DNA of 64,000 nt from Pseudomonas sp. B21_DOA (GTDB lineage: Bacteria; Pseudomonadota; Gammaproteobacteria; Pseudomonadales; Pseudomonadaceae), in contig CP086683.1 of NCBI GenBank assembly GCA_030544685.1, forward strand, positions 2,232,001 to 2,296,000, given 5' to 3'. A program made the position numbers and the translations under genes. Below, piece by piece: positions 1-64,000 of this stretch. Position 1 is the stretch's first letter. Each line of letters starts with the position of its first letter. A model generated the notes under the pieces. The model did no database searches. It worked only from the letters and a program-made list of their open reading frames with translations, and was not told the origin of the DNA.

Positions 1-279
1 CAGCGTGTCGCCGTTTTTCAGCGGCTTGTCATTCGGGATGCCGTGGCAGACCACATGGTTGATCGAGGTGCAGATCGACTTCGGATAGCCTTTGTAGTTG
101 AGCGGGGCAGGGATGGCCTGCTGCACATTGACGATGTAGTCATGGCAGATCTGGTTGAGCTGATCAGTGGTCACGCCCGGTTTGACATGTTCGGCAATCA
201 TTTCCAGCACATCGGCGGCCAGTTTACCGGCGACACGCATGCCAGCGATGTCCTCGGGTGTTTTGAGGTTGACGGTCAT
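1..279 (-). CDS. map: Methionine aminopeptidase, type I (N-terminal part, cut by window edge)
   Basis: Removes the initiator methionine from nascent proteins in the cytosol. The minus strand reads 93 codons beginning MTVNLKTPEDIAGMRVAGKL, and contains the motif ICTSINHVVCHGIP, which carries the conserved substrate-side histidine of type I enzymes. The metal ligands lie outside the window. The start is the ATG at 277-279, which matches the usual N-terminus of the family. It is divergent from rpsB, the usual Pseudomonas arrangement. Only about a third of the protein is visible. Confidence 0.95.
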   Translation of the reverse strand, partial: MTVNLKTPEDIAGMRVAGKLAADVLEMIAEHVKPGVTTDQLNQICHDYIVNVQQAIPAPLNYKGYPKSICTSINHVVCHGIPNDKPLKNGDTL

Positions 280-359
280 ACAGGCTCTCTCTGCGCTCGG
301 CGGCGCTTACGGATACGAATTGGGTGGCAAGCGTACATTTTGCGACCCTGAAAAACGCG

Positions 360-369
360 ATTCTACCAG
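360..369 (-). promoter_or_regulatory. Possible map promoter (extended -10)
   Basis: On the minus strand the 10-mer TGGTAGAATC reads as an extended -10 (TGG plus TAGAAT) about 80 bases upstream of the map start. No good -35 is seen at normal spacing. The 372-base gap between map and rpsB holds this, the rpsB promoter candidate and no convincing gene. Confidence 0.35.
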
Positions 370-482
370 ACGGGAGGCGCAAATCCGCGCCTGCATGTCC
401 GGCTTCTATCTATACAATGGTGCGCATCGAGCCGATTCCAAGGGGCTGCGCCCATGTCCCTGGTGCGAATACAGATTCCGGG

Positions 483-511
483 TTCCGTTTCTGCGCACCC
501 TGTGGTATAAA
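483..511 (+). promoter_or_regulatory. Possible rpsB promoter (extended -10)
   Basis: An extended -10, TGG followed by TATAAA (503-511), lies 17 bases downstream of a weak -35 (TTCCGT, 483-488). Transcription would start near 518, giving a leader of about 130 bases before rpsB. Long rpsB leaders are common and can carry S2 autoregulation, but no specific element was identified here. Confidence 0.45.
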
Positions 512-651
512 ATGCGCCGCTTTCCGGGGATGCCCCGAAAAGCTTAAATCCACACACGTGTCGACACGATGACCTGGGTGCCTTGGGCTTTATGCCTCTG
601 GTTGGTCATTGGGATACGTGGAGGCCAAACCCGACTTATCAAGGAACTATC

Positions 652-1388
652 ATGTCCCAAGTCAACATGCGCGATATGCTGAAGGCCGGTGTGCACTTCG
701 GTCACCAAACCCGTTACTGGAATCCGAAAATGGGCAAGTACATTTTCGGCGCGCGTAACAAGATTCACATCATCAACCTTGAAAAACCCTGCCAATGTTC
801 AACGAAGCTCTGACTTTCGTAGAACGTCTGGCCCAGGGCAAAAACAAGATTCTGTTCGTCGGCACCAAGCGTTCCGCTGGCAAGATCGTTGCTGAAGAAG
901 CAGCACGTTGCGGTTCGCCGTACGTCGATCACCGCTGGTTGGGCGGCATGCTGACCAACTTCAAGACCATTCGTGCTTCCATCAAGCGTCTGCGTGACCT
1001 TGAAGTTCAAGCCGAAGACGGTACTTTCGCCAAGCTGACCAAGAAAGAAGCGCTGATGCGTTCCCGTGATCTTGAGAAGCTGGATCGTTCGCTGGGCGGC
1101 ATCAAGGACATGGGTGGTCTGCCGGACGCACTGTTCGTGATCGACGTTGACCACGAGCGCATCGCGATCACCGAAGCCAACAAGCTGGGCATCCCGGTCA
1201 TCGGCGTTGTCGATACCAACAGCAGCCCGGAAGGCGTTGACTACATCATCCCAGGCAACGATGACGCCATTCGCGCTATCCAGCTGTACATGGGTTCGAT
1301 GGCTGACGCAGTTATCCGCGGTCGCAACAATGTTGCTGGCGGTACTGTTGAATTCGCAGCTGAAGAAACTCAGGCTGCAGCTGAGTAA
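652..1388 (+). CDS. rpsB: 30S ribosomal protein S2 (apparent frameshift)
   Basis: S2 binds the 30S subunit head-body junction and is needed to load S1. The first frame encodes [20 protein letters not shown] through IINLEK. The rest ([20 protein letters not shown] to the C-terminus) is in another frame. The break is at the A5 run 782-786, near residue 44. One extra A restores [12 protein letters not shown] and a 245-residue protein, the normal Pseudomonas length. S2 is essential, so the break is almost certainly an assembly error. It is followed by a terminator before tsf, so rpsB and tsf are only partly co-transcribed. Confidence 0.96.
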
Positions 1389-1417
1389 TCGACGCCCCTG
1401 GCGTTGACTCAGTAAGC

Positions 1418-1440
1418 AAAAAGGGGCTTGGCCCCTTTTT
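1418..1440 (+). terminator. Intrinsic terminator or attenuator between rpsB and tsf
   Basis: GGGGC pairs with GCCCC around a three-base loop, flanked by A5 and T5 tracts. It lies 30 bases after the rpsB stop. A partial terminator here would set the S2 to EF-Ts ratio. Confidence 0.75.
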
Positions 1441-1577
1441 GCCACCTCGAAAACCATTTGTCGGCGCCCACGTCTGTATTTGTCATGTGCGGCAGCCAAC
1501 ATGGGTGGTTCGGGAAGAATTGAACGCCCGTTCGATCGGGTGGAATGGTTGAAAACCTATCCAAGAGGAATTTGAAA

Positions 1578-2440
1578 ATGGCAGCAATTACTGCAGCGTT
1601 GGTCAAAGAACTGCGCGAGCGTACCGGCGAAGGCATGATGGATTGCAAGAAAGCCCTGGAAAAGGCTGACGGCGACATCGAAAAAGCCATTGATGACATG
1701 CGTGCTTCGGGCGCCATCAAGGCTGCGAAAAAGCTGGCAACGTTGCCGCTGAAGGCGCAATCGCCATCAAATCGAATGACAAGGCAGCCGTGCTGCTGGA
1801 AGTCAACTCGCAGACCGACTTCCTGGCTCTGCAAGACGACTTCAAGAACTTCGTTGCTGCCAGCGTAGAAAAAGCTTTCGACGAAAAACTGACCGACGCA
1901 GCTCCGCTGATCGCCGCTCAGGAATCGGCTCGTGAAGCTCTGGTTGCCAAAGTCGGCGAGAACGTCAACATCCGTCGTCTGGTACGCGTAGAGGGTGACG
2001 TTGTCGGCACTTACCTGCACGGTAACAAGATCGGTGTTGCTGTTGTCCTGAAAGGCGGTGACGTCGAGCTGGCCAAAGACATCGCTATGCACGTTGCTGC
2101 AAGCAACCCTGAGTTCCTGCTGCCTTCGCAAGTCTCCGACGAAGCGATCGAGCGCGAGAAGGCTGTGTTCCTGCAGCTGAACGAAGAAAAGATCAAAGGC
2201 AAGCCAGAAAACATTGTTGAGAACATGGTCAAAGGCCGTATCAGCAAGTTCCTGGCAGAAGCGAGCCTGGTCGAGCAGGCGTTCGTCAAGAACCCTGAAG
2301 TCAAGGTTGGCGAGCTGGCCAAGAAAGCCGGCGCAGAAATCGTTTCCTTCACTTACTTCAAAGTAGGCGAAGGCATCGAGAAGCCGGTCGACAACTTCGC
2401 TGAAGAAGTTGCTGCCCAGCTGGCTGCCGCCAAGCAATAA
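1578..2440 (+). CDS. tsf: Elongation factor Ts (apparent frameshift)
   Basis: Guanine nucleotide exchange factor for EF-Tu. The start [20 protein letters not shown] has a good AAGAGGA ribosome site at 1563-1569. The N-terminal UBA-like domain carries the family signature around [12 protein letters not shown]. The frame breaks at A5 1728-1732 (residue 51). Adding one A restores [17 protein letters not shown] and joins it to [14 protein letters not shown], giving 287 residues, the usual length. The remaining sequence is intact to the stop at 2440, so I treat the break as a sequencing deletion in an essential gene. Confidence 0.96.
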
Positions 2441-2463
2441 GACGGTTTTTCAACTGTCGCCCG

Positions 2464-2498
2464 AAAGAGGCTGCCCGCTAACGCGCGCAGCCTCTTTT
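2464..2498 (+). terminator. Intrinsic terminator after tsf
   Basis: An 11-bp perfect stem (2464-2474 with 2487-2497) with a 12-base loop and a short T4 tail. It separates rpsB-tsf from pyrH-frr, which must have its own promoter in 2500-2640. I could not assign that promoter with confidence. Confidence 0.75.
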
Positions 2499-2650
2499 CA
2501 GATGGGGTACCAATTTTTTATTTGGTTTCCACCCGGAACTGACTTACAAAGCCATGTTCCGATGGCGCTGCAGCAGCGCCAAGCTAGAGTGAACGCCAGC
2601 TGTAAACAGCTCGCAAAGAATTTTTAAATACGCCGCAGGAGAGATTCGCA

Positions 2651-3394
2651 ATGGCTCAGCAGGGCAGTGGTTATCAGGCTCGCTATAAACGCATTCTACT
2701 CAAGCTTAGCGGCGAGGCCCTGATGGGCTCGGAAGAGTTCGGGATCGATCCGAAGGTGCTGGATCGCATGGCACTGGAAGTCGGCCAACTGGTCGGCATC
2801 GGCGTTCAGGTCGGTCTGGTGATCGGCGGTGGCAACCTGTTTCGCGGTGAAGCCCTGAGCAAAGCCGGTATGGATCGGGTAACAGGCGACCACATGGGCA
2901 TGCTGGCCACTGTGATGAACGCTCTGGCCATGCGCGATGCGCTGGAACGTGCCAATATCTCGGCCATCGTCATGTCGGCCATTTCCATGGTCGGTGTGAC
3001 CGATCACTACGATCGCCGCAAAGCCATGCGCCACCTGAACTCCAAAGACGTCGTGATCTTCGCGGCCGGTACCGGTAATCCGTTCTTTACCACGGATTCG
3101 GCAGCCTGCCTGCGTGCAATCGAAATCGACGCCGACGTTGTGCTCAAGGCCACCAAGGTTGATGGCGTCTACACCGCAGACCCGTTCAAAGACCCGCATG
3201 CCGAGAAGTTCGATCATCTGACTTATGATGAAGTACTGGATCGCAAGCTGGGCGTAATGGATCTGACTGCTATCTGCCTGTGCCGCGATCACAAGATGCC
3301 GCTGCGCGTATTCAACATGAACAAGCCCGGCGCCCTGCTGAACATTGTGCACGGCGGCGCTGAAGGGACTTTGATCGAGGAAGGCCAACAATGA
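2651..3394 (+). CDS. pyrH: UMP kinase
   Basis: Phosphorylates UMP to UDP with ATP, in the cytosol, in pyrimidine nucleotide synthesis. The 247-residue protein belongs to the amino-acid-kinase fold and has [13 protein letters not shown] near the N-terminus, the GGGNLFRG glycine loop and the [13 protein letters not shown] segment typical of bacterial hexameric UMP kinase. A GGAG ribosome site lies 7-10 bases upstream of the ATG. The stop overlaps the frr start by four bases (ATGA), implying translational coupling. Confidence 0.97.
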
Positions 3395-3948
3395 TCAACG
3401 AAATCAAGAAAGACGCCCAAGCGCGTATGCAGAAATCCCTGGAATCTCTGAACCACGCGTTCGGCCAGATTCGTACCGGCAAGGCTCACCCGAGCATCCT
3501 CGGCAGCGTCATGGTGCCTTACTACGGTACTGACACTCCGCTGAGCGGCGTTGCCAACGTCACCGTGAAAGATTCGCGCACCCTGCAGGTCGTGGCCTTC
3601 GAGCGCAACATGCTCGCTGCCGTCGACAAGGCGATCCAGAGCGCCGGGCTGAACCTCAACCCGACCAACCTGGGCGAGTTGCTGCTGATCCCGATGCCGG
3701 CCCTCACCGAGGAAACGCGCAAAGGTTTCACCAAGCAGGCCCGTAGCGCAGCGGAAGACGCGCGCGTTGCTGTGCGCAACATCCGTCGTGATGCCTTGGG
3801 CGAGCTGAAGAAACTGGTCAAGGACAAGGAAATCAGTGAAGACGAAGAACGTCGTGCCATCGCTGATATCGACAAGCTGACCAAAGAATCCGAGGCCCAG
3901 ATCACCAAGGCCACGGACGAGAAAGAAAAAGACCTGATGGCCGTATAA
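3391..3948 (+). CDS. frr: Ribosome recycling factor
   Basis: Splits post-termination 70S ribosomes together with EF-G. It has 185 residues, the standard length. The N-terminus [20 protein letters not shown] and the segment [13 protein letters not shown] are family signatures, and the C-terminal half is the long charged three-helix bundle ([20 protein letters not shown]). It starts inside the pyrH stop codon and is followed 14 bases later by uppS. Confidence 0.97.
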
Positions 3949-3962
3949 GGGTCGAGCTTTAA

Positions 3963-4718
3963 ATGGACAAGACCAAGCAGACTGCGCCGTCCGCGGTGCC
4001 GCGCCATGTCGCGATCATCATGGATGGCAATAATCGCTGGGCGAAAAAACGCTTTATGCCGGGTGTCGCCGGGCATAAAGCGGGCGTGGATGCTGTGCGG
4101 GCGGTGATCGAGGTGTGCGCTGAGGCCAAGGTCGAAGTCCTGACCCTGTTCGCTTTTTCCAGTGAAAACTGGCAGCGCCCGGCCGATGAAGTCAGCGCCT
4201 TGATGGATCTGTTTTTCAAGGCCTTGCGTCGTGAGGCCAAGCGCCTCAACGACAACAACATCAGCCTGCGCATCATTGGCGATCGCTCGCGCTTCCACCC
4301 TGAGCTTCAGGCGGCGATGCGCGAGGCCGAGGCCATGACCGTCGGTGCCAACCGCTTTGTCCTTCAGATCGCCGCCAACTATGGCGGTCAGTGGGATATC
4401 GCGCAGGCCGCGCAGCGTCTGGCGCGTGAAGTCCAGGCCGGGCATTTGCGCCCGGAAGACATCACTCCGGATCTGCTGCAAACCTGTCTGGCCACCGGCG
4501 ATCTGCCGCTGCCTGATCTGTGCATCCGCACCGGTGGCGAGCATCGCATCAGCAACTTCCTGCTGTGGCAGCTGGCCTACGCCGAGCTGTACTTCTCCGA
4601 CCTGTTCTGGCCGGACTTCAAACACGAAGCCATGCGCACTGCGCTGGCCGATTTCGCTTCGCGCCAGCGTCGCTTCGGTAAAACGAGCGAACAGGTCGAA
4701 GCTGGAGCCCGGGTTTAA
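3963..4718 (+). CDS. uppS: Undecaprenyl diphosphate synthase (cis-prenyltransferase)
   Basis: Extends farnesyl-PP with isopentenyl-PP to C55-PP, the lipid carrier for peptidoglycan and O-antigen. It has 251 residues. The motif HVAIIMDGNNRWAKKR contains the catalytic Asp21. FAFSSENWQRP and the C-terminal CIRTGGEHRISNFLLWQ and ELYF motifs are the conserved regions of the cis-prenyltransferase family. It is coupled to cdsA by a TAATG overlap, linking carrier-lipid and phospholipid synthesis. Confidence 0.97.
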   Translation: MDKTKQTAPSAVPRHVAIIMDGNNRWAKKRFMPGVAGHKAGVDAVRAVIEVCAEAKVEVLTLFAFSSENWQRPADEVSALMDLFFKALRREAKRLNDNNISLRIIGDRSRFHPELQAAMREAEAMTVGANRFVLQIAANYGGQWDIAQAAQRLAREVQAGHLRPEDITPDLLQTCLATGDLPLPDLCIRTGGEHRISNFLLWQLAYAELYFSDLFWPDFKHEAMRTALADFASRQRRFGKTSEQVEAGARV

Positions 4719-5524
4719 TGCTTAAACAACGAATCATCACTGCACTGATCCTGCTGCCGATTGCCCTGTGCGGGTTTTTCCTGCTCAAAGGTGCCGGCTT
4801 CGCGCTGTTCATTGGCCTGGTGGTGAGCCTCGGTGCCTGGGAATGGGCGCGTCTGGCCGGCTTCACCGCGCAATCGTTCCGCGTCGGCTTTGCGGCTGTG
4901 GTCGCATTGATGCTGTTCGTCATGTATGTGCTGCCAGGCCTTGCGCCTTGGGTGCTCGGTGCATCGGTGATCTGGTGGGCGATTGCAACTTATCTGGTGC
5001 TGACCTATCCACGCTCGAGTGCGCACTGGTCCACTGCGGCGACCAAGCTGCTGATTGGCCTGCTGATCCTGCTGCCTGCGTGGCAGGGGCTGGTGCAGAT
5101 CAAACAGTACCCGCTGGGTAACTGGTTGATCATGGCGGTGATGGTGCTGGTCTGGGGCGCGGACATCGGTGCTTATTTCTCCGGGCGCAAGTTCGGCAAG
5201 CGCAAGCTGGCGCCGCACGTCAGTCCGGGCAAGAGCTGGGAAGGCGTTTACGGTGGTCTGGCGCTGAGTCTGGTGATTACCGCGATCGTCGGGCTGGTAC
5301 GCGACTGGGCCGTGGCCGAGCTGCTCAAAGGCCTGATCGGCGCTGCAGTGATCGTCTTTATTTCCGTGGTCGGTGACCTTACCGAAAGCATGTTCAAGCG
5401 CCAGTCCGGCATCAAGGACAGCAGTAATCTGCTGCCCGGCCATGGTGGCGTGCTGGACCGCATCGACAGCCTGACCGCAGCCATTCCGGTGTTCGCCGTA
5501 TTGCTCTGGATGGCCGCACCGTGA
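4718..5524 (+). CDS. cdsA: Phosphatidate cytidylyltransferase (CDP-diacylglycerol synthase)
   Basis: Integral membrane enzyme that makes CDP-diacylglycerol from CTP and phosphatidate, the branch point of phospholipid synthesis. The 268 residues are mostly hydrophobic helices from the N-terminus ([17 protein letters not shown]). The C-terminal family signature reads [16 protein letters not shown] after [14 protein letters not shown]. It starts within the uppS stop and ends overlapping the GTG start of dxr. Confidence 0.96.
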
Positions 5525-6711
5525 GTCGTCCCCAGCAGATTACCGTGTTGGGTGCGACCGGTTCGATCGGTCTGAGCACTCTGGATGTGATTGCCCGTCA
5601 TCCTGAGCGTTATCAGGTTTTTGCATTGAGTGGTTTCTCGCGCCTCAGTGAGTTGTTCGCGTTGTGCGTGCGCCATGTGCCGCAATTTGCCGTGGTGCCT
5701 GAAGTGACCGCCGCGCGCGGTTTGCAGGATGACCTACGTGCAGCCGGTTTGCCGACTCGCGTTCTCGTAGGCGAGGAGGGCCTGTGTCAGGTTGCCTCCG
5801 CGCCTGAAGTCGACGCGGTCATGGCGGCCATTGTCGGTGCGGCGGGTTTGCGTCCGACACTGGCTGCGGTCGAGGCGGGCAAGAAGATCCTGCTGGCCAA
5901 CAAGGAAGCGCTGGTGATGTCCGGTGCTCTGTTCATGCAGGCCGTGCGCAAAAGCGGCTCGGTGCTGCTGCCGATCGACAGCGAACACAATGCGATTTTT
6001 CAGTGCATGCCAGCGGATTTTGCGCGCGGCTTGAGCTCGGTGGGTGTGCGGCGGATATTGCTCACAGCCTCTGGCGGTCCTTTCCGGCAGACGCCGATGG
6101 TCGAACTGGCAGATGTTTCGCCTGAACAGGCTTGCGCGCATCCGAACTGGTCCATGGGGCGCAAGATCTCCGTGGATTCGGCAAGCATGATGAACAAGGG
6201 CCTTGAGTTGATCGAAGCCTGCTGGTTGTTCGATGCCAAACCGGCTCAGGTCGAAGTGGTGATTCATCCGCAAAGCGTGATTCACTCTCTGGTCGATTAC
6301 GTCGATGGCTCGGTCCTGGCGCAGTTGGGTAATCCGGATATGCGCACACCGATTGCCAACGCATTGGCCTGGCCGGAGCGTATCGATTCCGGCGTACCGC
6401 CATTGGATCTGTTTGCCATTGCGCGACTGGATTTCGAGGCGCCCGATGAAAGCCGCTTCCCCTGCCTTCGTTTGGCTCGTCAGGCGGCCGAAGCCGGTGA
6501 TAGCGCGCCGGCGATGCTCAACGCGGCCAATGAAGTGGCCGTGGCGGCGTTTCTCGACGGACGGGTTCGCTACCTGGAAATCGCGAGTATCATCGAGGAG
6601 GTCTTGAACCTGGAGCCGGTGGTAGCGCTGAACGACCTCGATGCCGTGTTTACGGCGGACGCGAAAGCGCGAGTGCTGGCCGAGCATTGGTTGAGTCGGC
6701 ACGGCCGATAG
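5521..6711 (+). CDS. dxr: 1-deoxy-D-xylulose 5-phosphate reductoisomerase
   Basis: Second step of the MEP isoprenoid pathway, converting DXP to MEP with NADPH. It has 396 residues. The NADPH-binding GATGSIG is at residues 11-17. [12 protein letters not shown] and [13 protein letters not shown] carry the conserved metal and substrate ligands. The GTG at 5521 overlaps the cdsA stop (GTGA), fixing the start. The gene supplies the pathway whose later steps, ispD and ispF, are encoded 20-24 kb downstream in the same window. Confidence 0.97.
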
Positions 6712-6766
6712 TTTCTTGTAACGCAACGGCGACACGCGACACTGAACAGGATTGCGGAGAAAGTAG

Positions 6767-8119
6767 ATGAGCGCGCTCTATATGATTGCCGGCACCCTGA
6801 TCGCCCTGGGTGTGCTGGTCACCTTTCACGAATTCGGCCACTTCTGGGTCGCGCGCCGCTGTGGCGTGAAGGTTCTGCGGTTCTCCGTGGGCTTCGGCAT
6901 GCCACTGCTGCGCTGGCACGACAAGCAAGGCACCGAGTTCGTGGTCGCCGCGATTCCGCTGGGCGGCTACGTCAAAATGCTCGACGAGCGCGAAGGCGAA
7001 GTGCCGGTTGATCAACTCGATCAGTCGTTCAATCGCAAATCAGTACGTCAGCGCATCGCCATTGTCGCCGCCGGCCCGATTGCCAACTTCCTTCTGGCGT
7101 TAGTGTTCTTCTGGGTCTTGGCGATGCTCGGCAGCGAGCAGGTACGCCCGGTCATCGGCGCGGTCGAATCAGGCAGCATTGCCGCCAAGGCTGGTCTGAA
7201 CGCCGGTCAGGAGATCGTCTCGATCGATGGCGAGCCAACGTCGGGCTGGGCTGCGGTCAATCTGCAGCTGGTGCGTCGTCTCGGTGAGAGCGGCTCCATT
7301 CAATTGCTGGTGCGCGAGCAAGGTTCGACCGCCGAGTCACCGCGCACGCTGGCACTGGATAACTGGCTCAAAGGTGCCGACGAGCCGGATCCGATCCGCT
7401 CGCTGGGTATCCGTCCCTGGCGTCCGGCCTTGCCACCGGTGCTTGCCGAGCTCGATCCGAAAGGCCCGGCCCAGGCGGCGGGGCTGAAAACCGGCGATCG
7501 CTTGCTGGCGCTTGATGGCCAGCCGCTGGAGGACTGGCAGCAAGTGGTCGATACCGTTCGTACGCGTCCTGATACCAAAATCATGCTGCGCGTCGAGCGC
7601 GACAGTGCTCAAATCGACGTCCCTGTGACCCTGGCCGCGCGCGGCGAAAGCAAATCGCCAAGCGGTTATCTGGGGGCTGGCGTCAAAGCCATCGACTGGC
7701 CGCCGGAAATGATCCGCGAGGTCAGTTATGGGCCGCTGGCCGCGATTGGCGAGGGCGCCCGGCGCACTTGGACCATGAGCATTCTGACGCTGGATTCGCT
7801 GAAGAAAATGCTGTTCGGCGAGCTCTCGGTAAAAAACTTGAGTGGACCGATAACCATTGCTAAAGTGGCGGGCGCTTCTGCCCAGTCGGGCGTCGCTGAT
7901 TTCCTGAATTTCCTTGCTTATCTGAGTATTAGCCTGGGCGTTCTGAATTTGCTGCCCATTCCTGTACTGGATGGGGGGCATTTGTTGTTTTATCTGATCG
8001 AGTGGGTGCGTGGTCGCCCCTTGTCGGATCGGGTGCAAGGTTGGGGGATACAGATCGGTATCAGTTTGGTGGTCGGGGTGATGTTGCTTGCTCTGGTCAA
8101 CGATCTGGGTCGACTGTAA
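6767..8119 (+). CDS. rseP: Site-2 intramembrane metalloprotease RseP
   Basis: Inner-membrane zinc protease that cuts anti-sigma factors (MucA/RseA type) after the site-1 protease, releasing the envelope-stress sigma factor. It has 450 residues. The catalytic HEFGH is at residues 21-25 inside the first membrane helix. Two PDZ domains lie in the middle, and the second active-site motif NLLPIPVLDGGHL is near the C-terminus, followed by the last helices. It lies next to bamA, whose product generates the signal it responds to. Confidence 0.96.
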   Translation: MSALYMIAGTLIALGVLVTFHEFGHFWVARRCGVKVLRFSVGFGMPLLRWHDKQGTEFVVAAIPLGGYVKMLDEREGEVPVDQLDQSFNRKSVRQRIAIVAAGPIANFLLALVFFWVLAMLGSEQVRPVIGAVESGSIAAKAGLNAGQEIVSIDGEPTSGWAAVNLQLVRRLGESGSIQLLVREQGSTAESPRTLALDNWLKGADEPDPIRSLGIRPWRPALPPVLAELDPKGPAQAAGLKTGDRLLALDGQPLEDWQQVVDTVRTRPDTKIMLRVERDSAQIDVPVTLAARGESKSPSGYLGAGVKAIDWPPEMIREVSYGPLAAIGEGARRTWTMSILTLDSLKKMLFGELSVKNLSGPITIAKVAGASAQSGVADFLNFLAYLSISLGVLNLLPIPVLDGGHLLFYLIEWVRGRPLSDRVQGWGIQIGISLVVGVMLLALVNDLGRL

Positions 8120-8139
8120 CGCTTCGCTGAATTGCGAAT

Positions 8140-8165
8140 CTGCCGCATTTTGCGGCAGTTTGTTT
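8140..8165 (+). terminator. Hairpin terminator between rseP and bamA
   Basis: CTGCCGCA pairs with TGCGGCAG across a three-base loop, followed by a T-rich tail. It ends 29 bases before the bamA start, so it may be an attenuator rather than a full stop. Confidence 0.6.
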
Positions 8166-8193
8166 ATTGCCAGTTGGAATAAGAAAGGACTTC

Positions 8194-10584
8194 ATGAAAC
8201 GTCTGCTGCTAACTGCGGTTCTCACCGTATTGATGATCGCCGAAGTTCACGCCGAGTCCTTCACTATCTCTGATATTCGCGTCAATGGCCTCCAGCGGGT
8301 CTCCGCGGGTAGCGTCTTTGGTGCCTTGCCGTTGAACGTCGGCGAGCAGGCGGATGATCGTCGCCTGGTGGAATCCACTCGTGCGTTGTTCAAAACCGGT
8401 TTCTTTCAAGATATCCAGCTGGGCCGCGAAGGCAACGTTCTGGTCATCACCGTGGTCGAGCGTCCATCGGTCGCCAGTATCGAGATCGAAGGCAACAAAG
8501 CCATCTCTACTGAAGACCTGATGAAGGGCCTCAAGCAATCCGGTCTGGCCGAAGGCGAGATCTTCCAGCGCGCCACCCTCGAGGGTGTGCGTAACGAACT
8601 GCAACGTCAGTACGTCGCCCAGGGTCGCTATTCGGCTACCGTCGATACCGAAGTGGTCTCGCAGCCGCGTAACCGCGTGGGTCTGAAGGTGAAGATCAAC
8701 GAAGGTACGGTTGCCGCCATCCAGCACATCAACGTGGTAGGCAACACGGTTTTTCCTGAGGAAGACCTGACCGACCTGTTCGAACTGAAAACCACCAACT
8801 GGCTGTCGTTCTTCAAGAACGATGACAAATATGCCCGCGAAAAACTCTCCGGTGACCTGGAGCGTCTGCGTTCCTACTATCTGGACCGCGGCTATATCAA
8901 CATGGACATCGCTTCGACCCAGGTGTCGATTACCCCGGACAAGAAGCACGTCTACATCACCGTGAACGTTACCGAGGGTGAGAAGTACACCGTTCGTGAC
9001 GTCAAGCTCAGCGGCGACCTGAAAGTCCCTGAAGACCAGGTAAAGTCGCTGTTGCTCGTGCAGAAGGGCCAGGTGTTCTCGCGCAAGCTGATGACCACCA
9101 CTTCCGAGCTGATCACCCGTCGCCTGGGTAACGAGGGCTACACCTTCGCCAACGTCAACGGCGTGCCACAGCCGCATGATGACGATCACACCGTGGACGT
9201 CCTCTTCGCTGTCGATCCGGGCAAGCGCGCCTACGTCAACCGCATCAACTTCCGTGGCAACACCAAGTCCGAGGACGAAGTGCTGCGTCGTGAGATGCGT
9301 CAGATGGAAGGCGGCTGGGCTTCGACCTACCTGATCGACCAGTCCAAGACCCGTTTGGAGCGTCTGGGCTTCTTCAAGGAAGTCAACGTTGAAACCCCGG
9401 CCGTGCCAGGTGTCGACGACCAGGTGGACGTCAACTACGCCGTTGAAGAACAGGCTTCCGGTTCGATCACTGCCAGCGTTGGTTTTGCCCAGAGTGCCGG
9501 TCTGATTCTCGGTGGCTCGATCACCCAGAACAACTTCCTCGGTACCGGTAACCGCGTCAGCATTGGCCTGACCCGCAGCGAATACCAGAGCCGCTACAAC
9601 TTCGGTTACGTTGACCCGTACTGGACCGCCGATGGCGTGAGCCTGGGTTACAACGCGTTCTACCGCACCACCGATTACGATGAACTCGATGCCGATATTT
9701 CCAGCTATGCGGTAGACAGCCTCGGTGCCGGCGTGAACGTCGGTTACCCGATCAGCGAGACTTCGCGTCTGACGTTCGGCCTGTCTGCCCAGCAGGACAA
9801 GATCAACACCGGTCGCTACACCGTTGACGAGATTTTCGATTTCGTCGAGAAAGAAGGCGACAACTACCTGAACTTCAAGGCCTCGGCCGGCTGGTCCGAG
9901 TCGACTCTGAACAAAGGTGTACTGCCGACACGTGGTCGTTCCCAGAGCCTGACCCTGGAAACCACGCTTCCTGGCAGCGACCTGTCGTTCTTCAAACTTG
10001 ATTACCGTGGTCAGTTGTTCCAGCCGATCACTGAAAACTACACCCTGCGCCTGCACTCGGAACTCGGTTATGGCGACGGTTACGGTTCGACCGACGGCTT
10101 GCCGTTCTATGAAAACTACTATGCGGGTGGCTTCAACTCCGTACGTGGCTTCAAGGACAGCACGCTGGGTCCGCGCAGTACACCGAGCCGCGGTGCAGAT
10201 GTAACGGGTAATACGGGGACTCTTCGTGACCCGGATCAGGATCCGCTGCCATTCGGTGGTAACGTGTTGATTCAAGGTGGCGTTGAAGTGTTGTTCCCGC
10301 TGCCGTTCGTGAAAGATCAGCGTTCGCTGCGGACCTCGGTGTTCTGGGACGTGGGTAACGTATTCGATTCCAAGTGCGACAAGACGACCAACGCTAGCGC
10401 GGGTTCTACGTCCAGCACTCAGTGCAACGACATCAGCCTGAGCAACATGGCCAGCTCCGTCGGTGTGGGTGTGACCTGGGTCACCGCACTGGGACCGTTG
10501 AGCTTCGCCCTGGCGATGCCGGTCAAAAAACCGGATGACGCTGAAACTCAAGTGTTCCAATTCTCCCTCGGCCAGACGTTCTAA
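8194..10584 (+). CDS. bamA: Outer membrane protein assembly factor BamA
   Basis: Core of the BAM complex, which folds beta-barrel proteins into the outer membrane. It has 796 residues. A signal peptide (MKRLLLTAVLTVLMIAEVHA) is followed by five POTRA domains (to about residue 420) and a 16-strand barrel. The barrel contains the conserved VRGF loop-6 motif in GGFNSVRGFKDS, and the protein ends in a C-terminal phenylalanine (FSLGQTF) as expected. The start at 8194 has a ribosome site AAGAAAGGA and begins the signal peptide. An in-frame ATG upstream would put a charged extension before it. Confidence 0.97.
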   Translation: MKRLLLTAVLTVLMIAEVHAESFTISDIRVNGLQRVSAGSVFGALPLNVGEQADDRRLVESTRALFKTGFFQDIQLGREGNVLVITVVERPSVASIEIEGNKAISTEDLMKGLKQSGLAEGEIFQRATLEGVRNELQRQYVAQGRYSATVDTEVVSQPRNRVGLKVKINEGTVAAIQHINVVGNTVFPEEDLTDLFELKTTNWLSFFKNDDKYAREKLSGDLERLRSYYLDRGYINMDIASTQVSITPDKKHVYITVNVTEGEKYTVRDVKLSGDLKVPEDQVKSLLLVQKGQVFSRKLMTTTSELITRRLGNEGYTFANVNGVPQPHDDDHTVDVLFAVDPGKRAYVNRINFRGNTKSEDEVLRREMRQMEGGWASTYLIDQSKTRLERLGFFKEVNVETPAVPGVDDQVDVNYAVEEQASGSITASVGFAQSAGLILGGSITQNNFLGTGNRVSIGLTRSEYQSRYNFGYVDPYWTADGVSLGYNAFYRTTDYDELDADISSYAVDSLGAGVNVGYPISETSRLTFGLSAQQDKINTGRYTVDEIFDFVEKEGDNYLNFKASAGWSESTLNKGVLPTRGRSQSLTLETTLPGSDLSFFKLDYRGQLFQPITENYTLRLHSELGYGDGYGSTDGLPFYENYYAGGFNSVRGFKDSTLGPRSTPSRGADVTGNTGTLRDPDQDPLPFGGNVLIQGGVEVLFPLPFVKDQRSLRTSVFWDVGNVFDSKCDKTTNASAGSTSSTQCNDISLSNMASSVGVGVTWVTALGPLSFALAMPVKKPDDAETQVFQFSLGQTF

Positions 10585-10629
10585 GCGTCTGACCCAAGAC
10601 AACGACAATGGATTTTGTAGGAGTGCATC

Positions 10630-11133
10630 GTGCGTAAGTTGACTCAATTGGTTCTCCTGGCCTCCGTACTGGTGGCAGGCCCGGCGTTCGCCGACATGAA
10701 AATTGCCGTGCTGAACTATCAGATGGCGCTGCTGGAATCCGACGCGGCGAAGAAGTACGCCGTGGATGCCGAGAAGAAGTTCGGTCCGCAACTGACCAAG
10801 CTGAAAACCCTGGAAAGCAGCGCCAAAGGCATTCAGGACCGTCTGATGGCCGGTGGCGACAAGATGCAGCAGGGCGAGCGTGAGCGTCTGGAGCTGGAAT
10901 TCAAGCAAAAGGCCCGTGACTTCCAGTTCCAGTCCAAGGAACTGAACGAAGCCAAGGCCGTGGCTGACCGTGAAATGCTCAAGCAGCTGAAGCCGAAGCT
11001 GGACAGCGCTGTGGAAGAAGTCATCAAGAAGGGTGGTTTTGACCTGGTGTTCGAGCGTGGCGCAGTCATCGATGTCAAACCTCAGTACGACATCACGCGC
11101 CAGGTTATCGAGCGCATGAATCAGCTGAAGTAA
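10630..11133 (+). CDS. skp: Periplasmic chaperone Skp/OmpH
   Basis: Holds unfolded outer-membrane proteins in the periplasm on the way to BamA. It has 167 residues starting with GTG and a TAGGAG ribosome site. The signal peptide is MRKLTQLVLLASVLVAGPAFA, cleaved before DMKIAV. The rest is the beta-strand plus long charged coiled-coil arms (about residues 45-130) of the Skp trimer. It sits 45 bases after bamA and 3 bases before lpxD, the classic outer-membrane biogenesis operon. Confidence 0.94.
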   Translation: MRKLTQLVLLASVLVAGPAFADMKIAVLNYQMALLESDAAKKYAVDAEKKFGPQLTKLKTLESSAKGIQDRLMAGGDKMQQGERERLELEFKQKARDFQFQSKELNEAKAVADREMLKQLKPKLDSAVEEVIKKGGFDLVFERGAVIDVKPQYDITRQVIERMNQLK

Positions 11134-11136
11134 CCC

Positions 11137-12159
11137 ATGACCGTGACTATCAGGCTCGGCCAGTTGGCCGAGCACCTCGGCGCCACTCTGCGTGGCGACC
11201 CCGAGACGCAAATTACTGGGCTAGCCACTTTGCAAGAGGCTGGCCCAGCTCAGTTGAGCTTTCTGGCGAATCCCCAATACCGAAAATACCTGGCCGGTTC
11301 GCAGGCGGCAGCGTTGCTGCTTAAAGAGGCTGATGCCGAAGGTTTTTCCGGTAACGCACTGGTGGTGCCAGACCCTTATCTGGCCTACGCGCGTATTTCG
11401 CACCTGTTCGATCCAAAGCCGAAGGCTGCTACGGGTATTCATCCGACAGCGGTGATCGCGGCAGATGCGGTGGTTGATCCGAGTGCAAGCATCGGCCCGT
11501 TCGTGGTGATCGAAGCCGGCGCGCGCGTTGCTGCACAGGTGACGCTGGGCGCGCATTGCGTGGTCGGCGCCCGCAGCGAGATCGGTGAAGGCGGCTGGCT
11601 GGCTCCGCGCGTGACGCTGTATCACGATGTGCGCATCGGCAAGCGTGTGGTTATTCAGTCCGGCGCAGTGATCGGCGGTGAGGGCTTCGGCTTCGCCAAC
11701 GAAAAAGGCGTATGGCAGAAAATCGCCCAGATCGGTGGCGTGAGCATCGGCGACGATGTCGAGATTGGCGTAAACACCGCCATCGACCGCGGCGCCCTGG
11801 CCGATACCGTGATCGGCAACGGCGTGAAGCTCGACAACCAGATTCAGATCGCACACAACGTCCAGGTCGGTGATCACACCGCCATGGCTGCGTGTGTCGG
11901 CATTTCCGGCAGCACCAAAATCGGCAAGCACTGCATGCTCGCCGGCGGTGTCGGTCTGGTCGGCCACATTGATATCTGCGACAACGTTTTCCTCACCGGA
12001 ATGACCATGGTGACCCACTCGATTACCGAGCCGGGCGCCTATTCTTCCGGCACAGCCATGCAACCGGCGGCCGAATGGCGCAAAAGCGCGGCCCGTATCC
12101 GTCAGCTCGATGACATCGCGCGGCGGTTGAAACAGCTGGAAAAGCGCGTAGGGAAGTGA
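11137..12159 (+). CDS. lpxD: UDP-3-O-acylglucosamine N-acyltransferase
   Basis: Third step of lipid A synthesis, transferring a 3-hydroxyacyl chain from ACP to UDP-3-O-acyl-glucosamine. It has 340 residues: an N-terminal uridine-binding domain (to about residue 100) followed by hexapeptide repeats of a left-handed beta helix (for example [28 protein letters not shown]). The catalytic His lies in [18 protein letters not shown]-terminal helix ([17 protein letters not shown]) closes the trimer. Confidence 0.97.
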
Positions 12160-12295
12160 CCCCTGACGGCAATGCTTCATCTGATGGCTGATACCATTTC
12201 CATATCAAGTGTGCACAGCCTCTAGACTGCCTCCTTGATTTGCTAGAGGAGTGCGCGTCAGTCGCGCTCCCAATCTTTACATAGGCTTTCCCTGA

Positions 12296-12736
12296 ATGAT
12301 GGACATCAACGAGATTCGCGAATACCTGCCTCACCGTTACCCGTTCCTGCTGGTGGACCGGGTGGTGGAACTGGACACTGAAGGCAAGCGAATTCGCGCC
12401 TACAAGAATGTCAGCATCAATGAACCGTTCTTCAATGGTCACTTCCCTGCGCATCCAATCATGCCGGGCGTGCTGATCATCGAAGCGATGGCTCAGGCTG
12501 CCGGGATCCTCGGTTTCAAGATGCTCGACGTCAAACCGGCTGACGGCACCCTGTATTACTTCGTCGGTTCCGACAAGCTGCGCTTCCGCCAGCCAGTCAA
12601 GCCGGGCGACCAGTTGATCCTTGAAGCGACCTTCATCAGCTGCAAGCGCAAGATTTGGAAGTTCGAGTGCCAGGCTTCGGTGGACGGCAAGCCGGTCTGC
12701 TCGGCAGAAATCATCTGTGCGGAACAGAAAGTATGA
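12296..12736 (+). CDS. fabZ: 3-hydroxyacyl-ACP dehydratase FabZ
   Basis: Dehydrates 3-hydroxyacyl-ACP in fatty acid elongation and competes with LpxA/LpxD for the same acyl-ACP. It has 146 residues and a hot-dog fold. The active-site His and Glu are in [20 protein letters not shown]. Two adjacent ATG codons (12296 and 12299) are both possible starts. A 136-base gap with no gene separates it from lpxD. Its stop overlaps the lpxA start. Confidence 0.97.
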
Positions 12737-13509
12737 GTTTGATTGACCCTCGTGCAATCATCGATCCGTCCGCCATTCTGGCTGACGGCGTCGAGGTCGG
12801 CCCGTGGTCGATCATCGGCGCAGGTGTGGAAATCGGCGAGGGTACCGTGATCGGGCCGCACGTGATCCTCAAGGGGCCGACCCGCATTGGTAAGCACAAT
12901 CGCATCTACCAGTTTTCCTCGGTAGGCGAAGACACCCCGGATCTGAAATACAAAGGTGAGGAAACTCGCCTGGTGATCGGTGACCACAACGTCATCCGCG
13001 AAGGCGTGACCATCCACCGTGGCACCGTGCAGGACCGTTCGGAAACCACCCTGGGTGATCACAACCTGATCATGGCCTATGCCCACATCGGCCATGACAG
13101 CGTCATCGGCAACCACTGCATTCTGGTCAACAACACTGCGTTGGCCGGGCATGTACACGTTGACGACTGGGCAATCCTCTCCGGTTTTACCCTGGTGCAT
13201 CAGTACTGCCACATCGGCGCGCACAGCTTTTCGGGCATGGGCACGGCGATCGGCAAGGACGTTCCGGCGTTCGTCACCGTATTCGGCAACCCGGCCGAAG
13301 CGCGCAGCATGAACTTCGAAGGCATGCGCCGTCGCGGTTTCAGCGAAGACGCGATCCACGCCTTGCGCCGTGCCTACAAGACAGTCTACCGCCAAGGCCT
13401 GACGGTCGAGCAGGCGCTGGCCGAACTGGCCGAGCCGTCTGCGCAGTTCCCCGAAGTCGCCGTGTTCCGCGATTCGATCCAGGCGTCGACTCGCGGCATC
13501 ACCCGCTGA
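12733..13509 (+). CDS. lpxA: UDP-N-acetylglucosamine acyltransferase
   Basis: First step of lipid A synthesis. It has 258 residues, the standard length, with hexapeptide repeats making a left-handed beta helix. The catalytic His is in [16 protein letters not shown], and the C-terminal helical domain begins at [15 protein letters not shown]. The ATG start overlaps the fabZ stop (ATGA). A longer in-frame reading upstream runs antigenically unrelated sequence through fabZ and is rejected. Confidence 0.97.
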
Positions 13510-13511
13510 TC

Positions 13512-14642
13512 ATGGCCAGTCTGCGTATTGCGCTGGTGGCGGGTGAGGCTTCCGGTGACATTCTCGGCGCTGGCCTCATGCGCGCACTCAAGGCACAGCA
13601 CCCGGCGGTCGAGTTCATCGGCGTCGGCGGTCCGCTGATGCAGGCCGAAGGCCTGACTTCGTACTTTCCCATGGAGCGCCTGTCGGTCATGGGCCTGGTC
13701 GAGGTTCTCGGTCGCCTGCGTGAGTTGCTCAAGCGCCGCAAGGACCTGATTGCCACGCTGATCGCCGCGAAGCCGGACGTGTTCATCGGCATCGATGCGC
13801 CGGATTTCAACCTTAATATCGAACTCAAGCTGCGTCAGGCCGGGATCAAGACCGTGCATTACGTCAGCCCGTCGGTGTGGGCGTGGCGGCAGAAGCGCGT
13901 GCTGAAGATCCGCGAAGGCTGTGATCTGATGCTGACCCTGTTGCCGTTCGAAGCGAAGTTCTACGAAGAGAAGGGCGTGCCGGTGCGTTTCGTTGGTCAC
14001 ACTTTGGCCGATACGATTCCGTTCGAGGCTGACCGAGCTGCCGCGCGCGCCGAGCTGGGTTTGCCTGAAGGCCCATTGGTGGCGCTGATGCCGGGCAGCC
14101 GTGGCGGTGAAGTCAGCCGCCTCGGCGCGCTGTTCCTTGATACTGCCGAACGCCTGCGCGGCATGCGTCCGGGCGTACGCTTTGTGATTCCCTGTGCCAA
14201 TCCTGAACGTCGCGTGCAACTCGAAACGCTACTGGTCGGCCGCGATCTGCCGGTGACATTGCTCGATGGTCAGTCTCATCTGGCCCTCGCCGCGTGTGAC
14301 GCCGTGTTGATCGCCTCCGGCACTGCTACCCTTGAAGCGCTGCTGTACAAGCGGCCAATGGTAGTGGCGTATCGGTTAGCGCCGCTGACATTCTGGATTC
14401 TCAAACGCATGGTCAAGAGCCCTTACGTGTCGTTACCCAACTTGCTCGCCCAGCGCTTGCTGGTGCCAGAGTTGTTGCAGGATGATGCGACTGTCGACGC
14501 GTTGGCGCAGACCCTGTCGCCATTGATCGAAGGCGGTGAGGAACAGACCCGCGGCTTTGACGAGATCCACCGCACGCTGCGGCGCGATGCTTCCAATCAG
14601 GCGGCGCAAGCCGTCCCTGACCTGATCGGCAAACCACAATGA
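13512..14642 (+). CDS. lpxB: Lipid-A-disaccharide synthase
   Basis: Glycosyltransferase (GT19) that joins UDP-2,3-diacylglucosamine and lipid X on the inner face of the inner membrane. It has 376 residues. [14 protein letters not shown] at the N-terminus, [14 protein letters not shown] and MPGSRGGEV are family motifs, and the C-terminal [20 protein letters not shown] segment binds the UDP-sugar. It begins 2 bases after lpxA and overlaps rnhB by four bases. Confidence 0.97.
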
Positions 14643-15279
14643 GCAAGACAACCATGCAGATGGGCCTGGATTTCACGCTGGTCGCCGAAGTCGAAGAACT
14701 GGTCGCCGGTGTCGATGAAGTCGGCCGGGGCCCGTTGTGCGGTGCGGTGGTGACGGCGGCAGTGATTCTCGATCCGAACCGGCCGATCCTCGGCCTCGAC
14801 GATTCGAAAAACTCACCGAAGCCAAGCGCGAAAAGCTCTATGACGAGATCTGCGAAAAGGCCCTGAGCTGGTGCATCGCCCGCGCCGAAGTCGAAGAAAT
14901 CGACGATCTGAATATCCTCCATGCGACCATGCTGGCCATGCAGCGCGCGGTCGCCGGTCTGCACATTCAGCCGAAACTGGCGATGATCGACGGCAACCGC
15001 TGCCCGCATTTGCCGATGCGCGCCGAGGCGGTGATTCAAGGTGACGGCAAGGTACCGGCGATCGCTGCGGCGTCGATTCTGGCCAAGGTCAGCCGTGACC
15101 GCGAGATGGCGGCATTCGAATTGATCTACCCGGGTTACGGCATCGGCGGCCATAAAGGCTACCCGACGCCCGTTCATCTGGAAGCACTGGCGCGGCTCGG
15201 CCCGACGCCGATTCACCGCCGCTCGTTCGCCCCGGTACGCCTGGCTTACGAGGCGCGGGAAAGCCTGACGCAGGTTTAG
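14639..15279 (+). CDS. rnhB: Ribonuclease HII (apparent frameshift)
   Basis: Cleaves RNA in RNA-DNA hybrids and excises single ribonucleotides from DNA. The N-terminal part has the catalytic Asp-Glu in [17 protein letters not shown]. The C-terminal part has MIDGNRCP and [15 protein letters not shown]. The two lie in different frames, broken at A5 14807-14811 (residue 57). One extra A gives [18 protein letters not shown] and a 213-residue protein. The ATG overlaps the lpxB stop. An internal ATG giving [10 protein letters not shown] (14654) is an alternative start. Confidence 0.95.
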
Positions 15280-15300
15280 GCCCAAGGCTGATGTTTTATT

Positions 15301-15326
15301 CGAGGCCCGGTACAATCCGGGCCTCG
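15301..15326 (+). terminator. Perfect inverted repeat upstream of dnaE
   Basis: A 10-bp perfect stem, CGAGGCCCGG with CCGGGCCTCG, around the six-base loop TACAAT. It lies 22 bases after rnhB. The downstream tract (TTGTCTC) is weak for an intrinsic terminator. The loop hexamer itself looks like a -10 element for dnaE, so the role is ambiguous. Confidence 0.5.
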
Positions 15327-15355
15327 TTGTCTCTATGTAACTGGACAGGATCACT

Positions 15356-18300
15356 ATGCCGGCTTCATTCGTTCATCTACGCCTGCACACTGAATACTCC
15401 CTGGTCGACGGGCTGGTGCGGATCAAGCCGCTGGTCAAAGCGCTGACCGCCATGAACATGCCGGCGGTCGCGGTCACCGATCAGAACAACATGTGTTCCC
15501 TGGTCAAGTTCTATAAAAACGCCATGGGTGCCGGGATCAAGCCGATCTGCGGCGCCGACCTGTGGCTGGCGAACAAGGATCCGGATGCGCCGCTCAGCCG
15601 GCTCAGCCTGCTGGTGATGAACGCTCAGGGTTATCGCAATCTCACCGAACTGATCTCGCGCGGCTTCATCGAAGGCCAGCGCAACGGCATGGTCATCGTC
15701 GAGCGCGAGTGGGTGGCCGAGGCCAACGAAGGTTTGATCATGCTGTCCGCCGCCAAAGAAGGCGAGATCGGCATGGCCATGATCGGCGGCAACCCGGCGG
15801 AAGCCGAAGCGCTGGCGCGCGAGTGGATGGCAGTGTTCCCGGATCGTTTCTATCTGGAAATCCAGCGCACCAACCGCCCCAACGATGAAGAGCAACTGCA
15901 CGGCGCCGTGGCCCTGGCCGACAAGCTCGGCGCGCCGCTGGTGGCGACCAACGATGTGCGCTTCATCAAGCAGGAAGACTTCGCCGCCCACGAAACCCGC
16001 GTGTGCATCGGTGAAGGCCGCGCCCTCGATGATCCGCGTCGTTCGAAGAATTACAGCGATCAGCAATACCTGAAAAGCGCCGAGGAAATGCTCGAGCTGT
16101 TCAGCGATATTCCCGACGCCATCGAAAACACCGTCGAGATCGCCAAGCGCTGCAACATCGAAGTGAAGCTGGGCACGCACTTCCTGCCCAACTTCCCGAT
16201 TCCTGATGGCATGACCATCGACGAATATTTCCGCAAGGTGTCTTTCGAAGGTCTCGAAGAGCGCCTGGCAGTGCTGCTGCCCAAAGACACCACCGAAGAC
16301 TACGAAGCCAAGCGCCAGGTCTACGTCGACCGCTTGAATTTCGAGCTGGATATCATCATCCAGATGGGCTTCCCCGGTTACTTCCTGATCGTGATGGACT
16401 TTATCCAGTGGGCCAAGAACAACGGCGTACCGGTAGGTCCGGGCCGTGGGTCGGGTGCCGGTTCGCTGGTGGCTTACGTACAGAAGATCACCGACCTCGA
16501 CCCGCTGGAATATGACCTGCTGTTCGAACGGTTCCTCAACCCGGAACGGGTCTCGATGCCCGACTTCGACGTCGACTTCTGCATGGACGGCCGTGACCGC
16601 GTGATCGACTACGTGGCCGAGAAATACGGGCGCAACGCGGTGAGCCAGATCATCACCTTCGGTTCCATGGCCGCCAAGGCTGTGGTCCGTGACGTGGCGC
16701 GGGTGCAGGGCAAGTCCTACGGCCTGGCGGATCGTCTGTCGAAGATGATTCCGTTCGAAGTCGGCATGACCCTGGAAAAAGCCTACGAGCAGGAAGAAAT
16801 CCTGCGTGACTTCATCAAGGTCGATGAAGAAGCGGCGGAAATCTGGGAGATGGCGCGCAAGCTCGAGGGCGTGGTGCGTAACGTCGGTAAACACGCCGGT
16901 GGCGTGGTGATCGCACCGACCAAGCTGACCGACTTCTCGCCGATCTACTGCGACGAGGCCGGCGACGGTCTGGTGACCCAGTTCGACAAGGATGACGTTG
17001 AAGCGGCCGGTCTGGTGAAGTTCGACTTCCTCGGCCTGCGCACGCTGACGATCATCGACTGGGCACTGAAAACCATCAACCGCGACCGCGCCAAGGTCAA
17101 CGAGCCGCCGCTGGATATCGCTTTTATTCCGCTGGACGACAAGCCGACCTACCAGTTGCTGCAAAAAGCTGAAACAACGGCGGTGTTCCAGCTTGAATCG
17201 CGAGGCATGAAAGAGCTGATCAAAAAGCTCAAGCCCGACTGCCTGGAAGACCTGATCGCACTGGTGGCCCTGTTCCGTCCAGGCCCGCTGCAATCGGGCA
17301 TGGTGGACGACTTCATCAACCGTAAGCACGGTCGCGCCGAGCTGGCGTATCCGCATTCGGACTACCAGTACGACGGCCTCAAGCCGGTACTGGCGCCGAC
17401 TTACGGCATCATCCTGTATCAGGAACAGGTGATGCAGATTGCCCAGGTCATGGCCGGTTACACCCTCGGCGGTGCGGACATGCTGCGTCGAGCGATGGGT
17501 AAGAAAAACCCGAAGAAATGGCCAAGCAGCGCGGCGGTTTCATTGAGGGCTGCGCGACCAACGGCATCGACGCGGATCTCGCCGGTAACATTTTCGACCT
17601 GGTGGAAAAATTCGCCGGTTACGGCTTCAACAAATCCCACTCCGCCGCTTATGGTCTGGTGTCGTACCAGACCGCCTGGCTGAAAGCCCACTACCCGGCG
17701 CCGTTCATGGCCGCGGTACTCTCGGCGGATATGCACAACACCGACAAGGTCGTGACCTTGATCGAAGAAGTGCGGACGATGAAGCTGCGCCTCGACGCGC
17801 CGGACGTGAACACTTCGGAGTTCAAGTTCACGGTGAACGACGACGGCCGCATCGTTTACGGCCTCGGCGCGATCAAAGGTGTCGGTGAAGGTCCGGTTGA
17901 GGCGATCACCGAAGCGCGTCAGGCCGGTCCGTTCAAGGATCTGTTCGATTTCTGCGCGCGGGTCGACCTCAAGCGCATCAACAAACGAACTCTTGATGGC
18001 TTGATTCGCAGCGGCGCGCTGGATCGCCTCGGCCCGTATTTCCACGACGAACAAAAGGCCTATCAGGCCAACATCGACCGTAACCGCGCGGTATTGCTGG
18101 CGGCGATGGAAGAGGCGATCAAGGCGGCCGAGCAGACCGCGCGGACCCACGACTCTGGCCACGCCGACCTGTTTGGCGGCTTGTTCGTCGAAGAAGACGC
18201 CGACGTTTACGCGTCCCATCGCAAGGCCAAGGAGCTGACCCTCAAGGAACGCCTCAAGGGTGAAAAAGACACCCTGGGCCTGTACCTGACCGGCCACCCG

Positions 18301-18876
18301 ATCGACGAATACGAAGGCGAGATCCGCCGTTTTGCCCGTCAGCGCATCATCGACCTGAAACCGGCGCGCGACACACAGACCGTGGCAGGGATGATCATTG
18401 CCCTGCGGGTGATGAAGAACAAGAAGGGCGACAAGATGGGTTTCATCACCCTCGACGACCGCTCCGGGCGGATCGAAGCGTCGCTGTTTGCCGATGCGTT
18501 CCATTCGGCGCAATCGCTGCTGCAGACCGACGCGATGGTGGTGGTCGAAGGCGAGGTCAGCAATGACGACTTCTCCGGCGGCCTGCGCCTGCGGGTCAAG
18601 CGGGTGATGAGCATGGAAGATGCGCGGACCAATCTGGCCGAAAGCCTGCGCCTGAAGCTGCACACCCAGGATCTGAAAGGCGATCAGCTACGCTGGTTGG
18701 GCGAACTGCTCAAGCGTCATCGCGGCGCGTGCCCGGTGACCATGGAGTACACCAGCCCGGATGCGAAGACCTTGCTGCAGTTCGGCGAGACTTGGCGGAT
18801 CGACCCGGCGGATACCTTGATTCAAGCCCTGCGTGACCAGTTCGGGCGAGACAACGTCTTCCTCCAATACCGTTGA
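15356..18876 (+). CDS. dnaE: DNA polymerase III alpha subunit (apparent frameshift)
   Basis: Replicative polymerase. The N-terminal PHP domain begins [15 protein letters not shown]. The glycine loop [15 protein letters not shown] precedes the active-site [11 protein letters not shown], with Asp403 and Asp405. KHAGGVVI and the thumb and fingers follow, then helix-hairpin-helix, OB-fold and tau-binding C-terminal regions. The frame breaks at A5 17504-17508 (residue 717). Adding one A restores [18 protein letters not shown] and a 1173-residue protein, the normal length. The gene is essential, so this is an assembly deletion. Confidence 0.97.
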
Positions 18877-18878
18877 CC

Positions 18879-18903
18879 GGCAAGTGCCATCATGGCGCTT
18901 GCC
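18879..18903 (+). terminator. Hairpin after dnaE
   Basis: GGCAAGTGCCAT and ATGGCGCTTGCC form a 12-bp stem with one wobble pair and a one-base gap, directly after the dnaE stop. A T5 run follows only 12 bases later, so termination efficiency is uncertain. Confidence 0.4.
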
Positions 18904-19015
18904 CGCGACCTGAATTTTTAATCTCGACCTCAGCGCGCCTCTCCCTTAAGGTAGGGCGCGAATAGACAACCGGCCGGCCCAAGCTCACTTGGGACACGAC
19001 CCAAGACGGACGCCT

Positions 19016-19963
19016 ATGAACCCGAATTTTCTAGATTTCGAACAGCCGATCGCCGACCTGCAAGCCAAGATCGAAGAGTTGCGCTTGGTCGGTAATGACA
19101 ATTCGCTGAATATCGGCGATGAGATCTCCCGCCTGCAGGACAAGAGCAAGACGCTGACCGAAGACATCTTCGGCAAGCTGACCAGCTGGCAGATCGCACG
19201 TCTGGCGCGTCACCCGAAACGCCCTTACACCCTCGATTACATCGAGCACATTTTCACCGAGTTCGACGAACTGCACGGCGACCGTCACTTCTCCGACGAC
19301 GCTGCCATCGTTGGCGGTATCGCCCGTCTGGAAGACCAGCCGGTGATGATCATCGGCCACCAGAAGGGCCGTGAAGTGCGTGAGAAAGTTCGCCGCAACT
19401 TCGGCATGCCGCGTCCGGAAGGCTACCGCAAGGCCTGCCGTCTGATGGAGATGGCCGAGCGCTTCAAGATGCCGATCCTGACGTTCATCGACACCCCGGG
19501 TGCCTACCCTGGCATCGACGCTGAAGAGCGCAACCAGAGCGAAGCGATTGCCTGGAACCTGCGTGTGATGGCGCGGTTGAAGACCCCGATCATCGCCACC
19601 GTAATTGGTGAGGGTGGTTCCGGCGGCGCACTGGCCATCGGCGTCTGCGACCAACTGAACATGCTGCAATATTCGACGTATGCGGTGATCTCGCCGGAAG
19701 GTTGCGCTTCGATTCTGTGGAAAACTGCAGAAAAGGCCCCGGATGCCGCTGAAGCAATGGGCATCACCGCTGAGCGTTTGAAAGGCCTGGGTATCGTCGA
19801 CAAAGTGATCAGCGAGCCACTGGGCGGCGCCCATCGTGATCCGGCTGCTGCCGCCGCTTCGATCCGCGCCGAGCTGAGCTCGCAACTGGCGATGCTCAAG
19901 CAGTTCGATAACGAAGCGCTGCTCAAGCGCCGTTACGATCGCCTGATGAGCTACGGTCTCTAA
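19016..19963 (+). CDS. accA: Acetyl-CoA carboxylase carboxyltransferase subunit alpha
   Basis: With AccD, transfers carboxyl from biotin to acetyl-CoA to make malonyl-CoA, the first step of fatty acid synthesis. It has 315 residues, the usual length. The start [21 protein letters not shown] and the crotonase-fold segments [20 protein letters not shown] and [13 protein letters not shown] are characteristic. The alternative in-frame ATG 27 bases upstream adds nothing conserved. It is followed by a REP pair before tilS. Confidence 0.97.
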
Positions 19964-19996
19964 TCGAGCGCCGATTTGGCTGACGATGCAAAACAC

Positions 19997-20086
19997 TGTG
20001 GGAGCGAGCTTGCTCGCGAAGGCGTTATAACAGACGACGAAATTGTTGAATGTTAATCAGCTTTCGCGAGCGAGCTCGCTCCCACA
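19997..20086. repeat. REP pair (REPIN) between accA and tilS
   Basis: Two inverted copies of a REP palindrome, each beginning TGTGGGAGCGAGCT and ending in TCGCGAA, at 19997-20020 and 20063-20086. They match the pair downstream of ispD and are related to the pairs within the tail locus. These are the non-autonomous REP doublets typical of P. fluorescens-group intergenic DNA. Confidence 0.9.
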
Positions 20087-20111
20087 CTTGGTTTCGGGCG
20101 AGGGTAAAGAC

Positions 20112-21440
20112 ATGGGTGAACGCTCGATTGATTTGCCATCCCGTCTTCTGCTGAACCTTGAGCCTTGGCGCAATGCCGCTCACTGGCGCATCGCCTTCTC
20201 CGGTGGCCTCGATTCCACCGTCCTCCTGCATCTGCTCGCCACTCTGGCGAACACCGAATCTCTTCCTGCGCTTAGCGCCATTCATATCCACCACGGCCTT
20301 CAGGCTGCGGCCGATGCGTGGCCGCAACATTGCCAAGACGTTTGCGATGCGCTGGGCGTGCCGCTGCAAGTGAAGCGGGTGACCGTAAAGGGCGGGGCGA
20401 GCCTGGAGCGGGCGGCGCGGGATGCGCGTTACGCGGTGTTCAGTTCGCTGACGCAGACCAATGACGTGCTGTTGACTGGCCAGCACCGCGATGACCAAGC
20501 GGAAACGCTGCTGTTTCGGCTGTTGCGCGGTGCCGGTGTCCGCGGGCTCGGCGCGATGCCGCAGCAGCGTCCAGTGGGGCAGGGCACGCTGGTTCGACCG
20601 TTACTGGATGTCAGCCGCGCCGAACTGGAAAGTTATGCACAGGCGCATCGGTTGCGCTGGATCGAAGACCCGTCGAATCAGGATCGACAGTTTTCCCGCA
20701 ACTACCTGCGCCATCAAGTCATGCCGTTGCTGACCGAACGCTGGCCGCAAGCGCAGGCCAGCATGGCGCGCACCGCTGCGCATCTGCGTGAGGCGCAGGG
20801 CTTGCTTGATGAGCTGGCGCAGATCGATCTCGCCCAAGCCGAAACTCCCCATGAATTCGCTTGGCTGGGTGTGCCATCGCTGGAGCTGACACCATTGACG
20901 GCGTTGTCTGACGCGCGCCAGCGAAATGCCCTCAGCCACTGGCTCGAACCGTTGACCCGGCTGCCAGACGCTGACCATTGGTCAGGTTGGACAACGCTGT
21001 GCAATGCCGGCGCCGACGCTTCTCCGATCTGGCGTCTGGCCGACGGCGAGCTGCACCGCAGCGCCGGGCGCGTCTGGTGGCTGAGCGGCAATTGGTTGCG
21101 CACGCCAGTGATCGGCGCCGACTGGCAGACCCCGACTTCAGCGCTACGCTTGCCGGATAACGGACGCGTCATGCTCCACGGGCATGCTCCAGCCGGGCCT
21201 TTGCGTATTGCCTATCGGCAGGGCGGTGAAGTCATGCAACTGGCCGAGCGCGGTAGCCGGGATCTCAAGCGTCTGCTAAACGAGCGCGCGGTGCCGGCCT
21301 TCGTGCGTGGCAGATTGCCGCTGCTGTTTCGTGGCGAAGAATTGCTCGCCGTGGCGAACCAGCCGGGTCTTGATGGTCAGATGGACGAAGGCTGGACATT
21401 GCACTGGCAGCCAACAGACGAAGATCAAGGTTTGAGCTGA
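20112..21440 (+). CDS. tilS: tRNA(Ile)-lysidine synthetase
   Basis: Converts C34 of the CAU-anticodon tRNA-Ile to lysidine so that it reads AUA. It has 442 residues. The ATP-binding PP-loop motif SGGLDSTVLLHLL is at about residue 30. LTGQHRDDQAETLLFRLLRG and RPLLDVSRAEL are conserved TilS segments, and the C-terminal substrate-binding domain includes RRLLNERAVPAFVRGRLPLL-like sequence. The start MGERSIDLPSRLL is chosen because earlier in-frame ATGs lie in the REP repeat. Confidence 0.93.
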   Translation: MGERSIDLPSRLLLNLEPWRNAAHWRIAFSGGLDSTVLLHLLATLANTESLPALSAIHIHHGLQAAADAWPQHCQDVCDALGVPLQVKRVTVKGGASLERAARDARYAVFSSLTQTNDVLLTGQHRDDQAETLLFRLLRGAGVRGLGAMPQQRPVGQGTLVRPLLDVSRAELESYAQAHRLRWIEDPSNQDRQFSRNYLRHQVMPLLTERWPQAQASMARTAAHLREAQGLLDELAQIDLAQAETPHEFAWLGVPSLELTPLTALSDARQRNALSHWLEPLTRLPDADHWSGWTTLCNAGADASPIWRLADGELHRSAGRVWWLSGNWLRTPVIGADWQTPTSALRLPDNGRVMLHGHAPAGPLRIAYRQGGEVMQLAERGSRDLKRLLNERAVPAFVRGRLPLLFRGEELLAVANQPGLDGQMDEGWTLHWQPTDEDQGLS

Positions 21441-21460
21441 AAGGAGCATTCCGGTAGACT
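21432..21460 (+). promoter_or_regulatory. Candidate pyrG promoter
   Basis: TTGAGC (21432-21437) and TAGACT (21455-21460) with an exact 17-base spacer, overlapping the end of tilS. It would give a leader of about 250 bases. No hairpin-plus-T terminator was recognised in the leader, and the rest of the 274-base gap shows nothing else. Confidence 0.4.
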
Positions 21461-21693
21461 ACGCTCCCTTCTTGATACAACTTCTGTGGATTCGCCTGAA
21501 TTGCAGGAGTTGCCGATTACCAAGCAGTCTTTGCTGGGCGATTCCAAAAAATGTGTAGCGAGCAACGTACCGGTGTTTCATCTGCCGGTCTGTCACAACG
21601 CGGCGGTTTTTTCGAAAGGTGCACTGTGATTAATGCAGGTGATCGGGGGCTTCGGCCTTCCTTCGCTTTCCCCGGCGGCTCGTTCCGCTTTAA

Positions 21694-24195
<2,502 letters not shown>

Positions 24196-24251
24196 CGCTC
24201 GATTCTCCGGTAAAGTACCGCACGATTTGTCGCTCATGCCCTCGGGCGTGA

Positions 24252-25640
<1,389 letters not shown>

Positions 25641-25720
25641 GCGCAACCTGATCAAAGGACACCGGATTGTGTCGGAAAAGTCGTGACAGCGATGGATTTG
25701 CCACTAATCTGATGCCTTAA

Positions 25721-25751
25721 GCACAAGCCTGGATCTTTCCAGGCTTCGTGC
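25721..25751 (+). terminator. Hairpin after eno
   Basis: GCACAAGCCTGG pairs with CCAGGCTTCGTGC with a single bulge and a six-base loop. There is no T tract, so it may be an RNA-stabilising 3' structure rather than a strong terminator. Confidence 0.45.
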
Positions 25752-25809
25752 TATCAGATGCTGCAACATGATGCGTGGCTGTCTTTTTTCACTGGATACC
25801 TGATATTCG

Positions 25810-26088
25810 ATGCGCAGTCCTTACTGGTTGTTTCTTGTTTTGCTCTTGCTGCTGGCCGGTCTGCAGTACCGCCTGTGGGTGGGCAATGGCAGTCTGGCGC
25901 AGGTCGCCGAGCTGAAACAGCAGATCGCCGAGCAACATGCCGAAAACGAAGGCCTGCTGGAGCGCAACCGGGTGATGGACGCTGAAGTCAGCGAGCTGAA
26001 GAAAGGCATGGAGACCGTCGAAGAGCGGGCTCGTCACGAACTGGGCATGGTCAAGGACGGCGAAACCCTTTACCAGTTGGCCCAATGA
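25810..26088 (+). CDS. ftsB: Cell division protein FtsB
   Basis: Bitopic inner-membrane protein of the FtsQLB divisome complex, which signals to FtsWI. It has 92 residues: a single membrane helix (YWLFLVLLLLLAGLQYRLW) at residues 5-23, then a leucine-zipper-like coiled coil to about residue 70 and a short conserved tail (RHELGMVKDGETLYQL). It overlaps ispD by four bases; eno-ftsB-ispD order is conserved in gammaproteobacteria. Confidence 0.94.
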   Translation: MRSPYWLFLVLLLLLAGLQYRLWVGNGSLAQVAELKQQIAEQHAENEGLLERNRVMDAEVSELKKGMETVEERARHELGMVKDGETLYQLAQ

Positions 26089-26792
26089 TCGATTCCCTGC
26101 CGGCCTTCTGGGCCGTGATTCCTGCCGCGGGCGTCGGTGCCCGAATGGCCGCGGACCGTCCCAAGCAATATCTGCAACTGGGCGGGCGCACAATTCTCGA
26201 ACACAGCCTCGGCTGTTTCCTTGATCACCCGAGCCTCAAGGGCCTGGTGGTCAGTCTTGCTGTCGATGATCCCTATTGGCCGAATCTGGCATGCGTCAAC
26301 GATCCGCGCATTCAGCGGGTTGATGGCGGCGCGGAGCGTTCCGCATCGGTGCTCAATGCCTTGCTGCACCTGCATGCGCAAGGTGCCGACGATGAGGATT
26401 GGGTGCTGGTGCACGATGCGGCCCGGCCGAATCTGAGTCGCGATGATCTCGACAAGTTGCTTGCCGAACTCGCGGATGACCCGGTCGGCGGTCTGTTGGC
26501 GGTTCCTGCTCGCGACACGCTCAAACGCGTTGATAACAACGGACGTGTGGTTGAAACCGTGGATCGCAGCGTGATCTGGCAGGCGTATACACCGCAGATG
26601 TTCCGCCTCGGTGCGTTGCATCGGGCGTTGGCCGACAGCCTGGTTGCGGATGCCGTGATCACCGATGAAGCTTCGGCGATGGAATGGGCCGGTCTGGCAC
26701 CGCGTCTGATCGAAGGGCGGGCGGATAATCTCAAGGTGACTCGGCCGGAAGACCTGGAGTGGTTGCGCCAGCGATGGGCTAACCGCCGCTGA
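26085..26792 (+). CDS. ispD: 2-C-methyl-D-erythritol 4-phosphate cytidylyltransferase
   Basis: Third step of the MEP pathway, making CDP-methylerythritol from MEP and CTP. It has 235 residues. The nucleotide-binding loop reads VIPAAGVGARMAADRPKQYL, and VHDAARPNLS and ITDEASAMEWAG are conserved. It is coupled to ftsB by an ATGA overlap. ispF is separated from it by the formaldehyde gene block. Confidence 0.96.
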   Translation: MIDSLPAFWAVIPAAGVGARMAADRPKQYLQLGGRTILEHSLGCFLDHPSLKGLVVSLAVDDPYWPNLACVNDPRIQRVDGGAERSASVLNALLHLHAQGADDEDWVLVHDAARPNLSRDDLDKLLAELADDPVGGLLAVPARDTLKRVDNNGRVVETVDRSVIWQAYTPQMFRLGALHRALADSLVADAVITDEASAMEWAGLAPRLIEGRADNLKVTRPEDLEWLRQRWANRR

Positions 26793-26811
26793 TTGCTGTG
26801 GCGCCCATTGC

Positions 26812-26916
26812 GCCGCCTTCGCGAGCAAGCTCGCTCCCACATTTGATTTGCGCCTGACACCAGATTTGCAGTCACTGCACGTCCACTGTGGGAGCGAGCT
26901 TGCTCGCGAAGGCGGC
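26812..26916. repeat. REP pair (REPIN) after ispD
   Basis: A 30-base palindromic arm at 26812-26841 has an exact reverse complement at 26887-26916. Same REP subtype as the accA-tilS pair. It sits between the convergent ends of ispD and the LysR gene, a usual REPIN location. Confidence 0.9.
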
Positions 26917-26935
26917 CGCACTAACAACCCATCAC

Positions 26936-27832
26936 TCAGCTTCGATACTCCGCCCGCTCAGCCAACCCTTCTTTAAGAAAATCCACCAACTTGCGCACTT
27001 TCGGCGACAGATGCCGCTGCTGCGGATACAGCGCCCACACCGCCGTATTAGGCGGCTGATGCGCCTCGAGCAAGGAAATCAGCGCGCCGCTGTGCAGGTG
27101 CTCGAGCACGTAATAGTCCGGCAACTGACACAATCCGACACCCTGAAGCGCCGCATCCAGCACCGCCTGCCCACTGTTGCAACGCCAGTTGCCTTGCACT
27201 CGCTGGGAAAATTCCCGCCCGTTCTGTTCCAGTTGCCAGATATCCGAACTGCCGATCAGGCAATTGTGCCGACTCAGTTCCGACAGACTGTGTGGGCGCC
27301 CGTACCGTTCCAGGTAGGAAGGCGACGCGCACAGGTACATTCTTCGTGGCGCAAGGCGTGTCGCGACCATGCGAGAATCCTGTAACCGTCCCAGACGGAT
27401 CGCCAGATCCAGCCCTTCATGCACCAGGTCCAGCTGGCGATTGCTCAGCTCGATATCGATACGCAGCTGCGGGTACAGCCCCATGAAGCGAGTCACCAGC
27501 GGCACGATAAAGCGTTCGCCATAGGCCACCGCGCAGGTCATGCGCAGCATGCCTTTCGGTTCGCTGGTCAGATCGCCTACCGCGCGCAAGGCTTCTTCGC
27601 GACCGTCCTGCAGGCGCTGGCAATGTTGCAGGAAAGTCTGCCCGGCTTCGGTCAACGTAACTCGCCGGGTGCTGCGGTAGAGCAGGCGCGTCTGCAAACG
27701 CTCTTCGAGTCGTACGATTTGTCGACTGATGTGCGAGGACGAGATCCCAAGACGCTCGGCAGCGGCGGTGAATTGGTTGCATTCGGCGACCGCAACGAAC
27801 TCGTCGATGCCTTCCCAGCGGTTTTCCGACAC
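26936..27832 (-). CDS. gfnR: LysR-family regulator of formaldehyde detoxification genes
   Basis: It has 298 residues. The N-terminal winged helix-turn-helix reads FTAAAERLGISSSHISRQIVRLEERL, and the rest is a periplasmic-binding-like effector domain. It is divergent from frmA with a 116-base shared control region, and Pseudomonas has a LysR regulator named gfnR at this position that controls the glutathione-dependent formaldehyde genes. The family call is secure. The specific identity rests on synteny, and the effector is not visible from sequence. Confidence 0.8.
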   Translation of the reverse strand: MSENRWEGIDEFVAVAECNQFTAAAERLGISSSHISRQIVRLEERLQTRLLYRSTRRVTLTEAGQTFLQHCQRLQDGREEALRAVGDLTSEPKGMLRMTCAVAYGERFIVPLVTRFMGLYPQLRIDIELSNRQLDLVHEGLDLAIRLGRLQDSRMVATRLAPRRMYLCASPSYLERYGRPHSLSELSRHNCLIGSSDIWQLEQNGREFSQRVQGNWRCNSGQAVLDAALQGVGLCQLPDYYVLEHLHSGALISLLEAHQPPNTAVWALYPQQRHLSPKVRKLVDFLKEGLAERAEYRS

Positions 27833-27948
27833 TTGGATTATCCCCGTATGGCAATAATGTTTTGCTTTGGTCCCGATTATTCCTCAGGGCGCGCTGAACT
27901 ACACTGTCTGTCTGCTTTTTTATTTATTGGATTCATTGGAGAGTCAGC

Positions 27949-29059
<1,111 letters not shown>

Positions 29060-29070
29060 CAGCAGCCCCG

Positions 29071-29143
29071 AGCTGCAAGCTTCAAACTGCAAGTAAAGGT
29101 GTTCGTGCTTTTTCTTGAAGCTTGCGGCTTGCGGCTTGCAGCT
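29071..29143. repeat. Inverted repeat between frmA and fghA
   Basis: AGCTGCAAGCTTCAA at 29071-29085 is mirrored at 29115-29143, where GCTTGCGG is present twice. It resembles the AGCTTGCAGCT-type intergenic repeats of pseudomonads. It leaves 7 bases before the fghA ribosome site, so it may affect how much of the second gene is made. Confidence 0.55.
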
Positions 29144-29155
29144 AGGGAGAATCCC

Positions 29156-30001
29156 TTGAATCTGGAAAACATTTCCTGTCAGAAGAGTTTCGGTGGCTGG
29201 CACAAGCGCTATCGCCATCGTTCCGAAGTGCTTGATTGCGACATGGTCTTTGCCGTGTACCTGCCGCCGCAAGCAGAGCAGGGCGGCAAGCTGCCGGTGT
29301 TGTACTGGTTGTCCGGGCTGACCTGCACCGATGAGAATTTCATGCAGAAGGCCGGTGCGATGCGCATGGCTGCCGAGCTCGGTCTGATTATCGTCGCCCC
29401 GGATACCAGTCCGCGTGGCCCGGATGTTCCGGACGATGCGGACAAGGCCTGGGACTTCGGTCTCGGTGCGGGGTTTTATCTGAACGCCACCCAGGAACCG
29501 TGGGCGCGGCACTATCAGATGCATGACTATGTCGTGAAGGAACTGCCTGCACTGGTCGAAGCGCATTTCCCCGCATCCGACAAGCGCAGCATCAGCGGCC
29601 ACTCCATGGGCGGCCACGGCGCGTTGGTCTGCGCGCTGCGCAATCCGGGTCGTTATCAATCAGTGTCGGCGTTCTCGCCGATTACCCATCCGATCGATTG
29701 CCCGTGGGGCCAGAAGGCCTTTTCCAACTATTTGGGCGAAGACCGTTCGAAGTGGAAGGAGTGGGACGCCTGTGTGCTGATTGCGGAGGCGACGGAGAAG
29801 TTGCCGTTGCTGGTCGATCAAGGTGATCGTGACGATTTCCTCGCCACGCAACTGAAACCCGAAGCCTTGCAACACGCCGCAAAACAAGCGGGGCATCCGC
29901 TGGAGCTGCGCCTGCAACCGGGCTACGACCACAGCTATTTCTTCATCTCAAGCTTCATTGACGACCACTTGCAGCATCACGCGCGCGCTCTGCGCGGTTA
30001 A
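29156..30001 (+). CDS. fghA: S-formylglutathione hydrolase
   Basis: Hydrolyses S-formylglutathione to formate and glutathione, the second step after frmA. It has 281 residues, esterase D family, alpha/beta hydrolase. The nucleophile Ser is in ISGHSMGGHGALV. WLSGLTCTDENFMQKAGAMR forms the oxyanion region and the His is in PGYDHSYFFI. I start at TTG 29156 (protein LNLENISCQKSFGGWHKRY), which has an AGGGAGA ribosome site. The ATG-started reading 57 bases upstream runs through the inverted repeat. Confidence 0.93.
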   Translation: MNLENISCQKSFGGWHKRYRHRSEVLDCDMVFAVYLPPQAEQGGKLPVLYWLSGLTCTDENFMQKAGAMRMAAELGLIIVAPDTSPRGPDVPDDADKAWDFGLGAGFYLNATQEPWARHYQMHDYVVKELPALVEAHFPASDKRSISGHSMGGHGALVCALRNPGRYQSVSAFSPITHPIDCPWGQKAFSNYLGEDRSKWKEWDACVLIAEATEKLPLLVDQGDRDDFLATQLKPEALQHAAKQAGHPLELRLQPGYDHSYFFISSFIDDHLQHHARALRG

Positions 30002-30014
30002 TGCAGGTAGAATC

Positions 30015-30044
30015 ACGCCCTGACAAAAATCGGGGCGTTTTTTT
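30015..30044 (+). terminator. Intrinsic terminator abutting the ispF start codon
   Basis: ACGCCC pairs with GGGCGT across a 12-base loop and is followed by T7. The next base is the A of the ispF ATG. A TAGAAT hexamer (30008-30013) just before it could be the ispF -10. See findings. Confidence 0.65.
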
Positions 30045-30518
30045 ATGCGTATTGGCCACGGCTACGATGTGCACCGTTTCGCTGAAGGCGATTTCATTAC
30101 TCTGGGCGGCGTGCAGATTGCACACGGCTTCGGGCTGCTCGCTCATTCCGACGGTGACGTCCTGCTGCACGCCTTGAGCGACGCCTTGCTCGGCGCGGCG
30201 GCGCTGGGTGATATCGGCAAACACTTTCCGGACACCGACCCGCAATTCAAGGGCGCCGACAGCCGTGTGCTGTTGCGTCATGTGGTCAGTCTGATCCACG
30301 CCAAGGGCTGGAAAGTCGGCAACGTCGACAACACCATCGTTGCCCAGGCGCCAAAAATGGCGCCGCATATCGAATCGATGCGCGCGCTGATCGCGGCGGA
30401 TCTTCAAGTTGAGTTGGATCAAGTGAACGTCAAAGCTACCACCACCGAAAAGCTTGGCTTTGTCGGTCGCGAAGAAGGCATCGCCGTGCACTCCGTTGCC
30501 TTGTTGCTGCGCGCATGA
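30045..30518 (+). CDS. ispF: 2-C-methyl-D-erythritol 2,4-cyclodiphosphate synthase
   Basis: Fifth step of the MEP pathway. It has 157 residues, trimeric. Metal ligands are in GHGYDVHRF (Asp8, His10) and in [34 protein letters not shown] and [19 protein letters not shown] are conserved. The start codon immediately follows a terminator T-tract, and the only upstream purine-rich sequence is the GGGG of the hairpin arm. It overlaps truD by four bases. Confidence 0.96.
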
Positions 30519-31559
30519 ATGAACTGCAATTGCTCGGCCCGCGGGCCTATGGCGAAGCGCTTGGTACCGCAGTACTGAAAGCCATTGCCGAAGACTTTCA
30601 GGTCGATGAAGTGCTGGATATCCCGTTCAGCGGTGACGGCGAACACCTGTGGATCTGGGTCGAAAAACGCGGTCTGAATACCGAAGAAGCGGCCCGTCGA
30701 ATCGCCAAGGCGGCGGGTGTGCCGTTGCGCACCGTCAGCTATGCCGGCCTGAAAGACCGTCAGGCCCTGACACGACAGTGGTTCAGCGTGCAACTGCCGG
30801 GCAAGGCCGACCCGGATCTGACGGCGGCGGAAAACGACACGCTGAAGATCCTCAAGACCACGCGCCATAAGCGCAAGCTGCAACGCGGTGCGCATTCGGC
30901 CAACGGTTTCACCCTGCGCCTGACGCAATTCAATGGCGACAAAGACGCGCTTGAACAACGCCTGCAACTGATCGCCAAGCAGGGCATTCCCAATTATTTC
31001 GGCGCCCAGCGTTTCGGCCATGACGGCGGTAACGTTGTCGACGCGCGTTCGTGGGCGGCGCGCAAGGCTTTGCCGGAACAGCGCAATGTGCGCTCGCGCC
31101 TGCTGTCGACGGCGCGCAGCTTTCTGTTCAACCAGGTGCTGGCGGCGCGCGTCGCCGATGGCACCTGGAACACCGCGCTGGTTGGCGATCTGCTGGCCTT
31201 CACCGACAGCCGCAGTTTTTCCCCGCCGGTGAAACCGAATGCAGCGACCCGCGTCTGGCGATTCTCGACCTGCACCCGACCGGTCCGCAGTGGGGCGAAG
31301 GTGACTCGCCGGCTGCTGGTGCTGTCCATGAACTGGAGCAGGCGATCGCCACCCGCGAAGCGGAGCTGCGCGACTGGTTGATCCACGCCGGCATGAGCCA
31401 TGAACGTCGCATCCTGCGGCTGCCCATTGGCGGGTTGACGTGGCATTATCCCCAACCTGACATTCTGCAACTGGAATTCGTCCTCCCGGCCGGATGCTTC
31501 GCCACCGTATTGGTGCGCGAGCTCGTTGATCTGGTGCCGGTGGGGCAGACGGACAGCCC

Positions 31560-31572
<13 letters not shown>
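30515..31572 (+). CDS. truD: tRNA pseudouridine(13) synthase TruD (apparent frameshift)
   Basis: Makes pseudouridine 13 in tRNA-Glu. The catalytic Asp is in [18 protein letters not shown], and [17 protein letters not shown] is a TruD motif. The frame breaks at the T5-C4 junction 31216-31224 (residue 234). One extra T (or C) restores DSRSF(F/S)[14 protein letters not shown] and continues to the C-terminus, [20 protein letters not shown]. The repaired length is 352 residues. The end overlaps surE by 13 bases. Confidence 0.94.
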
Positions 31573-32983
<1,411 letters not shown>

Positions 32984-33195
32984 GCATTTGTAAACAGGCG
33001 CTGAATTCCTTTCAACGGCGCCGGTCTTACACCGGCAGCCAGGTTTTAAACGCAGCGTATTTGCCACTGGCAAACGTGTGCGCCCGGTGATTTCGCTTCA
33101 TTAAAGGTAAAGCCGGTTCGGCCCGTTATACTTGCGACACCTCATGCCGCAGTGCGGCATTCAGAATTTTCAGCCACCACAAAAGGGAGCGGCGG

Positions 33196-34065
33196 GTGAG
33201 TCTCACAGTCATTGCGCAGCGTATGGGTAACACGAGCTTTCAGCGCCTGGTGACTGGCCTTGTCTTGAGCACCTTGCTGGTCGGTTGCTCCAGCACCAAA
33301 TCGAGCAACGTGCGGGTTGTCGATCGCAACAATGCGGTGGCACAACGTCCTACCGTAACCACCGGGCAGTATGTAGTCCGTCCTGGCGATACCTTGTTTT
33401 CGATCGCCTTTCGTTACGGCTGGGACTACAAAACCCTCGCCGCGCGGAACAACATTCCTACGCCGTATACGATCCATCCGGGTCAGACAATTCGCTTCGA
33501 CGGGCGCAGCGGTTCAACGCCGACAGCGGTGGTGAGCAACGCCAGTTCTTCACCTTCTTCGTCGAGTAAAACCACGGTAATCCGGCGCCAGGCGAATGGC
33601 ACCACAACCACTACAACCACCGGTTCCAAAGGGGTTGTACCGTCCGTCGCGAGCAAACCTGCGCCCGCGCCACTGCCTCCGGCAGGCCCGGCCCCGACCG
33701 GCTGGGGATGGCCATCTAATGGCGTTCTGATTGGAAAATTCTCTTCAAACGGTAGTTTGAATAAAGGAATTGATATCGCCGGAGATTTGGGACAGCCTGT
33801 TTTAGCTGCGTCTGATGGGACGGTCGTATACGCCGGGAGTGGCTTAAGGGGCTACGGCGAATTGGTCATCATCAAACACAGCGAAACCTACGTCAGTGCT
33901 TACGGACATAACCGCAGGCTGTTGGTTCGGGAGGGGCAGCAGGTCAAGGTCGGACAGACAATTGCCGAAATGGGGTCAACGGGTACAGACCGGGTGAAAC
34001 TGCATTTTGAGATTCGCCGCCAAGGTAAACCTGTGGATCCGCTGCAGTTCCTGCCAAGACGTTGA
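33196..34065 (+). CDS. nlpD: Lipoprotein NlpD, LysM plus degenerate M23 domain
   Basis: Activates the amidase that splits septal peptidoglycan. It has 289 residues from GTG 33196. A signal peptide ends in the lipobox LLVGC (Cys near residue 34). A LysM domain (about 57-101: YVVRPGDTLFSIAFRYGW) is followed by a Ser/Thr/Pro linker and a C-terminal LytM/M23 domain. The first zinc ligand His of active M23 enzymes is absent (LNKGIDIAG), so it is an activator rather than an enzyme. DNA at 33720-33850 is clearly more AT-rich than its neighbours, where the rpoS promoter is expected. Confidence 0.93.
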   Translation: MSLTVIAQRMGNTSFQRLVTGLVLSTLLVGCSSTKSSNVRVVDRNNAVAQRPTVTTGQYVVRPGDTLFSIAFRYGWDYKTLAARNNIPTPYTIHPGQTIRFDGRSGSTPTAVVSNASSSPSSSSKTTVIRRQANGTTTTTTTGSKGVVPSVASKPAPAPLPPAGPAPTGWGWPSNGVLIGKFSSNGSLNKGIDIAGDLGQPVLAASDGTVVYAGSGLRGYGELVIIKHSETYVSAYGHNRRLLVREGQQVKVGQTIAEMGSTGTDRVKLHFEIRRQGKPVDPLQFLPRR

Positions 34066-34171
34066 TTTGAAGGCCAGCCTGTTCCGTCGCGTAGAGGGGA
34101 CAGGCTCCAGCGTTGCCAAGGATAAAGGCGTCGCTTGAGCTTGGGGTCGAACTCACCAAAGGACTATAACA

Positions 34172-35178
34172 ATGGCTCTCAGTAAAGAAGTGCCGGAGTT
34201 TGACATCGACGATGAGGTTCTCCTTATGGAGACCGGCATCGATTCGGACTCGATGTTGAATGATGAAGGGGCTGCTCCACCTTCCGTTCGTTCCAAATCC
34301 AGACACTCCGCCACACTCAAACAACATAAATACATCGACTACACTCGGGCACTTGATGCCACGCAGCTGTATCTCAACGAAATCGGCTTTTCCCTCTGCT
34401 GTCCCCGGAAGAAGAAGTTCATTTTGCGCGCTTGTCGCAAAGTGGCGATCCGGCCGGGCGCAAGCGCATGATCGAAAGTAACCTGCGGCTGGTGGTCAAG
34501 ATCGCCCGGCGTTACGTTAATCGGGGGCTGTCGCTGCTGGATCTGATTGAAGAGGGCAACCTCGGCCTGATCCGCGCGGTGGAAAAGTTCGATCCCGAGC
34601 GCGGCTTCCGCTTCTCAACCTACGCCACCTGGTGGATCCGTCAGACCATCGAACGCGCGATCATGAATCAGACCCGGACCATCCGGCTGCCGATTCATGT
34701 GGTCAAGGAGCTCAACGTGTACCTGCGGGCCGCACGCGAGCTGACGCAAAAACTCGATCACGAACCTTCACCCGAAGAAATCGCCAACCTGCTGGAAAAA
34801 CCGGTGGGCGAGGTCAAGCGCATGCTCGGCCTGAACGAACGGGTTTCTTCGGTCGACGTCTCGCTGGGTCCGGATTCGGATAAAACCCTGCTGGACACCC
34901 TCACTGATGATCGTCCAACGGATCCGTGCGAACTGCTGCAGGATGACGACCTGTCGCAGAGCATCGATCAATGGCTGTCGGAACTGACCGACAAGCAGCG
35001 CGAGGTGGTGATCCGCCGCTTTGGCCTGCGCGGCCACGAAAGCAGCACGCTTGAGGACGTAGGCCTGGAGATCGGTCTGACCCGCGAGCGGGTACGGCAG
35101 ATCCAGGTGGAGGGCCTAAAGCGCCTTCGCGAGATCCTGGAGAAGAATGGCCTGTCGAGCGAGTCGCTGTTTCAGTAA
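34172..35178 (+). CDS. rpoS: RNA polymerase sigma factor RpoS (apparent frameshift)
   Basis: Stationary-phase and general stress sigma factor. Starts [20 protein letters not shown]. Region 2 carries [20 protein letters not shown], and region 4 ends with [18 protein letters not shown]. The frame breaks at C3 34392-34394 (residue 74). One extra C restores [20 protein letters not shown] and a 335-residue protein. Because rpoS does mutate in laboratory and environmental Pseudomonas, this break could be real, but it matches eleven other single-base deletions here. Downstream is rsmZ. Confidence 0.95.
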
Positions 35179-35199
35179 GCGCCTGATCGACCGCCCGCA

Positions 35200-35236
35200 A
35201 AAAGCCCCGGCTGATTTGATCAGTCGGGGCTTTTTG
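35200..35236 (+). terminator. Intrinsic terminator of rpoS
   Basis: AAAAGCCCCGGCTGA and TCAGTCGGGGCTTTTT form a 15-bp stem with one wobble pair and a T5 tail, 22 bases after the rpoS stop. It insulates rsmZ from rpoS read-through. Confidence 0.9.
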
Positions 35237-35318
35237 TTTATGCCTGTCTCGTGCATCGGGGCTGGCAGGCGAGGTGCCAGACGAGCGGTCAGCATTTTCT
35301 GAGTTTGTAGTCTCGCGC

Positions 35319-35336
35319 TGTAAGCCTTTGCTTACT
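35319..35336 (+). promoter_or_regulatory. GacA upstream activating sequence of rsmZ
   Basis: TGTAAG-N6-CTTACT matches the TGTAAG-N6-CTTACA consensus of the GacA response regulator at 11 of 12 positions. It lies about 170 bases upstream of the rsmZ -10, the usual distance for Pseudomonas rsm genes. Confidence 0.88.
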
Positions 35337-35473
35337 GTGTCGTAAGTGTTCGCTATTTTTACACTTCGGAGGAAGGCGATTGCACTCGTTGCCAAACGGT
35401 AACTTTCTGATTTTGCAGAAAATTTTTCAGTTGTTATGTCTTTATGTCAGCGTAGTCATGCACCTGAGCCTGA

Positions 35474-35501
35474 TTGCTCCGCTGCGGAAACTCTCTAATA
35501 T
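35474..35501 (+). promoter_or_regulatory. rsmZ core promoter
   Basis: TTGCTC (35474-35479) and TAATAT (35496-35501) with a 16-base spacer. Predicted start near 35508-35510. Confidence 0.7.
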
Positions 35502-35508
35502 CAGGGCT

Positions 35509-35636
35509 GTGTCGACGGACAGACACGCCCTTCACGGAAGAGGGGAACGGACATCGCAGGAGGCGATTCATCAGGACGATGAAAAGGAATACAGGGAATA
35601 GGGAAAAATGTGGGCGGGTCATACCGCCCCTTTTTT
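35509..35636 (+). ncRNA. rsmZ: RsmZ small regulatory RNA
   Basis: Sequesters the translational repressors RsmA/RsmE and so relieves repression of secondary metabolism and other Gac-controlled traits. About 128 bases with nine GGA motifs, several in predicted hairpin loops (for example TCAGGACGA). It ends in a GGGCGG/CCGCCC terminator hairpin (612-629) plus T6. Position between rpoS and fdxA is where rsmZ lies in pseudomonads. GacA box and promoter upstream support the call. The 5' end is predicted from the -10. Nothing else is seen in the 530-base rpoS-fdxA gap except the two terminators. Confidence 0.92.
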
Positions 35637-35667
35637 CGCCTGCAGAAAAGTACAACCTGCACAAAGC

Positions 35668-35692
35668 AAAAAGGCCCGCAAGGGGCCTTTTT
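35668..35692 (-). terminator. Intrinsic terminator of fdxA
   Basis: AAAAAGGCCC and GGGCCTTTTT form a symmetric stem with a five-base loop, 18 bases beyond the fdxA stop. It is symmetrical enough to act on both strands and would back up the rsmZ terminator. Confidence 0.8.
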
Positions 35693-35709
35693 AGTCGACG
35701 CGAGGCAGA

Positions 35710-36033
35710 TCAGCGTTCGAGGTCAGCAATTTTACCGGTCTTGCCATCCCACTCTTCAGCGCCCGGCAACGGATCTTTCTTCTCTGTAATATTCGGCCAG
35801 ATATCCGCCAGCTCGGCATTGAGCTCGATGAAGTTTTCCATGCCGCTTGGGATCTCGTCTTCCGAGAAGATCGCCACAGCCGGGCATTCAGGTTCACACA
35901 GCGCGCAATCGATGCACTCGTCCGGGTGAATCACCAGGAAGTTCGGGCCTTCGTAAAAGCAGTCCACCGGACAGACTTCTACGCAGTCGGTGTACTTGCA
36001 CTTGATGCAGTTGTCGGTGACGACGAAGGTCAT
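35710..36033 (-). CDS. fdxA: Seven-iron ferredoxin (3Fe-4S plus 4Fe-4S)
   Basis: Small soluble electron carrier. It has 107 residues starting [17 protein letters not shown]. The cluster cysteines lie in [17 protein letters not shown] and [16 protein letters not shown], the Azotobacter FdI-type pattern. A GAGGAG ribosome site favours this start over the in-frame ATG 42 bases upstream. It ends in the acidic and tryptophan-containing tail typical of proteobacterial FdxA. Confidence 0.95.
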
Positions 36034-36196
36034 TTCTAATTTTCTCCTCAGGCGGCGGCAGCGTTGCCCCTTCACGGTTGGGGTCGCCAGGTTCGGGAGC
36101 GATACCTGCTGACCAGGCTATGAGCCAGCAGCATCCCGAACCGCGCGAGATTCTAACAGCTTGAAGCGATTTGCGTTATATCCGCTTCTTCAGTGC

Positions 36197-38779
36197 TTAT
36201 ATCCGGTTCTTCAGTGCATAGAGCATTTCCAGCGCACGGCGTGGCGTCATATCGTCCAGATCCACTTTCGCCAATTCGTCGAGTACCGGATGCGGCAGCG
36301 AGGCGAACATATCGCTTTGCTGCGGTATCGACGGTTTGCCCTTGGCCGCCGGTTTCGGCGCCTCGTGGGGCAGGGCAGTGTCTTCCAGGCGACTCAGATG
36401 CTCACGCGCGCGCAGGATCACTTCGCTCGGCACACCCGCCAGTTGCGCCACTGCCAGGCCGTAGCTCTGGCTGGCCGGCCCAGGCAGAACGTGGTGCAGA
36501 AACACGATGCGTTCGTTGTGCTCGGTAGCGTTCAGGTGCACGTTGGCTACCAGAGGTTCGGCTTCCGGCAGCACGGTCAGTTCAAAATAGTGCGTGGCGA
36601 ACAAGGTGTAGGCGCGCAGGTGAGCCAAGCGCTCGGCCGCCGCCCACGCCAGCGACAGACCGTCAAAGGTGCTGGTGCCGCGCCCGACTTCGTCCATCAG
36701 CACCAGACTGCGCTCGGTAGCGTTATGCAGGATATTGGCGGTTTCGCTCATCTCGACCATGAAGGTCGAACGACCGCCGGCCAGATCATCGCTTGAACCG
36801 ATACGGGTGAAGATGCGGTCGACCAGCGACAACTCACAACTGGCGGCCGGCACGAAACTACCGATATGCGCCAGCAGCACGATCAAAGCGGTTTGCCGCA
36901 TGTAAGTGGATTTACCGCCCATGTTCGGCCCGGTGATCACCAGCATGCGCGTGTTGTCATCCAGGCTCAGATCGTTGGCCACGAACGGCGTGGTCAGCAC
37001 TTGCTCGACCACCGGGTGACGCCCCTGAGTGATGCGCATGCACGGCTCGCTGACGAAACGCGGGCAGTTCAGGTCAAGATTCAGCGCGCGCTCGGCAAGG
37101 TTGCTCAGCACGTCCAGCTCGGCCAGTGCGCTGGCAGTGTCCTGCAGCGGTGGCAGTTGGCTGATCAAGTCTTCGAGCAGCGCTTCGTAAAGCATCTTTT
37201 CCCGAGCCAGCGCGCGACTCTTGGCCGACAGTGCTTTGTCTTCGAACTCTTTCAGCTCGGGCGTGATAAACCGCTCGGCGCCCTTCAGCGTCTGCCGGCG
37301 GATGTAGTCCGCTGGCGCCGATTCAGCCTGCTTGCTCGGCAATTCGATGAAATAGCCATGGATGCGGTTGTAGCCGACTTTCAGATTGGCCAGACCGGTA
37401 CGTGCTTTTTCGCGGGCTTCGAGATCGATAAGGAACTGGCCGGCGTTTTCGCTCAGTGATTGCAGTTCGTCGAGTTCGCTGTCGTAACCGGTTTTCAAAA
37501 CGCCGCCGTCACGGATCACCGCCGGCGGGTTATCGATAATGGCTTTTGCCAGCAGCGCCGCCAGTTCCGGGTAGGTGCTGGTGGTGGCCGCCAGATGCTG
37601 CAGGTGCGGCGCTTCCAGATCGGTCATCGCCACTTGCAGTTCTGGCAGCGCGCCGAGGGCGTCACGCAGACGCGCAAGGTCACGCGGTCGCGCATTGCGC
37701 AGACCGATCCGCGCCAGGATCCGTTCGATGTCGCCGATTTCCTTGAGCTGCGGTTGCAGCTTTTCGAAGCGATAACCGTCGAGCAGGCAACGGATTGAGG
37801 TCTGGCGGGCCAGCAGCACGGTGAGATCGCGCAGCGGCCGGTTCAGCCAACGAGTCAGCAATCGGCTGCCCATGGCGGTCTGGCAGCGATCGACCACCGA
37901 TTGCAGGGTGTTGTCGCGGCCACCGGCCAGGTTGGTGTCCAACTCGAGATTGCGCCGGCTGGCGCCGTCGAGCACCACGGTGTCATCGAGACGTTCGTGA
38001 CGCAGGCTGCGCAAGTGAGGCAGGGCGGTGCGCTGGGTTTCCTTGGCGTAGGCCAACAGGCAACCGGCAGCGCCAATGGCCAGGGTCAGGTTTTCGCAGC
38101 CGAAGCCTTTCAGGTCTTGGGTGGAAAACTGCTGGCAGAGACTTTTCAACGCAGAGTCACGCTCGAAGTCCCACGGCGCACGACGACGCACGCCACGGCG
38201 TTTTTCCGCCGGCAGGTCTTTCGGCCAGTCATCCGGGATCAGTAGCTCAACCGGATTCACGCGCTCCAGCTCGGCCAGCAGGTTTTCCCAGCCTTTGATT
38301 TCGAGCACAGTGAAGTTGCCGCTGGTGATGTCCAGCACCGCCAGACCAAAAAGACGCTCGTCGCCCAGCACTGCAGCAATAAGGTTATCGCGACGCTCAT
38401 CGAGCAGCGCTTCATCGCTGACCGTCCCCGGCGTGATGATCCGCACCACTTGGCGTTCAACCGGGCCTTTGCTGGTGGCCGGGTCGCCGACCTGCTCGCA
38501 AATCACCACCGACTCGCCGAGCTTGACCAGTTTCGCCAGGTAACCTTCCGCCGCATGGTAAGGAATCCCACACATCGGAATCGCCTGACCCGCCGACTGC
38601 CCGCGCGCGGTCAGGGTGATGTCTAGCAACTTGGCGGCTTTCTTCGCATCTTCGTAGAAGATTTCGTAGAAATCGCCCATGCGATAGAACATCAGCTGAT
38701 CTGGGTGCTGATTCTTCAGGCGCCAGTATTGCTGCATCATCGGAGTGTGGGAGGACAGGTCGGAGACGGCTTTATTCAT
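36197..38779 (-). CDS. mutS: DNA mismatch repair protein MutS
   Basis: Recognises mismatches and starts MutL-dependent repair. It has 860 residues from [19 protein letters not shown]. The mismatch-reading Phe-X-Glu is in [13 protein letters not shown], the Walker A reads [14 protein letters not shown], and the Walker B and signature are [17 protein letters not shown] codon 15 bases upstream could extend it, but the ATG is preferred. The frame is intact. It marks the left border of the tail locus, the known mutS-cinA tailocin site of the P. fluorescens group. Confidence 0.96.
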
Positions 38780-38928
38780 CGGATTGTCGGGCAACTCGTT
38801 AAAAGATGTAGGGCAAAGCGCGGGCAGTGGCCGGGCTTTTCCGCGATGGGCGCAAGGTTACCATGGGCAGTCAGCCCGACGCAGGCACTGCGGTCGGGAG
38901 AGCGTTTACTTGCAGTGAAAAGTTGATC

Positions 38929-38990
38929 CATGCACGATTTATGCAAATCAGCATTTGTCTTCGCGAAAAACTTCAAGCACTATGCGCGTT
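38929..38990 (+). promoter_or_regulatory. Repressor upstream region with operator-like half sites
   Basis: TCCATGCA (38928-38935) and ATGCAAATCAGCATTTG (38941-38957), whose CAAAT/ATTTG arms are inverted, precede the repressor gene. The ATGCA core matches the palindromes at the tail-operon promoter, suggesting autoregulation. No clear -35/-10 pair was identified. Confidence 0.35.
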
Positions 38991-39724
38991 ATGCAAAAAC
39001 GCAACGTTTCGTCCGTCTTAAGAGCACTGCTCGACCAGCACGGGATCTCCCCACGGAGCTCCACCGTCGCACCGGCGTGCCTCAATCCACGCTCTCGCGG
39101 ATTCTCAGCGGGAAGATTGTCGATCCTTCGGATAAACATATCTCGAAGATCGCCGAGTATTTCAACGTCAGCACCGATCAGTTGCGCGGGCGCGCGGATG
39201 TCACGCCAAGGACCGGCGGCACTCGCGCTGACGTGCATGCGGAACTCAAGGACATAAGCCTGTGGGACGACGACACGCCCGTCGATGACGACGAGGTGTC
39301 GGTGCCCTTTCTACGTGAGGTTGAATTGGCTGCTGGATCAGGAAGATTCGTCATCGAAGAGAGCGAACGCTCCAGCCTGCGCTTCGGCAAGCGCAGCCTG
39401 CGCCACAACGGCGTGCAGTTCGACCAGGCCAAGTGTGTGACCGTACGTGGCAACAGCATGTTACCGGTCCTGCGCGATGGTGCGACTGTCGGCGTCAACG
39501 CCGGCAAGTGCGGTATCGGCGACATCATCGATGGCGACCTGTATGCGATCAATCACAACGGCCAGTTGCGCGTTAAACAACTCTATCGCCTGCCCACCGG
39601 CATCCGTCTGCGCAGCTTCAATCGCGACGAGCATCCGGACGAGGACTACAGCTTCCAGGAAATCCAGGAAGAGCAGATCGTCATCCTCGGTCACGTCTTC
39701 TGGTGGGGCATGTACGCCCGCTAA
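38991..39724 (+). CDS. Self-cleaving repressor of the tailocin locus (HTH plus S24 peptidase; apparent frameshift)
   Basis: CI/LexA-like repressor. The frame starting MQKRNVSSVLRALLDQHGIS continues after a break at C4 39049-39052 (residue 20). One extra C gives ISPTELHRRTGVPQSTLSRI, a helix-turn-helix. The repaired protein has 244 residues. The S24 domain has a putative Ala115-Gly116 cleavage bond (ELAAGSG), Ser156 in GNSMLPVL and Lys196 in RVKQLYRL, the LexA-type dyad. It should be cleaved with RecA on DNA damage. It is functionally comparable to PrtR of pyocin loci, and no PrtN-like activator is seen. ATG 38982 is an alternative start. Confidence 0.88.
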
Positions 39725-39742
39725 CTCTCGTTCATCCAACTG

Positions 39743-39767
39743 AAACCTGCCCCTCGGCAGGTTTTTT
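39743..39767 (+). terminator. Intrinsic terminator of the repressor gene
   Basis: AACCTGCC pairs with GGCAGGTT across a four-base loop and runs into T6, 19 bases after the repressor stop. It keeps repressor transcription out of the tail genes. Confidence 0.88.
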
Positions 39768-39827
39768 CGCCTGCAGAAATCTCCCCACCCCTTGGCCCGC
39801 TTGGGTTTCATGCGCAAGCGCAAATTT

Positions 39828-39847
39828 AATGCATAAATAAATGCATT
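39828..39847 (+). promoter_or_regulatory. Putative upstream operator (paired ATGCAT)
   Basis: AATGCAT-N6-ATGCATT forms an inverted repeat 7 bases upstream of the tail-operon -35. It shares the ATGCAT core with the operator inside the promoter, but with a wider spacing. Confidence 0.5.
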
Positions 39848-39853
39848 TACGCA

Positions 39854-39882
39854 TTGACTGTATATGCATCCATGCATATTCT
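39854..39882 (+). promoter_or_regulatory. Tail operon promoter with operator in its spacer
   Basis: TTGACT (39854-39859), an exact 17-base spacer, and TATTCT (39877-39882). The spacer contains the palindrome TATGCAT-CC-ATGCATA (39863-39878). A repressor bound there would block RNA polymerase directly. The following leader to 40239 holds a GC-rich hairpin (AGCCGCT/AGCGGCT, 39891-39910), a possible 36-codon reading frame (39950-40060) and the first repeat hairpin. Confidence 0.75.
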
Positions 39883-40137
39883 TGCCACCAAGCCGCTCGA
39901 CAAAGCGGCTGGCAAGACAAGCTCTTTAGTTTCACAAGAACAGGCAGCGATGAACCGGCCTCAACGGTTCAGAGGGTTGGCAACTGACCCGGGTGTGCAG
40001 CGTAAAGCACCAGAAGCAGTTATCCGGCGGGCAGGGACCGCGGTCGGAAAAACAATCTGAATGGACTCGTACCGCGCCAGTAGCGCCGAAAAGTCAGCTT
40101 CCTTCTCGAACACAGGATTGAAGGAAGGCGAAGGAGC

Positions 40138-40190
40138 GCATTACTGAAAAGCCCGGTGTACAAGCGCCGGGCTTTTTGGAATGCCTACCG
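40138..40190 (+). terminator. Repeat hairpin A (terminator-like) in the tail operon leader
   Basis: AAAAGCCCGG pairs with CCGGGCTTTT (40147-40176), embedded in the module GCATTACTGAAAAGCC...GGAATGCCTACC. Related copies follow each of the next two genes, at 40693-40742 and 41222-41270. It lies about 250 bases after the promoter, so transcription of the tail genes must read through it. Confidence 0.7.
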
Positions 40191-40239
40191 GGCAGAAACT
40201 GAAACGCCGGGATGCCGGCACTCAATAAGGATGATGAGC

Positions 40240-40656
40240 ATGAAGAAATACGCACGTGTTGTCGCTGGCAAAGTAGACAACATTTTTGAAACCGCGAACC
40301 CGATCACCGATGAGTTTCCGGCGGATCAAGTCTGGGTGGATGTCAGCGCATTGCCCAAGATCGATTATTCCTGGAACGCGGTGAACACCGACGGCGTCTG
40401 GACATTTACTGATAGCGATATGTGGGGGCAACCGTCCATGTTGGCTATTCAAATGCGTAACGAAAGAATGACTCGTTTCGACAAAGTCAACTTCACCCTG
40501 GCATCGTCGGCACTGGTGCAAAAAGTCGAGCTGGGGCTGGCAACACCTGCTGAAGAGGCCGCACTGCTGGCCTACAAGCAGTTCTTCATCGCGATGAGCC
40601 AAGTCAACAAACAGCCGGGCTATCCACTGGGCGTCATTTGGCCTGAAGTGCCATAA
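40240..40656 (+). CDS. Tail fibre assembly (Tfa-like) protein 1
   Basis: It has 138 residues starting MKKYARVVAGKVDNIFETAN. The order of a short N-terminal beta region with WTF (NTDGVWTFTDSD), a helical middle and a C-terminal YKQFFIAMSQVNKQPGYPLGVIWP resembles the Tfa chaperones that fold the tips of phage tail fibres. I assign it from overall layout and from its similarity to the next gene (QPGYP / QSGYP near the end). Its position next to the promoter, far from the fibre gene, is unusual. The start ATG was chosen for the AAGG site 10 bases upstream. Confidence 0.6.
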   Translation: MKKYARVVAGKVDNIFETANPITDEFPADQVWVDVSALPKIDYSWNAVNTDGVWTFTDSDMWGQPSMLAIQMRNERMTRFDKVNFTLASSALVQKVELGLATPAEEAALLAYKQFFIAMSQVNKQPGYPLGVIWPEVP

Positions 40657-40692
40657 GCGACGCTTGGCGCATCCGCAATATTGAAATGCGCA

Positions 40693-40742
40693 GTGCATTA
40701 CTAAAGCCTGGCCTTGTTGCCGGGCTTTTAAATACCTGCCAG
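40693..40742 (+). terminator. Repeat hairpin B (terminator-like)
   Basis: AAAGCCTGG pairs with CCGGGCTTT (40703-40729, one wobble) in a second copy of the GCATTACT-AAAGCC...AATACCTGCC module, between the two Tfa-like genes. Confidence 0.6.
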
Positions 40743-40786
40743 TTGCACGGCGATATTCCTGCCAAAGAGTAAATGAGGAAGACCCA

Positions 40787-41191
40787 ATGAGTCTTTATGC
40801 ATTGGTTGAATACAACCGAGTTGTCCAGTTGAAAGAAAGTGAAGTGATTCTTGAACCACCCGCTTCGCCAACCTCGGTTTGGGTTGATGTAACCGGCAGT
40901 ACGGATATTCGGGTGGGTTGGAGCGCAACCTTCAATGGGGTCTGGACCTTCTCTGCACCGACCGAAGAAGAGCTGCGAAACGAAGCCGAACAGCAGAAGT
41001 GGCAATTGCTGAATGGGGCCGCCAACTGGTTACTGATGAACTCGCTGCAGTTCAAAGTCGACGTCGGCGTCGCCACCAGCGACGACCAGGCTCGGCTGTT
41101 GGCCCACAAGCAATACTGCATCGCCCTCAGCGAAATCGATCAGCAGTCTGGTTATCCGGCGAACATCGCGTGGCCAGTCGCACCTTACTGA
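40787..41191 (+). CDS. Tail fibre assembly (Tfa-like) protein 2
   Basis: It has 134 residues starting MSLYALVEYNRVVQLKESEV, with a good GAGGAA ribosome site. It shares with Tfa-like 1 the VWVDV segment, the NGVWTF motif and the ending HKQYCIALSEIDQQSGYPANIAWP, so the two are diverged paralogues. It is probably a chaperone for tail fibre maturation. An alternative is a small structural or accessory protein of unknown role, since no fibre gene is adjacent. Confidence 0.6.
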   Translation: MSLYALVEYNRVVQLKESEVILEPPASPTSVWVDVTGSTDIRVGWSATFNGVWTFSAPTEEELRNEAEQQKWQLLNGAANWLLMNSLQFKVDVGVATSDDQARLLAHKQYCIALSEIDQQSGYPANIAWPVAPY

Positions 41192-41221
41192 TTCCAACTC
41201 GAGTAATCGATCGGCGGGACC

Positions 41222-41270
41222 GCATTGCTGAAAAGCCTGGCGCAAGGCCGGGCTTTTGGAATGCCTGCCT
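41222..41270 (+). terminator. Repeat hairpin C (terminator-like)
   Basis: AAAAGCCTGG pairs with CCGGGCTTTT (41231-41257, one wobble) in the third copy of the GCATTGCTGAAAAGCC...GGAATGCCTGCC module, upstream of the holin. Confidence 0.65.
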
Positions 41271-41329
41271 GAAGAGACATTATTTGAACTCAATTCCCAT
41301 CTATCACCCACTGCCCACGGAGGCGTGAC

Positions 41330-41668
41330 ATGACAAACGAGCAACAAGCGTTGGCGGACATGCCGATCTGGCTGGTCATCCTCCTCGCCGTCGTCGGCGG
41401 GGTGTCCGGCGAAATGTGGCGTGCCGACAAGGAGGGTGCCCGCGGCTGGTCACTGGTACGGCGGCTGGCCCTGCGCTCCGGTGCCTGCATGATCTGCGGC
41501 GTGTCGGCGATCATGCTGCTGTATGCCGCCGGCATGTCGATCTGGGCCGCTGGTGCGTTTGGCTGCCTGACCGCCATGGCCGGCGCCGACGTCGCCATCG
41601 GCCTTTACGAACGCTGGGCGGCCAAGCGCATCGGCGTCTGCGAAGTACCGCCGCGCGACCAGCCTTAA
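41330..41668 (+). CDS. Tailocin holin
   Basis: It has 112 residues with three hydrophobic segments (about 13-26, 50-67 and 70-90; MPIWLVILLAVVGGVSG, ACMICGVSAIMLLYAAGM, IWAAGAFGCLTAMAGADVAIGL) and a charged tail. This matches the pyocin/phage holin family found first in R-pyocin operons, which permeabilises the inner membrane so that the cell lyses and frees the tails. No endolysin follows it inside the window. Confidence 0.85.
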   Translation: MTNEQQALADMPIWLVILLAVVGGVSGEMWRADKEGARGWSLVRRLALRSGACMICGVSAIMLLYAAGMSIWAAGAFGCLTAMAGADVAIGLYERWAAKRIGVCEVPPRDQP

Positions 41669-41738
41669 CCCTGAATATTTTCCGTGCCGCCATGTTGGCG
41701 GCAGGGCTGCGCGTGGACGAATGAAAAGGAGGTCATGT

Positions 41739-42260
41739 ATGCCCACACCGATCCAGCAGCCGTCGCAACTGTTTACAGCCATCGCGACGACACTGCGCAA
41801 CACCGCCGGTCTCAACCTCAATGTCGGCGGTCCCGATGACTTCACTGCGGCGGGCGATCAGGCCTGGATACTGATCGACTTTGACCGAAACGCGTCCGGC
41901 GTGCGCGCCGCAGATGGGCGTATCGCTCATGTAATGACGTTGTCACTGCAAGTCGTGCCGGCGCTTTCTGCGACCGCATTTACGACATGCGACCTGATCG
42001 CTGTGCTGAAAAACCTGATCACCGACAACCGCTGGGGATTGCCCGGCGATCAATGCGATCTGCCCACGAATATCGATGGATTGCCCTCGTTGCTCATTCG
42101 CGGCGATCAGCCATACAAAGCCTGGACCCTGACCTTCGAGCAGACCCTCTACCTCGGTCCGACCCTGCTCGATGATCCGCTGGGCGTGCCCAAATTTGCC
42201 CGCACCTGGGAGGTCAGCAATATCGACGATCCCGAGCAATACACCGCGCTGGAGGGTTGA
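41739..42260 (+). CDS. Conserved tailocin protein at the tail-completion position
   Basis: It has 173 residues with a strong AAGGAGG ribosome site. I do not recognise the family with certainty. It starts MPTPIQQPSQLFTAIATTL and mixes alpha and beta elements (WILIDFDRN, HVMTLSLQVVP, WTLTFEQTLYLGP). It lies between holin and baseplate V, where P2 has the tail-completion genes R and S and R-pyocins have an uncharacterised gene. A tail terminator or completion role is inferred from position only. Confidence 0.55.
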   Translation: MPTPIQQPSQLFTAIATTLRNTAGLNLNVGGPDDFTAAGDQAWILIDFDRNASGVRAADGRIAHVMTLSLQVVPALSATAFTTCDLIAVLKNLITDNRWGLPGDQCDLPTNIDGLPSLLIRGDQPYKAWTLTFEQTLYLGPTLLDDPLGVPKFARTWEVSNIDDPEQYTALEG

Positions 42261-42263
42261 CCG

Positions 42264-42872
42264 ATGTTCGACGCATTACTGCGTATGCAGCTCGGCCCGA
42301 TCATTGAGCGTCTGGCGGAAATGGAAGCGGAAATCGAAGACCTGCATCGCCGTGCCGAGAGTTTCTGTCGTATTGGTATCTGTCAATCGGTCGATGCGGC
42401 TAGCAACACTTGCCAGGTCAGCCATGGCGGATTGCTCACGCCGGCGATCAAGTTTTTCAACCCCAGCGCCGGTGCGCAAAGCGAATCGCGAATCCCGACG
42501 GTGGGCGAGCAGTGCCTGCTGTTCAACTATGGCAGCGGTGAAAGCGGTGCGCAGAGCGTGGCGTTGTTCGGTTTGAACAGTGACCGTTTCCCAGCGGCCT
42601 CGACCGTACCGACGCTGACCCGTCGGGTGCATGGCGACGGCAGCGAAAGCGGTTACGACGATGCCACTCACACCTTGCACTGGCAAAACGGCCCGGCCGC
42701 GTTCAACGGTTCTCGCGAGTCGCTCCAGTTCAGCATCGGCCCGGCGCGACTGGCCATGACTCCGCAGTTGATCACCCTGCAACTGGGCGCCGTCGGCCTG
42801 AGTATTGACGCCTCGGGCGTGCATTTCAGCGGCCCCTTGGTCGATCACCAGGGCCGCGTCATCAGCCCCTGA
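42264..42872 (+). CDS. Baseplate assembly protein V (spike, P2 gpV-like)
   Basis: It has 202 residues. Helical start (LLRMQLGPIIERLAEMEAEI), an OB-fold-like domain (VGEQCLLFNYGSGESGAQSV) and a C-terminal beta-repeat region (FSIGPARLAMTPQLITLQLGAVGLSID) that would form the trimeric puncturing spike. It begins 3 bases after the previous gene and opens the V-W-J-I baseplate set. Confidence 0.9.
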   Translation: MFDALLRMQLGPIIERLAEMEAEIEDLHRRAESFCRIGICQSVDAASNTCQVSHGGLLTPAIKFFNPSAGAQSESRIPTVGEQCLLFNYGSGESGAQSVALFGLNSDRFPAASTVPTLTRRVHGDGSESGYDDATHTLHWQNGPAAFNGSRESLQFSIGPARLAMTPQLITLQLGAVGLSIDASGVHFSGPLVDHQGRVISP

Positions 42873-42886
42873 TTCAAGAGCCTCCC

Positions 42887-43219
42887 ATGATCGGAATCGA
42901 TAGAGAAAGCGGGGCCACGGTCGACGACTGGCTGCAGTTTGTGCAGCGCGCGACCCGGGCCCTGACCACGCCGCTGGGCACCCGGCAAAAACGCCCTTTG
43001 TATGGATCGCTGATCCCCACGCTGCTCGGGCAGAACCTCGGTGACGACGTTCTGCTTCTGGCGCAGAGCCACGCCGCGCAAGCGTTCTACAACTCGCAAA
43101 ACGGTATCGATGATTTTCAGCCGCAAGTGATTGTTGCCAGTCGCCACGGCGACGGCCTGCTGCTGCGATTTGCCGGCACCTGGAAAAACCGCCAACAAAC
43201 TTTCGAGGTGGCGACATGA
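42887..43219 (+). CDS. Baseplate assembly protein W (gp25-like)
   Basis: It has 110 residues. The segment LTTPLGTRQKRPLYGSLIPTLLG is the lysozyme-like gp25/gpW signature of contractile-tail baseplates, where it forms the inner wedge and nucleates sheath assembly. The stop overlaps the J start by four bases. Confidence 0.92.
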   Translation: MIGIDRESGATVDDWLQFVQRATRALTTPLGTRQKRPLYGSLIPTLLGQNLGDDVLLLAQSHAAQAFYNSQNGIDDFQPQVIVASRHGDGLLLRFAGTWKNRQQTFEVAT

Positions 43220-44211
43220 GCATGCTTATCCCGGGCCAGAATCAGCTGGCCGAACCCGCGCTGATCACAGTCGAAGCGTTTGAAGATCTGCTCGCCGAGT
43301 TCAAGACTTTCGTCATCGAATACGTGGGTGCTCGTTCGCCGACCAGCGCCGAAAAACTCAAGACCAGTCTGGAAAACGAAAGCGAATTGCTCACCCTCGC
43401 GCTGGAAGCGTTCTGCGTGCGCCTGCAAACCCATGAGCGCAAATACAATGCGCGCATCAAGCAGATGCTGGCGTGGTGGGCGACTGGCAGCAATCTGGAT
43501 GCGCGGCTGGCGGACATGGGCTTGGAGCGGCAATTGATCGATCCCGGCGACCCGGCGGCATTTCCGCCGGTGCCGGCGATTTATGAAAGTGATGACGACG
43601 CTCGGCTGCGTTATTACCTGGCACCTCATGCACCGGCGGCTGGTTCGCGGATGCAGTATCGCCGTGAGGTATTCACCCTCGGCGAGCGGCCCACGGTGCA
43701 GGTCGAGTCCACTGATTCCGGCGTGGTAAACGTCACCTACACCTTCGATCCCGACGGCCTCGCCGCGCAGGTCAAGGATGGCAATGGGCGGCGCACTGCG
43801 CCGGGCGAGGTGCAGGTCACCGTGCTTTCGCGAGAAGGCGATGGCACACCTTCCGAAGCATTGCTCGACGGCGTCCGTCAGCATTTCGCCCGACCGGATG
43901 TGCGCCCGGAAACCGACCTTGTCACCGTCAAGGCTGCCGAGATCCAGCGGTACAAAATCCGCGTCATTGCCAAGATCAATTCCGGCCCCGATTCGGGCCT
44001 GACCAAGGTCGCGGCGCAAGCGCAATTGCAGGCTTACGCCGACAGTTGTCATCGCCTCGAAGGTCGGGTCGATCCGAGCTGGATCGACTACACGTTGCAC
44101 AGCGCCGGCGCCGTGCAACTGCAGATTCTCGAACCGCTGACGCCGATCGTCACCACCGCATTTCAGGCGCCGTACTGCACGGCGGTCGAAGTCGAGGTGC
44201 TGACCCTATGA
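43216..44211 (+). CDS. Baseplate assembly protein J (P2-type)
   Basis: It has 331 residues, the usual length for gpJ (T4 gp6 family), which forms the wedge ring. MQYRREVFTLGERPTVQVES and DGTPSEALLDGVRQHFARPDVRPETDLVTV are the family's central and C-terminal segments. It overlaps both W and I by four bases, so V-W-J-I is a tightly coupled block. Confidence 0.92.
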   Translation: MSMLIPGQNQLAEPALITVEAFEDLLAEFKTFVIEYVGARSPTSAEKLKTSLENESELLTLALEAFCVRLQTHERKYNARIKQMLAWWATGSNLDARLADMGLERQLIDPGDPAAFPPVPAIYESDDDARLRYYLAPHAPAAGSRMQYRREVFTLGERPTVQVESTDSGVVNVTYTFDPDGLAAQVKDGNGRRTAPGEVQVTVLSREGDGTPSEALLDGVRQHFARPDVRPETDLVTVKAAEIQRYKIRVIAKINSGPDSGLTKVAAQAQLQAYADSCHRLEGRVDPSWIDYTLHSAGAVQLQILEPLTPIVTTAFQAPYCTAVEVEVLTL

Positions 44212-44843
44212 GTGAACCAACGCAACATCCGACACTGCTGCCGGCCAACAGCTCAGCCCTTGAGCGCGGGCTCGATCTGGGCTTTGGCGCCTTGCTCGAT
44301 CGCATCGCGCCGCCGTTTCCCGAACTGATGAACCCCAGCGCCACCCCGGTGGCTTTCCTGCCTTACCTGGCGGCCGATCGCGGCGTCGCCGAATGGAGCA
44401 GCGATGCGCCGGAAGCGGAAAAACGCCTGACCGTCGAACTGGCCTGGCCCACTGCACGCCAGGCCGGCACTCGAAAAGCGCTGGAAAACGCCGCCAAGGG
44501 GTTGCAACTGCGCCCGGAAATCCGTGCCTGGTACGAACAGACACCGCCCGGCGTGCCGTACAGCTTTTCCGTACGAGCCTTCAGCGACCAACCCTACAGC
44601 GAAGAAATCGATGCACGTCTCGACCGCCGTCTGGCCGATGCCAAAAGCGAGCGGGACATTCTCTCGGTGTCGGTGGGCTTGAGCGCGTTTGGCAATCACG
44701 TCATCGGCGCCGCGACGTTCTGCGGCGAGCTGACTACGGTTTATCCGGTGTTCACCGAAGGCCTTGAAACCTCTGGCGAGGCGTTCATGGCCGCGGCTTT
44801 GTACACCGTCGAAACATCCACTATTTATCCTCAGGGGGCCTGA
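44208..44843 (+). CDS. Tail protein I (P2-type)
   Basis: It has 211 residues starting MSEPTQHPTLLPANSSALER. FLPYLAADRGVAEWSSDAPE and the R-rich GTRKALENAAKGLQLRPEIR are typical of gpI, the wedge component (T4 gp7/gp53 position) that links the fibre to the baseplate. The ATG overlaps the J stop, and the stop abuts the fibre ATG. Confidence 0.9.
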   Translation: MSEPTQHPTLLPANSSALERGLDLGFGALLDRIAPPFPELMNPSATPVAFLPYLAADRGVAEWSSDAPEAEKRLTVELAWPTARQAGTRKALENAAKGLQLRPEIRAWYEQTPPGVPYSFSVRAFSDQPYSEEIDARLDRRLADAKSERDILSVSVGLSAFGNHVIGAATFCGELTTVYPVFTEGLETSGEAFMAAALYTVETSTIYPQGA

Positions 44844-47267
44844 ATGGCTGACTATTACACCCTGCTCACCAACGCAGGGATTGCCTACGAAACGGCGTGC
44901 AAGGCCGCAGGTACGCCGATCAAGCTGACGCAGATTTCCGTCGGCGACGGCAACGGCGCGGTCTACAACCCGGCCGCGACCGCCACCGCGCTGAAACGCG
45001 AAGTCTGGCGCGGGCCGCTCAATGCACTGTTCCAGGACGAGAAAAACCCGAGCTGGCTGCTCGCCGAAGTGACCATCCCGCCGGATGTCGGCGGCTGGTA
45101 TGTGCGTGAAGCCGGCCTGTGGACCGACACCGGTATTCTCTACGCCATCGTCAAATACCCGGAGTCGTTCAAACCGGTGCTGGCGACGTCGGGCTCGGGC
45201 AAGGAGTTCTACATCCGCTCGATTTTCGAGACGAGCAATGCGTCGCTGGTGACGTTGTTGATTGATGACACGGTGGTCAAGGCCACGCGTGCCTGGGTCA
45301 TGAGCTATCTGGCCGAAGAACTCGGCAAGCTCGATGGCAAGCAATCGGTGCGTGTTGCGGCGACTGGCAATGTCGTGTTGAACGGCGCGCAGCAGATTGA
45401 TGGTGTGGCGGTAATCGCCGGCGACCGTGTGTTGCTGCCGAGCCAGACCTTGGCCAAGGACAACGGGCTGTGGATCGTTACCAACGGCGACTGGCAGCGC
45501 GCGACTGATGCCAACAGCAGCGCCAAAGTCACGCCGGGCCTGACGGTGATGGTCGAGGAGGGCTCGGCGAACGGGGATTCGCTGTGGCACCTGACCACCA
45601 ACGCGCCGATTACGCTGGGCACTACGGCCCTGACCTTCAAGATGCTGGCCGGGCGAACCGGGATTGCTGCCGGGACTTACAAGAGTCTGACGGTTGATGA
45701 ATATGGGCGCGCCACGGCCGGGGCCAATCCTGAAACGCTGGCCGGTTTTGGCATAAAGGATTCGTATACCAAGGCCGAAGTTGAAGCGCTGATTGCCAAC
45801 GCCTCGGCGCTGCCGGTGGGGTCGATTGTGGCGTTCCCGGTTGATGCGCCACCGCCGGGGTTTCTGGAGCTGGATAACAGCGTCAAGAGCAGTGCGACTT
45901 ACCCGGACTTGAGCGCCTATTTGGGTGGCAAGTTCAACAAGGGTGATGAGGGGGTTGGCAACTTTCGGCTGCCGGAAGCGCGTGGGGAGTTTTTGCGGGG
46001 TTGGGATCATGGGCGGGGAGTGGATGCTGGCCGCACTCTTGGCAGCACGCAAACCGATAACTTAAAGGCACACAGCCATTACCTTCCGACTGGTTCTGGC
46101 GGTGGGCAAGCGGTTGATCCTAATGGGGAAATACCGTCCGTAGTGTTAAAGGATACCGCCTCTGACTGGGCGCTACGTTCAACGTTCGGAGGCGACAACG
46201 CTGAGCTGTCCATCGGAAGCGTCAGGACTTACAACTACGGCTCCGCGACTGAAACCCGCCCCCGCAACATAGCCGTCATGTGGTGCATCAAGGCCTGGAA
46301 TACCCCGGTCAATCAGGGAAACATCGACGTAGCAGCACTGGTCAAGGAGGTTTCGCGGCTTGGTTCTGCCGTGCCGGTCGGTGCTGTAATGGCCTTTCCT
46401 ACAGGCATCGTCCCACCCGGATTTCTGGAACTGGATGGCAGCGTGCAGAGCACCGCTACTTATCCGGATCTGGCTGCTTACCTCGGTACGAAATTCAACA
46501 AGGGCGATGAGGGCGCAGGCAACTTCCGGTTGCCCGATTCGCGTGGGGAGTTTTTGCGTGGGTGGGATCATGGTCGCGGCGTAGATGCTGATCGAACCGT
46601 CGGTAGTTCCCAGAATCATCAATTTCAATCTCACTTGCATGCTCTCCGGCAAACAATGACCACGGCAGCAGCGTCCGGCTCTGGTCTGGCTCTTGCCATG
46701 AGCGGAGCCGGAACTGGCGCCAATTCGGATGTCCCGATAACCGGCAACGTGGGCAATGAAACGCGCCCGCGTAACTTGGCGGTGATGTGGTGCATCAAGG
46801 CCTGGAACGCGCCGGTCAATCAGGGAAGCATTGACATTGCGGCACTGACACCGCTCGCACAGCAATCGACTGAGTCCAATCAAGGTACTGCGAAACTGGC
46901 CACCCAGGCGCAGACCGATGCAGGCGCAGATGACAAAACCATCGTCACTCCGAAGAAGCTGCGCTGGGGCTTTTCCGTATCCAGGGAACGCACCGGTTAT
47001 CTCATGCTGCCAAGCTGGTTGGGCGGCGTGATCATCCAGTGGGGGACGATCAATGCGATTGAGGCAGGCGGACAAGTAAGCGTCACCTTTCCGATAGCCT
47101 ACCCAGTGGCTCAGGTGATGACACTGGTCGGAAACAGCTCTTCGACGGGCTCTACTTCAATCACCTCCACCCTATGCGTTATGTACGGTGGCCTTACGAA
47201 GTTCACTGTTTCTGCCATCGGCAGCAGCGGTCAACCGAACGGGCCATGGATTTCCGTTGGCTGGTAA
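44844..47267 (+). CDS. Tail fibre with duplicated tail-collar domains
   Basis: Receptor-binding fibre that sets which strains are killed. It has 807 residues. Residues 1-160 are the conserved baseplate-attaching region of P2-type fibres (MADYYTLLTNAGIAYETACK). A beta shaft follows. Two tandem tail-collar domains occupy 323-492 and 510-660, each with GNFRLP, RGEFLRGWDHGRGVDA and VMWCIKAWN. A C-terminal domain (661-807) starting near TPKKLRWGFS and ending PNGPWISVGW probably forms the tip. DNA from about 46060 on uses more A/T-ending codons than the neighbouring genes. Confidence 0.9.
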   Translation: MADYYTLLTNAGIAYETACKAAGTPIKLTQISVGDGNGAVYNPAATATALKREVWRGPLNALFQDEKNPSWLLAEVTIPPDVGGWYVREAGLWTDTGILYAIVKYPESFKPVLATSGSGKEFYIRSIFETSNASLVTLLIDDTVVKATRAWVMSYLAEELGKLDGKQSVRVAATGNVVLNGAQQIDGVAVIAGDRVLLPSQTLAKDNGLWIVTNGDWQRATDANSSAKVTPGLTVMVEEGSANGDSLWHLTTNAPITLGTTALTFKMLAGRTGIAAGTYKSLTVDEYGRATAGANPETLAGFGIKDSYTKAEVEALIANASALPVGSIVAFPVDAPPPGFLELDNSVKSSATYPDLSAYLGGKFNKGDEGVGNFRLPEARGEFLRGWDHGRGVDAGRTLGSTQTDNLKAHSHYLPTGSGGGQAVDPNGEIPSVVLKDTASDWALRSTFGGDNAELSIGSVRTYNYGSATETRPRNIAVMWCIKAWNTPVNQGNIDVAALVKEVSRLGSAVPVGAVMAFPTGIVPPGFLELDGSVQSTATYPDLAAYLGTKFNKGDEGAGNFRLPDSRGEFLRGWDHGRGVDADRTVGSSQNHQFQSHLHALRQTMTTAAASGSGLALAMSGAGTGANSDVPITGNVGNETRPRNLAVMWCIKAWNAPVNQGSIDIAALTPLAQQSTESNQGTAKLATQAQTDAGADDKTIVTPKKLRWGFSVSRERTGYLMLPSWLGGVIIQWGTINAIEAGGQVSVTFPIAYPVAQVMTLVGNSSSTGSTSITSTLCVMYGGLTKFTVSAIGSSGQPNGPWISVGW

Positions 47268-47280
47268 CAGGGAGATACCG

Positions 47281-47709
47281 ATGTCTATTTTTTATGCCGC
47301 CTCAACTGGTGGCTTTTATGACGACGCTGTGCATGTTGCAATGCCCGACGATGCTGTTGAGATCACTGCAGAACTGCGCTCCGAGCTATTGGCGGGAGAG
47401 GCACAAGCTTTGGTAATCGATGCGAACGAAAACGGTCGACCGGTGCTTAAAATACCTGAATTGGACGGTCAGTCTCAGGCCAACCGCGAGCGCATCTGGC
47501 GTGATGGTGAGATCGAAAGGATCAAATGGTTGAGAGAGCGTCACCATGATGAAGTTGAAATGGCAAGCGCTACGACGTTGTCCGCTGAGCAATATGAAGC
47601 GCTATTGAACTATCTGAAATCACTGCGCGATTGGCCGCAGTCTGAGGGTTTTCCAGGCGAGCAGGCGCGGCCTGATCGACCTGCCTGGATCGCATCGCAA
47701 ACTCGCTAG
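47281..47709 (+). CDS. Tail fibre assembly chaperone
   Basis: It has 142 residues starting MSIFYAASTGGFYDDAVHVA, 13 bases after the fibre gene. The N-terminal beta region, charged helical middle (ANRERIWRDGEIERIKWLRE) and C-terminal LLNYLKSLRDWPQSEGFPGEQARP are typical of Caudovirales tail fibre assembly proteins. It should be specific for the C-terminal part of the adjacent fibre. Weakly similar in layout to the two Tfa-like proteins at 40240 and 40787. Confidence 0.88.
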   Translation: MSIFYAASTGGFYDDAVHVAMPDDAVEITAELRSELLAGEAQALVIDANENGRPVLKIPELDGQSQANRERIWRDGEIERIKWLRERHHDEVEMASATTLSAEQYEALLNYLKSLRDWPQSEGFPGEQARPDRPAWIASQTR

Positions 47710-47810
47710 AACGTCCCGGCCCCGGGGCGTTTTCTATCCCTCTTAAAACACCCAACACCCGCCAAAGTCCCTCTCTCCGAGGGGCTTTCCCGTTTATGGA
47801 GAAACGAAAA

Positions 47811-47996
47811 ATGGCAACCCGCCAAACCTACACCGTGCTCGTTCCATTCCCCACCGGCGGTGGGCATTGGTCGAGCGCTGGTCAAGAACTCGATCTGCTC
47901 GATGTCGAGGCCAGTGCCTTGCACTTTGCCGGTCGACTTGAACCGAAAACCCCTATCCCCCAGGCCAAAAAGGCCGCTGCCAAGAAGGCTGACTGA
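47811..47996 (+). CDS. Small tail protein before the sheath gene
   Basis: It has 61 residues starting MATRQTYTVLVPFPTGGGHW and ending in a lysine/alanine-rich tail. A GGAG site at 798-801 supports this start. The family is not recognised. It occupies the same place relative to the sheath gene as the gp38-like protein of the second tail (55095) and, like it, has a basic C-terminus, so the two may be functional counterparts. Confidence 0.7.
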   Translation: MATRQTYTVLVPFPTGGGHWSSAGQELDLLDVEASALHFAGRLEPKTPIPQAKKAAAKKAD

Positions 47997-47998
47997 AC

Positions 47999-49165
47999 AT
48001 GGCTGAGGTTCTGAACTTCGAGCACAACGGCATTACCGTCAATGCCAGCGAATCCCCCGAGGCCATGGGTGGCCTGGGTGACAACGTCATCGGTCTGGTC
48101 GGCACCGCGCCGAAAGCCGATCCACTGATTCCGCGTAACGCGCCGTTCCGCATCAACAGCTTTACCACTCACGCGCTGCTCGACCCGACCGGGTCGGAAG
48201 AGGGCACGCTGTATCACGCGGTTTACCAGATCCTCAAAGTGGTCAAGGTGCCGGTGTACGTAGTCATCGTCGAGGCAGGCGCGACGCCGGCCGACACGGT
48301 CAACAATGTGATTGGCGGTGTCGAGCCGGCCACTGGCCGCAAGCTGGGTCTGGCGGCGCTGGGCAGTGTCCCGGAAGACCTGACCATCATCGGTGCGCCG
48401 GGCTTTACCGGCAGCAAAGCGGTGGCCGGTGAGTTCGCCGCGTTCGGCAAGCGCATCAAGGCCCGTGTGGTGCTGGACGGCAAGGATGTCTCGGTGGCCG
48501 ATCAGGTGCTGTACAGCCAGGAACTCGGCGGCGCCGAGCTCGGTTTCGACCGTTGCCTGGTGGTGCACAACATGCCCGCCGTGTATTCGAAAGCGGCGAA
48601 GAAAAACGTCTTCCTGTCGCCGTCCAGTCTGGCGATTGCCGCGCTGGCCAAGGTCAAGCAGTGGGAGAGCCCTGGCAACCAGGTGACCTACGCCGAAGAC
48701 GTCTCGCGCGTCGTCGAATACAACATTCTCGACACTTCCACCGAAGGCGATCTGCTCAACCGTTACGGCGTCAGCTACTACGCCCGCACCGTGCTTGGCG
48801 GCTTCTCGCTGCTGGGTAACCGCTCGGTCACCGGCAAGTTCATCAGCTACGTCGGCCTCGAAGACGCGATCAGCCGCAAGCTGGTCAAGGCCGGCCAGAA
48901 AGCCATGGCCAAGAACCTCACCAAATCCTTCATGGATCAGGAGGTCAAGCGCATCAACGACTGGCTGCAGACCCTGGTTGCCGACGAAACCATTCCCGGC
49001 GGCAGCGTCTATCTGCACCCGGAACTCAACAGCGTCGAGAAGTACAAGAACGGCACCTGGTACGTGGTCATCGACTACGGCCGCTACGCGCCGAACGAAC
49101 ACATGGTTTATCAACTCAACGCCCGCGATGAAATCATCGAGCAGTTCCTGGAGGACGTTCTCTAA
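47999..49165 (+). CDS. Contractile tail sheath protein (P2 FI-like)
   Basis: It has 388 residues, the size of P2 FI and R-pyocin sheath. SESPEAMGGLGDNVIGLVGTAP at the N-terminus and the C-terminal FMDQEVKRINDWLQTLVADETIPGG are the interlocking regions of the family. It forms the sheath whose contraction drives the tube through the target envelope. The ATG lies 2 bases after the previous gene, and it overlaps the tube start by one base. Confidence 0.95.
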   Translation: MAEVLNFEHNGITVNASESPEAMGGLGDNVIGLVGTAPKADPLIPRNAPFRINSFTTHALLDPTGSEEGTLYHAVYQILKVVKVPVYVVIVEAGATPADTVNNVIGGVEPATGRKLGLAALGSVPEDLTIIGAPGFTGSKAVAGEFAAFGKRIKARVVLDGKDVSVADQVLYSQELGGAELGFDRCLVVHNMPAVYSKAAKKNVFLSPSSLAIAALAKVKQWESPGNQVTYAEDVSRVVEYNILDTSTEGDLLNRYGVSYYARTVLGGFSLLGNRSVTGKFISYVGLEDAISRKLVKAGQKAMAKNLTKSFMDQEVKRINDWLQTLVADETIPGGSVYLHPELNSVEKYKNGTWYVVIDYGRYAPNEHMVYQLNARDEIIEQFLEDVL

Positions 49166-49671
49166 TGTTTACCAACCGCGTAAGACAGGCCATCGCGGCC
49201 ACCCTGCAAGGCCTGCCGTTGTCGGCGACCGTTGAGGAATTCACCCCGCCGAAAATCGAATTCGACATGGAAGAGATGCGCGGCGGGCGCTTCATCGTCG
49301 AAGAAATGGCCAAGGGCGGCAAAGCGCTCGGCGCCAAGCTGACCCTGCAAGGCCTCGGCGCCGAAGTGCTGCTGGCGCTGGGCGTGAAGCTGGGCGACGA
49401 CATCCTGCTGAACGTGCGCGAAGCCGGTCAGGATCAGGACGGCAACACTTGGTTCACCTACCACACCGTCGGCGGCCAGCTGAAATCCCTTGAGGAAACC
49501 GCAGTGAAAATGGGCGAGAAACCCAAGACCAACCTGGAACTGTCCTGCCGCACTTACAACCGCCTGGAAAACGGCGTGCCGGTGATCGACATCGACGTGC
49601 GCACGCAGAAATTCGTGCTCAACGGCGTCGACATCCTCGGTGATGCCCGGCGTGCGGTGTTGATGCCGTAA
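49165..49671 (+). CDS. Tail tube protein (P2 FII-like)
   Basis: It has 168 residues. Its N-terminal beta segments (LSATVEEFTPPKIEFDMEEM) and the regular beta-rich body that ends FVLNGVDILGDARRAVLMP are typical of P2-type tube proteins. It stacks in hexameric rings inside the sheath. It is followed by a REP pair, after which the operon continues. Confidence 0.93.
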   Translation: MFTNRVRQAIAATLQGLPLSATVEEFTPPKIEFDMEEMRGGRFIVEEMAKGGKALGAKLTLQGLGAEVLLALGVKLGDDILLNVREAGQDQDGNTWFTYHTVGGQLKSLEETAVKMGEKPKTNLELSCRTYNRLENGVPVIDIDVRTQKFVLNGVDILGDARRAVLMP

Positions 49672-49697
49672 ACCAGCAGCACGCCACACACAAAACC

Positions 49698-49786
49698 TGT
49701 GGGAGCGGGCTTGCCCGCGATAGCTGTGGGTCAATCAACTCAATGTTGGAAGTGCCGCCCTCATCGCGGGCAAGCCCGCTCCCACA
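49698..49786. repeat. REP pair (REPIN) inside the first tail operon
   Basis: TGTGGGAGCGGGCTTGCCCGCGAT at 49698-49721 in sections TGTGGGAGCGGG and CTTGCCCGCGAT, with its exact reverse complement at 49763-49786. It lies between the tube and E genes, in the middle of what must be one transcript. Confidence 0.92.
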
Positions 49787-49829
49787 AGGGATTTCAATAA
49801 TTCCCAAAGAATCACCAAGGACTTCATAC

Positions 49830-50369
49830 ATGCCGTGGATGCCACCCCAACACGAACTGCTGTCGCCGATCACCGGCGATGACGGTTCGCAGATTGAAAC
49901 GATCCAGCTCAAACCGCTGTTCTACGCCGCCCAGAAAGAAGCGCTGGAACGCGCTGGCGATGACGAAGACGATCAGTTTTTCGAGCTGGCGTTGCTCGCC
50001 ACCGGCCTGTCGGTCAAGGAACTCGACCAGCTCAAACGCCCGGATTACGTGAGCATCGCGCAGTACGTCCATGAGATGTCCACCCGGCCGAGTTCGTACT
50101 TTCTCGAACAGGTCGAAGACGGGAAAATGTCTGTCGATCCAGACGAGATTCAACTGTTGCAACCGCTCGCCGTGACCGGCCGCACCGTGACGTCTCTGAG
50201 TCTGGAAATGCCCGTGCTGCGCGCCACCAAAGTGATGAAGAAACTGAAAACGGCGAAGGAACGCGCCGAATTCATCACTGCCCACTGCACCGGCCTGATG
50301 ATCCCCGATCTGGCCCAGCTGACCGTCCCTGACTGGACGCAATTGCAGGTGCGCATTGATGATTTTTAA
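49830..50369 (+). CDS. Tail assembly chaperone E (P2 gpE-like)
   Basis: It has 179 residues starting MPWMPPQHELLSPITGDDGS. Its place between tube and tape measure and the compact helical C-terminal half (LKTAKERAEFITAHCTGLMI) fit the gpG/gpE class of chaperones, which coat the tape measure before tube polymerisation. An in-frame ATG upstream lies in the REP repeat and is rejected. It overlaps the next small gene by 11 bases. Confidence 0.78.
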   Translation: MPWMPPQHELLSPITGDDGSQIETIQLKPLFYAAQKEALERAGDDEDDQFFELALLATGLSVKELDQLKRPDYVSIAQYVHEMSTRPSSYFLEQVEDGKMSVDPDEIQLLQPLAVTGRTVTSLSLEMPVLRATKVMKKLKTAKERAEFITAHCTGLMIPDLAQLTVPDWTQLQVRIDDF

Positions 50370-50532
50370 ACCAGCCGGCGGCCTACTTTCGGAACGCGAC
50401 ATCGAAGTAATCCTCGATATCGTCCCGCTCATTTACTCGGTAAGTGAGGCGGAGATTCTGGAATGGGACGCCGAGAAGGCGTTGCGCCGCTACGACATAG
50501 CGATCACTCGCCTTGGCGTGAAACAGGAGTAG
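50359..50532 (+). CDS. Small E'-like tail protein overlapping E
   Basis: It has 57 residues starting MIFKPAGGLLSERDIEVILD and ending ALRRYDIAITRLGVKQE. It is read in the +1 frame relative to E, not the -1 frame of the P2 E/E' pair. It has its own ATG inside the end of E. Such small proteins just before the tape measure are the second half of the tail chaperone pair. Function is inferred from position and size. Confidence 0.7.
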   Translation: MIFKPAGGLLSERDIEVILDIVPLIYSVSEAEILEWDAEKALRRYDIAITRLGVKQE

Positions 50533-50539
50533 AGCGGCA

Positions 50540-52737
50540 ATGGCAGTGAATCAATTTGCGCTAACGAATGCTGACGACAGCAAGGGCCTCGCGCTGGCCA
50601 ATATCAGCCTGAGCGCAGCGGCGTTGGGAGCAGCACCCGGACCACTTCTCGCCACAGACCAGACGGGCGGCCTGCATCAGGCGTTACTGACGGCCAGCGG
50701 CAAGATCAGTCTGCTCACTACGGCGATAGACGCGTTGAACGTGACGCTCGCGGCGCTACGTTCTTTGTCACTGACGTCCAGTGCTGGAGCGAAGGGCGAC
50801 TCATCCGGCGCGCGCAAAACCGAGGAAAAACCCTCAGCGAATGCTGAGCTTCCAGCAACCCGCAAGTCGGCGCTGGCAATGGATACGGCGGCGGCCGCGC
50901 TGAGCAGCGTCGCCGGAATTTCGCGCGAGGATGGAAAGGACGTCGCCCAGTCCAGCCTGATCATGGCCAGCGCCCCGCTAGTAGCGGCGGGTGGCACTAC
51001 CGGGGTGGATCTGGTCAATGTCGCAAGCGTGGCAGCCAAAGCAGGGCTTGGCAGCCAATACGCCAATGCTTCTGACAAAAAGCTCGAGTTGCTGACCTTT
51101 GCCAACGACGTGGCGATCACGGCGGCGGCCTTCAAGCTCCCGGCGATGGAAGTGGCCGAAATGACCAAGGTCTGGCGGACCTCGATGAAGCTTACGCGGG
51201 ACGAGGCCGTTGATCTGGCGGACGCGGTCAACCACCTCGGCAAGCTGCCTGGGGATGTGCAGTCAGCCGACATCGGTGCAGTCCTGCAACAGTCGGGTGA
51301 GTCAGCAGTAGCCGCCGGCCTGCAACCGGAAAAGGCAGCGGCGCTGTCGGCAGCACTGCTGAACGCTGGCGCGAAAAAGGATGATGCCGGCGTTGCGCTG
51401 AAAAACATTTCCGATGCGTTGGCTAAAGGCGACCAGGCCTCCGCGGCTGAAGCGGCCGCCTGGCAACAATTGAAGCTTGATTCCAAAGCTGTTGCGCAAG
51501 CCTTGCGCGATACCGGCAACCAAGGCTCGCAACAAGGCGCTGTGCTGACGGTGCTGGCTGCGCTGAACGCCAAACCCGTCGAACAACGTACGGCATTGGC
51601 CCGCACGCTATTTGCCGACAGTGGCAATGCCGCGCTCGCGCTTTCGCAGAACCTGGCACAGGTCAACGAAGCGTTTTTCCAGGTAACCGATAAACGCCAA
51701 TATGCGACCTCGGCCCTGGGCGACAACGCCTCGGTGAAAGCGTCCGCGCTGGCGCTCGCCAATACCCAACAAGGGCAGTTGAACATCAAGAATGCGCGAG
51801 AGGAGCGCTTGTCGGTCGCCAAAGGCGACGCATTGGCACCCGACATCGAGAAACCGGGCGATACGCATTCGACCGATAAGTTGAGTGAGCTGGCCGAGAC
51901 CTATCCGAAAACCACCGGTGCCGTTTTGACGGCGGCTGAGTGGGCCAAACCAGTGTTCGACTTCGTTCTCGAATCGGTTGCCGATCAACTCAAGGAGCGT
52001 TTAGGCAAAGGCATTGTCGATAAAGCCGCCAGCCGTATTCCTGATCGCTGGAAACCGGCTGGATCAGCGGGTGCCGCTGTGAACTCGCTTACTCAGGGGC
52101 GGGGCCCGTCATTGCCAATCGGGCTTCCAGCGCCAGCAACGGGTTGAAGATATTCGAACAGGCAGCATGGCCCAGTGCTCCGCGCCTGGGCGCTGCGGCC
52201 GCTGAAATTCGCCCCGTGTCACGAATCATGCCTTGGCCGGTGAAGGCGGCAATCGGCGCCGCCGATGTCGTCGAAGGCGTAGCCAGCGGTGACAAGCGCA
52301 AAATGGCGACAGGCCTGGGTGCCGCTGGCGGTGGCTGGGCCGGTGCGGCCGCCGGTTCCGCCATAGGTGCATCGATAGGCAGCATCGGGTTGGCGCCGGG
52401 CATGGTGGTAGGCGGCCTCATTGGTGGGCTCATCGGTGGGTGGCTCGGCTCGGAAGGAGGCAGTTGGCTGGGAGAGAAACTGGTTGCGCCAACACCGGAC
52501 AAGCTCGCTGCGCCCGAGCAGGTCAGTAAAGAACTGACGACTGCTCAGCCTGCAGCGCAGCCGCTGACGTATGCACCGACTGTGCAGGTCTACTGCAGCG
52601 ATCCCGGCAGCTCGGACAAGATCGGTCTGTTGGTCGCGCAACATCTACAAAACCAATTCATGCAAATCACCCCATTGATGACCAACAACCCTCTTGCCAC
52701 GCGCCGCGATGCAGCCCTGACCGATGGAGTCGCCTGA
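50540..52737 (+). CDS. Tape measure protein of the P2-type tail (apparent frameshift)
   Basis: Sets tail length and fills the tube. The first frame gives 535 residues rich in Ala and helical (MAVNQFALTNADDSKGLALA...). The second frame continues LKIFEQAAWPSAPRLGAAAA to 52737. The break is at G3 52141-52143, where one more G joins ATGLKIFEQ, giving 732 residues. Residues near 590-640 form a glycine-zipper-like segment (AAGSAIGASIGSIGLAPGMV), a possible membrane-active part. The C-terminal CSDPGSSDKIGLLVAQHL is soluble. Alternative: two genes with a TTG start at 52144, judged less likely. Confidence 0.82.
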
Positions 52738-53120
52738 TGAAACAACAAATGGCACTGGGCAATTTCATCTTTGGCCTGTCGCGCAACTTTGCGTACCACC
52801 AGTTACTGCGCAAGTCTGACGGAGGCTGGACCGAGATACAGATCCTCACCAGCAAACCCAAGTCCAGCCAGACCGGACAAAAACCGGAAACCCTGACCAT
52901 CACCGGCAAGTCGATGTACGCCGTAGCCATGGATCGGCTCGATGAGTTGCGTGCGCTACAGGCTCTGCGTACTCCGCTGCCGTTGATCGATGGGATTGGT
53001 CGCAATTGGGGTCTGTGGCGGATCAGTAGCGTTCAGGAAACCCAGACCCAGATCATCGATGACGGCACGGCGATGGTGGTCGATTGGGTCATTGAATTGG
53101 CGGAGTTCAACAATGCGTAA
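52737..53120 (+). CDS. Tail protein U (P2-type)
   Basis: It has 127 residues starting MKQQMALGNFIFGLSRNFAY. The segments FIFGLSR, YAVAMDRLDELRALQALRTP and GRNWGLWRISSVQET are conserved in P2 gpU and R-pyocin tails, where the protein acts at the tail hub. The start lies within the tape measure stop codon, and the end overlaps X by 8 bases. Confidence 0.9.
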   Translation: MKQQMALGNFIFGLSRNFAYHQLLRKSDGGWTEIQILTSKPKSSQTGQKPETLTITGKSMYAVAMDRLDELRALQALRTPLPLIDGIGRNWGLWRISSVQETQTQIIDDGTAMVVDWVIELAEFNNA

Positions 53121-53325
53121 GGCACGAAGCGTGGCCGGTGACTCGGTGAATCTGCTGCTCTTTCGGGAAACCGGGCGCAGTGATGACACCGCTGAAGAGG
53201 CGCTGTGGAAACTCAACCCGACCTTGGCCGAGCACGGGTCGATTCTGCCCGCTGGCGTCTGGGTCGAGCTGCCGGAACTGGACGTGAAACCTGCGGTGGT
53301 CAAAGCAGCGACGGCCTGGGATTAA
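53113..53325 (+). CDS. Tail protein X (LysM-like, P2-type)
   Basis: It has 70 residues starting MRKARSVAGDSVNLLLFRET. The pattern of a short LysM-like fold ending LPAGVWVELPELD is that of the gpX tail protein, found between U and D in R-pyocin operons and thought to sit at the hub on the cell-wall side. Confidence 0.9.
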   Translation: MRKARSVAGDSVNLLLFRETGRSDDTAEEALWKLNPTLAEHGSILPAGVWVELPELDVKPAVVKAATAWD

Positions 53326-53333
53326 GGAGGGGC

Positions 53334-54356
53334 ATGGCACTGGGATTTACGCCGGCGGTGAATATCTACGGGGCCAACGCGGCCCTGCTCAATCAGCGTC
53401 TGATCAGTTGGGAGCACATTGATGCCGCCGGTTTCGAGTCCGATCAGCTGACGCTGACCATCGATCTGGAGGGCCTTGAAGGGCTGCCGAGTCTGGGCGG
53501 AAAAATTGGTCTGCAAGTCGGTTATCGGGAAACCGCAATGATCGATAAAGGCCAGTTCAAAGTGACGCGTCTGACGCCGACACTGTTCCCGTTTCGCCTC
53601 ACACTGGTGGCCACTGCGGCGCCGTTCAGCAAGGATGATGAAACCGGCTTCAAGCAGCGCCGCACCGTCAGTCATGGGCCGACGACGCTGGGCGGGTTAT
53701 TTCGCAAGCTGGTAGAACCCCACGGCTTTTCGCCACGGGTCGCGCCTGAAGTTTCGTTGATCCGCATCGAGCACATCGACCAGTCCAACGAGACCGACAT
53801 GGGTTTTGTCACGCGTCTGGCGAAAAAGTACAACGTCGTGGCCAAGCCTTACGGCGACGTGTATGTGCTGGCGCGGCCCGGGCAGACCAAGTCGTTGTCG
53901 GGGCAGATTCTGCCGGACGTGGCCCTGTCGGTTACGCACAACAATCGCCCTGGCGATCACGCATTCATCAGCGCCACGCTGGAAGAATCGGCCCGCGAGC
54001 AGGTCAAGGGCTGCAAGACCTGTTTCTGGGATGCGGCGGCCGGGGTGTTGCGTTGGGTCGAGACGGGCGTAGCGCCGTTCAAGACCGTGCGCCAGAAGCA
54101 GCCCAGCGAAGCGGATGCCATCGCGGTAGGCGAGGGCGAAGTACGCAAGATGCTGCGCCAAAAGTACAAGGTGAAGATCACCTGCCCGGGCGATCCGCGC
54201 CTGGCGGCCGAAGGTCTGCTGTTGCTCGATGCGAGCTGGCCGGACTTCATGCGCGGACGCTGGTCGATCGACAAGGTTACCGCCAGCGGCAGTCGCGAGA
54301 ACAGCTATCGCTGCCTGATTGATGCGTCGTGCCTGGATCCCAAGGCTGAACAGTAA
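53334..54356 (+). CDS. Hub protein D (P2 gpD-like, late control)
   Basis: It has 340 residues starting MALGFTPAVNIYGANAALLN with an AAGGAGG ribosome site. It is the tail hub on which the spike sits (T4 gp27 family). MGFVTRLAKKYNVVAKPYGD and the CPGDPRLAAEGLLLLD segment near the end are family features. It is the last gene of the first tail. In R-pyocins the endolysin comes next, but here a REP pair and the second tail follow. Confidence 0.92.
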   Translation: MALGFTPAVNIYGANAALLNQRLISWEHIDAAGFESDQLTLTIDLEGLEGLPSLGGKIGLQVGYRETAMIDKGQFKVTRLTPTLFPFRLTLVATAAPFSKDDETGFKQRRTVSHGPTTLGGLFRKLVEPHGFSPRVAPEVSLIRIEHIDQSNETDMGFVTRLAKKYNVVAKPYGDVYVLARPGQTKSLSGQILPDVALSVTHNNRPGDHAFISATLEESAREQVKGCKTCFWDAAAGVLRWVETGVAPFKTVRQKQPSEADAIAVGEGEVRKMLRQKYKVKITCPGDPRLAAEGLLLLDASWPDFMRGRWSIDKVTASGSRENSYRCLIDASCLDPKAEQ

Positions 54357-54376
54357 TCCTGAACCGAATGCATATT

Positions 54377-54469
54377 CCTGTGGGAGCGAGCCTGCTCGCG
54401 AAAGGGAGGTCAGCTTCAGCATCGATGTGACTGATCGACCGCTTTCGCGAGCAGGCTCGCTCCCACAGG
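54377..54469. repeat. REP pair (REPIN) between the two tail modules
   Basis: 28-base arms at 54377-54404 and 54442-54469 are exact reverse complements, of the GAGCGAGCCTGCTCGCGAA subtype. No promoter or terminator was recognised in this 157-base gap, so the second tail is likely transcribed from the first. Confidence 0.92.
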
Positions 54470-54513
54470 GACTGCGGCGTTCACTGTAATTTCTCTTACT
54501 TCGGAACACCCCC

Positions 54514-55098
54514 ATGAAGATCACCCCGATCCTCACGCAACTGCGTGGGCAATGCCCTGGGCTTGCCAATCATATTTCGGTGGGCCTCGATCTGGCGCTG
54601 CTGCAAGGCAACCCGGATCTGCCAACACCTTCGGCCCACGTGCTGCCAATCGCCGATCTGGCCAGCAACAGCACCACCCAAAACCTCGTCACCCAACCGA
54701 TCCGCGAGCGCTTCGAAATCGTCCTGGTGCTTGACGCGACCGACGCGACAAAAGCGCTGGATCTGTTGCACGACCTGCGCGCCGAACTGTGGCGCGCGCT
54801 GGTGGGGTTCAAGCCCGATGCCGACTACAGCGCCATCGTCTACGACGGCGGTGAACTCGCGTCGATCAACAGCAGCTGCGTGTTCTATCGGCTGCGTTTT
54901 TATGCCGAGTTCCAGCTCGGCCGCAATCTGCCAAGTCAGCCTGCGGAGAGTTGGCACGAGCGCGAACTGGACGCTTTGTCGTCCTTTACCGGGATGACGG
55001 TGCGGGTCGATGCGATCGATCCGGCTGACCCCAATCTGCAACGCCCGGGCCCGGATGGCCGGGTGGAAATGACTTTCTCTGGAGACGTAACCCCATGA
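54514..55098 (+). CDS. Mu gp37-like tail protein
   Basis: It has 194 residues starting MKITPILTQLRGQCPGLANH. RERFEIVLVLDAT and YRLRFYAEFQLGR are the beta segments of the DUF1834/Mu gp37 family, the probable tail terminator that closes the tube. First gene of the Mu-type module. It overlaps the gp38-like gene by four bases. Confidence 0.88.
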   Translation: MKITPILTQLRGQCPGLANHISVGLDLALLQGNPDLPTPSAHVLPIADLASNSTTQNLVTQPIRERFEIVLVLDATDATKALDLLHDLRAELWRALVGFKPDADYSAIVYDGGELASINSSCVFYRLRFYAEFQLGRNLPSQPAESWHERELDALSSFTGMTVRVDAIDPADPNLQRPGPDGRVEMTFSGDVTP

Positions 55099-55277
55099 GC
55101 AACCGCATCACCGTAGTGCCGGCCGCTGGCCGTGTCGTACCTGACCCGGAGGCGGGCGACTTGCTACCTGCCGAAGGCCGTGAAGTGCTGGACAGCGCCT
55201 GGTGGCGCCGGCGTCTGGCCGACGGCGATATCACACTCAAAACCGCAAAAGCGGCTAAACCACAGGGAGCCAAATAA
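55095..55277 (+). CDS. Mu gp38-like small protein (DUF2635)
   Basis: It has 60 residues starting MSNRITVVPAAGRVVPDPEA, with EVLDSAWWRRRLADGDI in the middle and a lysine-rich tail. This is the DUF2635 family that always precedes the Mu-type sheath gene. Its function is unknown. Start and stop overlap neighbours. Confidence 0.9.
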   Translation: MSNRITVVPAAGRVVPDPEAGDLLPAEGREVLDSAWWRRRLADGDITLKTAKAAKPQGAK

Positions 55278-56773
55278 TGGCGATCGGATTCAGCAACATC
55301 CCGGCGGACATTCGTGTGCCGCTGTTCTATGCCGAAATGGACAACTCGGCCGCCAACAGCGCGACCTCGGCCATGCGCCGTTTGATCGTCGCGCAGGTCA
55401 ACGACAATATTGCCCCGACTGAAGTCGGCAAACTGGTGCTGGTTTCCAGCGTGGCGCTGGCGAAAAGCATCGGCGGCCAGGGCTCGATGCTCGCCTCGAT
55501 GTACGAGACCTTCCGTAAGGCCGACCCGATCGGCGAGATCTGGTGCCTGCCGCTGCACAACACTGAAGGCGCAATCGCCAAGGGTGTGCTGACTCTGACC
55601 GGCACCGCGACCCAGGCGGGCATGCTCAACCTGTATGTCGGCGGCGTACGTGTGCAAGCCACCGTGGTCAATGGCGCCACCGCCGCGCAAGCGGCCACTG
55701 CACTGGCGCAGAAAATCAACGCCACTGCCGACCTGCCGGTCAGCGCAGCCGCTGCTGAAGGTATTGTCACCCTGAACGCCAAATGGACCGGCGACAGCGG
55801 CAATGACATCAGCCTGCAATTCAATCGCCTGGGCAAGAGCAACGGCGAAGAAACTCCGGCTGGCCTGACCAGTGCAATCACCGCCATGACCGGCGGCGCC
55901 GGTGTACCAGATCAGATCGCCGCCGTCGCGGCACTGGGCGACGAGCCTTTCGAATTCATCGCCTTGCCGTGGTCCGATCTGGCCACCCTCAACACCTGGC
56001 AAGCGGTCATGGATGACAGCACCGGGCGCTGGTCGTGGGCCAAGCAACTGTTCGGTCACGTCTACAGCGCCAAACGCGGCACGGTCGGCACGCTGGTCGC
56101 CGCAGGCCAGGCGCGTAATGACCAGCACATGACCATCCAGGCGCTGGAGCCGGGCGTACCGCAACCGTTCTGGGTACAAGCGGCGGCACTGGCAGCGCGC
56201 ACGGCGGTGTTCATCTCCGCCGACGCCAGCCGCCCGACACAAAGCGGCAGCCTGCCGGGCGTCGACCCGGCGCCGGCAAGCGAGCGTTTCACCCTGACCG
56301 AGCGTCAGTCGCTGCTCAACTACGGCATCGCCACTGCTTACTACGAAGGCGGTTACGTGCGCATCCAGCGTTCGATCACCACCTACCAGAAGAACGCTTA
56401 CGGTCAGGCCGACAACTCCTATCTGGACAGCGAAACCATGCACCAGTCGGCGTTCATCGTGCGTCGTCTGCAAAGTGTGATCACCAGCAAGTACGGCCGC
56501 CACAAACTGGCCTCCGACGGCACCCGTTTCGGCGCCGGCCAACCGATCGTCACGCCAGCGACCATTCGCGGTGAGCTGATCGCGCAGTACGCCAAGCTTG
56601 AGCTGGAAGGTCATGTGGAGAACGCCGAGCTGTTCGCCGAGCACCTGATCGTCGAGCGCGACGTGCAGGACCCGAGCCGCGTGAACGTGCTGTTCCCGCC
56701 GGATTACATCAACGGTCTGCGCGTGTTCGCACTGCTCAACCAGTTCCGTCTGCAGTACGACGACGCGGCCTGA
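55277..56773 (+). CDS. Contractile tail sheath protein (Mu gpL-like)
   Basis: It has 498 residues, close to Mu L. IRVPLFYAEMDNSAAN near the start, FEFIALPWSDLATLN in the middle and the C-terminal VERDVQDPSRVNVLFPPDYI are conserved. It is unrelated in detail to the P2-type sheath at 47999, showing that the two tails are separate machines and not duplicates. Confidence 0.95.
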   Translation: MAIGFSNIPADIRVPLFYAEMDNSAANSATSAMRRLIVAQVNDNIAPTEVGKLVLVSSVALAKSIGGQGSMLASMYETFRKADPIGEIWCLPLHNTEGAIAKGVLTLTGTATQAGMLNLYVGGVRVQATVVNGATAAQAATALAQKINATADLPVSAAAAEGIVTLNAKWTGDSGNDISLQFNRLGKSNGEETPAGLTSAITAMTGGAGVPDQIAAVAALGDEPFEFIALPWSDLATLNTWQAVMDDSTGRWSWAKQLFGHVYSAKRGTVGTLVAAGQARNDQHMTIQALEPGVPQPFWVQAAALAARTAVFISADASRPTQSGSLPGVDPAPASERFTLTERQSLLNYGIATAYYEGGYVRIQRSITTYQKNAYGQADNSYLDSETMHQSAFIVRRLQSVITSKYGRHKLASDGTRFGAGQPIVTPATIRGELIAQYAKLELEGHVENAELFAEHLIVERDVQDPSRVNVLFPPDYINGLRVFALLNQFRLQYDDAA

Positions 56774-56840
56774 TCGGCGCCGTCGTCGCTAAGCATTCAG
56801 CCCACCTCGCGTGGGCTTTTTTATTCAAGGGAGAAACACC

Positions 56841-57188
56841 ATGGGTCAACTGATTGCAGGCACCTGCTACGTCAAGGTCGACGGCGCACAACTGACCATC
56901 AATGGCGGCTGCGAAGCCCCGCTGATGGCCGTCAAACGTGAAACCGTCGTGCCCGGTTTCTACAAGGAAACCGACATCGCACCGTCGTTCAAAGTGACCG
57001 CGCTGCACACCGCCGACTTCCCGCTGAAGAAGCTGATCGAAGGCACCGATATCACCGTCACCTGCGAATTCAGCAACGGCAAAGTCTACGTGCTGGCCGG
57101 CGCCTATCTGGTCGAGGAGCCAGTCTCCAAGGGCGACGACGCCACCATCGAACTGAAATTCGAAGGCATCAAGGGGACCTGGCAATGA
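56841..57188 (+). CDS. Tail tube protein (Mu gpM-like)
   Basis: It has 115 residues starting MGQLIAGTCYVKVDGAQLTI with a GGGAGA ribosome site. ETDIAPSFKVTALHTADFPL and the beta-rich end VEEPVSKGDDATIELKFEGI are those of the Mu M family. It forms the inner tube. The in-frame ATG 30 bases upstream would put intergenic sequence in the protein and is rejected. It overlaps gp41 by four bases. Confidence 0.93.
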   Translation: MGQLIAGTCYVKVDGAQLTINGGCEAPLMAVKRETVVPGFYKETDIAPSFKVTALHTADFPLKKLIEGTDITVTCEFSNGKVYVLAGAYLVEEPVSKGDDATIELKFEGIKGTWQ

Positions 57189-57481
57189 GCGGCGCCGTGA
57201 AGCTTCAAGTAGCAATCGAAGCCCACGGCGAGCCTCTGACCGAACTCGTCCTGCGCCGTCCGACGGTGCAGGAAGTGCGAGCGATCAAGGCGCTGCCGTA
57301 CAAGATCGACAAGAGCGAAGAAGTCAGCCTCGACATGGACGTGGCGGCCAAATACATCGCCGTGTGCGCCGGCATTCCGCCGTCGTCGGTCAACCAGTTG
57401 GATCTGGCTGACCTCAACACGCTGAGCTGGGCCGTTGCGAGTTTTTTCATGAGTGCGGCGTCGGCGCCATCACCGACCTGA
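57185..57481 (+). CDS. Tail assembly chaperone (Mu gp41-like), zero-frame product
   Basis: It has 98 residues. VLRRPTVQEVRAIKALPY is the family's conserved helix. It should coat the tape measure during tail assembly. A slippery heptamer T TTT TTC at 57442-57448, in the right phase, allows a -1 shift into the next frame, as in the lambda G/GT pair, giving a longer second product. Confidence 0.9.
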   Translation: MSGAVKLQVAIEAHGEPLTELVLRRPTVQEVRAIKALPYKIDKSEEVSLDMDVAAKYIAVCAGIPPSSVNQLDLADLNTLSWAVASFFMSAASAPSPT

Positions 57482-57612
57482 TCGCCGTCGCCTATGACCT
57501 GGCCTGGTTCTGGAAGGTTGACCCCGAACAGATGATGGCCAGGCCACTGGATGTGCTCCGCGAATCGCTGGAGCACGCGCAACGGATCAATGCGATGCAG
57601 CAGGTGCAGTGA
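57412..57612 (+). CDS. Frameshift extension of the gp41-like chaperone
   Basis: An open -1 frame that begins at 57412 and ends at the TGA 57610-57612. It has no good start codon of its own before an internal ATG pair. After the slip site it reads GAITDLIAVAYDLAWFWKVD and ends NAMQQVQ, coding-like sequence of about 55 residues. A -1 shift at T TTT TTC would join it to gp41. A missing T in the assembly would look the same; see findings. Confidence 0.72.
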   Translation, partial: PQHAELGRCEFFHECGVGAITDLIAVAYDLAWFWKVDPEQMMARPLDVLRESLEHAQRINAMQQVQ

Positions 57613-59500
57613 TGGCAGACGAAGAGAAGAAAACCCCGAAACCGGTGCTGATCACCGGCATCGATGAACTCTCGCCCAAACTCGGCGCCCTGCGCGTGAA
57701 GGTTGAGAGTTTCAAAAACAATCTCGAGCAGACCGGCCTCGGCAAACTGGACATCAGTGGTCTGTTCAAGGGCGGCAGCGTGATCACACCGTTCGTGGAA
57801 GGGATCAAGTCGGCGGCTGCGTTCCAGGGCAAATTGAGCGAAGTCAGCGATACGGCGAAAACCGTCGAGCTGCCCGCCGCGCCGAAAGTCGCGGCGCAGA
57901 ACATGAATGTGTTCAGCGCTTCGATGGAAAAGGTTTCGGCTTCGGTCGACGCCGCGCTGGTGCCGGCCGTCGGGGCCTTGGTGGTTGGTCTGGAACCGGT
58001 GCTGACTCAGGTCGGCAGCCTGCTCGCTGACAATCCGCAACTGGTCGAAGGCCTGGCGGCGGGGGCGATTGCCTTCTCCGCCATGCAAACCGCGGTCACC
58101 GGTATGACCCAGGTGATGGACGTCATGAGCATGGTGCTCAAGACCAACCCGATCATGTTGATCGCCATGGGCATTGCCGTGGCGGCCGGTTTGATCGTTG
58201 CCAACTGGACACCGATCAGCGCGTTCTTCACCGGGATGTGGGAAGGCGTGAAAAACGCCGGCGCGAGTGCGATGGCGACGTTGCGCTCGATACTCGACTG
58301 GCGACCGCTGGCCGCCCTGGCGGCGTTGTGGCAACCGGTCACGGGATTGTTCTCGGCTATCTGGGGCAAGGTCATGACTGTGACGGCGCCAGTGATCGAC
58401 TTCTTCAAATCGGTTTTCGCGTGGTCGCCTGCCGGCATGATCATCGAAAACTGGGGGCCGCTGACCGGCCTGTTCTCGGCGATCTGGGAATTGCTCAAGG
58501 CCTTGAGTGTGCCGGTGATGGCGTTTCTCAGAAACCTGTTCGATTTCTCGCCGATGCAGATGATTACCGATGCGTGGGGTAGTGTCGTGACGTTCTTCGA
58601 ACCGATGTTCAGCGGTCTGCGAAAAGTCGCGCTACCGGCGAAAGAATTCCTCGTGTCGCTGTTCGATTTCTCGCCGATGCAGATGATTACCGACGCGTGG
58701 GGTGGTGTCGTCACGTTCTTCGAACCGATGTTCACGACGCTGCAATCGGCGGTGCAAAGCACCCGGGACATCGTGCGGACGCTGTTCGATTTTTTCCCGA
58801 TGGAAATGCTGACCAGTGCCTGGGGTGGGATTGTCGGGTTTTTCGAACCGATCTGGATGGCGCTGCAAACATCTGTGCAGCGGGTCAGAGGCTTTTTCTC
58901 CAGCCTGTTCGAGTGGTCGCCGCTGGAGCAGATTGCCCAGTATTGGCAGCCAATCGGTGAGGTCTTTTCGGCGATCTGGGGCGTTGTATTGGCACTGTCC
59001 GCGCCGGTCGTGGATTTTTGCACGGCCTGTTCGAATGGAAGCCTCTGGATCAGATCATCGAGAGTTGGGGACCGATCACCGAGTGGTTCGGCGAGTTGTG
59101 GCAAAAGCTGCAAACCGTCATCGCGCCGATCAAGGAATTGTTCGAGGGTGGCTTCGCCGGACTGATCGCCAAGGTCACCGGCAAGGTTGAAACTCTCACT
59201 GAAGCACAACGCCAGACCAATGCCGAAGGCAAAGGCGAACTGGCGCCGGCGTTCTTCGCTGCCAACCCGGCGCCTGTTGGCAATGGCACACTGCAAAGCG
59301 GTTCGTTGCCGCAAACCTCCAGCGCGCTGATCCAGCAAAGCGCTGCCAACAACCGCACGCAACTTGAAGGCGGCCTGACCGTGCGCTTCGAAAATGCACC
59401 GGCCGGCCTGCGCACCGAACAACCGCAAACCAATCAACCGGGCCTGGCCGTGTCTTCACGCATCGGCTATCGCTCACTGTCGATGGGAGGTTCCCAATGA
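57612..59500 (+). CDS. Tape measure protein of the Mu-type tail with 41-residue repeats (apparent frameshift)
   Basis: It starts MADEEKKTPKPVLITGIDEL. A hydrophobic region (about 120-198) is followed by eight tandem 41-residue repeats at 199-522, each opening with Trp and containing a (F/W)F..(I/M)(W/F) core and a (F/W)(S/K)P turn. The frame breaks at T5 59015-59019 (residue 468, in repeat 7). One more T restores VVDFLHGLFEWKPLDQI and 629 residues. The C-terminal 110 residues are Gln/Asn/Thr-rich. It corresponds in place to Mu gp42. The ATG overlaps the previous stop. Confidence 0.88.
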
Positions 59501-60732
59501 ACTGGCGTGACCGTTTGTTGCCGGCATCCTTTCGCGGTGTCGGTTTCTGGATCGACCAGGCGAAAACCCCGGTCGGTCGCAAAGGGCAGTTGCATGAATA
59601 CCCGCAACGCGACCTGCCGTTTTTCGAGGACCTCGGCCAGCAGGCCAAGACCCACGATCTGACGGCGTTCATCATCGGCCCCGATTGCCTGGAGCAGCGC
59701 GACAAGCTGCTCAAAGCGCTGGAGCAGGGCCGTGGCGAACTGGTGCATCCGTGGCTCGGACGTCTGCAGGTCAAGGTCGGCGAATGCGACATGACCCACA
59801 CGCGCCAGGACGGTGGGCTAGTGACATTCGCGCTGAAGTTCTATCCCGACCAACCCCTGCCGTTTCCGACCGCCACGGTCAGTACGCAGAAAGTGCTGCT
59901 GGCCAAGGCCGACGGTCTGCTGGGTTCGGCGGTGGCGCGTTTCGAACAGGCGATGACGTTGATCAAGGCAGCGCGGATCGGCATCACCAACCTGCGCAAC
60001 AGCCTCACCGGGGTTTACGAGGTGATCAAGGAGCAACTGAAACCTTTGATCGAGCAGTACCGCCAGATCACTGAACTGGTCAAAGCCGTGAAGGAATTGC
60101 CCAAGGAAGTGGCGGCGGAATTCAAGGGTTTGCTCGGTGATATCAAGGAGCTGAAAGCGTTCGCCAAGGAAGGCTACCGTGGCGTGATTGCCGACGTGTC
60201 GCAGCAGCTCGAAGCGATTCGCAAGGCTGATGCGCCGAAGATCACCACGGGCAAGGACACCAATGCCGCAGCGCAGGCCATGGCCGATCTGGTGCAGGAC
60301 ACGATACTGGTCAAAGTCGCGCAGTGGGTCGCGTCGATGCCGGTGGCGAGCACGCCGGTAAAACTGGCGTCGACACCGTCGGTGGCTCAACAGTCGACGT
60401 CGCCGGTCAGCCGTCAGGAAGTCCCTGTCAGCGATGACATGCAAGCCCTGCGCGCTGCGGTGACTGCCGCCATTGATCCAATGCTGGCGAAAGCCGGACC
60501 TGCGCACTTCCAGGCCATCAACGATGTAAAGGAAGCGCTGGTGGCTCATCTCAAAGCGGTGGCGTCCTCCGGCGTGCGGCAAGTCAGCAAATCGTTTCAG
60601 GAGAGCTTTCCGGCAGTGGTCGTGGCCTACAAGCAGTTCGGCGACGCCACGCGAGTCGAAGAGGTGACTCAGCGCAACGCGATCACCCATCCGGGTTTCT
60701 CGCCCAACAATGTAAAAGTCTCGCGGGAGTGA
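59497..60732 (+). CDS. Mu gpN-like tail/DNA circularisation protein
   Basis: It has 411 residues starting MNWRDRLLPASFRGVGFWID. The N-terminal 90 residues (LHEYPQRDLPFFEDLGQQAK, GECDMTHTRQDGGLVTF) are the DNA-circularisation N-terminal domain family. In Mu this is a hub/baseplate protein; the DNA role is historical and irrelevant to a headless tail. The rest is alpha-helical. Confidence 0.9.
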   Translation: MNWRDRLLPASFRGVGFWIDQAKTPVGRKGQLHEYPQRDLPFFEDLGQQAKTHDLTAFIIGPDCLEQRDKLLKALEQGRGELVHPWLGRLQVKVGECDMTHTRQDGGLVTFALKFYPDQPLPFPTATVSTQKVLLAKADGLLGSAVARFEQAMTLIKAARIGITNLRNSLTGVYEVIKEQLKPLIEQYRQITELVKAVKELPKEVAAEFKGLLGDIKELKAFAKEGYRGVIADVSQQLEAIRKADAPKITTGKDTNAAAQAMADLVQDTILVKVAQWVASMPVASTPVKLASTPSVAQQSTSPVSRQEVPVSDDMQALRAAVTAAIDPMLAKAGPAHFQAINDVKEALVAHLKAVASSGVRQVSKSFQESFPAVVVAYKQFGDATRVEEVTQRNAITHPGFSPNNVKVSRE

Positions 60733-60736
60733 CGTC

Positions 60737-61786
60737 ATGAGCGAGATGGACAATCACGTCACGCTGACGGTCAACGACATGGAATACGGCGGCTGGAAAA
60801 GCGTCGAAATCACCGCCGATCTGGAGCGTCAGTTCCGCACTTTCAAGCTCGACATTACCTGGCAGTGGCCCGGTCAGACCGTAGATCAAAGGATCAAACC
60901 CGGCGACCCCTGCGAAGTGAAAATCGGCAAGGACCTGGTGCTCACCGGTTACGTGTTCAAAGCACCGATCCGCTATGACGGGCGGCAGATCAGCCTGACC
61001 ATCGAAGGCAGTTCCAAGACCCAGGATCTGGTCGATTGCGCCGCCCGCAACCTGCCCAGCCAATGGCAGCAACAACCCTTGCTGACTATCGTCCGCGATC
61101 TGGCGAGCGAATATGGGCTGTCAGTGGTCAACGAGATCAGCGAAACCACACGCCTGACCAAACACACCATCGTGCCGGGTGAAACGGCATTCCAGTCGAT
61201 CGACCGATTGCTCTCGCTGCTGCGGGTGTTTTCCACCGACAACGAGCTGGGCCAGTTGGTGTTGGCCAAACCCGGCAGCGGTGGCCGCGCCAGCGATGCG
61301 CTGGAGCTGGGCAAGAACATCCTGTCGGCCAATGCGCCGATGGATTTCAGCCAGGTGTTCTCCGAGTACCGGGTGATCGGCCAGCAGAAAGGCTCGGATG
61401 CAAAAAGCGGCGCGGCGGTCAGCGAAGTCGAGTCGACGGCGGCCGATCTGAGTTTCAAGCGGCGGCGCACCACGGTGATCAATGAAGGCACACAGCTGAC
61501 CTTTGAGTTGGCGCAGCAGCGTGCCCAATGGGAAAGCGCGACCCGCATGGGCCGCGCACAGACCACCACCTATCAGGTGCAGGGCTGGCGGCAGAGCAAT
61601 GGCGATTTGTGGCGCCATAACACGCTGGTGAAGGTCAAGGATCCGGTGCTGGATTTCGATGGCGACATGCTGATTTCCAAGGTCACCTATTCGTTGTCGG
61701 CGCAGGGTTCGGTGACCACGCTGCAAGTGGCCCCGCCGCATACGTTTGATCCTGATCCGACACCCCCGAAGCAATCCCAGGCCTGA
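60737..61786 (+). CDS. Mu gpP-like baseplate hub protein (gp44)
   Basis: It has 349 residues starting MSEMDNHVTLTVNDMEYGGW. FRTFKLDITWQWPG and VPGETAFQSIDRLLSLLRVF are typical of the Mu P / T4 gp27-like hub. It plays the same role in the second tail as D (53334) in the first. It lies 4 bases after N. Confidence 0.9.
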   Translation: MSEMDNHVTLTVNDMEYGGWKSVEITADLERQFRTFKLDITWQWPGQTVDQRIKPGDPCEVKIGKDLVLTGYVFKAPIRYDGRQISLTIEGSSKTQDLVDCAARNLPSQWQQQPLLTIVRDLASEYGLSVVNEISETTRLTKHTIVPGETAFQSIDRLLSLLRVFSTDNELGQLVLAKPGSGGRASDALELGKNILSANAPMDFSQVFSEYRVIGQQKGSDAKSGAAVSEVESTAADLSFKRRRTTVINEGTQLTFELAQQRAQWESATRMGRAQTTTYQVQGWRQSNGDLWRHNTLVKVKDPVLDFDGDMLISKVTYSLSAQGSVTTLQVAPPHTFDPDPTPPKQSQA

Positions 61787-61812
61787 CGCAGGATCCTGCT
61801 GGCGACAATGGC

Positions 61813-61909
61813 CCCTGTGGGAGCGGGCTTGCCCGCGATAGCGGTCGTGACAACAAATACATTTTTTCCCTGACACACCGCCATCGCGGGCAAGCCCGCT
61901 CCCACAGGG
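61813..61909. repeat. REP pair (REPIN) inside the Mu-type module
   Basis: 27-base arms at 61813-61839 and 61883-61909 are reverse complements, of the same GCGGGCTTGCCCGCGAT subtype as the pair at 49698. Located between the P and gp45 genes. Confidence 0.92.
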
Positions 61910-61937
61910 TTTGTGTCGACAAAGTCTAAGGAAACCC

Positions 61938-62447
61938 ATGAGCCTACTGACACGCCTGCTGGCGCGCGGCACTGTCGTGCTCGCCAATTCGGCATCCAAG
62001 CTGCAATCGCTGCAAATGCGCCTCACCGCCGGTGAAGTCAACGACGACCTCGAACACTTCGAGCCCTATGGTTTCACCAGCCATCCGTTGGCTGGCGCCG
62101 AAGGGGTCGTCACCTTCATCGGCGGCGACCGTTCCCATGCCATCGCCCTGGTCATCGCCGACCGTCGCTATCGCCTGCAAGCACTCGCTGCCGGTGAAGT
62201 GGCGATCTACACCGACGAGGGTGACAGGATTCACTTCAAGCGCGGGCGAATCATCGACATCGAAACCGCCACGCTGAACATCCGCGCCAGCAGCGCGGTT
62301 AACTTCGACACGCCGGTGATAAACCAGACCGGCAAGATCGTCTCCAGCGGTGATCAACTGGCCGGCGGCATCAGCCAGATCAAACACGTGCATGTTGGCG
62401 TGCAGGCCGGTAACGGTCAGACCGGCGCGCCGGCAGGAGGCCAGTGA
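61938..62447 (+). CDS. Mu gp45-like baseplate spike protein V
   Basis: It has 169 residues starting MSLLTRLLARGTVVLANSAS. The OB domain is near FGYTSHPLAGAEG-like sequence (FEPYGFTSHPLAGAEGVVTF), followed by beta repeats and a C-terminal HxH motif (IKHVHVGVQAG), as in Mu gp45, where the histidines bind an iron ion at the spike tip. It overlaps gp46 by one base. Confidence 0.93.
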   Translation: MSLLTRLLARGTVVLANSASKLQSLQMRLTAGEVNDDLEHFEPYGFTSHPLAGAEGVVTFIGGDRSHAIALVIADRRYRLQALAAGEVAIYTDEGDRIHFKRGRIIDIETATLNIRASSAVNFDTPVINQTGKIVSSGDQLAGGISQIKHVHVGVQAGNGQTGAPAGGQ

Positions 62448-62845
62448 TGTTCATCAGCCAGAACCTCCACGCCGCGCTGACCCGTGCCGTGCTCATCAGT
62501 CTGTTCACCTGGCGTCGCGCCGCTGATGACGACGCCCTCGATGACGAAGAACGCTTCGGCTGGTGGGGCGACAGTTTTCCCACGGTTGCCGACGATCGCA
62601 TCGGCTCGCGGCTGTGGCTGCTGCGCCGGGTCAAGCTGACCCGGCAGACGCAAATGGACGCCGAATTCTATGCCCGCGAAGCCTTGCAATGGCTGCTCGA
62701 CGACGGCCACTGCAGCGCCATCGACATTATCAGCGAACGCCTCGACGCCCAGCGCCTGAACCTGCGCACGGTCCTGACCCTGGCCGACGGTGAACGTCTG
62801 GACATCAACCCCGATAACAGTTGGCAGGTGATCTATGCCGTTTGA
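62447..62845 (+). CDS. Mu gp46-like baseplate protein
   Basis: It has 132 residues. ERFGWWGDSFPTVADDRIGS and the R-rich LWLLRRVKLTRQTQMDAEFY are the gp46 family signature; functionally it is the gp25-like wedge component. The ATG at 62447 is preferred to the GTG 3 bases earlier. It overlaps gp47 by 11 bases. Confidence 0.9.
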   Translation: MFISQNLHAALTRAVLISLFTWRRAADDDALDDEERFGWWGDSFPTVADDRIGSRLWLLRRVKLTRQTQMDAEFYAREALQWLLDDGHCSAIDIISERLDAQRLNLRTVLTLADGERLDINPDNSWQVIYAV

Positions 62846-63878
62846 AACCCCTTCGCTGCCGGTGCTGATCAAGCGCACCCAAAGCGACCTGGCCGGCGAT
62901 TCGCTGCGCCAGTCCGATGCGCAAGTGCTGGCCCGCACCCTCGGCGGCGCCGCTTATGGCCTGTACGGTTATCTCGACTGGATTGCCCAACAGATCCTGC
63001 CCGACAAGGCCGATGAATCGACACTGGAACGCATCGCCGCGTTGCGCCTGAACCAACCGCGCAAAGCTGCACAAGTGGCTACCGGCAGCGTCGGTTTTAC
63101 TGCAACACCTGGCGCGGTGCTCGACGTTGACACTCTGCTGCAAGCGAACGATGGCCGCACCTACAAAGTCATCGCCGCGCGCACTACGGTCAATGGCAGC
63201 AACACCACCACGATTGCGGCGCTGGAGGCCGGCAGCCTGGGCAATGCCGACGCCGGTCTGACGCTGACCCCGGTGCAACCGATTGCCGGGATTGTCGGCA
63301 ACAGCTTCGTGGTGCTGGCGCCGGGCCTCAGCGGTGGCGTGGCCCGCGAAAGCCTCGAGTCGCTGCGCTCGCGGGTGATTCGTTCCTATCGGGTGATTCC
63401 CCATGGCGGTTCGGCCAGTGACTACGAGACGTGGGCACTGGAAGTACCGGGCGTGACCCGTGCGTGGTGCCGTGGCGGCGATGGCGGCATGGGCATTGTC
63501 AGCCTGTTCATCATGCGCGATGACGATACGCAGCCGATTCCCGGGGCTGAGCAATTAGCCGAGGTTCAGGCCTATATAGAACCATTGCGTCCGGTGACCG
63601 CCGAAGTGCATGTGCTGGCTCCGGAGCAGGTCCCGGTCACCTATAAAATACGCTTGAGTCCTGATACCAGCGCCGTGCGGGCCGCGGTGCAAGCGCAACT
63701 GCATGACTTGCACAACCGCGAGGCCGGTCTGGGCGACACCTTGCTGCAAAGTCATATTCGCGAAGCGATCAGTAGCGCCACCGGCGAGTATGACCACCAA
63801 CTGATCGCGCCCGTTGGCAATGTCGTGCCGACCGAGAACCAGTTGCTGACCTTCGGGGGTTGCATATGGGAGGCATAA
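62835..63878 (+). CDS. Mu gp47-like baseplate protein J
   Basis: It has 347 residues starting MPFETPSLPVLIKRTQSDLA. GAAYGLYGYLDWIAQQILPD, GGVARESLESLRSRVIRSYR and HGGSASDYETWALEVPGVTR are typical of the Mu-type J family (T4 gp6-like), quite different from the P2-type J at 43216. It overlaps gp48 by 13 bases. Confidence 0.94.
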   Translation: MPFETPSLPVLIKRTQSDLAGDSLRQSDAQVLARTLGGAAYGLYGYLDWIAQQILPDKADESTLERIAALRLNQPRKAAQVATGSVGFTATPGAVLDVDTLLQANDGRTYKVIAARTTVNGSNTTTIAALEAGSLGNADAGLTLTPVQPIAGIVGNSFVVLAPGLSGGVARESLESLRSRVIRSYRVIPHGGSASDYETWALEVPGVTRAWCRGGDGGMGIVSLFIMRDDDTQPIPGAEQLAEVQAYIEPLRPVTAEVHVLAPEQVPVTYKIRLSPDTSAVRAAVQAQLHDLHNREAGLGDTLLQSHIREAISSATGEYDHQLIAPVGNVVPTENQLLTFGGCIWEA

Positions 63879-64000
63879 GAACTGCGGTGCAATATCAGGC
63901 CCAGTTACGCAACTTGCTGCCCAGTGGTCCGGCCTGGGATCCGGAACGAGTGCCTGAACTGGACGCAGTGCTCGTGAGTATTTCCCAGGAGCTGTCGCGT
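63866..64000 (+). CDS. Mu gp48-like tail protein (cut by window edge)
   Basis: The first 45 residues, MGGIRTAVQYQAQLRNLLPS then GPAWDPERVPELDAVLVSIS. LLPSGPAW is the start motif of the YmfQ/DUF2313 (Mu gp48) family, the baseplate protein encoded before the fibre. The fibre, chaperone and perhaps endolysin are expected to the right. Confidence 0.88.
   Translation, partial: MGGIRTAVQYQAQLRNLLPSGPAWDPERVPELDAVLVSISQELSR

Follow-up and report, generated by a model that had tools for sequence, protein, structure and literature searches.

In the soil-type Pseudomonas sp. B21_DOA, a locus with two contractile tails is bounded by mutS on the left and by cinA-recA on the right. From mutS to cinA-recA, the order is a CI/LexA-type repressor, a promoter, a holin, a P2-order tail, a Mu/SfV-order tail, and then the genes for an endolysin and an Rz spanin. 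The genes and their order were assigned with PHROGs, Pfam, and NCBIfam, and the features in the window (the whole stretch of DNA analysed, 64,000 nucleotides) are as follows.

36197..38794, minus strand: mutS, left flank (TIGR01070, 1291.6 bits)
38930..39724, plus strand: CI/S24-type (PrtR-like) repressor, as read in the assembly (phrog_4, 1.7e-47)
39854..39882, plus strand: sigma70-like promoter TTGACT-17-TATTCT, with the same form in 41/41 loci
39863-39878: palindrome over the promoter, the likely operator
39921..39928, plus strand: boxA core GCTCTTTA, in 41/41 fetched tailocin leaders
39935..40065, plus strand: structured leader RNA element, ~130 nt (model R1; covariation, fold)
40147..40177, plus strand: terminator-like hairpin with T5, not called by the plus-strand scan
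40156..40656, plus strand: orphan tail-fibre-assembly gene, cargo cassette 1 (PF02413; phrog_105/188)
40787..41191, plus strand: orphan tail-fibre-assembly gene, cargo cassette 2 (phrog_188, 6.5e-19)
41330..41668, plus strand: holin (PF16085, 9.6e-56)
41721..54356, plus strand: tail 1 as a whole, P2 order (PHROGs, Pfam, NCBIfam)
41721..44843, plus strand: tail 1 baseplate block (phrog_1072 protein, V, W, J, I), collinear with phiHAP-1
44844..47709, plus strand: tail 1 fibre and chaperone (profile matches)
47999..49671, plus strand: tail 1 sheath and tube (PDB matches: PA0622 sheath, 1.8e-17; R2 tube/PA0623, 2.1e-4)
49743..52737, plus strand: tail 1 chaperone and tape measure (phrog_794 on both tape-measure pieces)
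52737..54356, plus strand: tail 1 U, X, and D (profile matches; collinearity with phiHAP-1)
54357..54513, plus strand: inter-tail gap of 157 nt with a REP-like hairpin and without a promoter-like site
54514..57481, plus strand: tail 2 terminator, DUF2635 protein, sheath, tube, and chaperone (profile matches)
57609..59500, plus strand: tail 2 tape measure, frame-broken near 59018 (PHROGs)
59497..64000, plus strand: tail 2 baseplate gp43-gp47 and the start of gp48, with fibres, endolysin, and Rz following beyond the edge

Beyond the window edge (locus L009) lie a Mu gp48-like gene, two fibres with chaperones, and a GH19-type endolysin, followed farther right by the Rz spanin, cinA, recA, and recX. 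Sheath, tube, tape measure, and baseplate, the parts by which an R-type tailocin is recognized, are thus present in two full sets, and the lysis genes and regulator comprise a holin, an endolysin, Rz, and a repressor of the S24-type family. No capsid, terminase, packaging, integrase, or replication gene was found among the main ORFs scanned from mutS to recX; the first-pass annotation had named capsid or integrase genes on the right side as evidence against its reading, and neither was found in the stretch on to cinA/recA. Its observation is confirmed: there are two contractile tails that lack heads and differ in ancestry, with one repressor, one promoter, and one lysis set, where the first-pass annotation had named one holin. 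The frame breaks and the conserved leader RNA described below had escaped it.

The two tails and their relatives

The R-pyocin of P. aeruginosa has the gene order V-W-J-I-H-sheath-tube-tape-U-X-D and, as a difference from the B21_DOA locus, a PrtN activator. Tail 1 has this same order, and its sheath and tube match PA0622 and R2 tube/PA0623, respectively. Its nearest phage tails, unlike the R-pyocin, are those of phiHAP-1 and VP882 (sheath identity 57% and 55%), with phiHAP-1 collinear and the nearest phage relative. The R-pyocin also occupies another chromosomal site, described as trpE-trpG (PMC10598620), whereas the B21_DOA locus lies between mutS and cinA-recA. For tail 2, the nearest tails are of the SfV type (53-57% identity): all 12 core genes are matched and collinear in SfV, and 9/12 in Mu. 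Two PHROG labels look like misnomers, namely “head closure” for 49165-49671, an ORF that matches the R-pyocin tube, and “portal” for 54514-55098, which Pfam assigns as a tail terminator.

The first-pass annotation regarded the P2-then-Mu pairing with shared lysis as special. The tandem is instead an ordinary member of a known arrangement, because the same order is carried by 34/298 genomes of the genus and the P. protegens CHA0 pair is published (PMC7815802). It also occurs in 49 of the best 80 named loci, a sample that overlaps the 298-genome set, and further pairs are in print (PMC2647930), so the tandem was ruled out as a novelty. The accompanying statement that tandem tailocins next to mutS are known in the P. 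fluorescens group is borne out by equivalents described in these two papers. Genes of both tails are under purifying selection, with a median dN/dS of 0.06-0.24 for 15 tail genes across 33 relatives.

According to PMC7815802, P. protegens CHA0 makes two R-tailocins from one locus, and after treatment with mitomycin C both labelled sheaths were imaged together in cells. The CHA0 locus resembles that of B21_DOA in its mutS to cinA/recA site, its PrtR-like repressor, its two structurally different contractile tails with their own tape measures, and its one holin with endolysins and a spanin; it differs in that two endolysins are reported there, whereas one was found in the B21_DOA locus. CHA0 tailocin 2 is described as widely conserved, with P. 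koreensis among its carriers, and neither “promoter” nor “Mu-like” occurs in the text of that paper.

In the prophage 01 family (Pf-5, Q8r1-96 [EU982300], and Pf0-1), a comparable prtR-hol ... lys arrangement is described between mutS and cinA-recA (PMC2647930). The same source describes Pf0-1 prophage 01 as having lambda-like (SfV-type) and P2-like tails, and proposes recombination between prtR-hol and lys for the family. The SfV-like tail of P. fluorescens Q8r1-96 prophage 01 has a sheath 92% identical to that of B21_DOA tail 2, but it is the only tail there, and of tail 1 a gpD relic of 34 residues is left at the joint. Deletion from a tandem is nevertheless not a general origin of single-tail loci, since a tail 1 relic is kept in only 1/22 distinct Mu-only loci (23 entries, of which L136 and G033 are the identical locus) and in 18/20 of the P2-only loci fetched (out of 47) gpD leads on to the endolysin; the remaining 2/20 gave no endolysin or cinA match.

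A structured RNA in the leader

In tailocin loci, the leader RNA sits just 3' of the promoter, preceded by the boxA core and followed by a terminator-like hairpin. Twelve of its 26 pairs are compensated, 99.3% of cells are paired, and its covariation score was reached by 0/500 shuffles; the B21_DOA leader folds at z -4.29. The element has four stems, and an AGGC/GCCT pair that is invariant across copies could form a pseudoknot. In the predicted fold, its stems remain separate from the hairpin at 40147. A coding origin of the conservation was rejected because the 36-codon ORF over the element is interrupted by a stop in the aligned genome G260. Rfam 15 gave no family at gathering score (ten matches at E up to 10, all below gathering). 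A literature search, with most subscription journals outside its scope, returned no description, and the RNA appears to be new to the literature.

The boxA core is also found 150 nt upstream of all five 16S genes of the B21_DOA genome; at position 9, the tailocin motif does not follow GYTCTTTAANA, the published consensus. A hairpin with a T run is present in 38/41 tailocin leaders. Tailocin leaders under 620 nt have a single promoter-like site in 9/9 cases, with no second one ahead of the holin.

Copies of the RNA recur near repressors in temperate phages of Pseudomonas, and a plasmid copy precedes a conjugation operon. The repressor gene adjoins the element in PseuP_224 and Orimi01, and lies 1.2-1.3 kb upstream in Medea1 and Aurca01, separated from it by one or two small genes; in the plasmid copy, the element is downstream of LexA-family and Cro genes and upstream of VirB genes. 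It is also present in EU982300 (93%), where a Com-like gene is the sole annotated feature listed at the match.

Copies were divided by rough class into 60 tailocin-like copies and 57 copies in other elements. Among the tailocin-like copies, 29 have a promoter-like site, 41 have boxA, and 53 have a terminator-like hairpin behind (background 9.7%). Among the other-element copies, a promoter-like site lies upstream in 15/57 (background 2.3%), and the exact boxA core occurs within 70 nt in 25/57, with one mismatch in nine more (background 0.35%); boxA is missing (at least two mismatches) in 23/57, among them PseuP_224, Orimi01, and three plasmid stretches. In the tailocins and in part of the other copies, the conserved folded RNA closely follows a promoter and lies in a region under repressor control. 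Only 2/57 of the other-element copies have a terminator-like hairpin within 150 nt, which is no excess over the background of 5.0%, and the promoter-RNA-terminator layout is accordingly a tailocin feature. The pooled figures (promoter 46/115, hairpin 53/114) mix tailocin-like and other loci.

Protein neighbours were compared in a small set, with one of the two nearest upstream ORFs picked in 10 of the 15 loci listed. A CI-type repressor was the upstream protein in 7/10 (four other elements, two tailocin-like loci, and one with a short flank); of the other three, one had no match, one matched only PHROGs of unknown function, and one matched phrog_2384 along with a weak anti-repressor match. Downstream, 5/10 proteins had no PHROG match. 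At viral copies, the first three downstream ORFs were co-directional in only 16/95, and an operon-head layout was not evident there. Since the ORF picker takes shadow ORFs, we regard this count as uninformative, though it lends that layout no help.

A proposed reading of the operon from one start

We put at roughly 0.7 the probability that this locus of the Pseudomonas fluorescens group is a domesticated operon for two R-tailocins, in which the leader RNA acts as an antitermination device and all genes are read from one start. DNA damage would remove the CI/LexA-type repressor, as its S24-type family match and the published relatives suggest, and the single promoter at 39854-39882 would then fire. 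The transcript would start with the boxA core and the ~130-nt folded RNA and then meet the hairpin at 40147-40177, which polymerase would have to pass to reach the tails; this read-through would be needed because no further promoter-like site was found ahead of the holin, as judged in cargo-free relatives, and none between the tails. The folded RNA might render polymerase terminator-resistant, either in concert with Nus factors on boxA or through contact with RNA polymerase itself in the manner of HK022 put. The holin, both tails, the endolysin, and the spanin would thus come from one start, about 29 kb to the spanin end, and the cell would lyse and free both particles.

We infer that the element is a nut/put-like antitermination leader. 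HK022 put is described as about 70 nt with two stem-loops, a folded leader RNA after a repressed promoter (PMC9378689), and, in a further likeness, no protein gene dedicated to the element lies next to it in cargo-free tailocin leaders. The B21_DOA element, likened to put by description, differs in its length, its four stems, its possible pseudoknot, and its frequent position after boxA. With the lambda nut and rrn boxA system (PMC5725501) it shares the core GCTCTTTA, the same as in the five rrn leaders of B21_DOA; the departure from the boxA consensus and a folded element that is not a boxB hairpin set it apart. In the B21_DOA locus, no gene for an N-like protein was noticed.

If the leader RNA works in this way, it would explain how a very long two-weapon operon is run from one promoter, and it would offer a single switch to test in tailocins. 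The broader proposal, to which we give even odds, is that tailocins, temperate phages, and conjugative plasmids of Pseudomonas share an undescribed four-stem, possibly pseudoknotted RNA antiterminator behind a repressor-controlled promoter, often after boxA, with the stops near in tailocins and farther away in phages; a chromosomal weapon would thus retain a phage read-through device. If true, this would be a new RNA antiterminator family across Pseudomonas mobile elements, comparable to lambda nut and HK022 put.

The element could instead be a stand-alone gene of mobile elements for a trans-acting small RNA, with the tails expressed by leak-through or from promoters missed by the scan. Its high sequence conservation and the promoter-like sites and hairpins flanking it in tailocin-like loci (29 and 53 of 60) would suit such a gene, which we nevertheless think unlikely: the 9/9 short tailocin leaders offer no other promoter-like site before the holin, boxA precedes the element in 41/41 tailocin leaders, and the other-element copies show no excess of the hairpin that a short transcript needs unless it is ended by Rho. 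Somewhat less likely again is a conditional, riboswitch-like attenuator, with signal-dependent control of the 40147 hairpin and no lasting terminator resistance. The hairpin behind the element in 38/41 tailocin leaders is what such a device would call for, but the predicted fold keeps the element stems and the hairpin separate, and other-element copies lack the hairpin (2/57 have one).

Frame breaks and the joint between the tails

A point against this reading is that the repressor and the tape measures of both tails are frame-broken as assembled in B21_DOA; fibre 2b is broken too. The repressor breaks near 39050 relative to intact copies (ORFs of 16 relatives), the tail 1 tape measure is read as two ORFs (50540-52147 and 52144-52737), and the tail 2 tape measure breaks near 59018 (ORFs of 14 relatives); in 33/33 relatives, the tape measures of both tails are single ORFs. 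These breaks could mean real loss, with the locus a remnant of a prophage in decay and its tails dead, which we consider improbable. Assembly indels are the likeliest cause because ordinary chromosomal genes are broken as well (9/42 ORFs of a third genome, versus 1/32 in the sister genome). Reciprocal rates were alike (ORFs of G097 against G000, 7/31; ORFs of G000 against G097, 7/34), and therefore only the third-genome test is decisive. A genome completeness of 95.3%, though the genome is a single contig, and the purifying selection on tail genes across 33 relatives also argue against decay.

The first-pass annotation had named a strong promoter and terminator between the two modules as further evidence against its reading. 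Neither a promoter-like site nor a consensus terminator was found in the gap at 54357-54513, and no promoter-like site was found in 34/34 inter-tail gaps. Single-tail loci are common (47 P2-type sheaths with no Mu-type neighbour, and 49 Mu-type with no P2-type neighbour), but with these gaps and with both tails sitting between shared rep-hol and lys-Rz blocks (among the listed loci showing both ends), it is very improbable that the tails are independent, adjacent by chance, and each under its own control. The REP-like hairpin of the gap is absent from many relatives. The earlier statement that the counterparts have little similarity stands for the core genes, where the best blastp match between tails is no better than E=0.011, but not for one fibre pair (48% over 153 aa, E 6.5e-41) and one fibre-chaperone pair (35%, E 5e-22), which are similar between the two tails.

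Gene content and ancestry of the two tails

Protein-family matches confirmed the blocks proposed in the first-pass annotation: the order in the window (G000:C1:2232001-2296000, from a 5.94-Mb genome in a single contig) is mutS, an S24/CI-type repressor, a holin, a tail in P2/R-pyocin order (tail 1), and a tail in Mu order (tail 2). We extended the reading of the chromosome rightward, through recX and further, and the tail 2 baseplate is followed by fibres, an endolysin, an Rz spanin, cinA, recA, and recX. Both tails had been described as headless and free of integration and replication genes, and the protein-family scan, right extension included, found no capsid, packaging, integration, or replication genes among the main ORFs.

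The phage tails nearest to tail 1 are those of phiHAP-1 and VP882, and its sheath matches the R-pyocin sheath PA0622. Those nearest to tail 2 belong to SfV-type phages, and its hub matches PDB 1wru, an entry named baseplate hub protein gp44, which we take to be the phage Mu protein. The claim of little similarity between counterparts stands for the core genes, which show no clear likeness (best E=0.011), but not for one fibre pair and one chaperone pair, which are clearly alike. Two tail 2 fibres (6478-9422 of L009, the chromosome right of the window) have a common N-terminal anchor (50% over 113 aa), and rows of further such fibre genes are seemingly present in several relatives; these are possibly alternative fibres serving one tail 2 baseplate.

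Frequency and age of the tandem

In 34 of 298 genus genomes, the window's own among them, one contig carries both sheaths, that of tail 1 being 5.1-6.9 kb upstream of that of tail 2; this count takes in only close relatives of each sheath. Among the best 80 of 210 named loci found, a sample overlapping the 298 genomes, tail 1 precedes tail 2 in 49 and the opposite order occurs in none; the holin is directly before tail 2 in 19 and farther upstream in 2, and 10 have neither tail 1 nor holin in the stretch examined. The P2-then-Mu pairing, earlier singled out as special, is common, and equivalent pairs are already in print. Pf0-1 is described as carrying both tail kinds (PMC2647930), and P. protegens CHA0 has, at this same chromosomal site, a pair of R-tailocins that share one lysis set, both sheaths having been labelled and imaged after mitomycin C (PMC7815802). 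Clusters between mutS and cinA are reported to encode 1-4 particles each (PMC8319346).

The 33 other tandem loci all carry sheath, tube, and baseplate genes for each tail, as well as the repressor, the holin, Rz, cinA, and recA; the endolysin is found in 29 and mutS in 30, some stretches stopping short of mutS. Similarity among the core genes of either tail follows how closely the hosts are related, with Spearman rho of 0.43-0.63 against unlinked gyrA (435 pairs from 30 of the 33 genomes, those with the gyrA locus fetched); recA itself gives 0.56 and tube 1 gives 0.22. Because of this tracking and of the low dN/dS of 15 tail genes (medians 0.06-0.24), the tail pair appears to be long established in the group and maintained there by selection.

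The published single-tail locus of P. fluorescens Q8r1-96 (L182, EU982300) retains 34 residues of tail 1 gpD, 85% identical, between hol and its SfV-like tail. This relic is likely the scar of a lost first tail, and is absent from the 21 other distinct loci with only the Mu-type tail. In two genomes (G035 and G061; stretches L074-L077), about 14 kb, mostly without matches, occupy the tail 1 slot between holin and tail 2.

A structured leader RNA behind a single promoter-like site

Leader and gap features (window positions)
39854-39882, sigma70-like promoter
39935-40065, leader RNA
40130-41270, cargo cassettes: ORFs, for fibre assembly or other, set between GCCCGG/CCGGGC hairpin repeats
49688-49790, about 54380-54480, and 61813-61918, REP-like repeats in gaps of the tail operon

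One promoter had been proposed for both tails, and the relatives likewise point to one transcription unit: in 41/41 loci (34 tandem and 7 single-tail) the repressor is followed by a promoter that has a TTGACT box and a palindrome in its spacer, and the inter-tail gaps (57-968 nt) contain a promoter-like site in 0/34. Of the 34 tandem loci, 31 have a single exact copy of the palindrome and 3 have none. In leaders shorter than 620 nt, the sole promoter-like site is upstream of the leader RNA (9/9). The window's inter-tail gap contains a REP-like hairpin, which is not required because such sequence is flagged in some gaps but not in others. At the place of the cargo cassettes, relatives have none to three ORFs of at least 80 aa.

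The promoter-holin interval contains a very highly conserved stretch across the 41 loci, and the structural evidence for its leader RNA is strong. Alignment A1 uses 28 of 39 listed references, all distinct copies, drawn from tailocins, phages, plasmids, and other sites in genomes. It shows 26 pairs arranged in four stems, with compensation at 12 of the pairs. When an invariant, putative pseudoknot is included, 99.3% of cells are paired versus 22-49% for slid structures, and the covariation score was reached by 0/500 shuffles. No Rfam family matches at gathering score, and the literature searched yielded no description.

The core is present in 117/199 genus genomes, in 2/194 genomes of an order sample (both Pseudomonas), in 11 phage records, 9 of them named Pseudomonas phages, and in 27 Pseudomonas plasmid records; in a family sample, model matches occur in 30/248 genomes and 5/19 genera, two of them weakly. 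Scanning IMG/VR for a pattern derived from the element gave at least 120 stretches. Among the matches listed, model R1 of the RNA matched all 100 loci given to it, 99 at full length; 46 of these are tailocin-like, 31 are in other elements, and 23 have too short a flank to be assigned.

A repressor gene adjoins the element in PseuP_224 and Orimi01, whereas Medea1 and Aurca01 have small genes between the element and a CI gene 1.2-1.3 kb upstream; a co-directional gene run lies behind the element, and in Orimi01 and Medea1 this includes an ERF recombination gene. Seven of the 10 neighbouring genes chosen in viral loci are CI-type repressors, 4 of the 7 being in other elements. In the P. syringae plasmid LT963394 LexA-family and Cro genes precede the element and VirB genes follow it; LT963398 also has LexA and Cro upstream, with sparse annotation behind, and CP078141 has an IS element downstream.

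In the fetched tailocin leaders, a boxA core, the same as that 150 nt upstream of all five 16S genes in this genome, lies 20-30 nt upstream of the element (41/41), and a hairpin with a T run lies downstream (38/41). When copies are split by the rough class of the surrounding locus, a promoter-like site is found within 110 nt upstream in 29/60 tailocin-like copies and in 15/57 other-element copies (background for the latter 2.3%). The boxA core is exact in 41 and has one mismatch in 2 of the tailocin-like copies; within 70 nt of the other-element copies it is exact in 25 and has one mismatch in 9 (background 0.35% exact). A terminator-like hairpin lies within 150 nt behind 53 tailocin-like copies (background 9.7%) but only 2 other-element copies (background 5.0%).

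A long operon preceded by a promoter, boxA, a folded RNA, and, in tailocins, a terminator is arranged as in phage antitermination, of which lambda nut and HK022 put (PMC9378689 for put) are examples. The best explanation, we infer, is that the folded leader RNA would make polymerase ignore the leader hairpin and then the later stops too. Against antitermination, boxA is missing from 23/57 other-element copies, and nearly all of the 57 have no nearby hairpin behind them; the latter also speaks against the main rival, that the RNA is a short stand-alone small RNA.

Tape measures and frame breaks

Both tape measures are in two pieces here, 535 + 197 aa for tail 1 and 518 + 160 aa for tail 2, and are single ORFs in 33/33 relatives (474-833 and 498-703 aa, respectively). 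The repressor, compared with 16 relatives, and fibre 2b, compared with one, are also frame-broken.

Frame breaks from comparison with relatives
39050, 52110, and 59018, window positions
67396 and 72408, extended coordinates

Ordinary genes nearby are also frame-broken in this assembly, and in a control with ORFs of another genome (G212) the frame changed in 9/42 against this genome and in 1/32 against a third (G097). Assembly indels are the best explanation.

Across the tape measure regions (window 50540-52737 and 57609-59500, plus relatives), median pairwise identity is 42% for tail 1 and 57% for tail 2, with sheaths at 96% and 94%. This variability, far above that of neighbouring genes, together with the tape measures hardly tracking gyrA (rho 0.11 and 0.17), suggests that length alleles are exchanged; tape-measure variation is already in print for carotovoricin (PMC13195805). 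Tape measure 1 is longer than tape measure 2 in 31/33.
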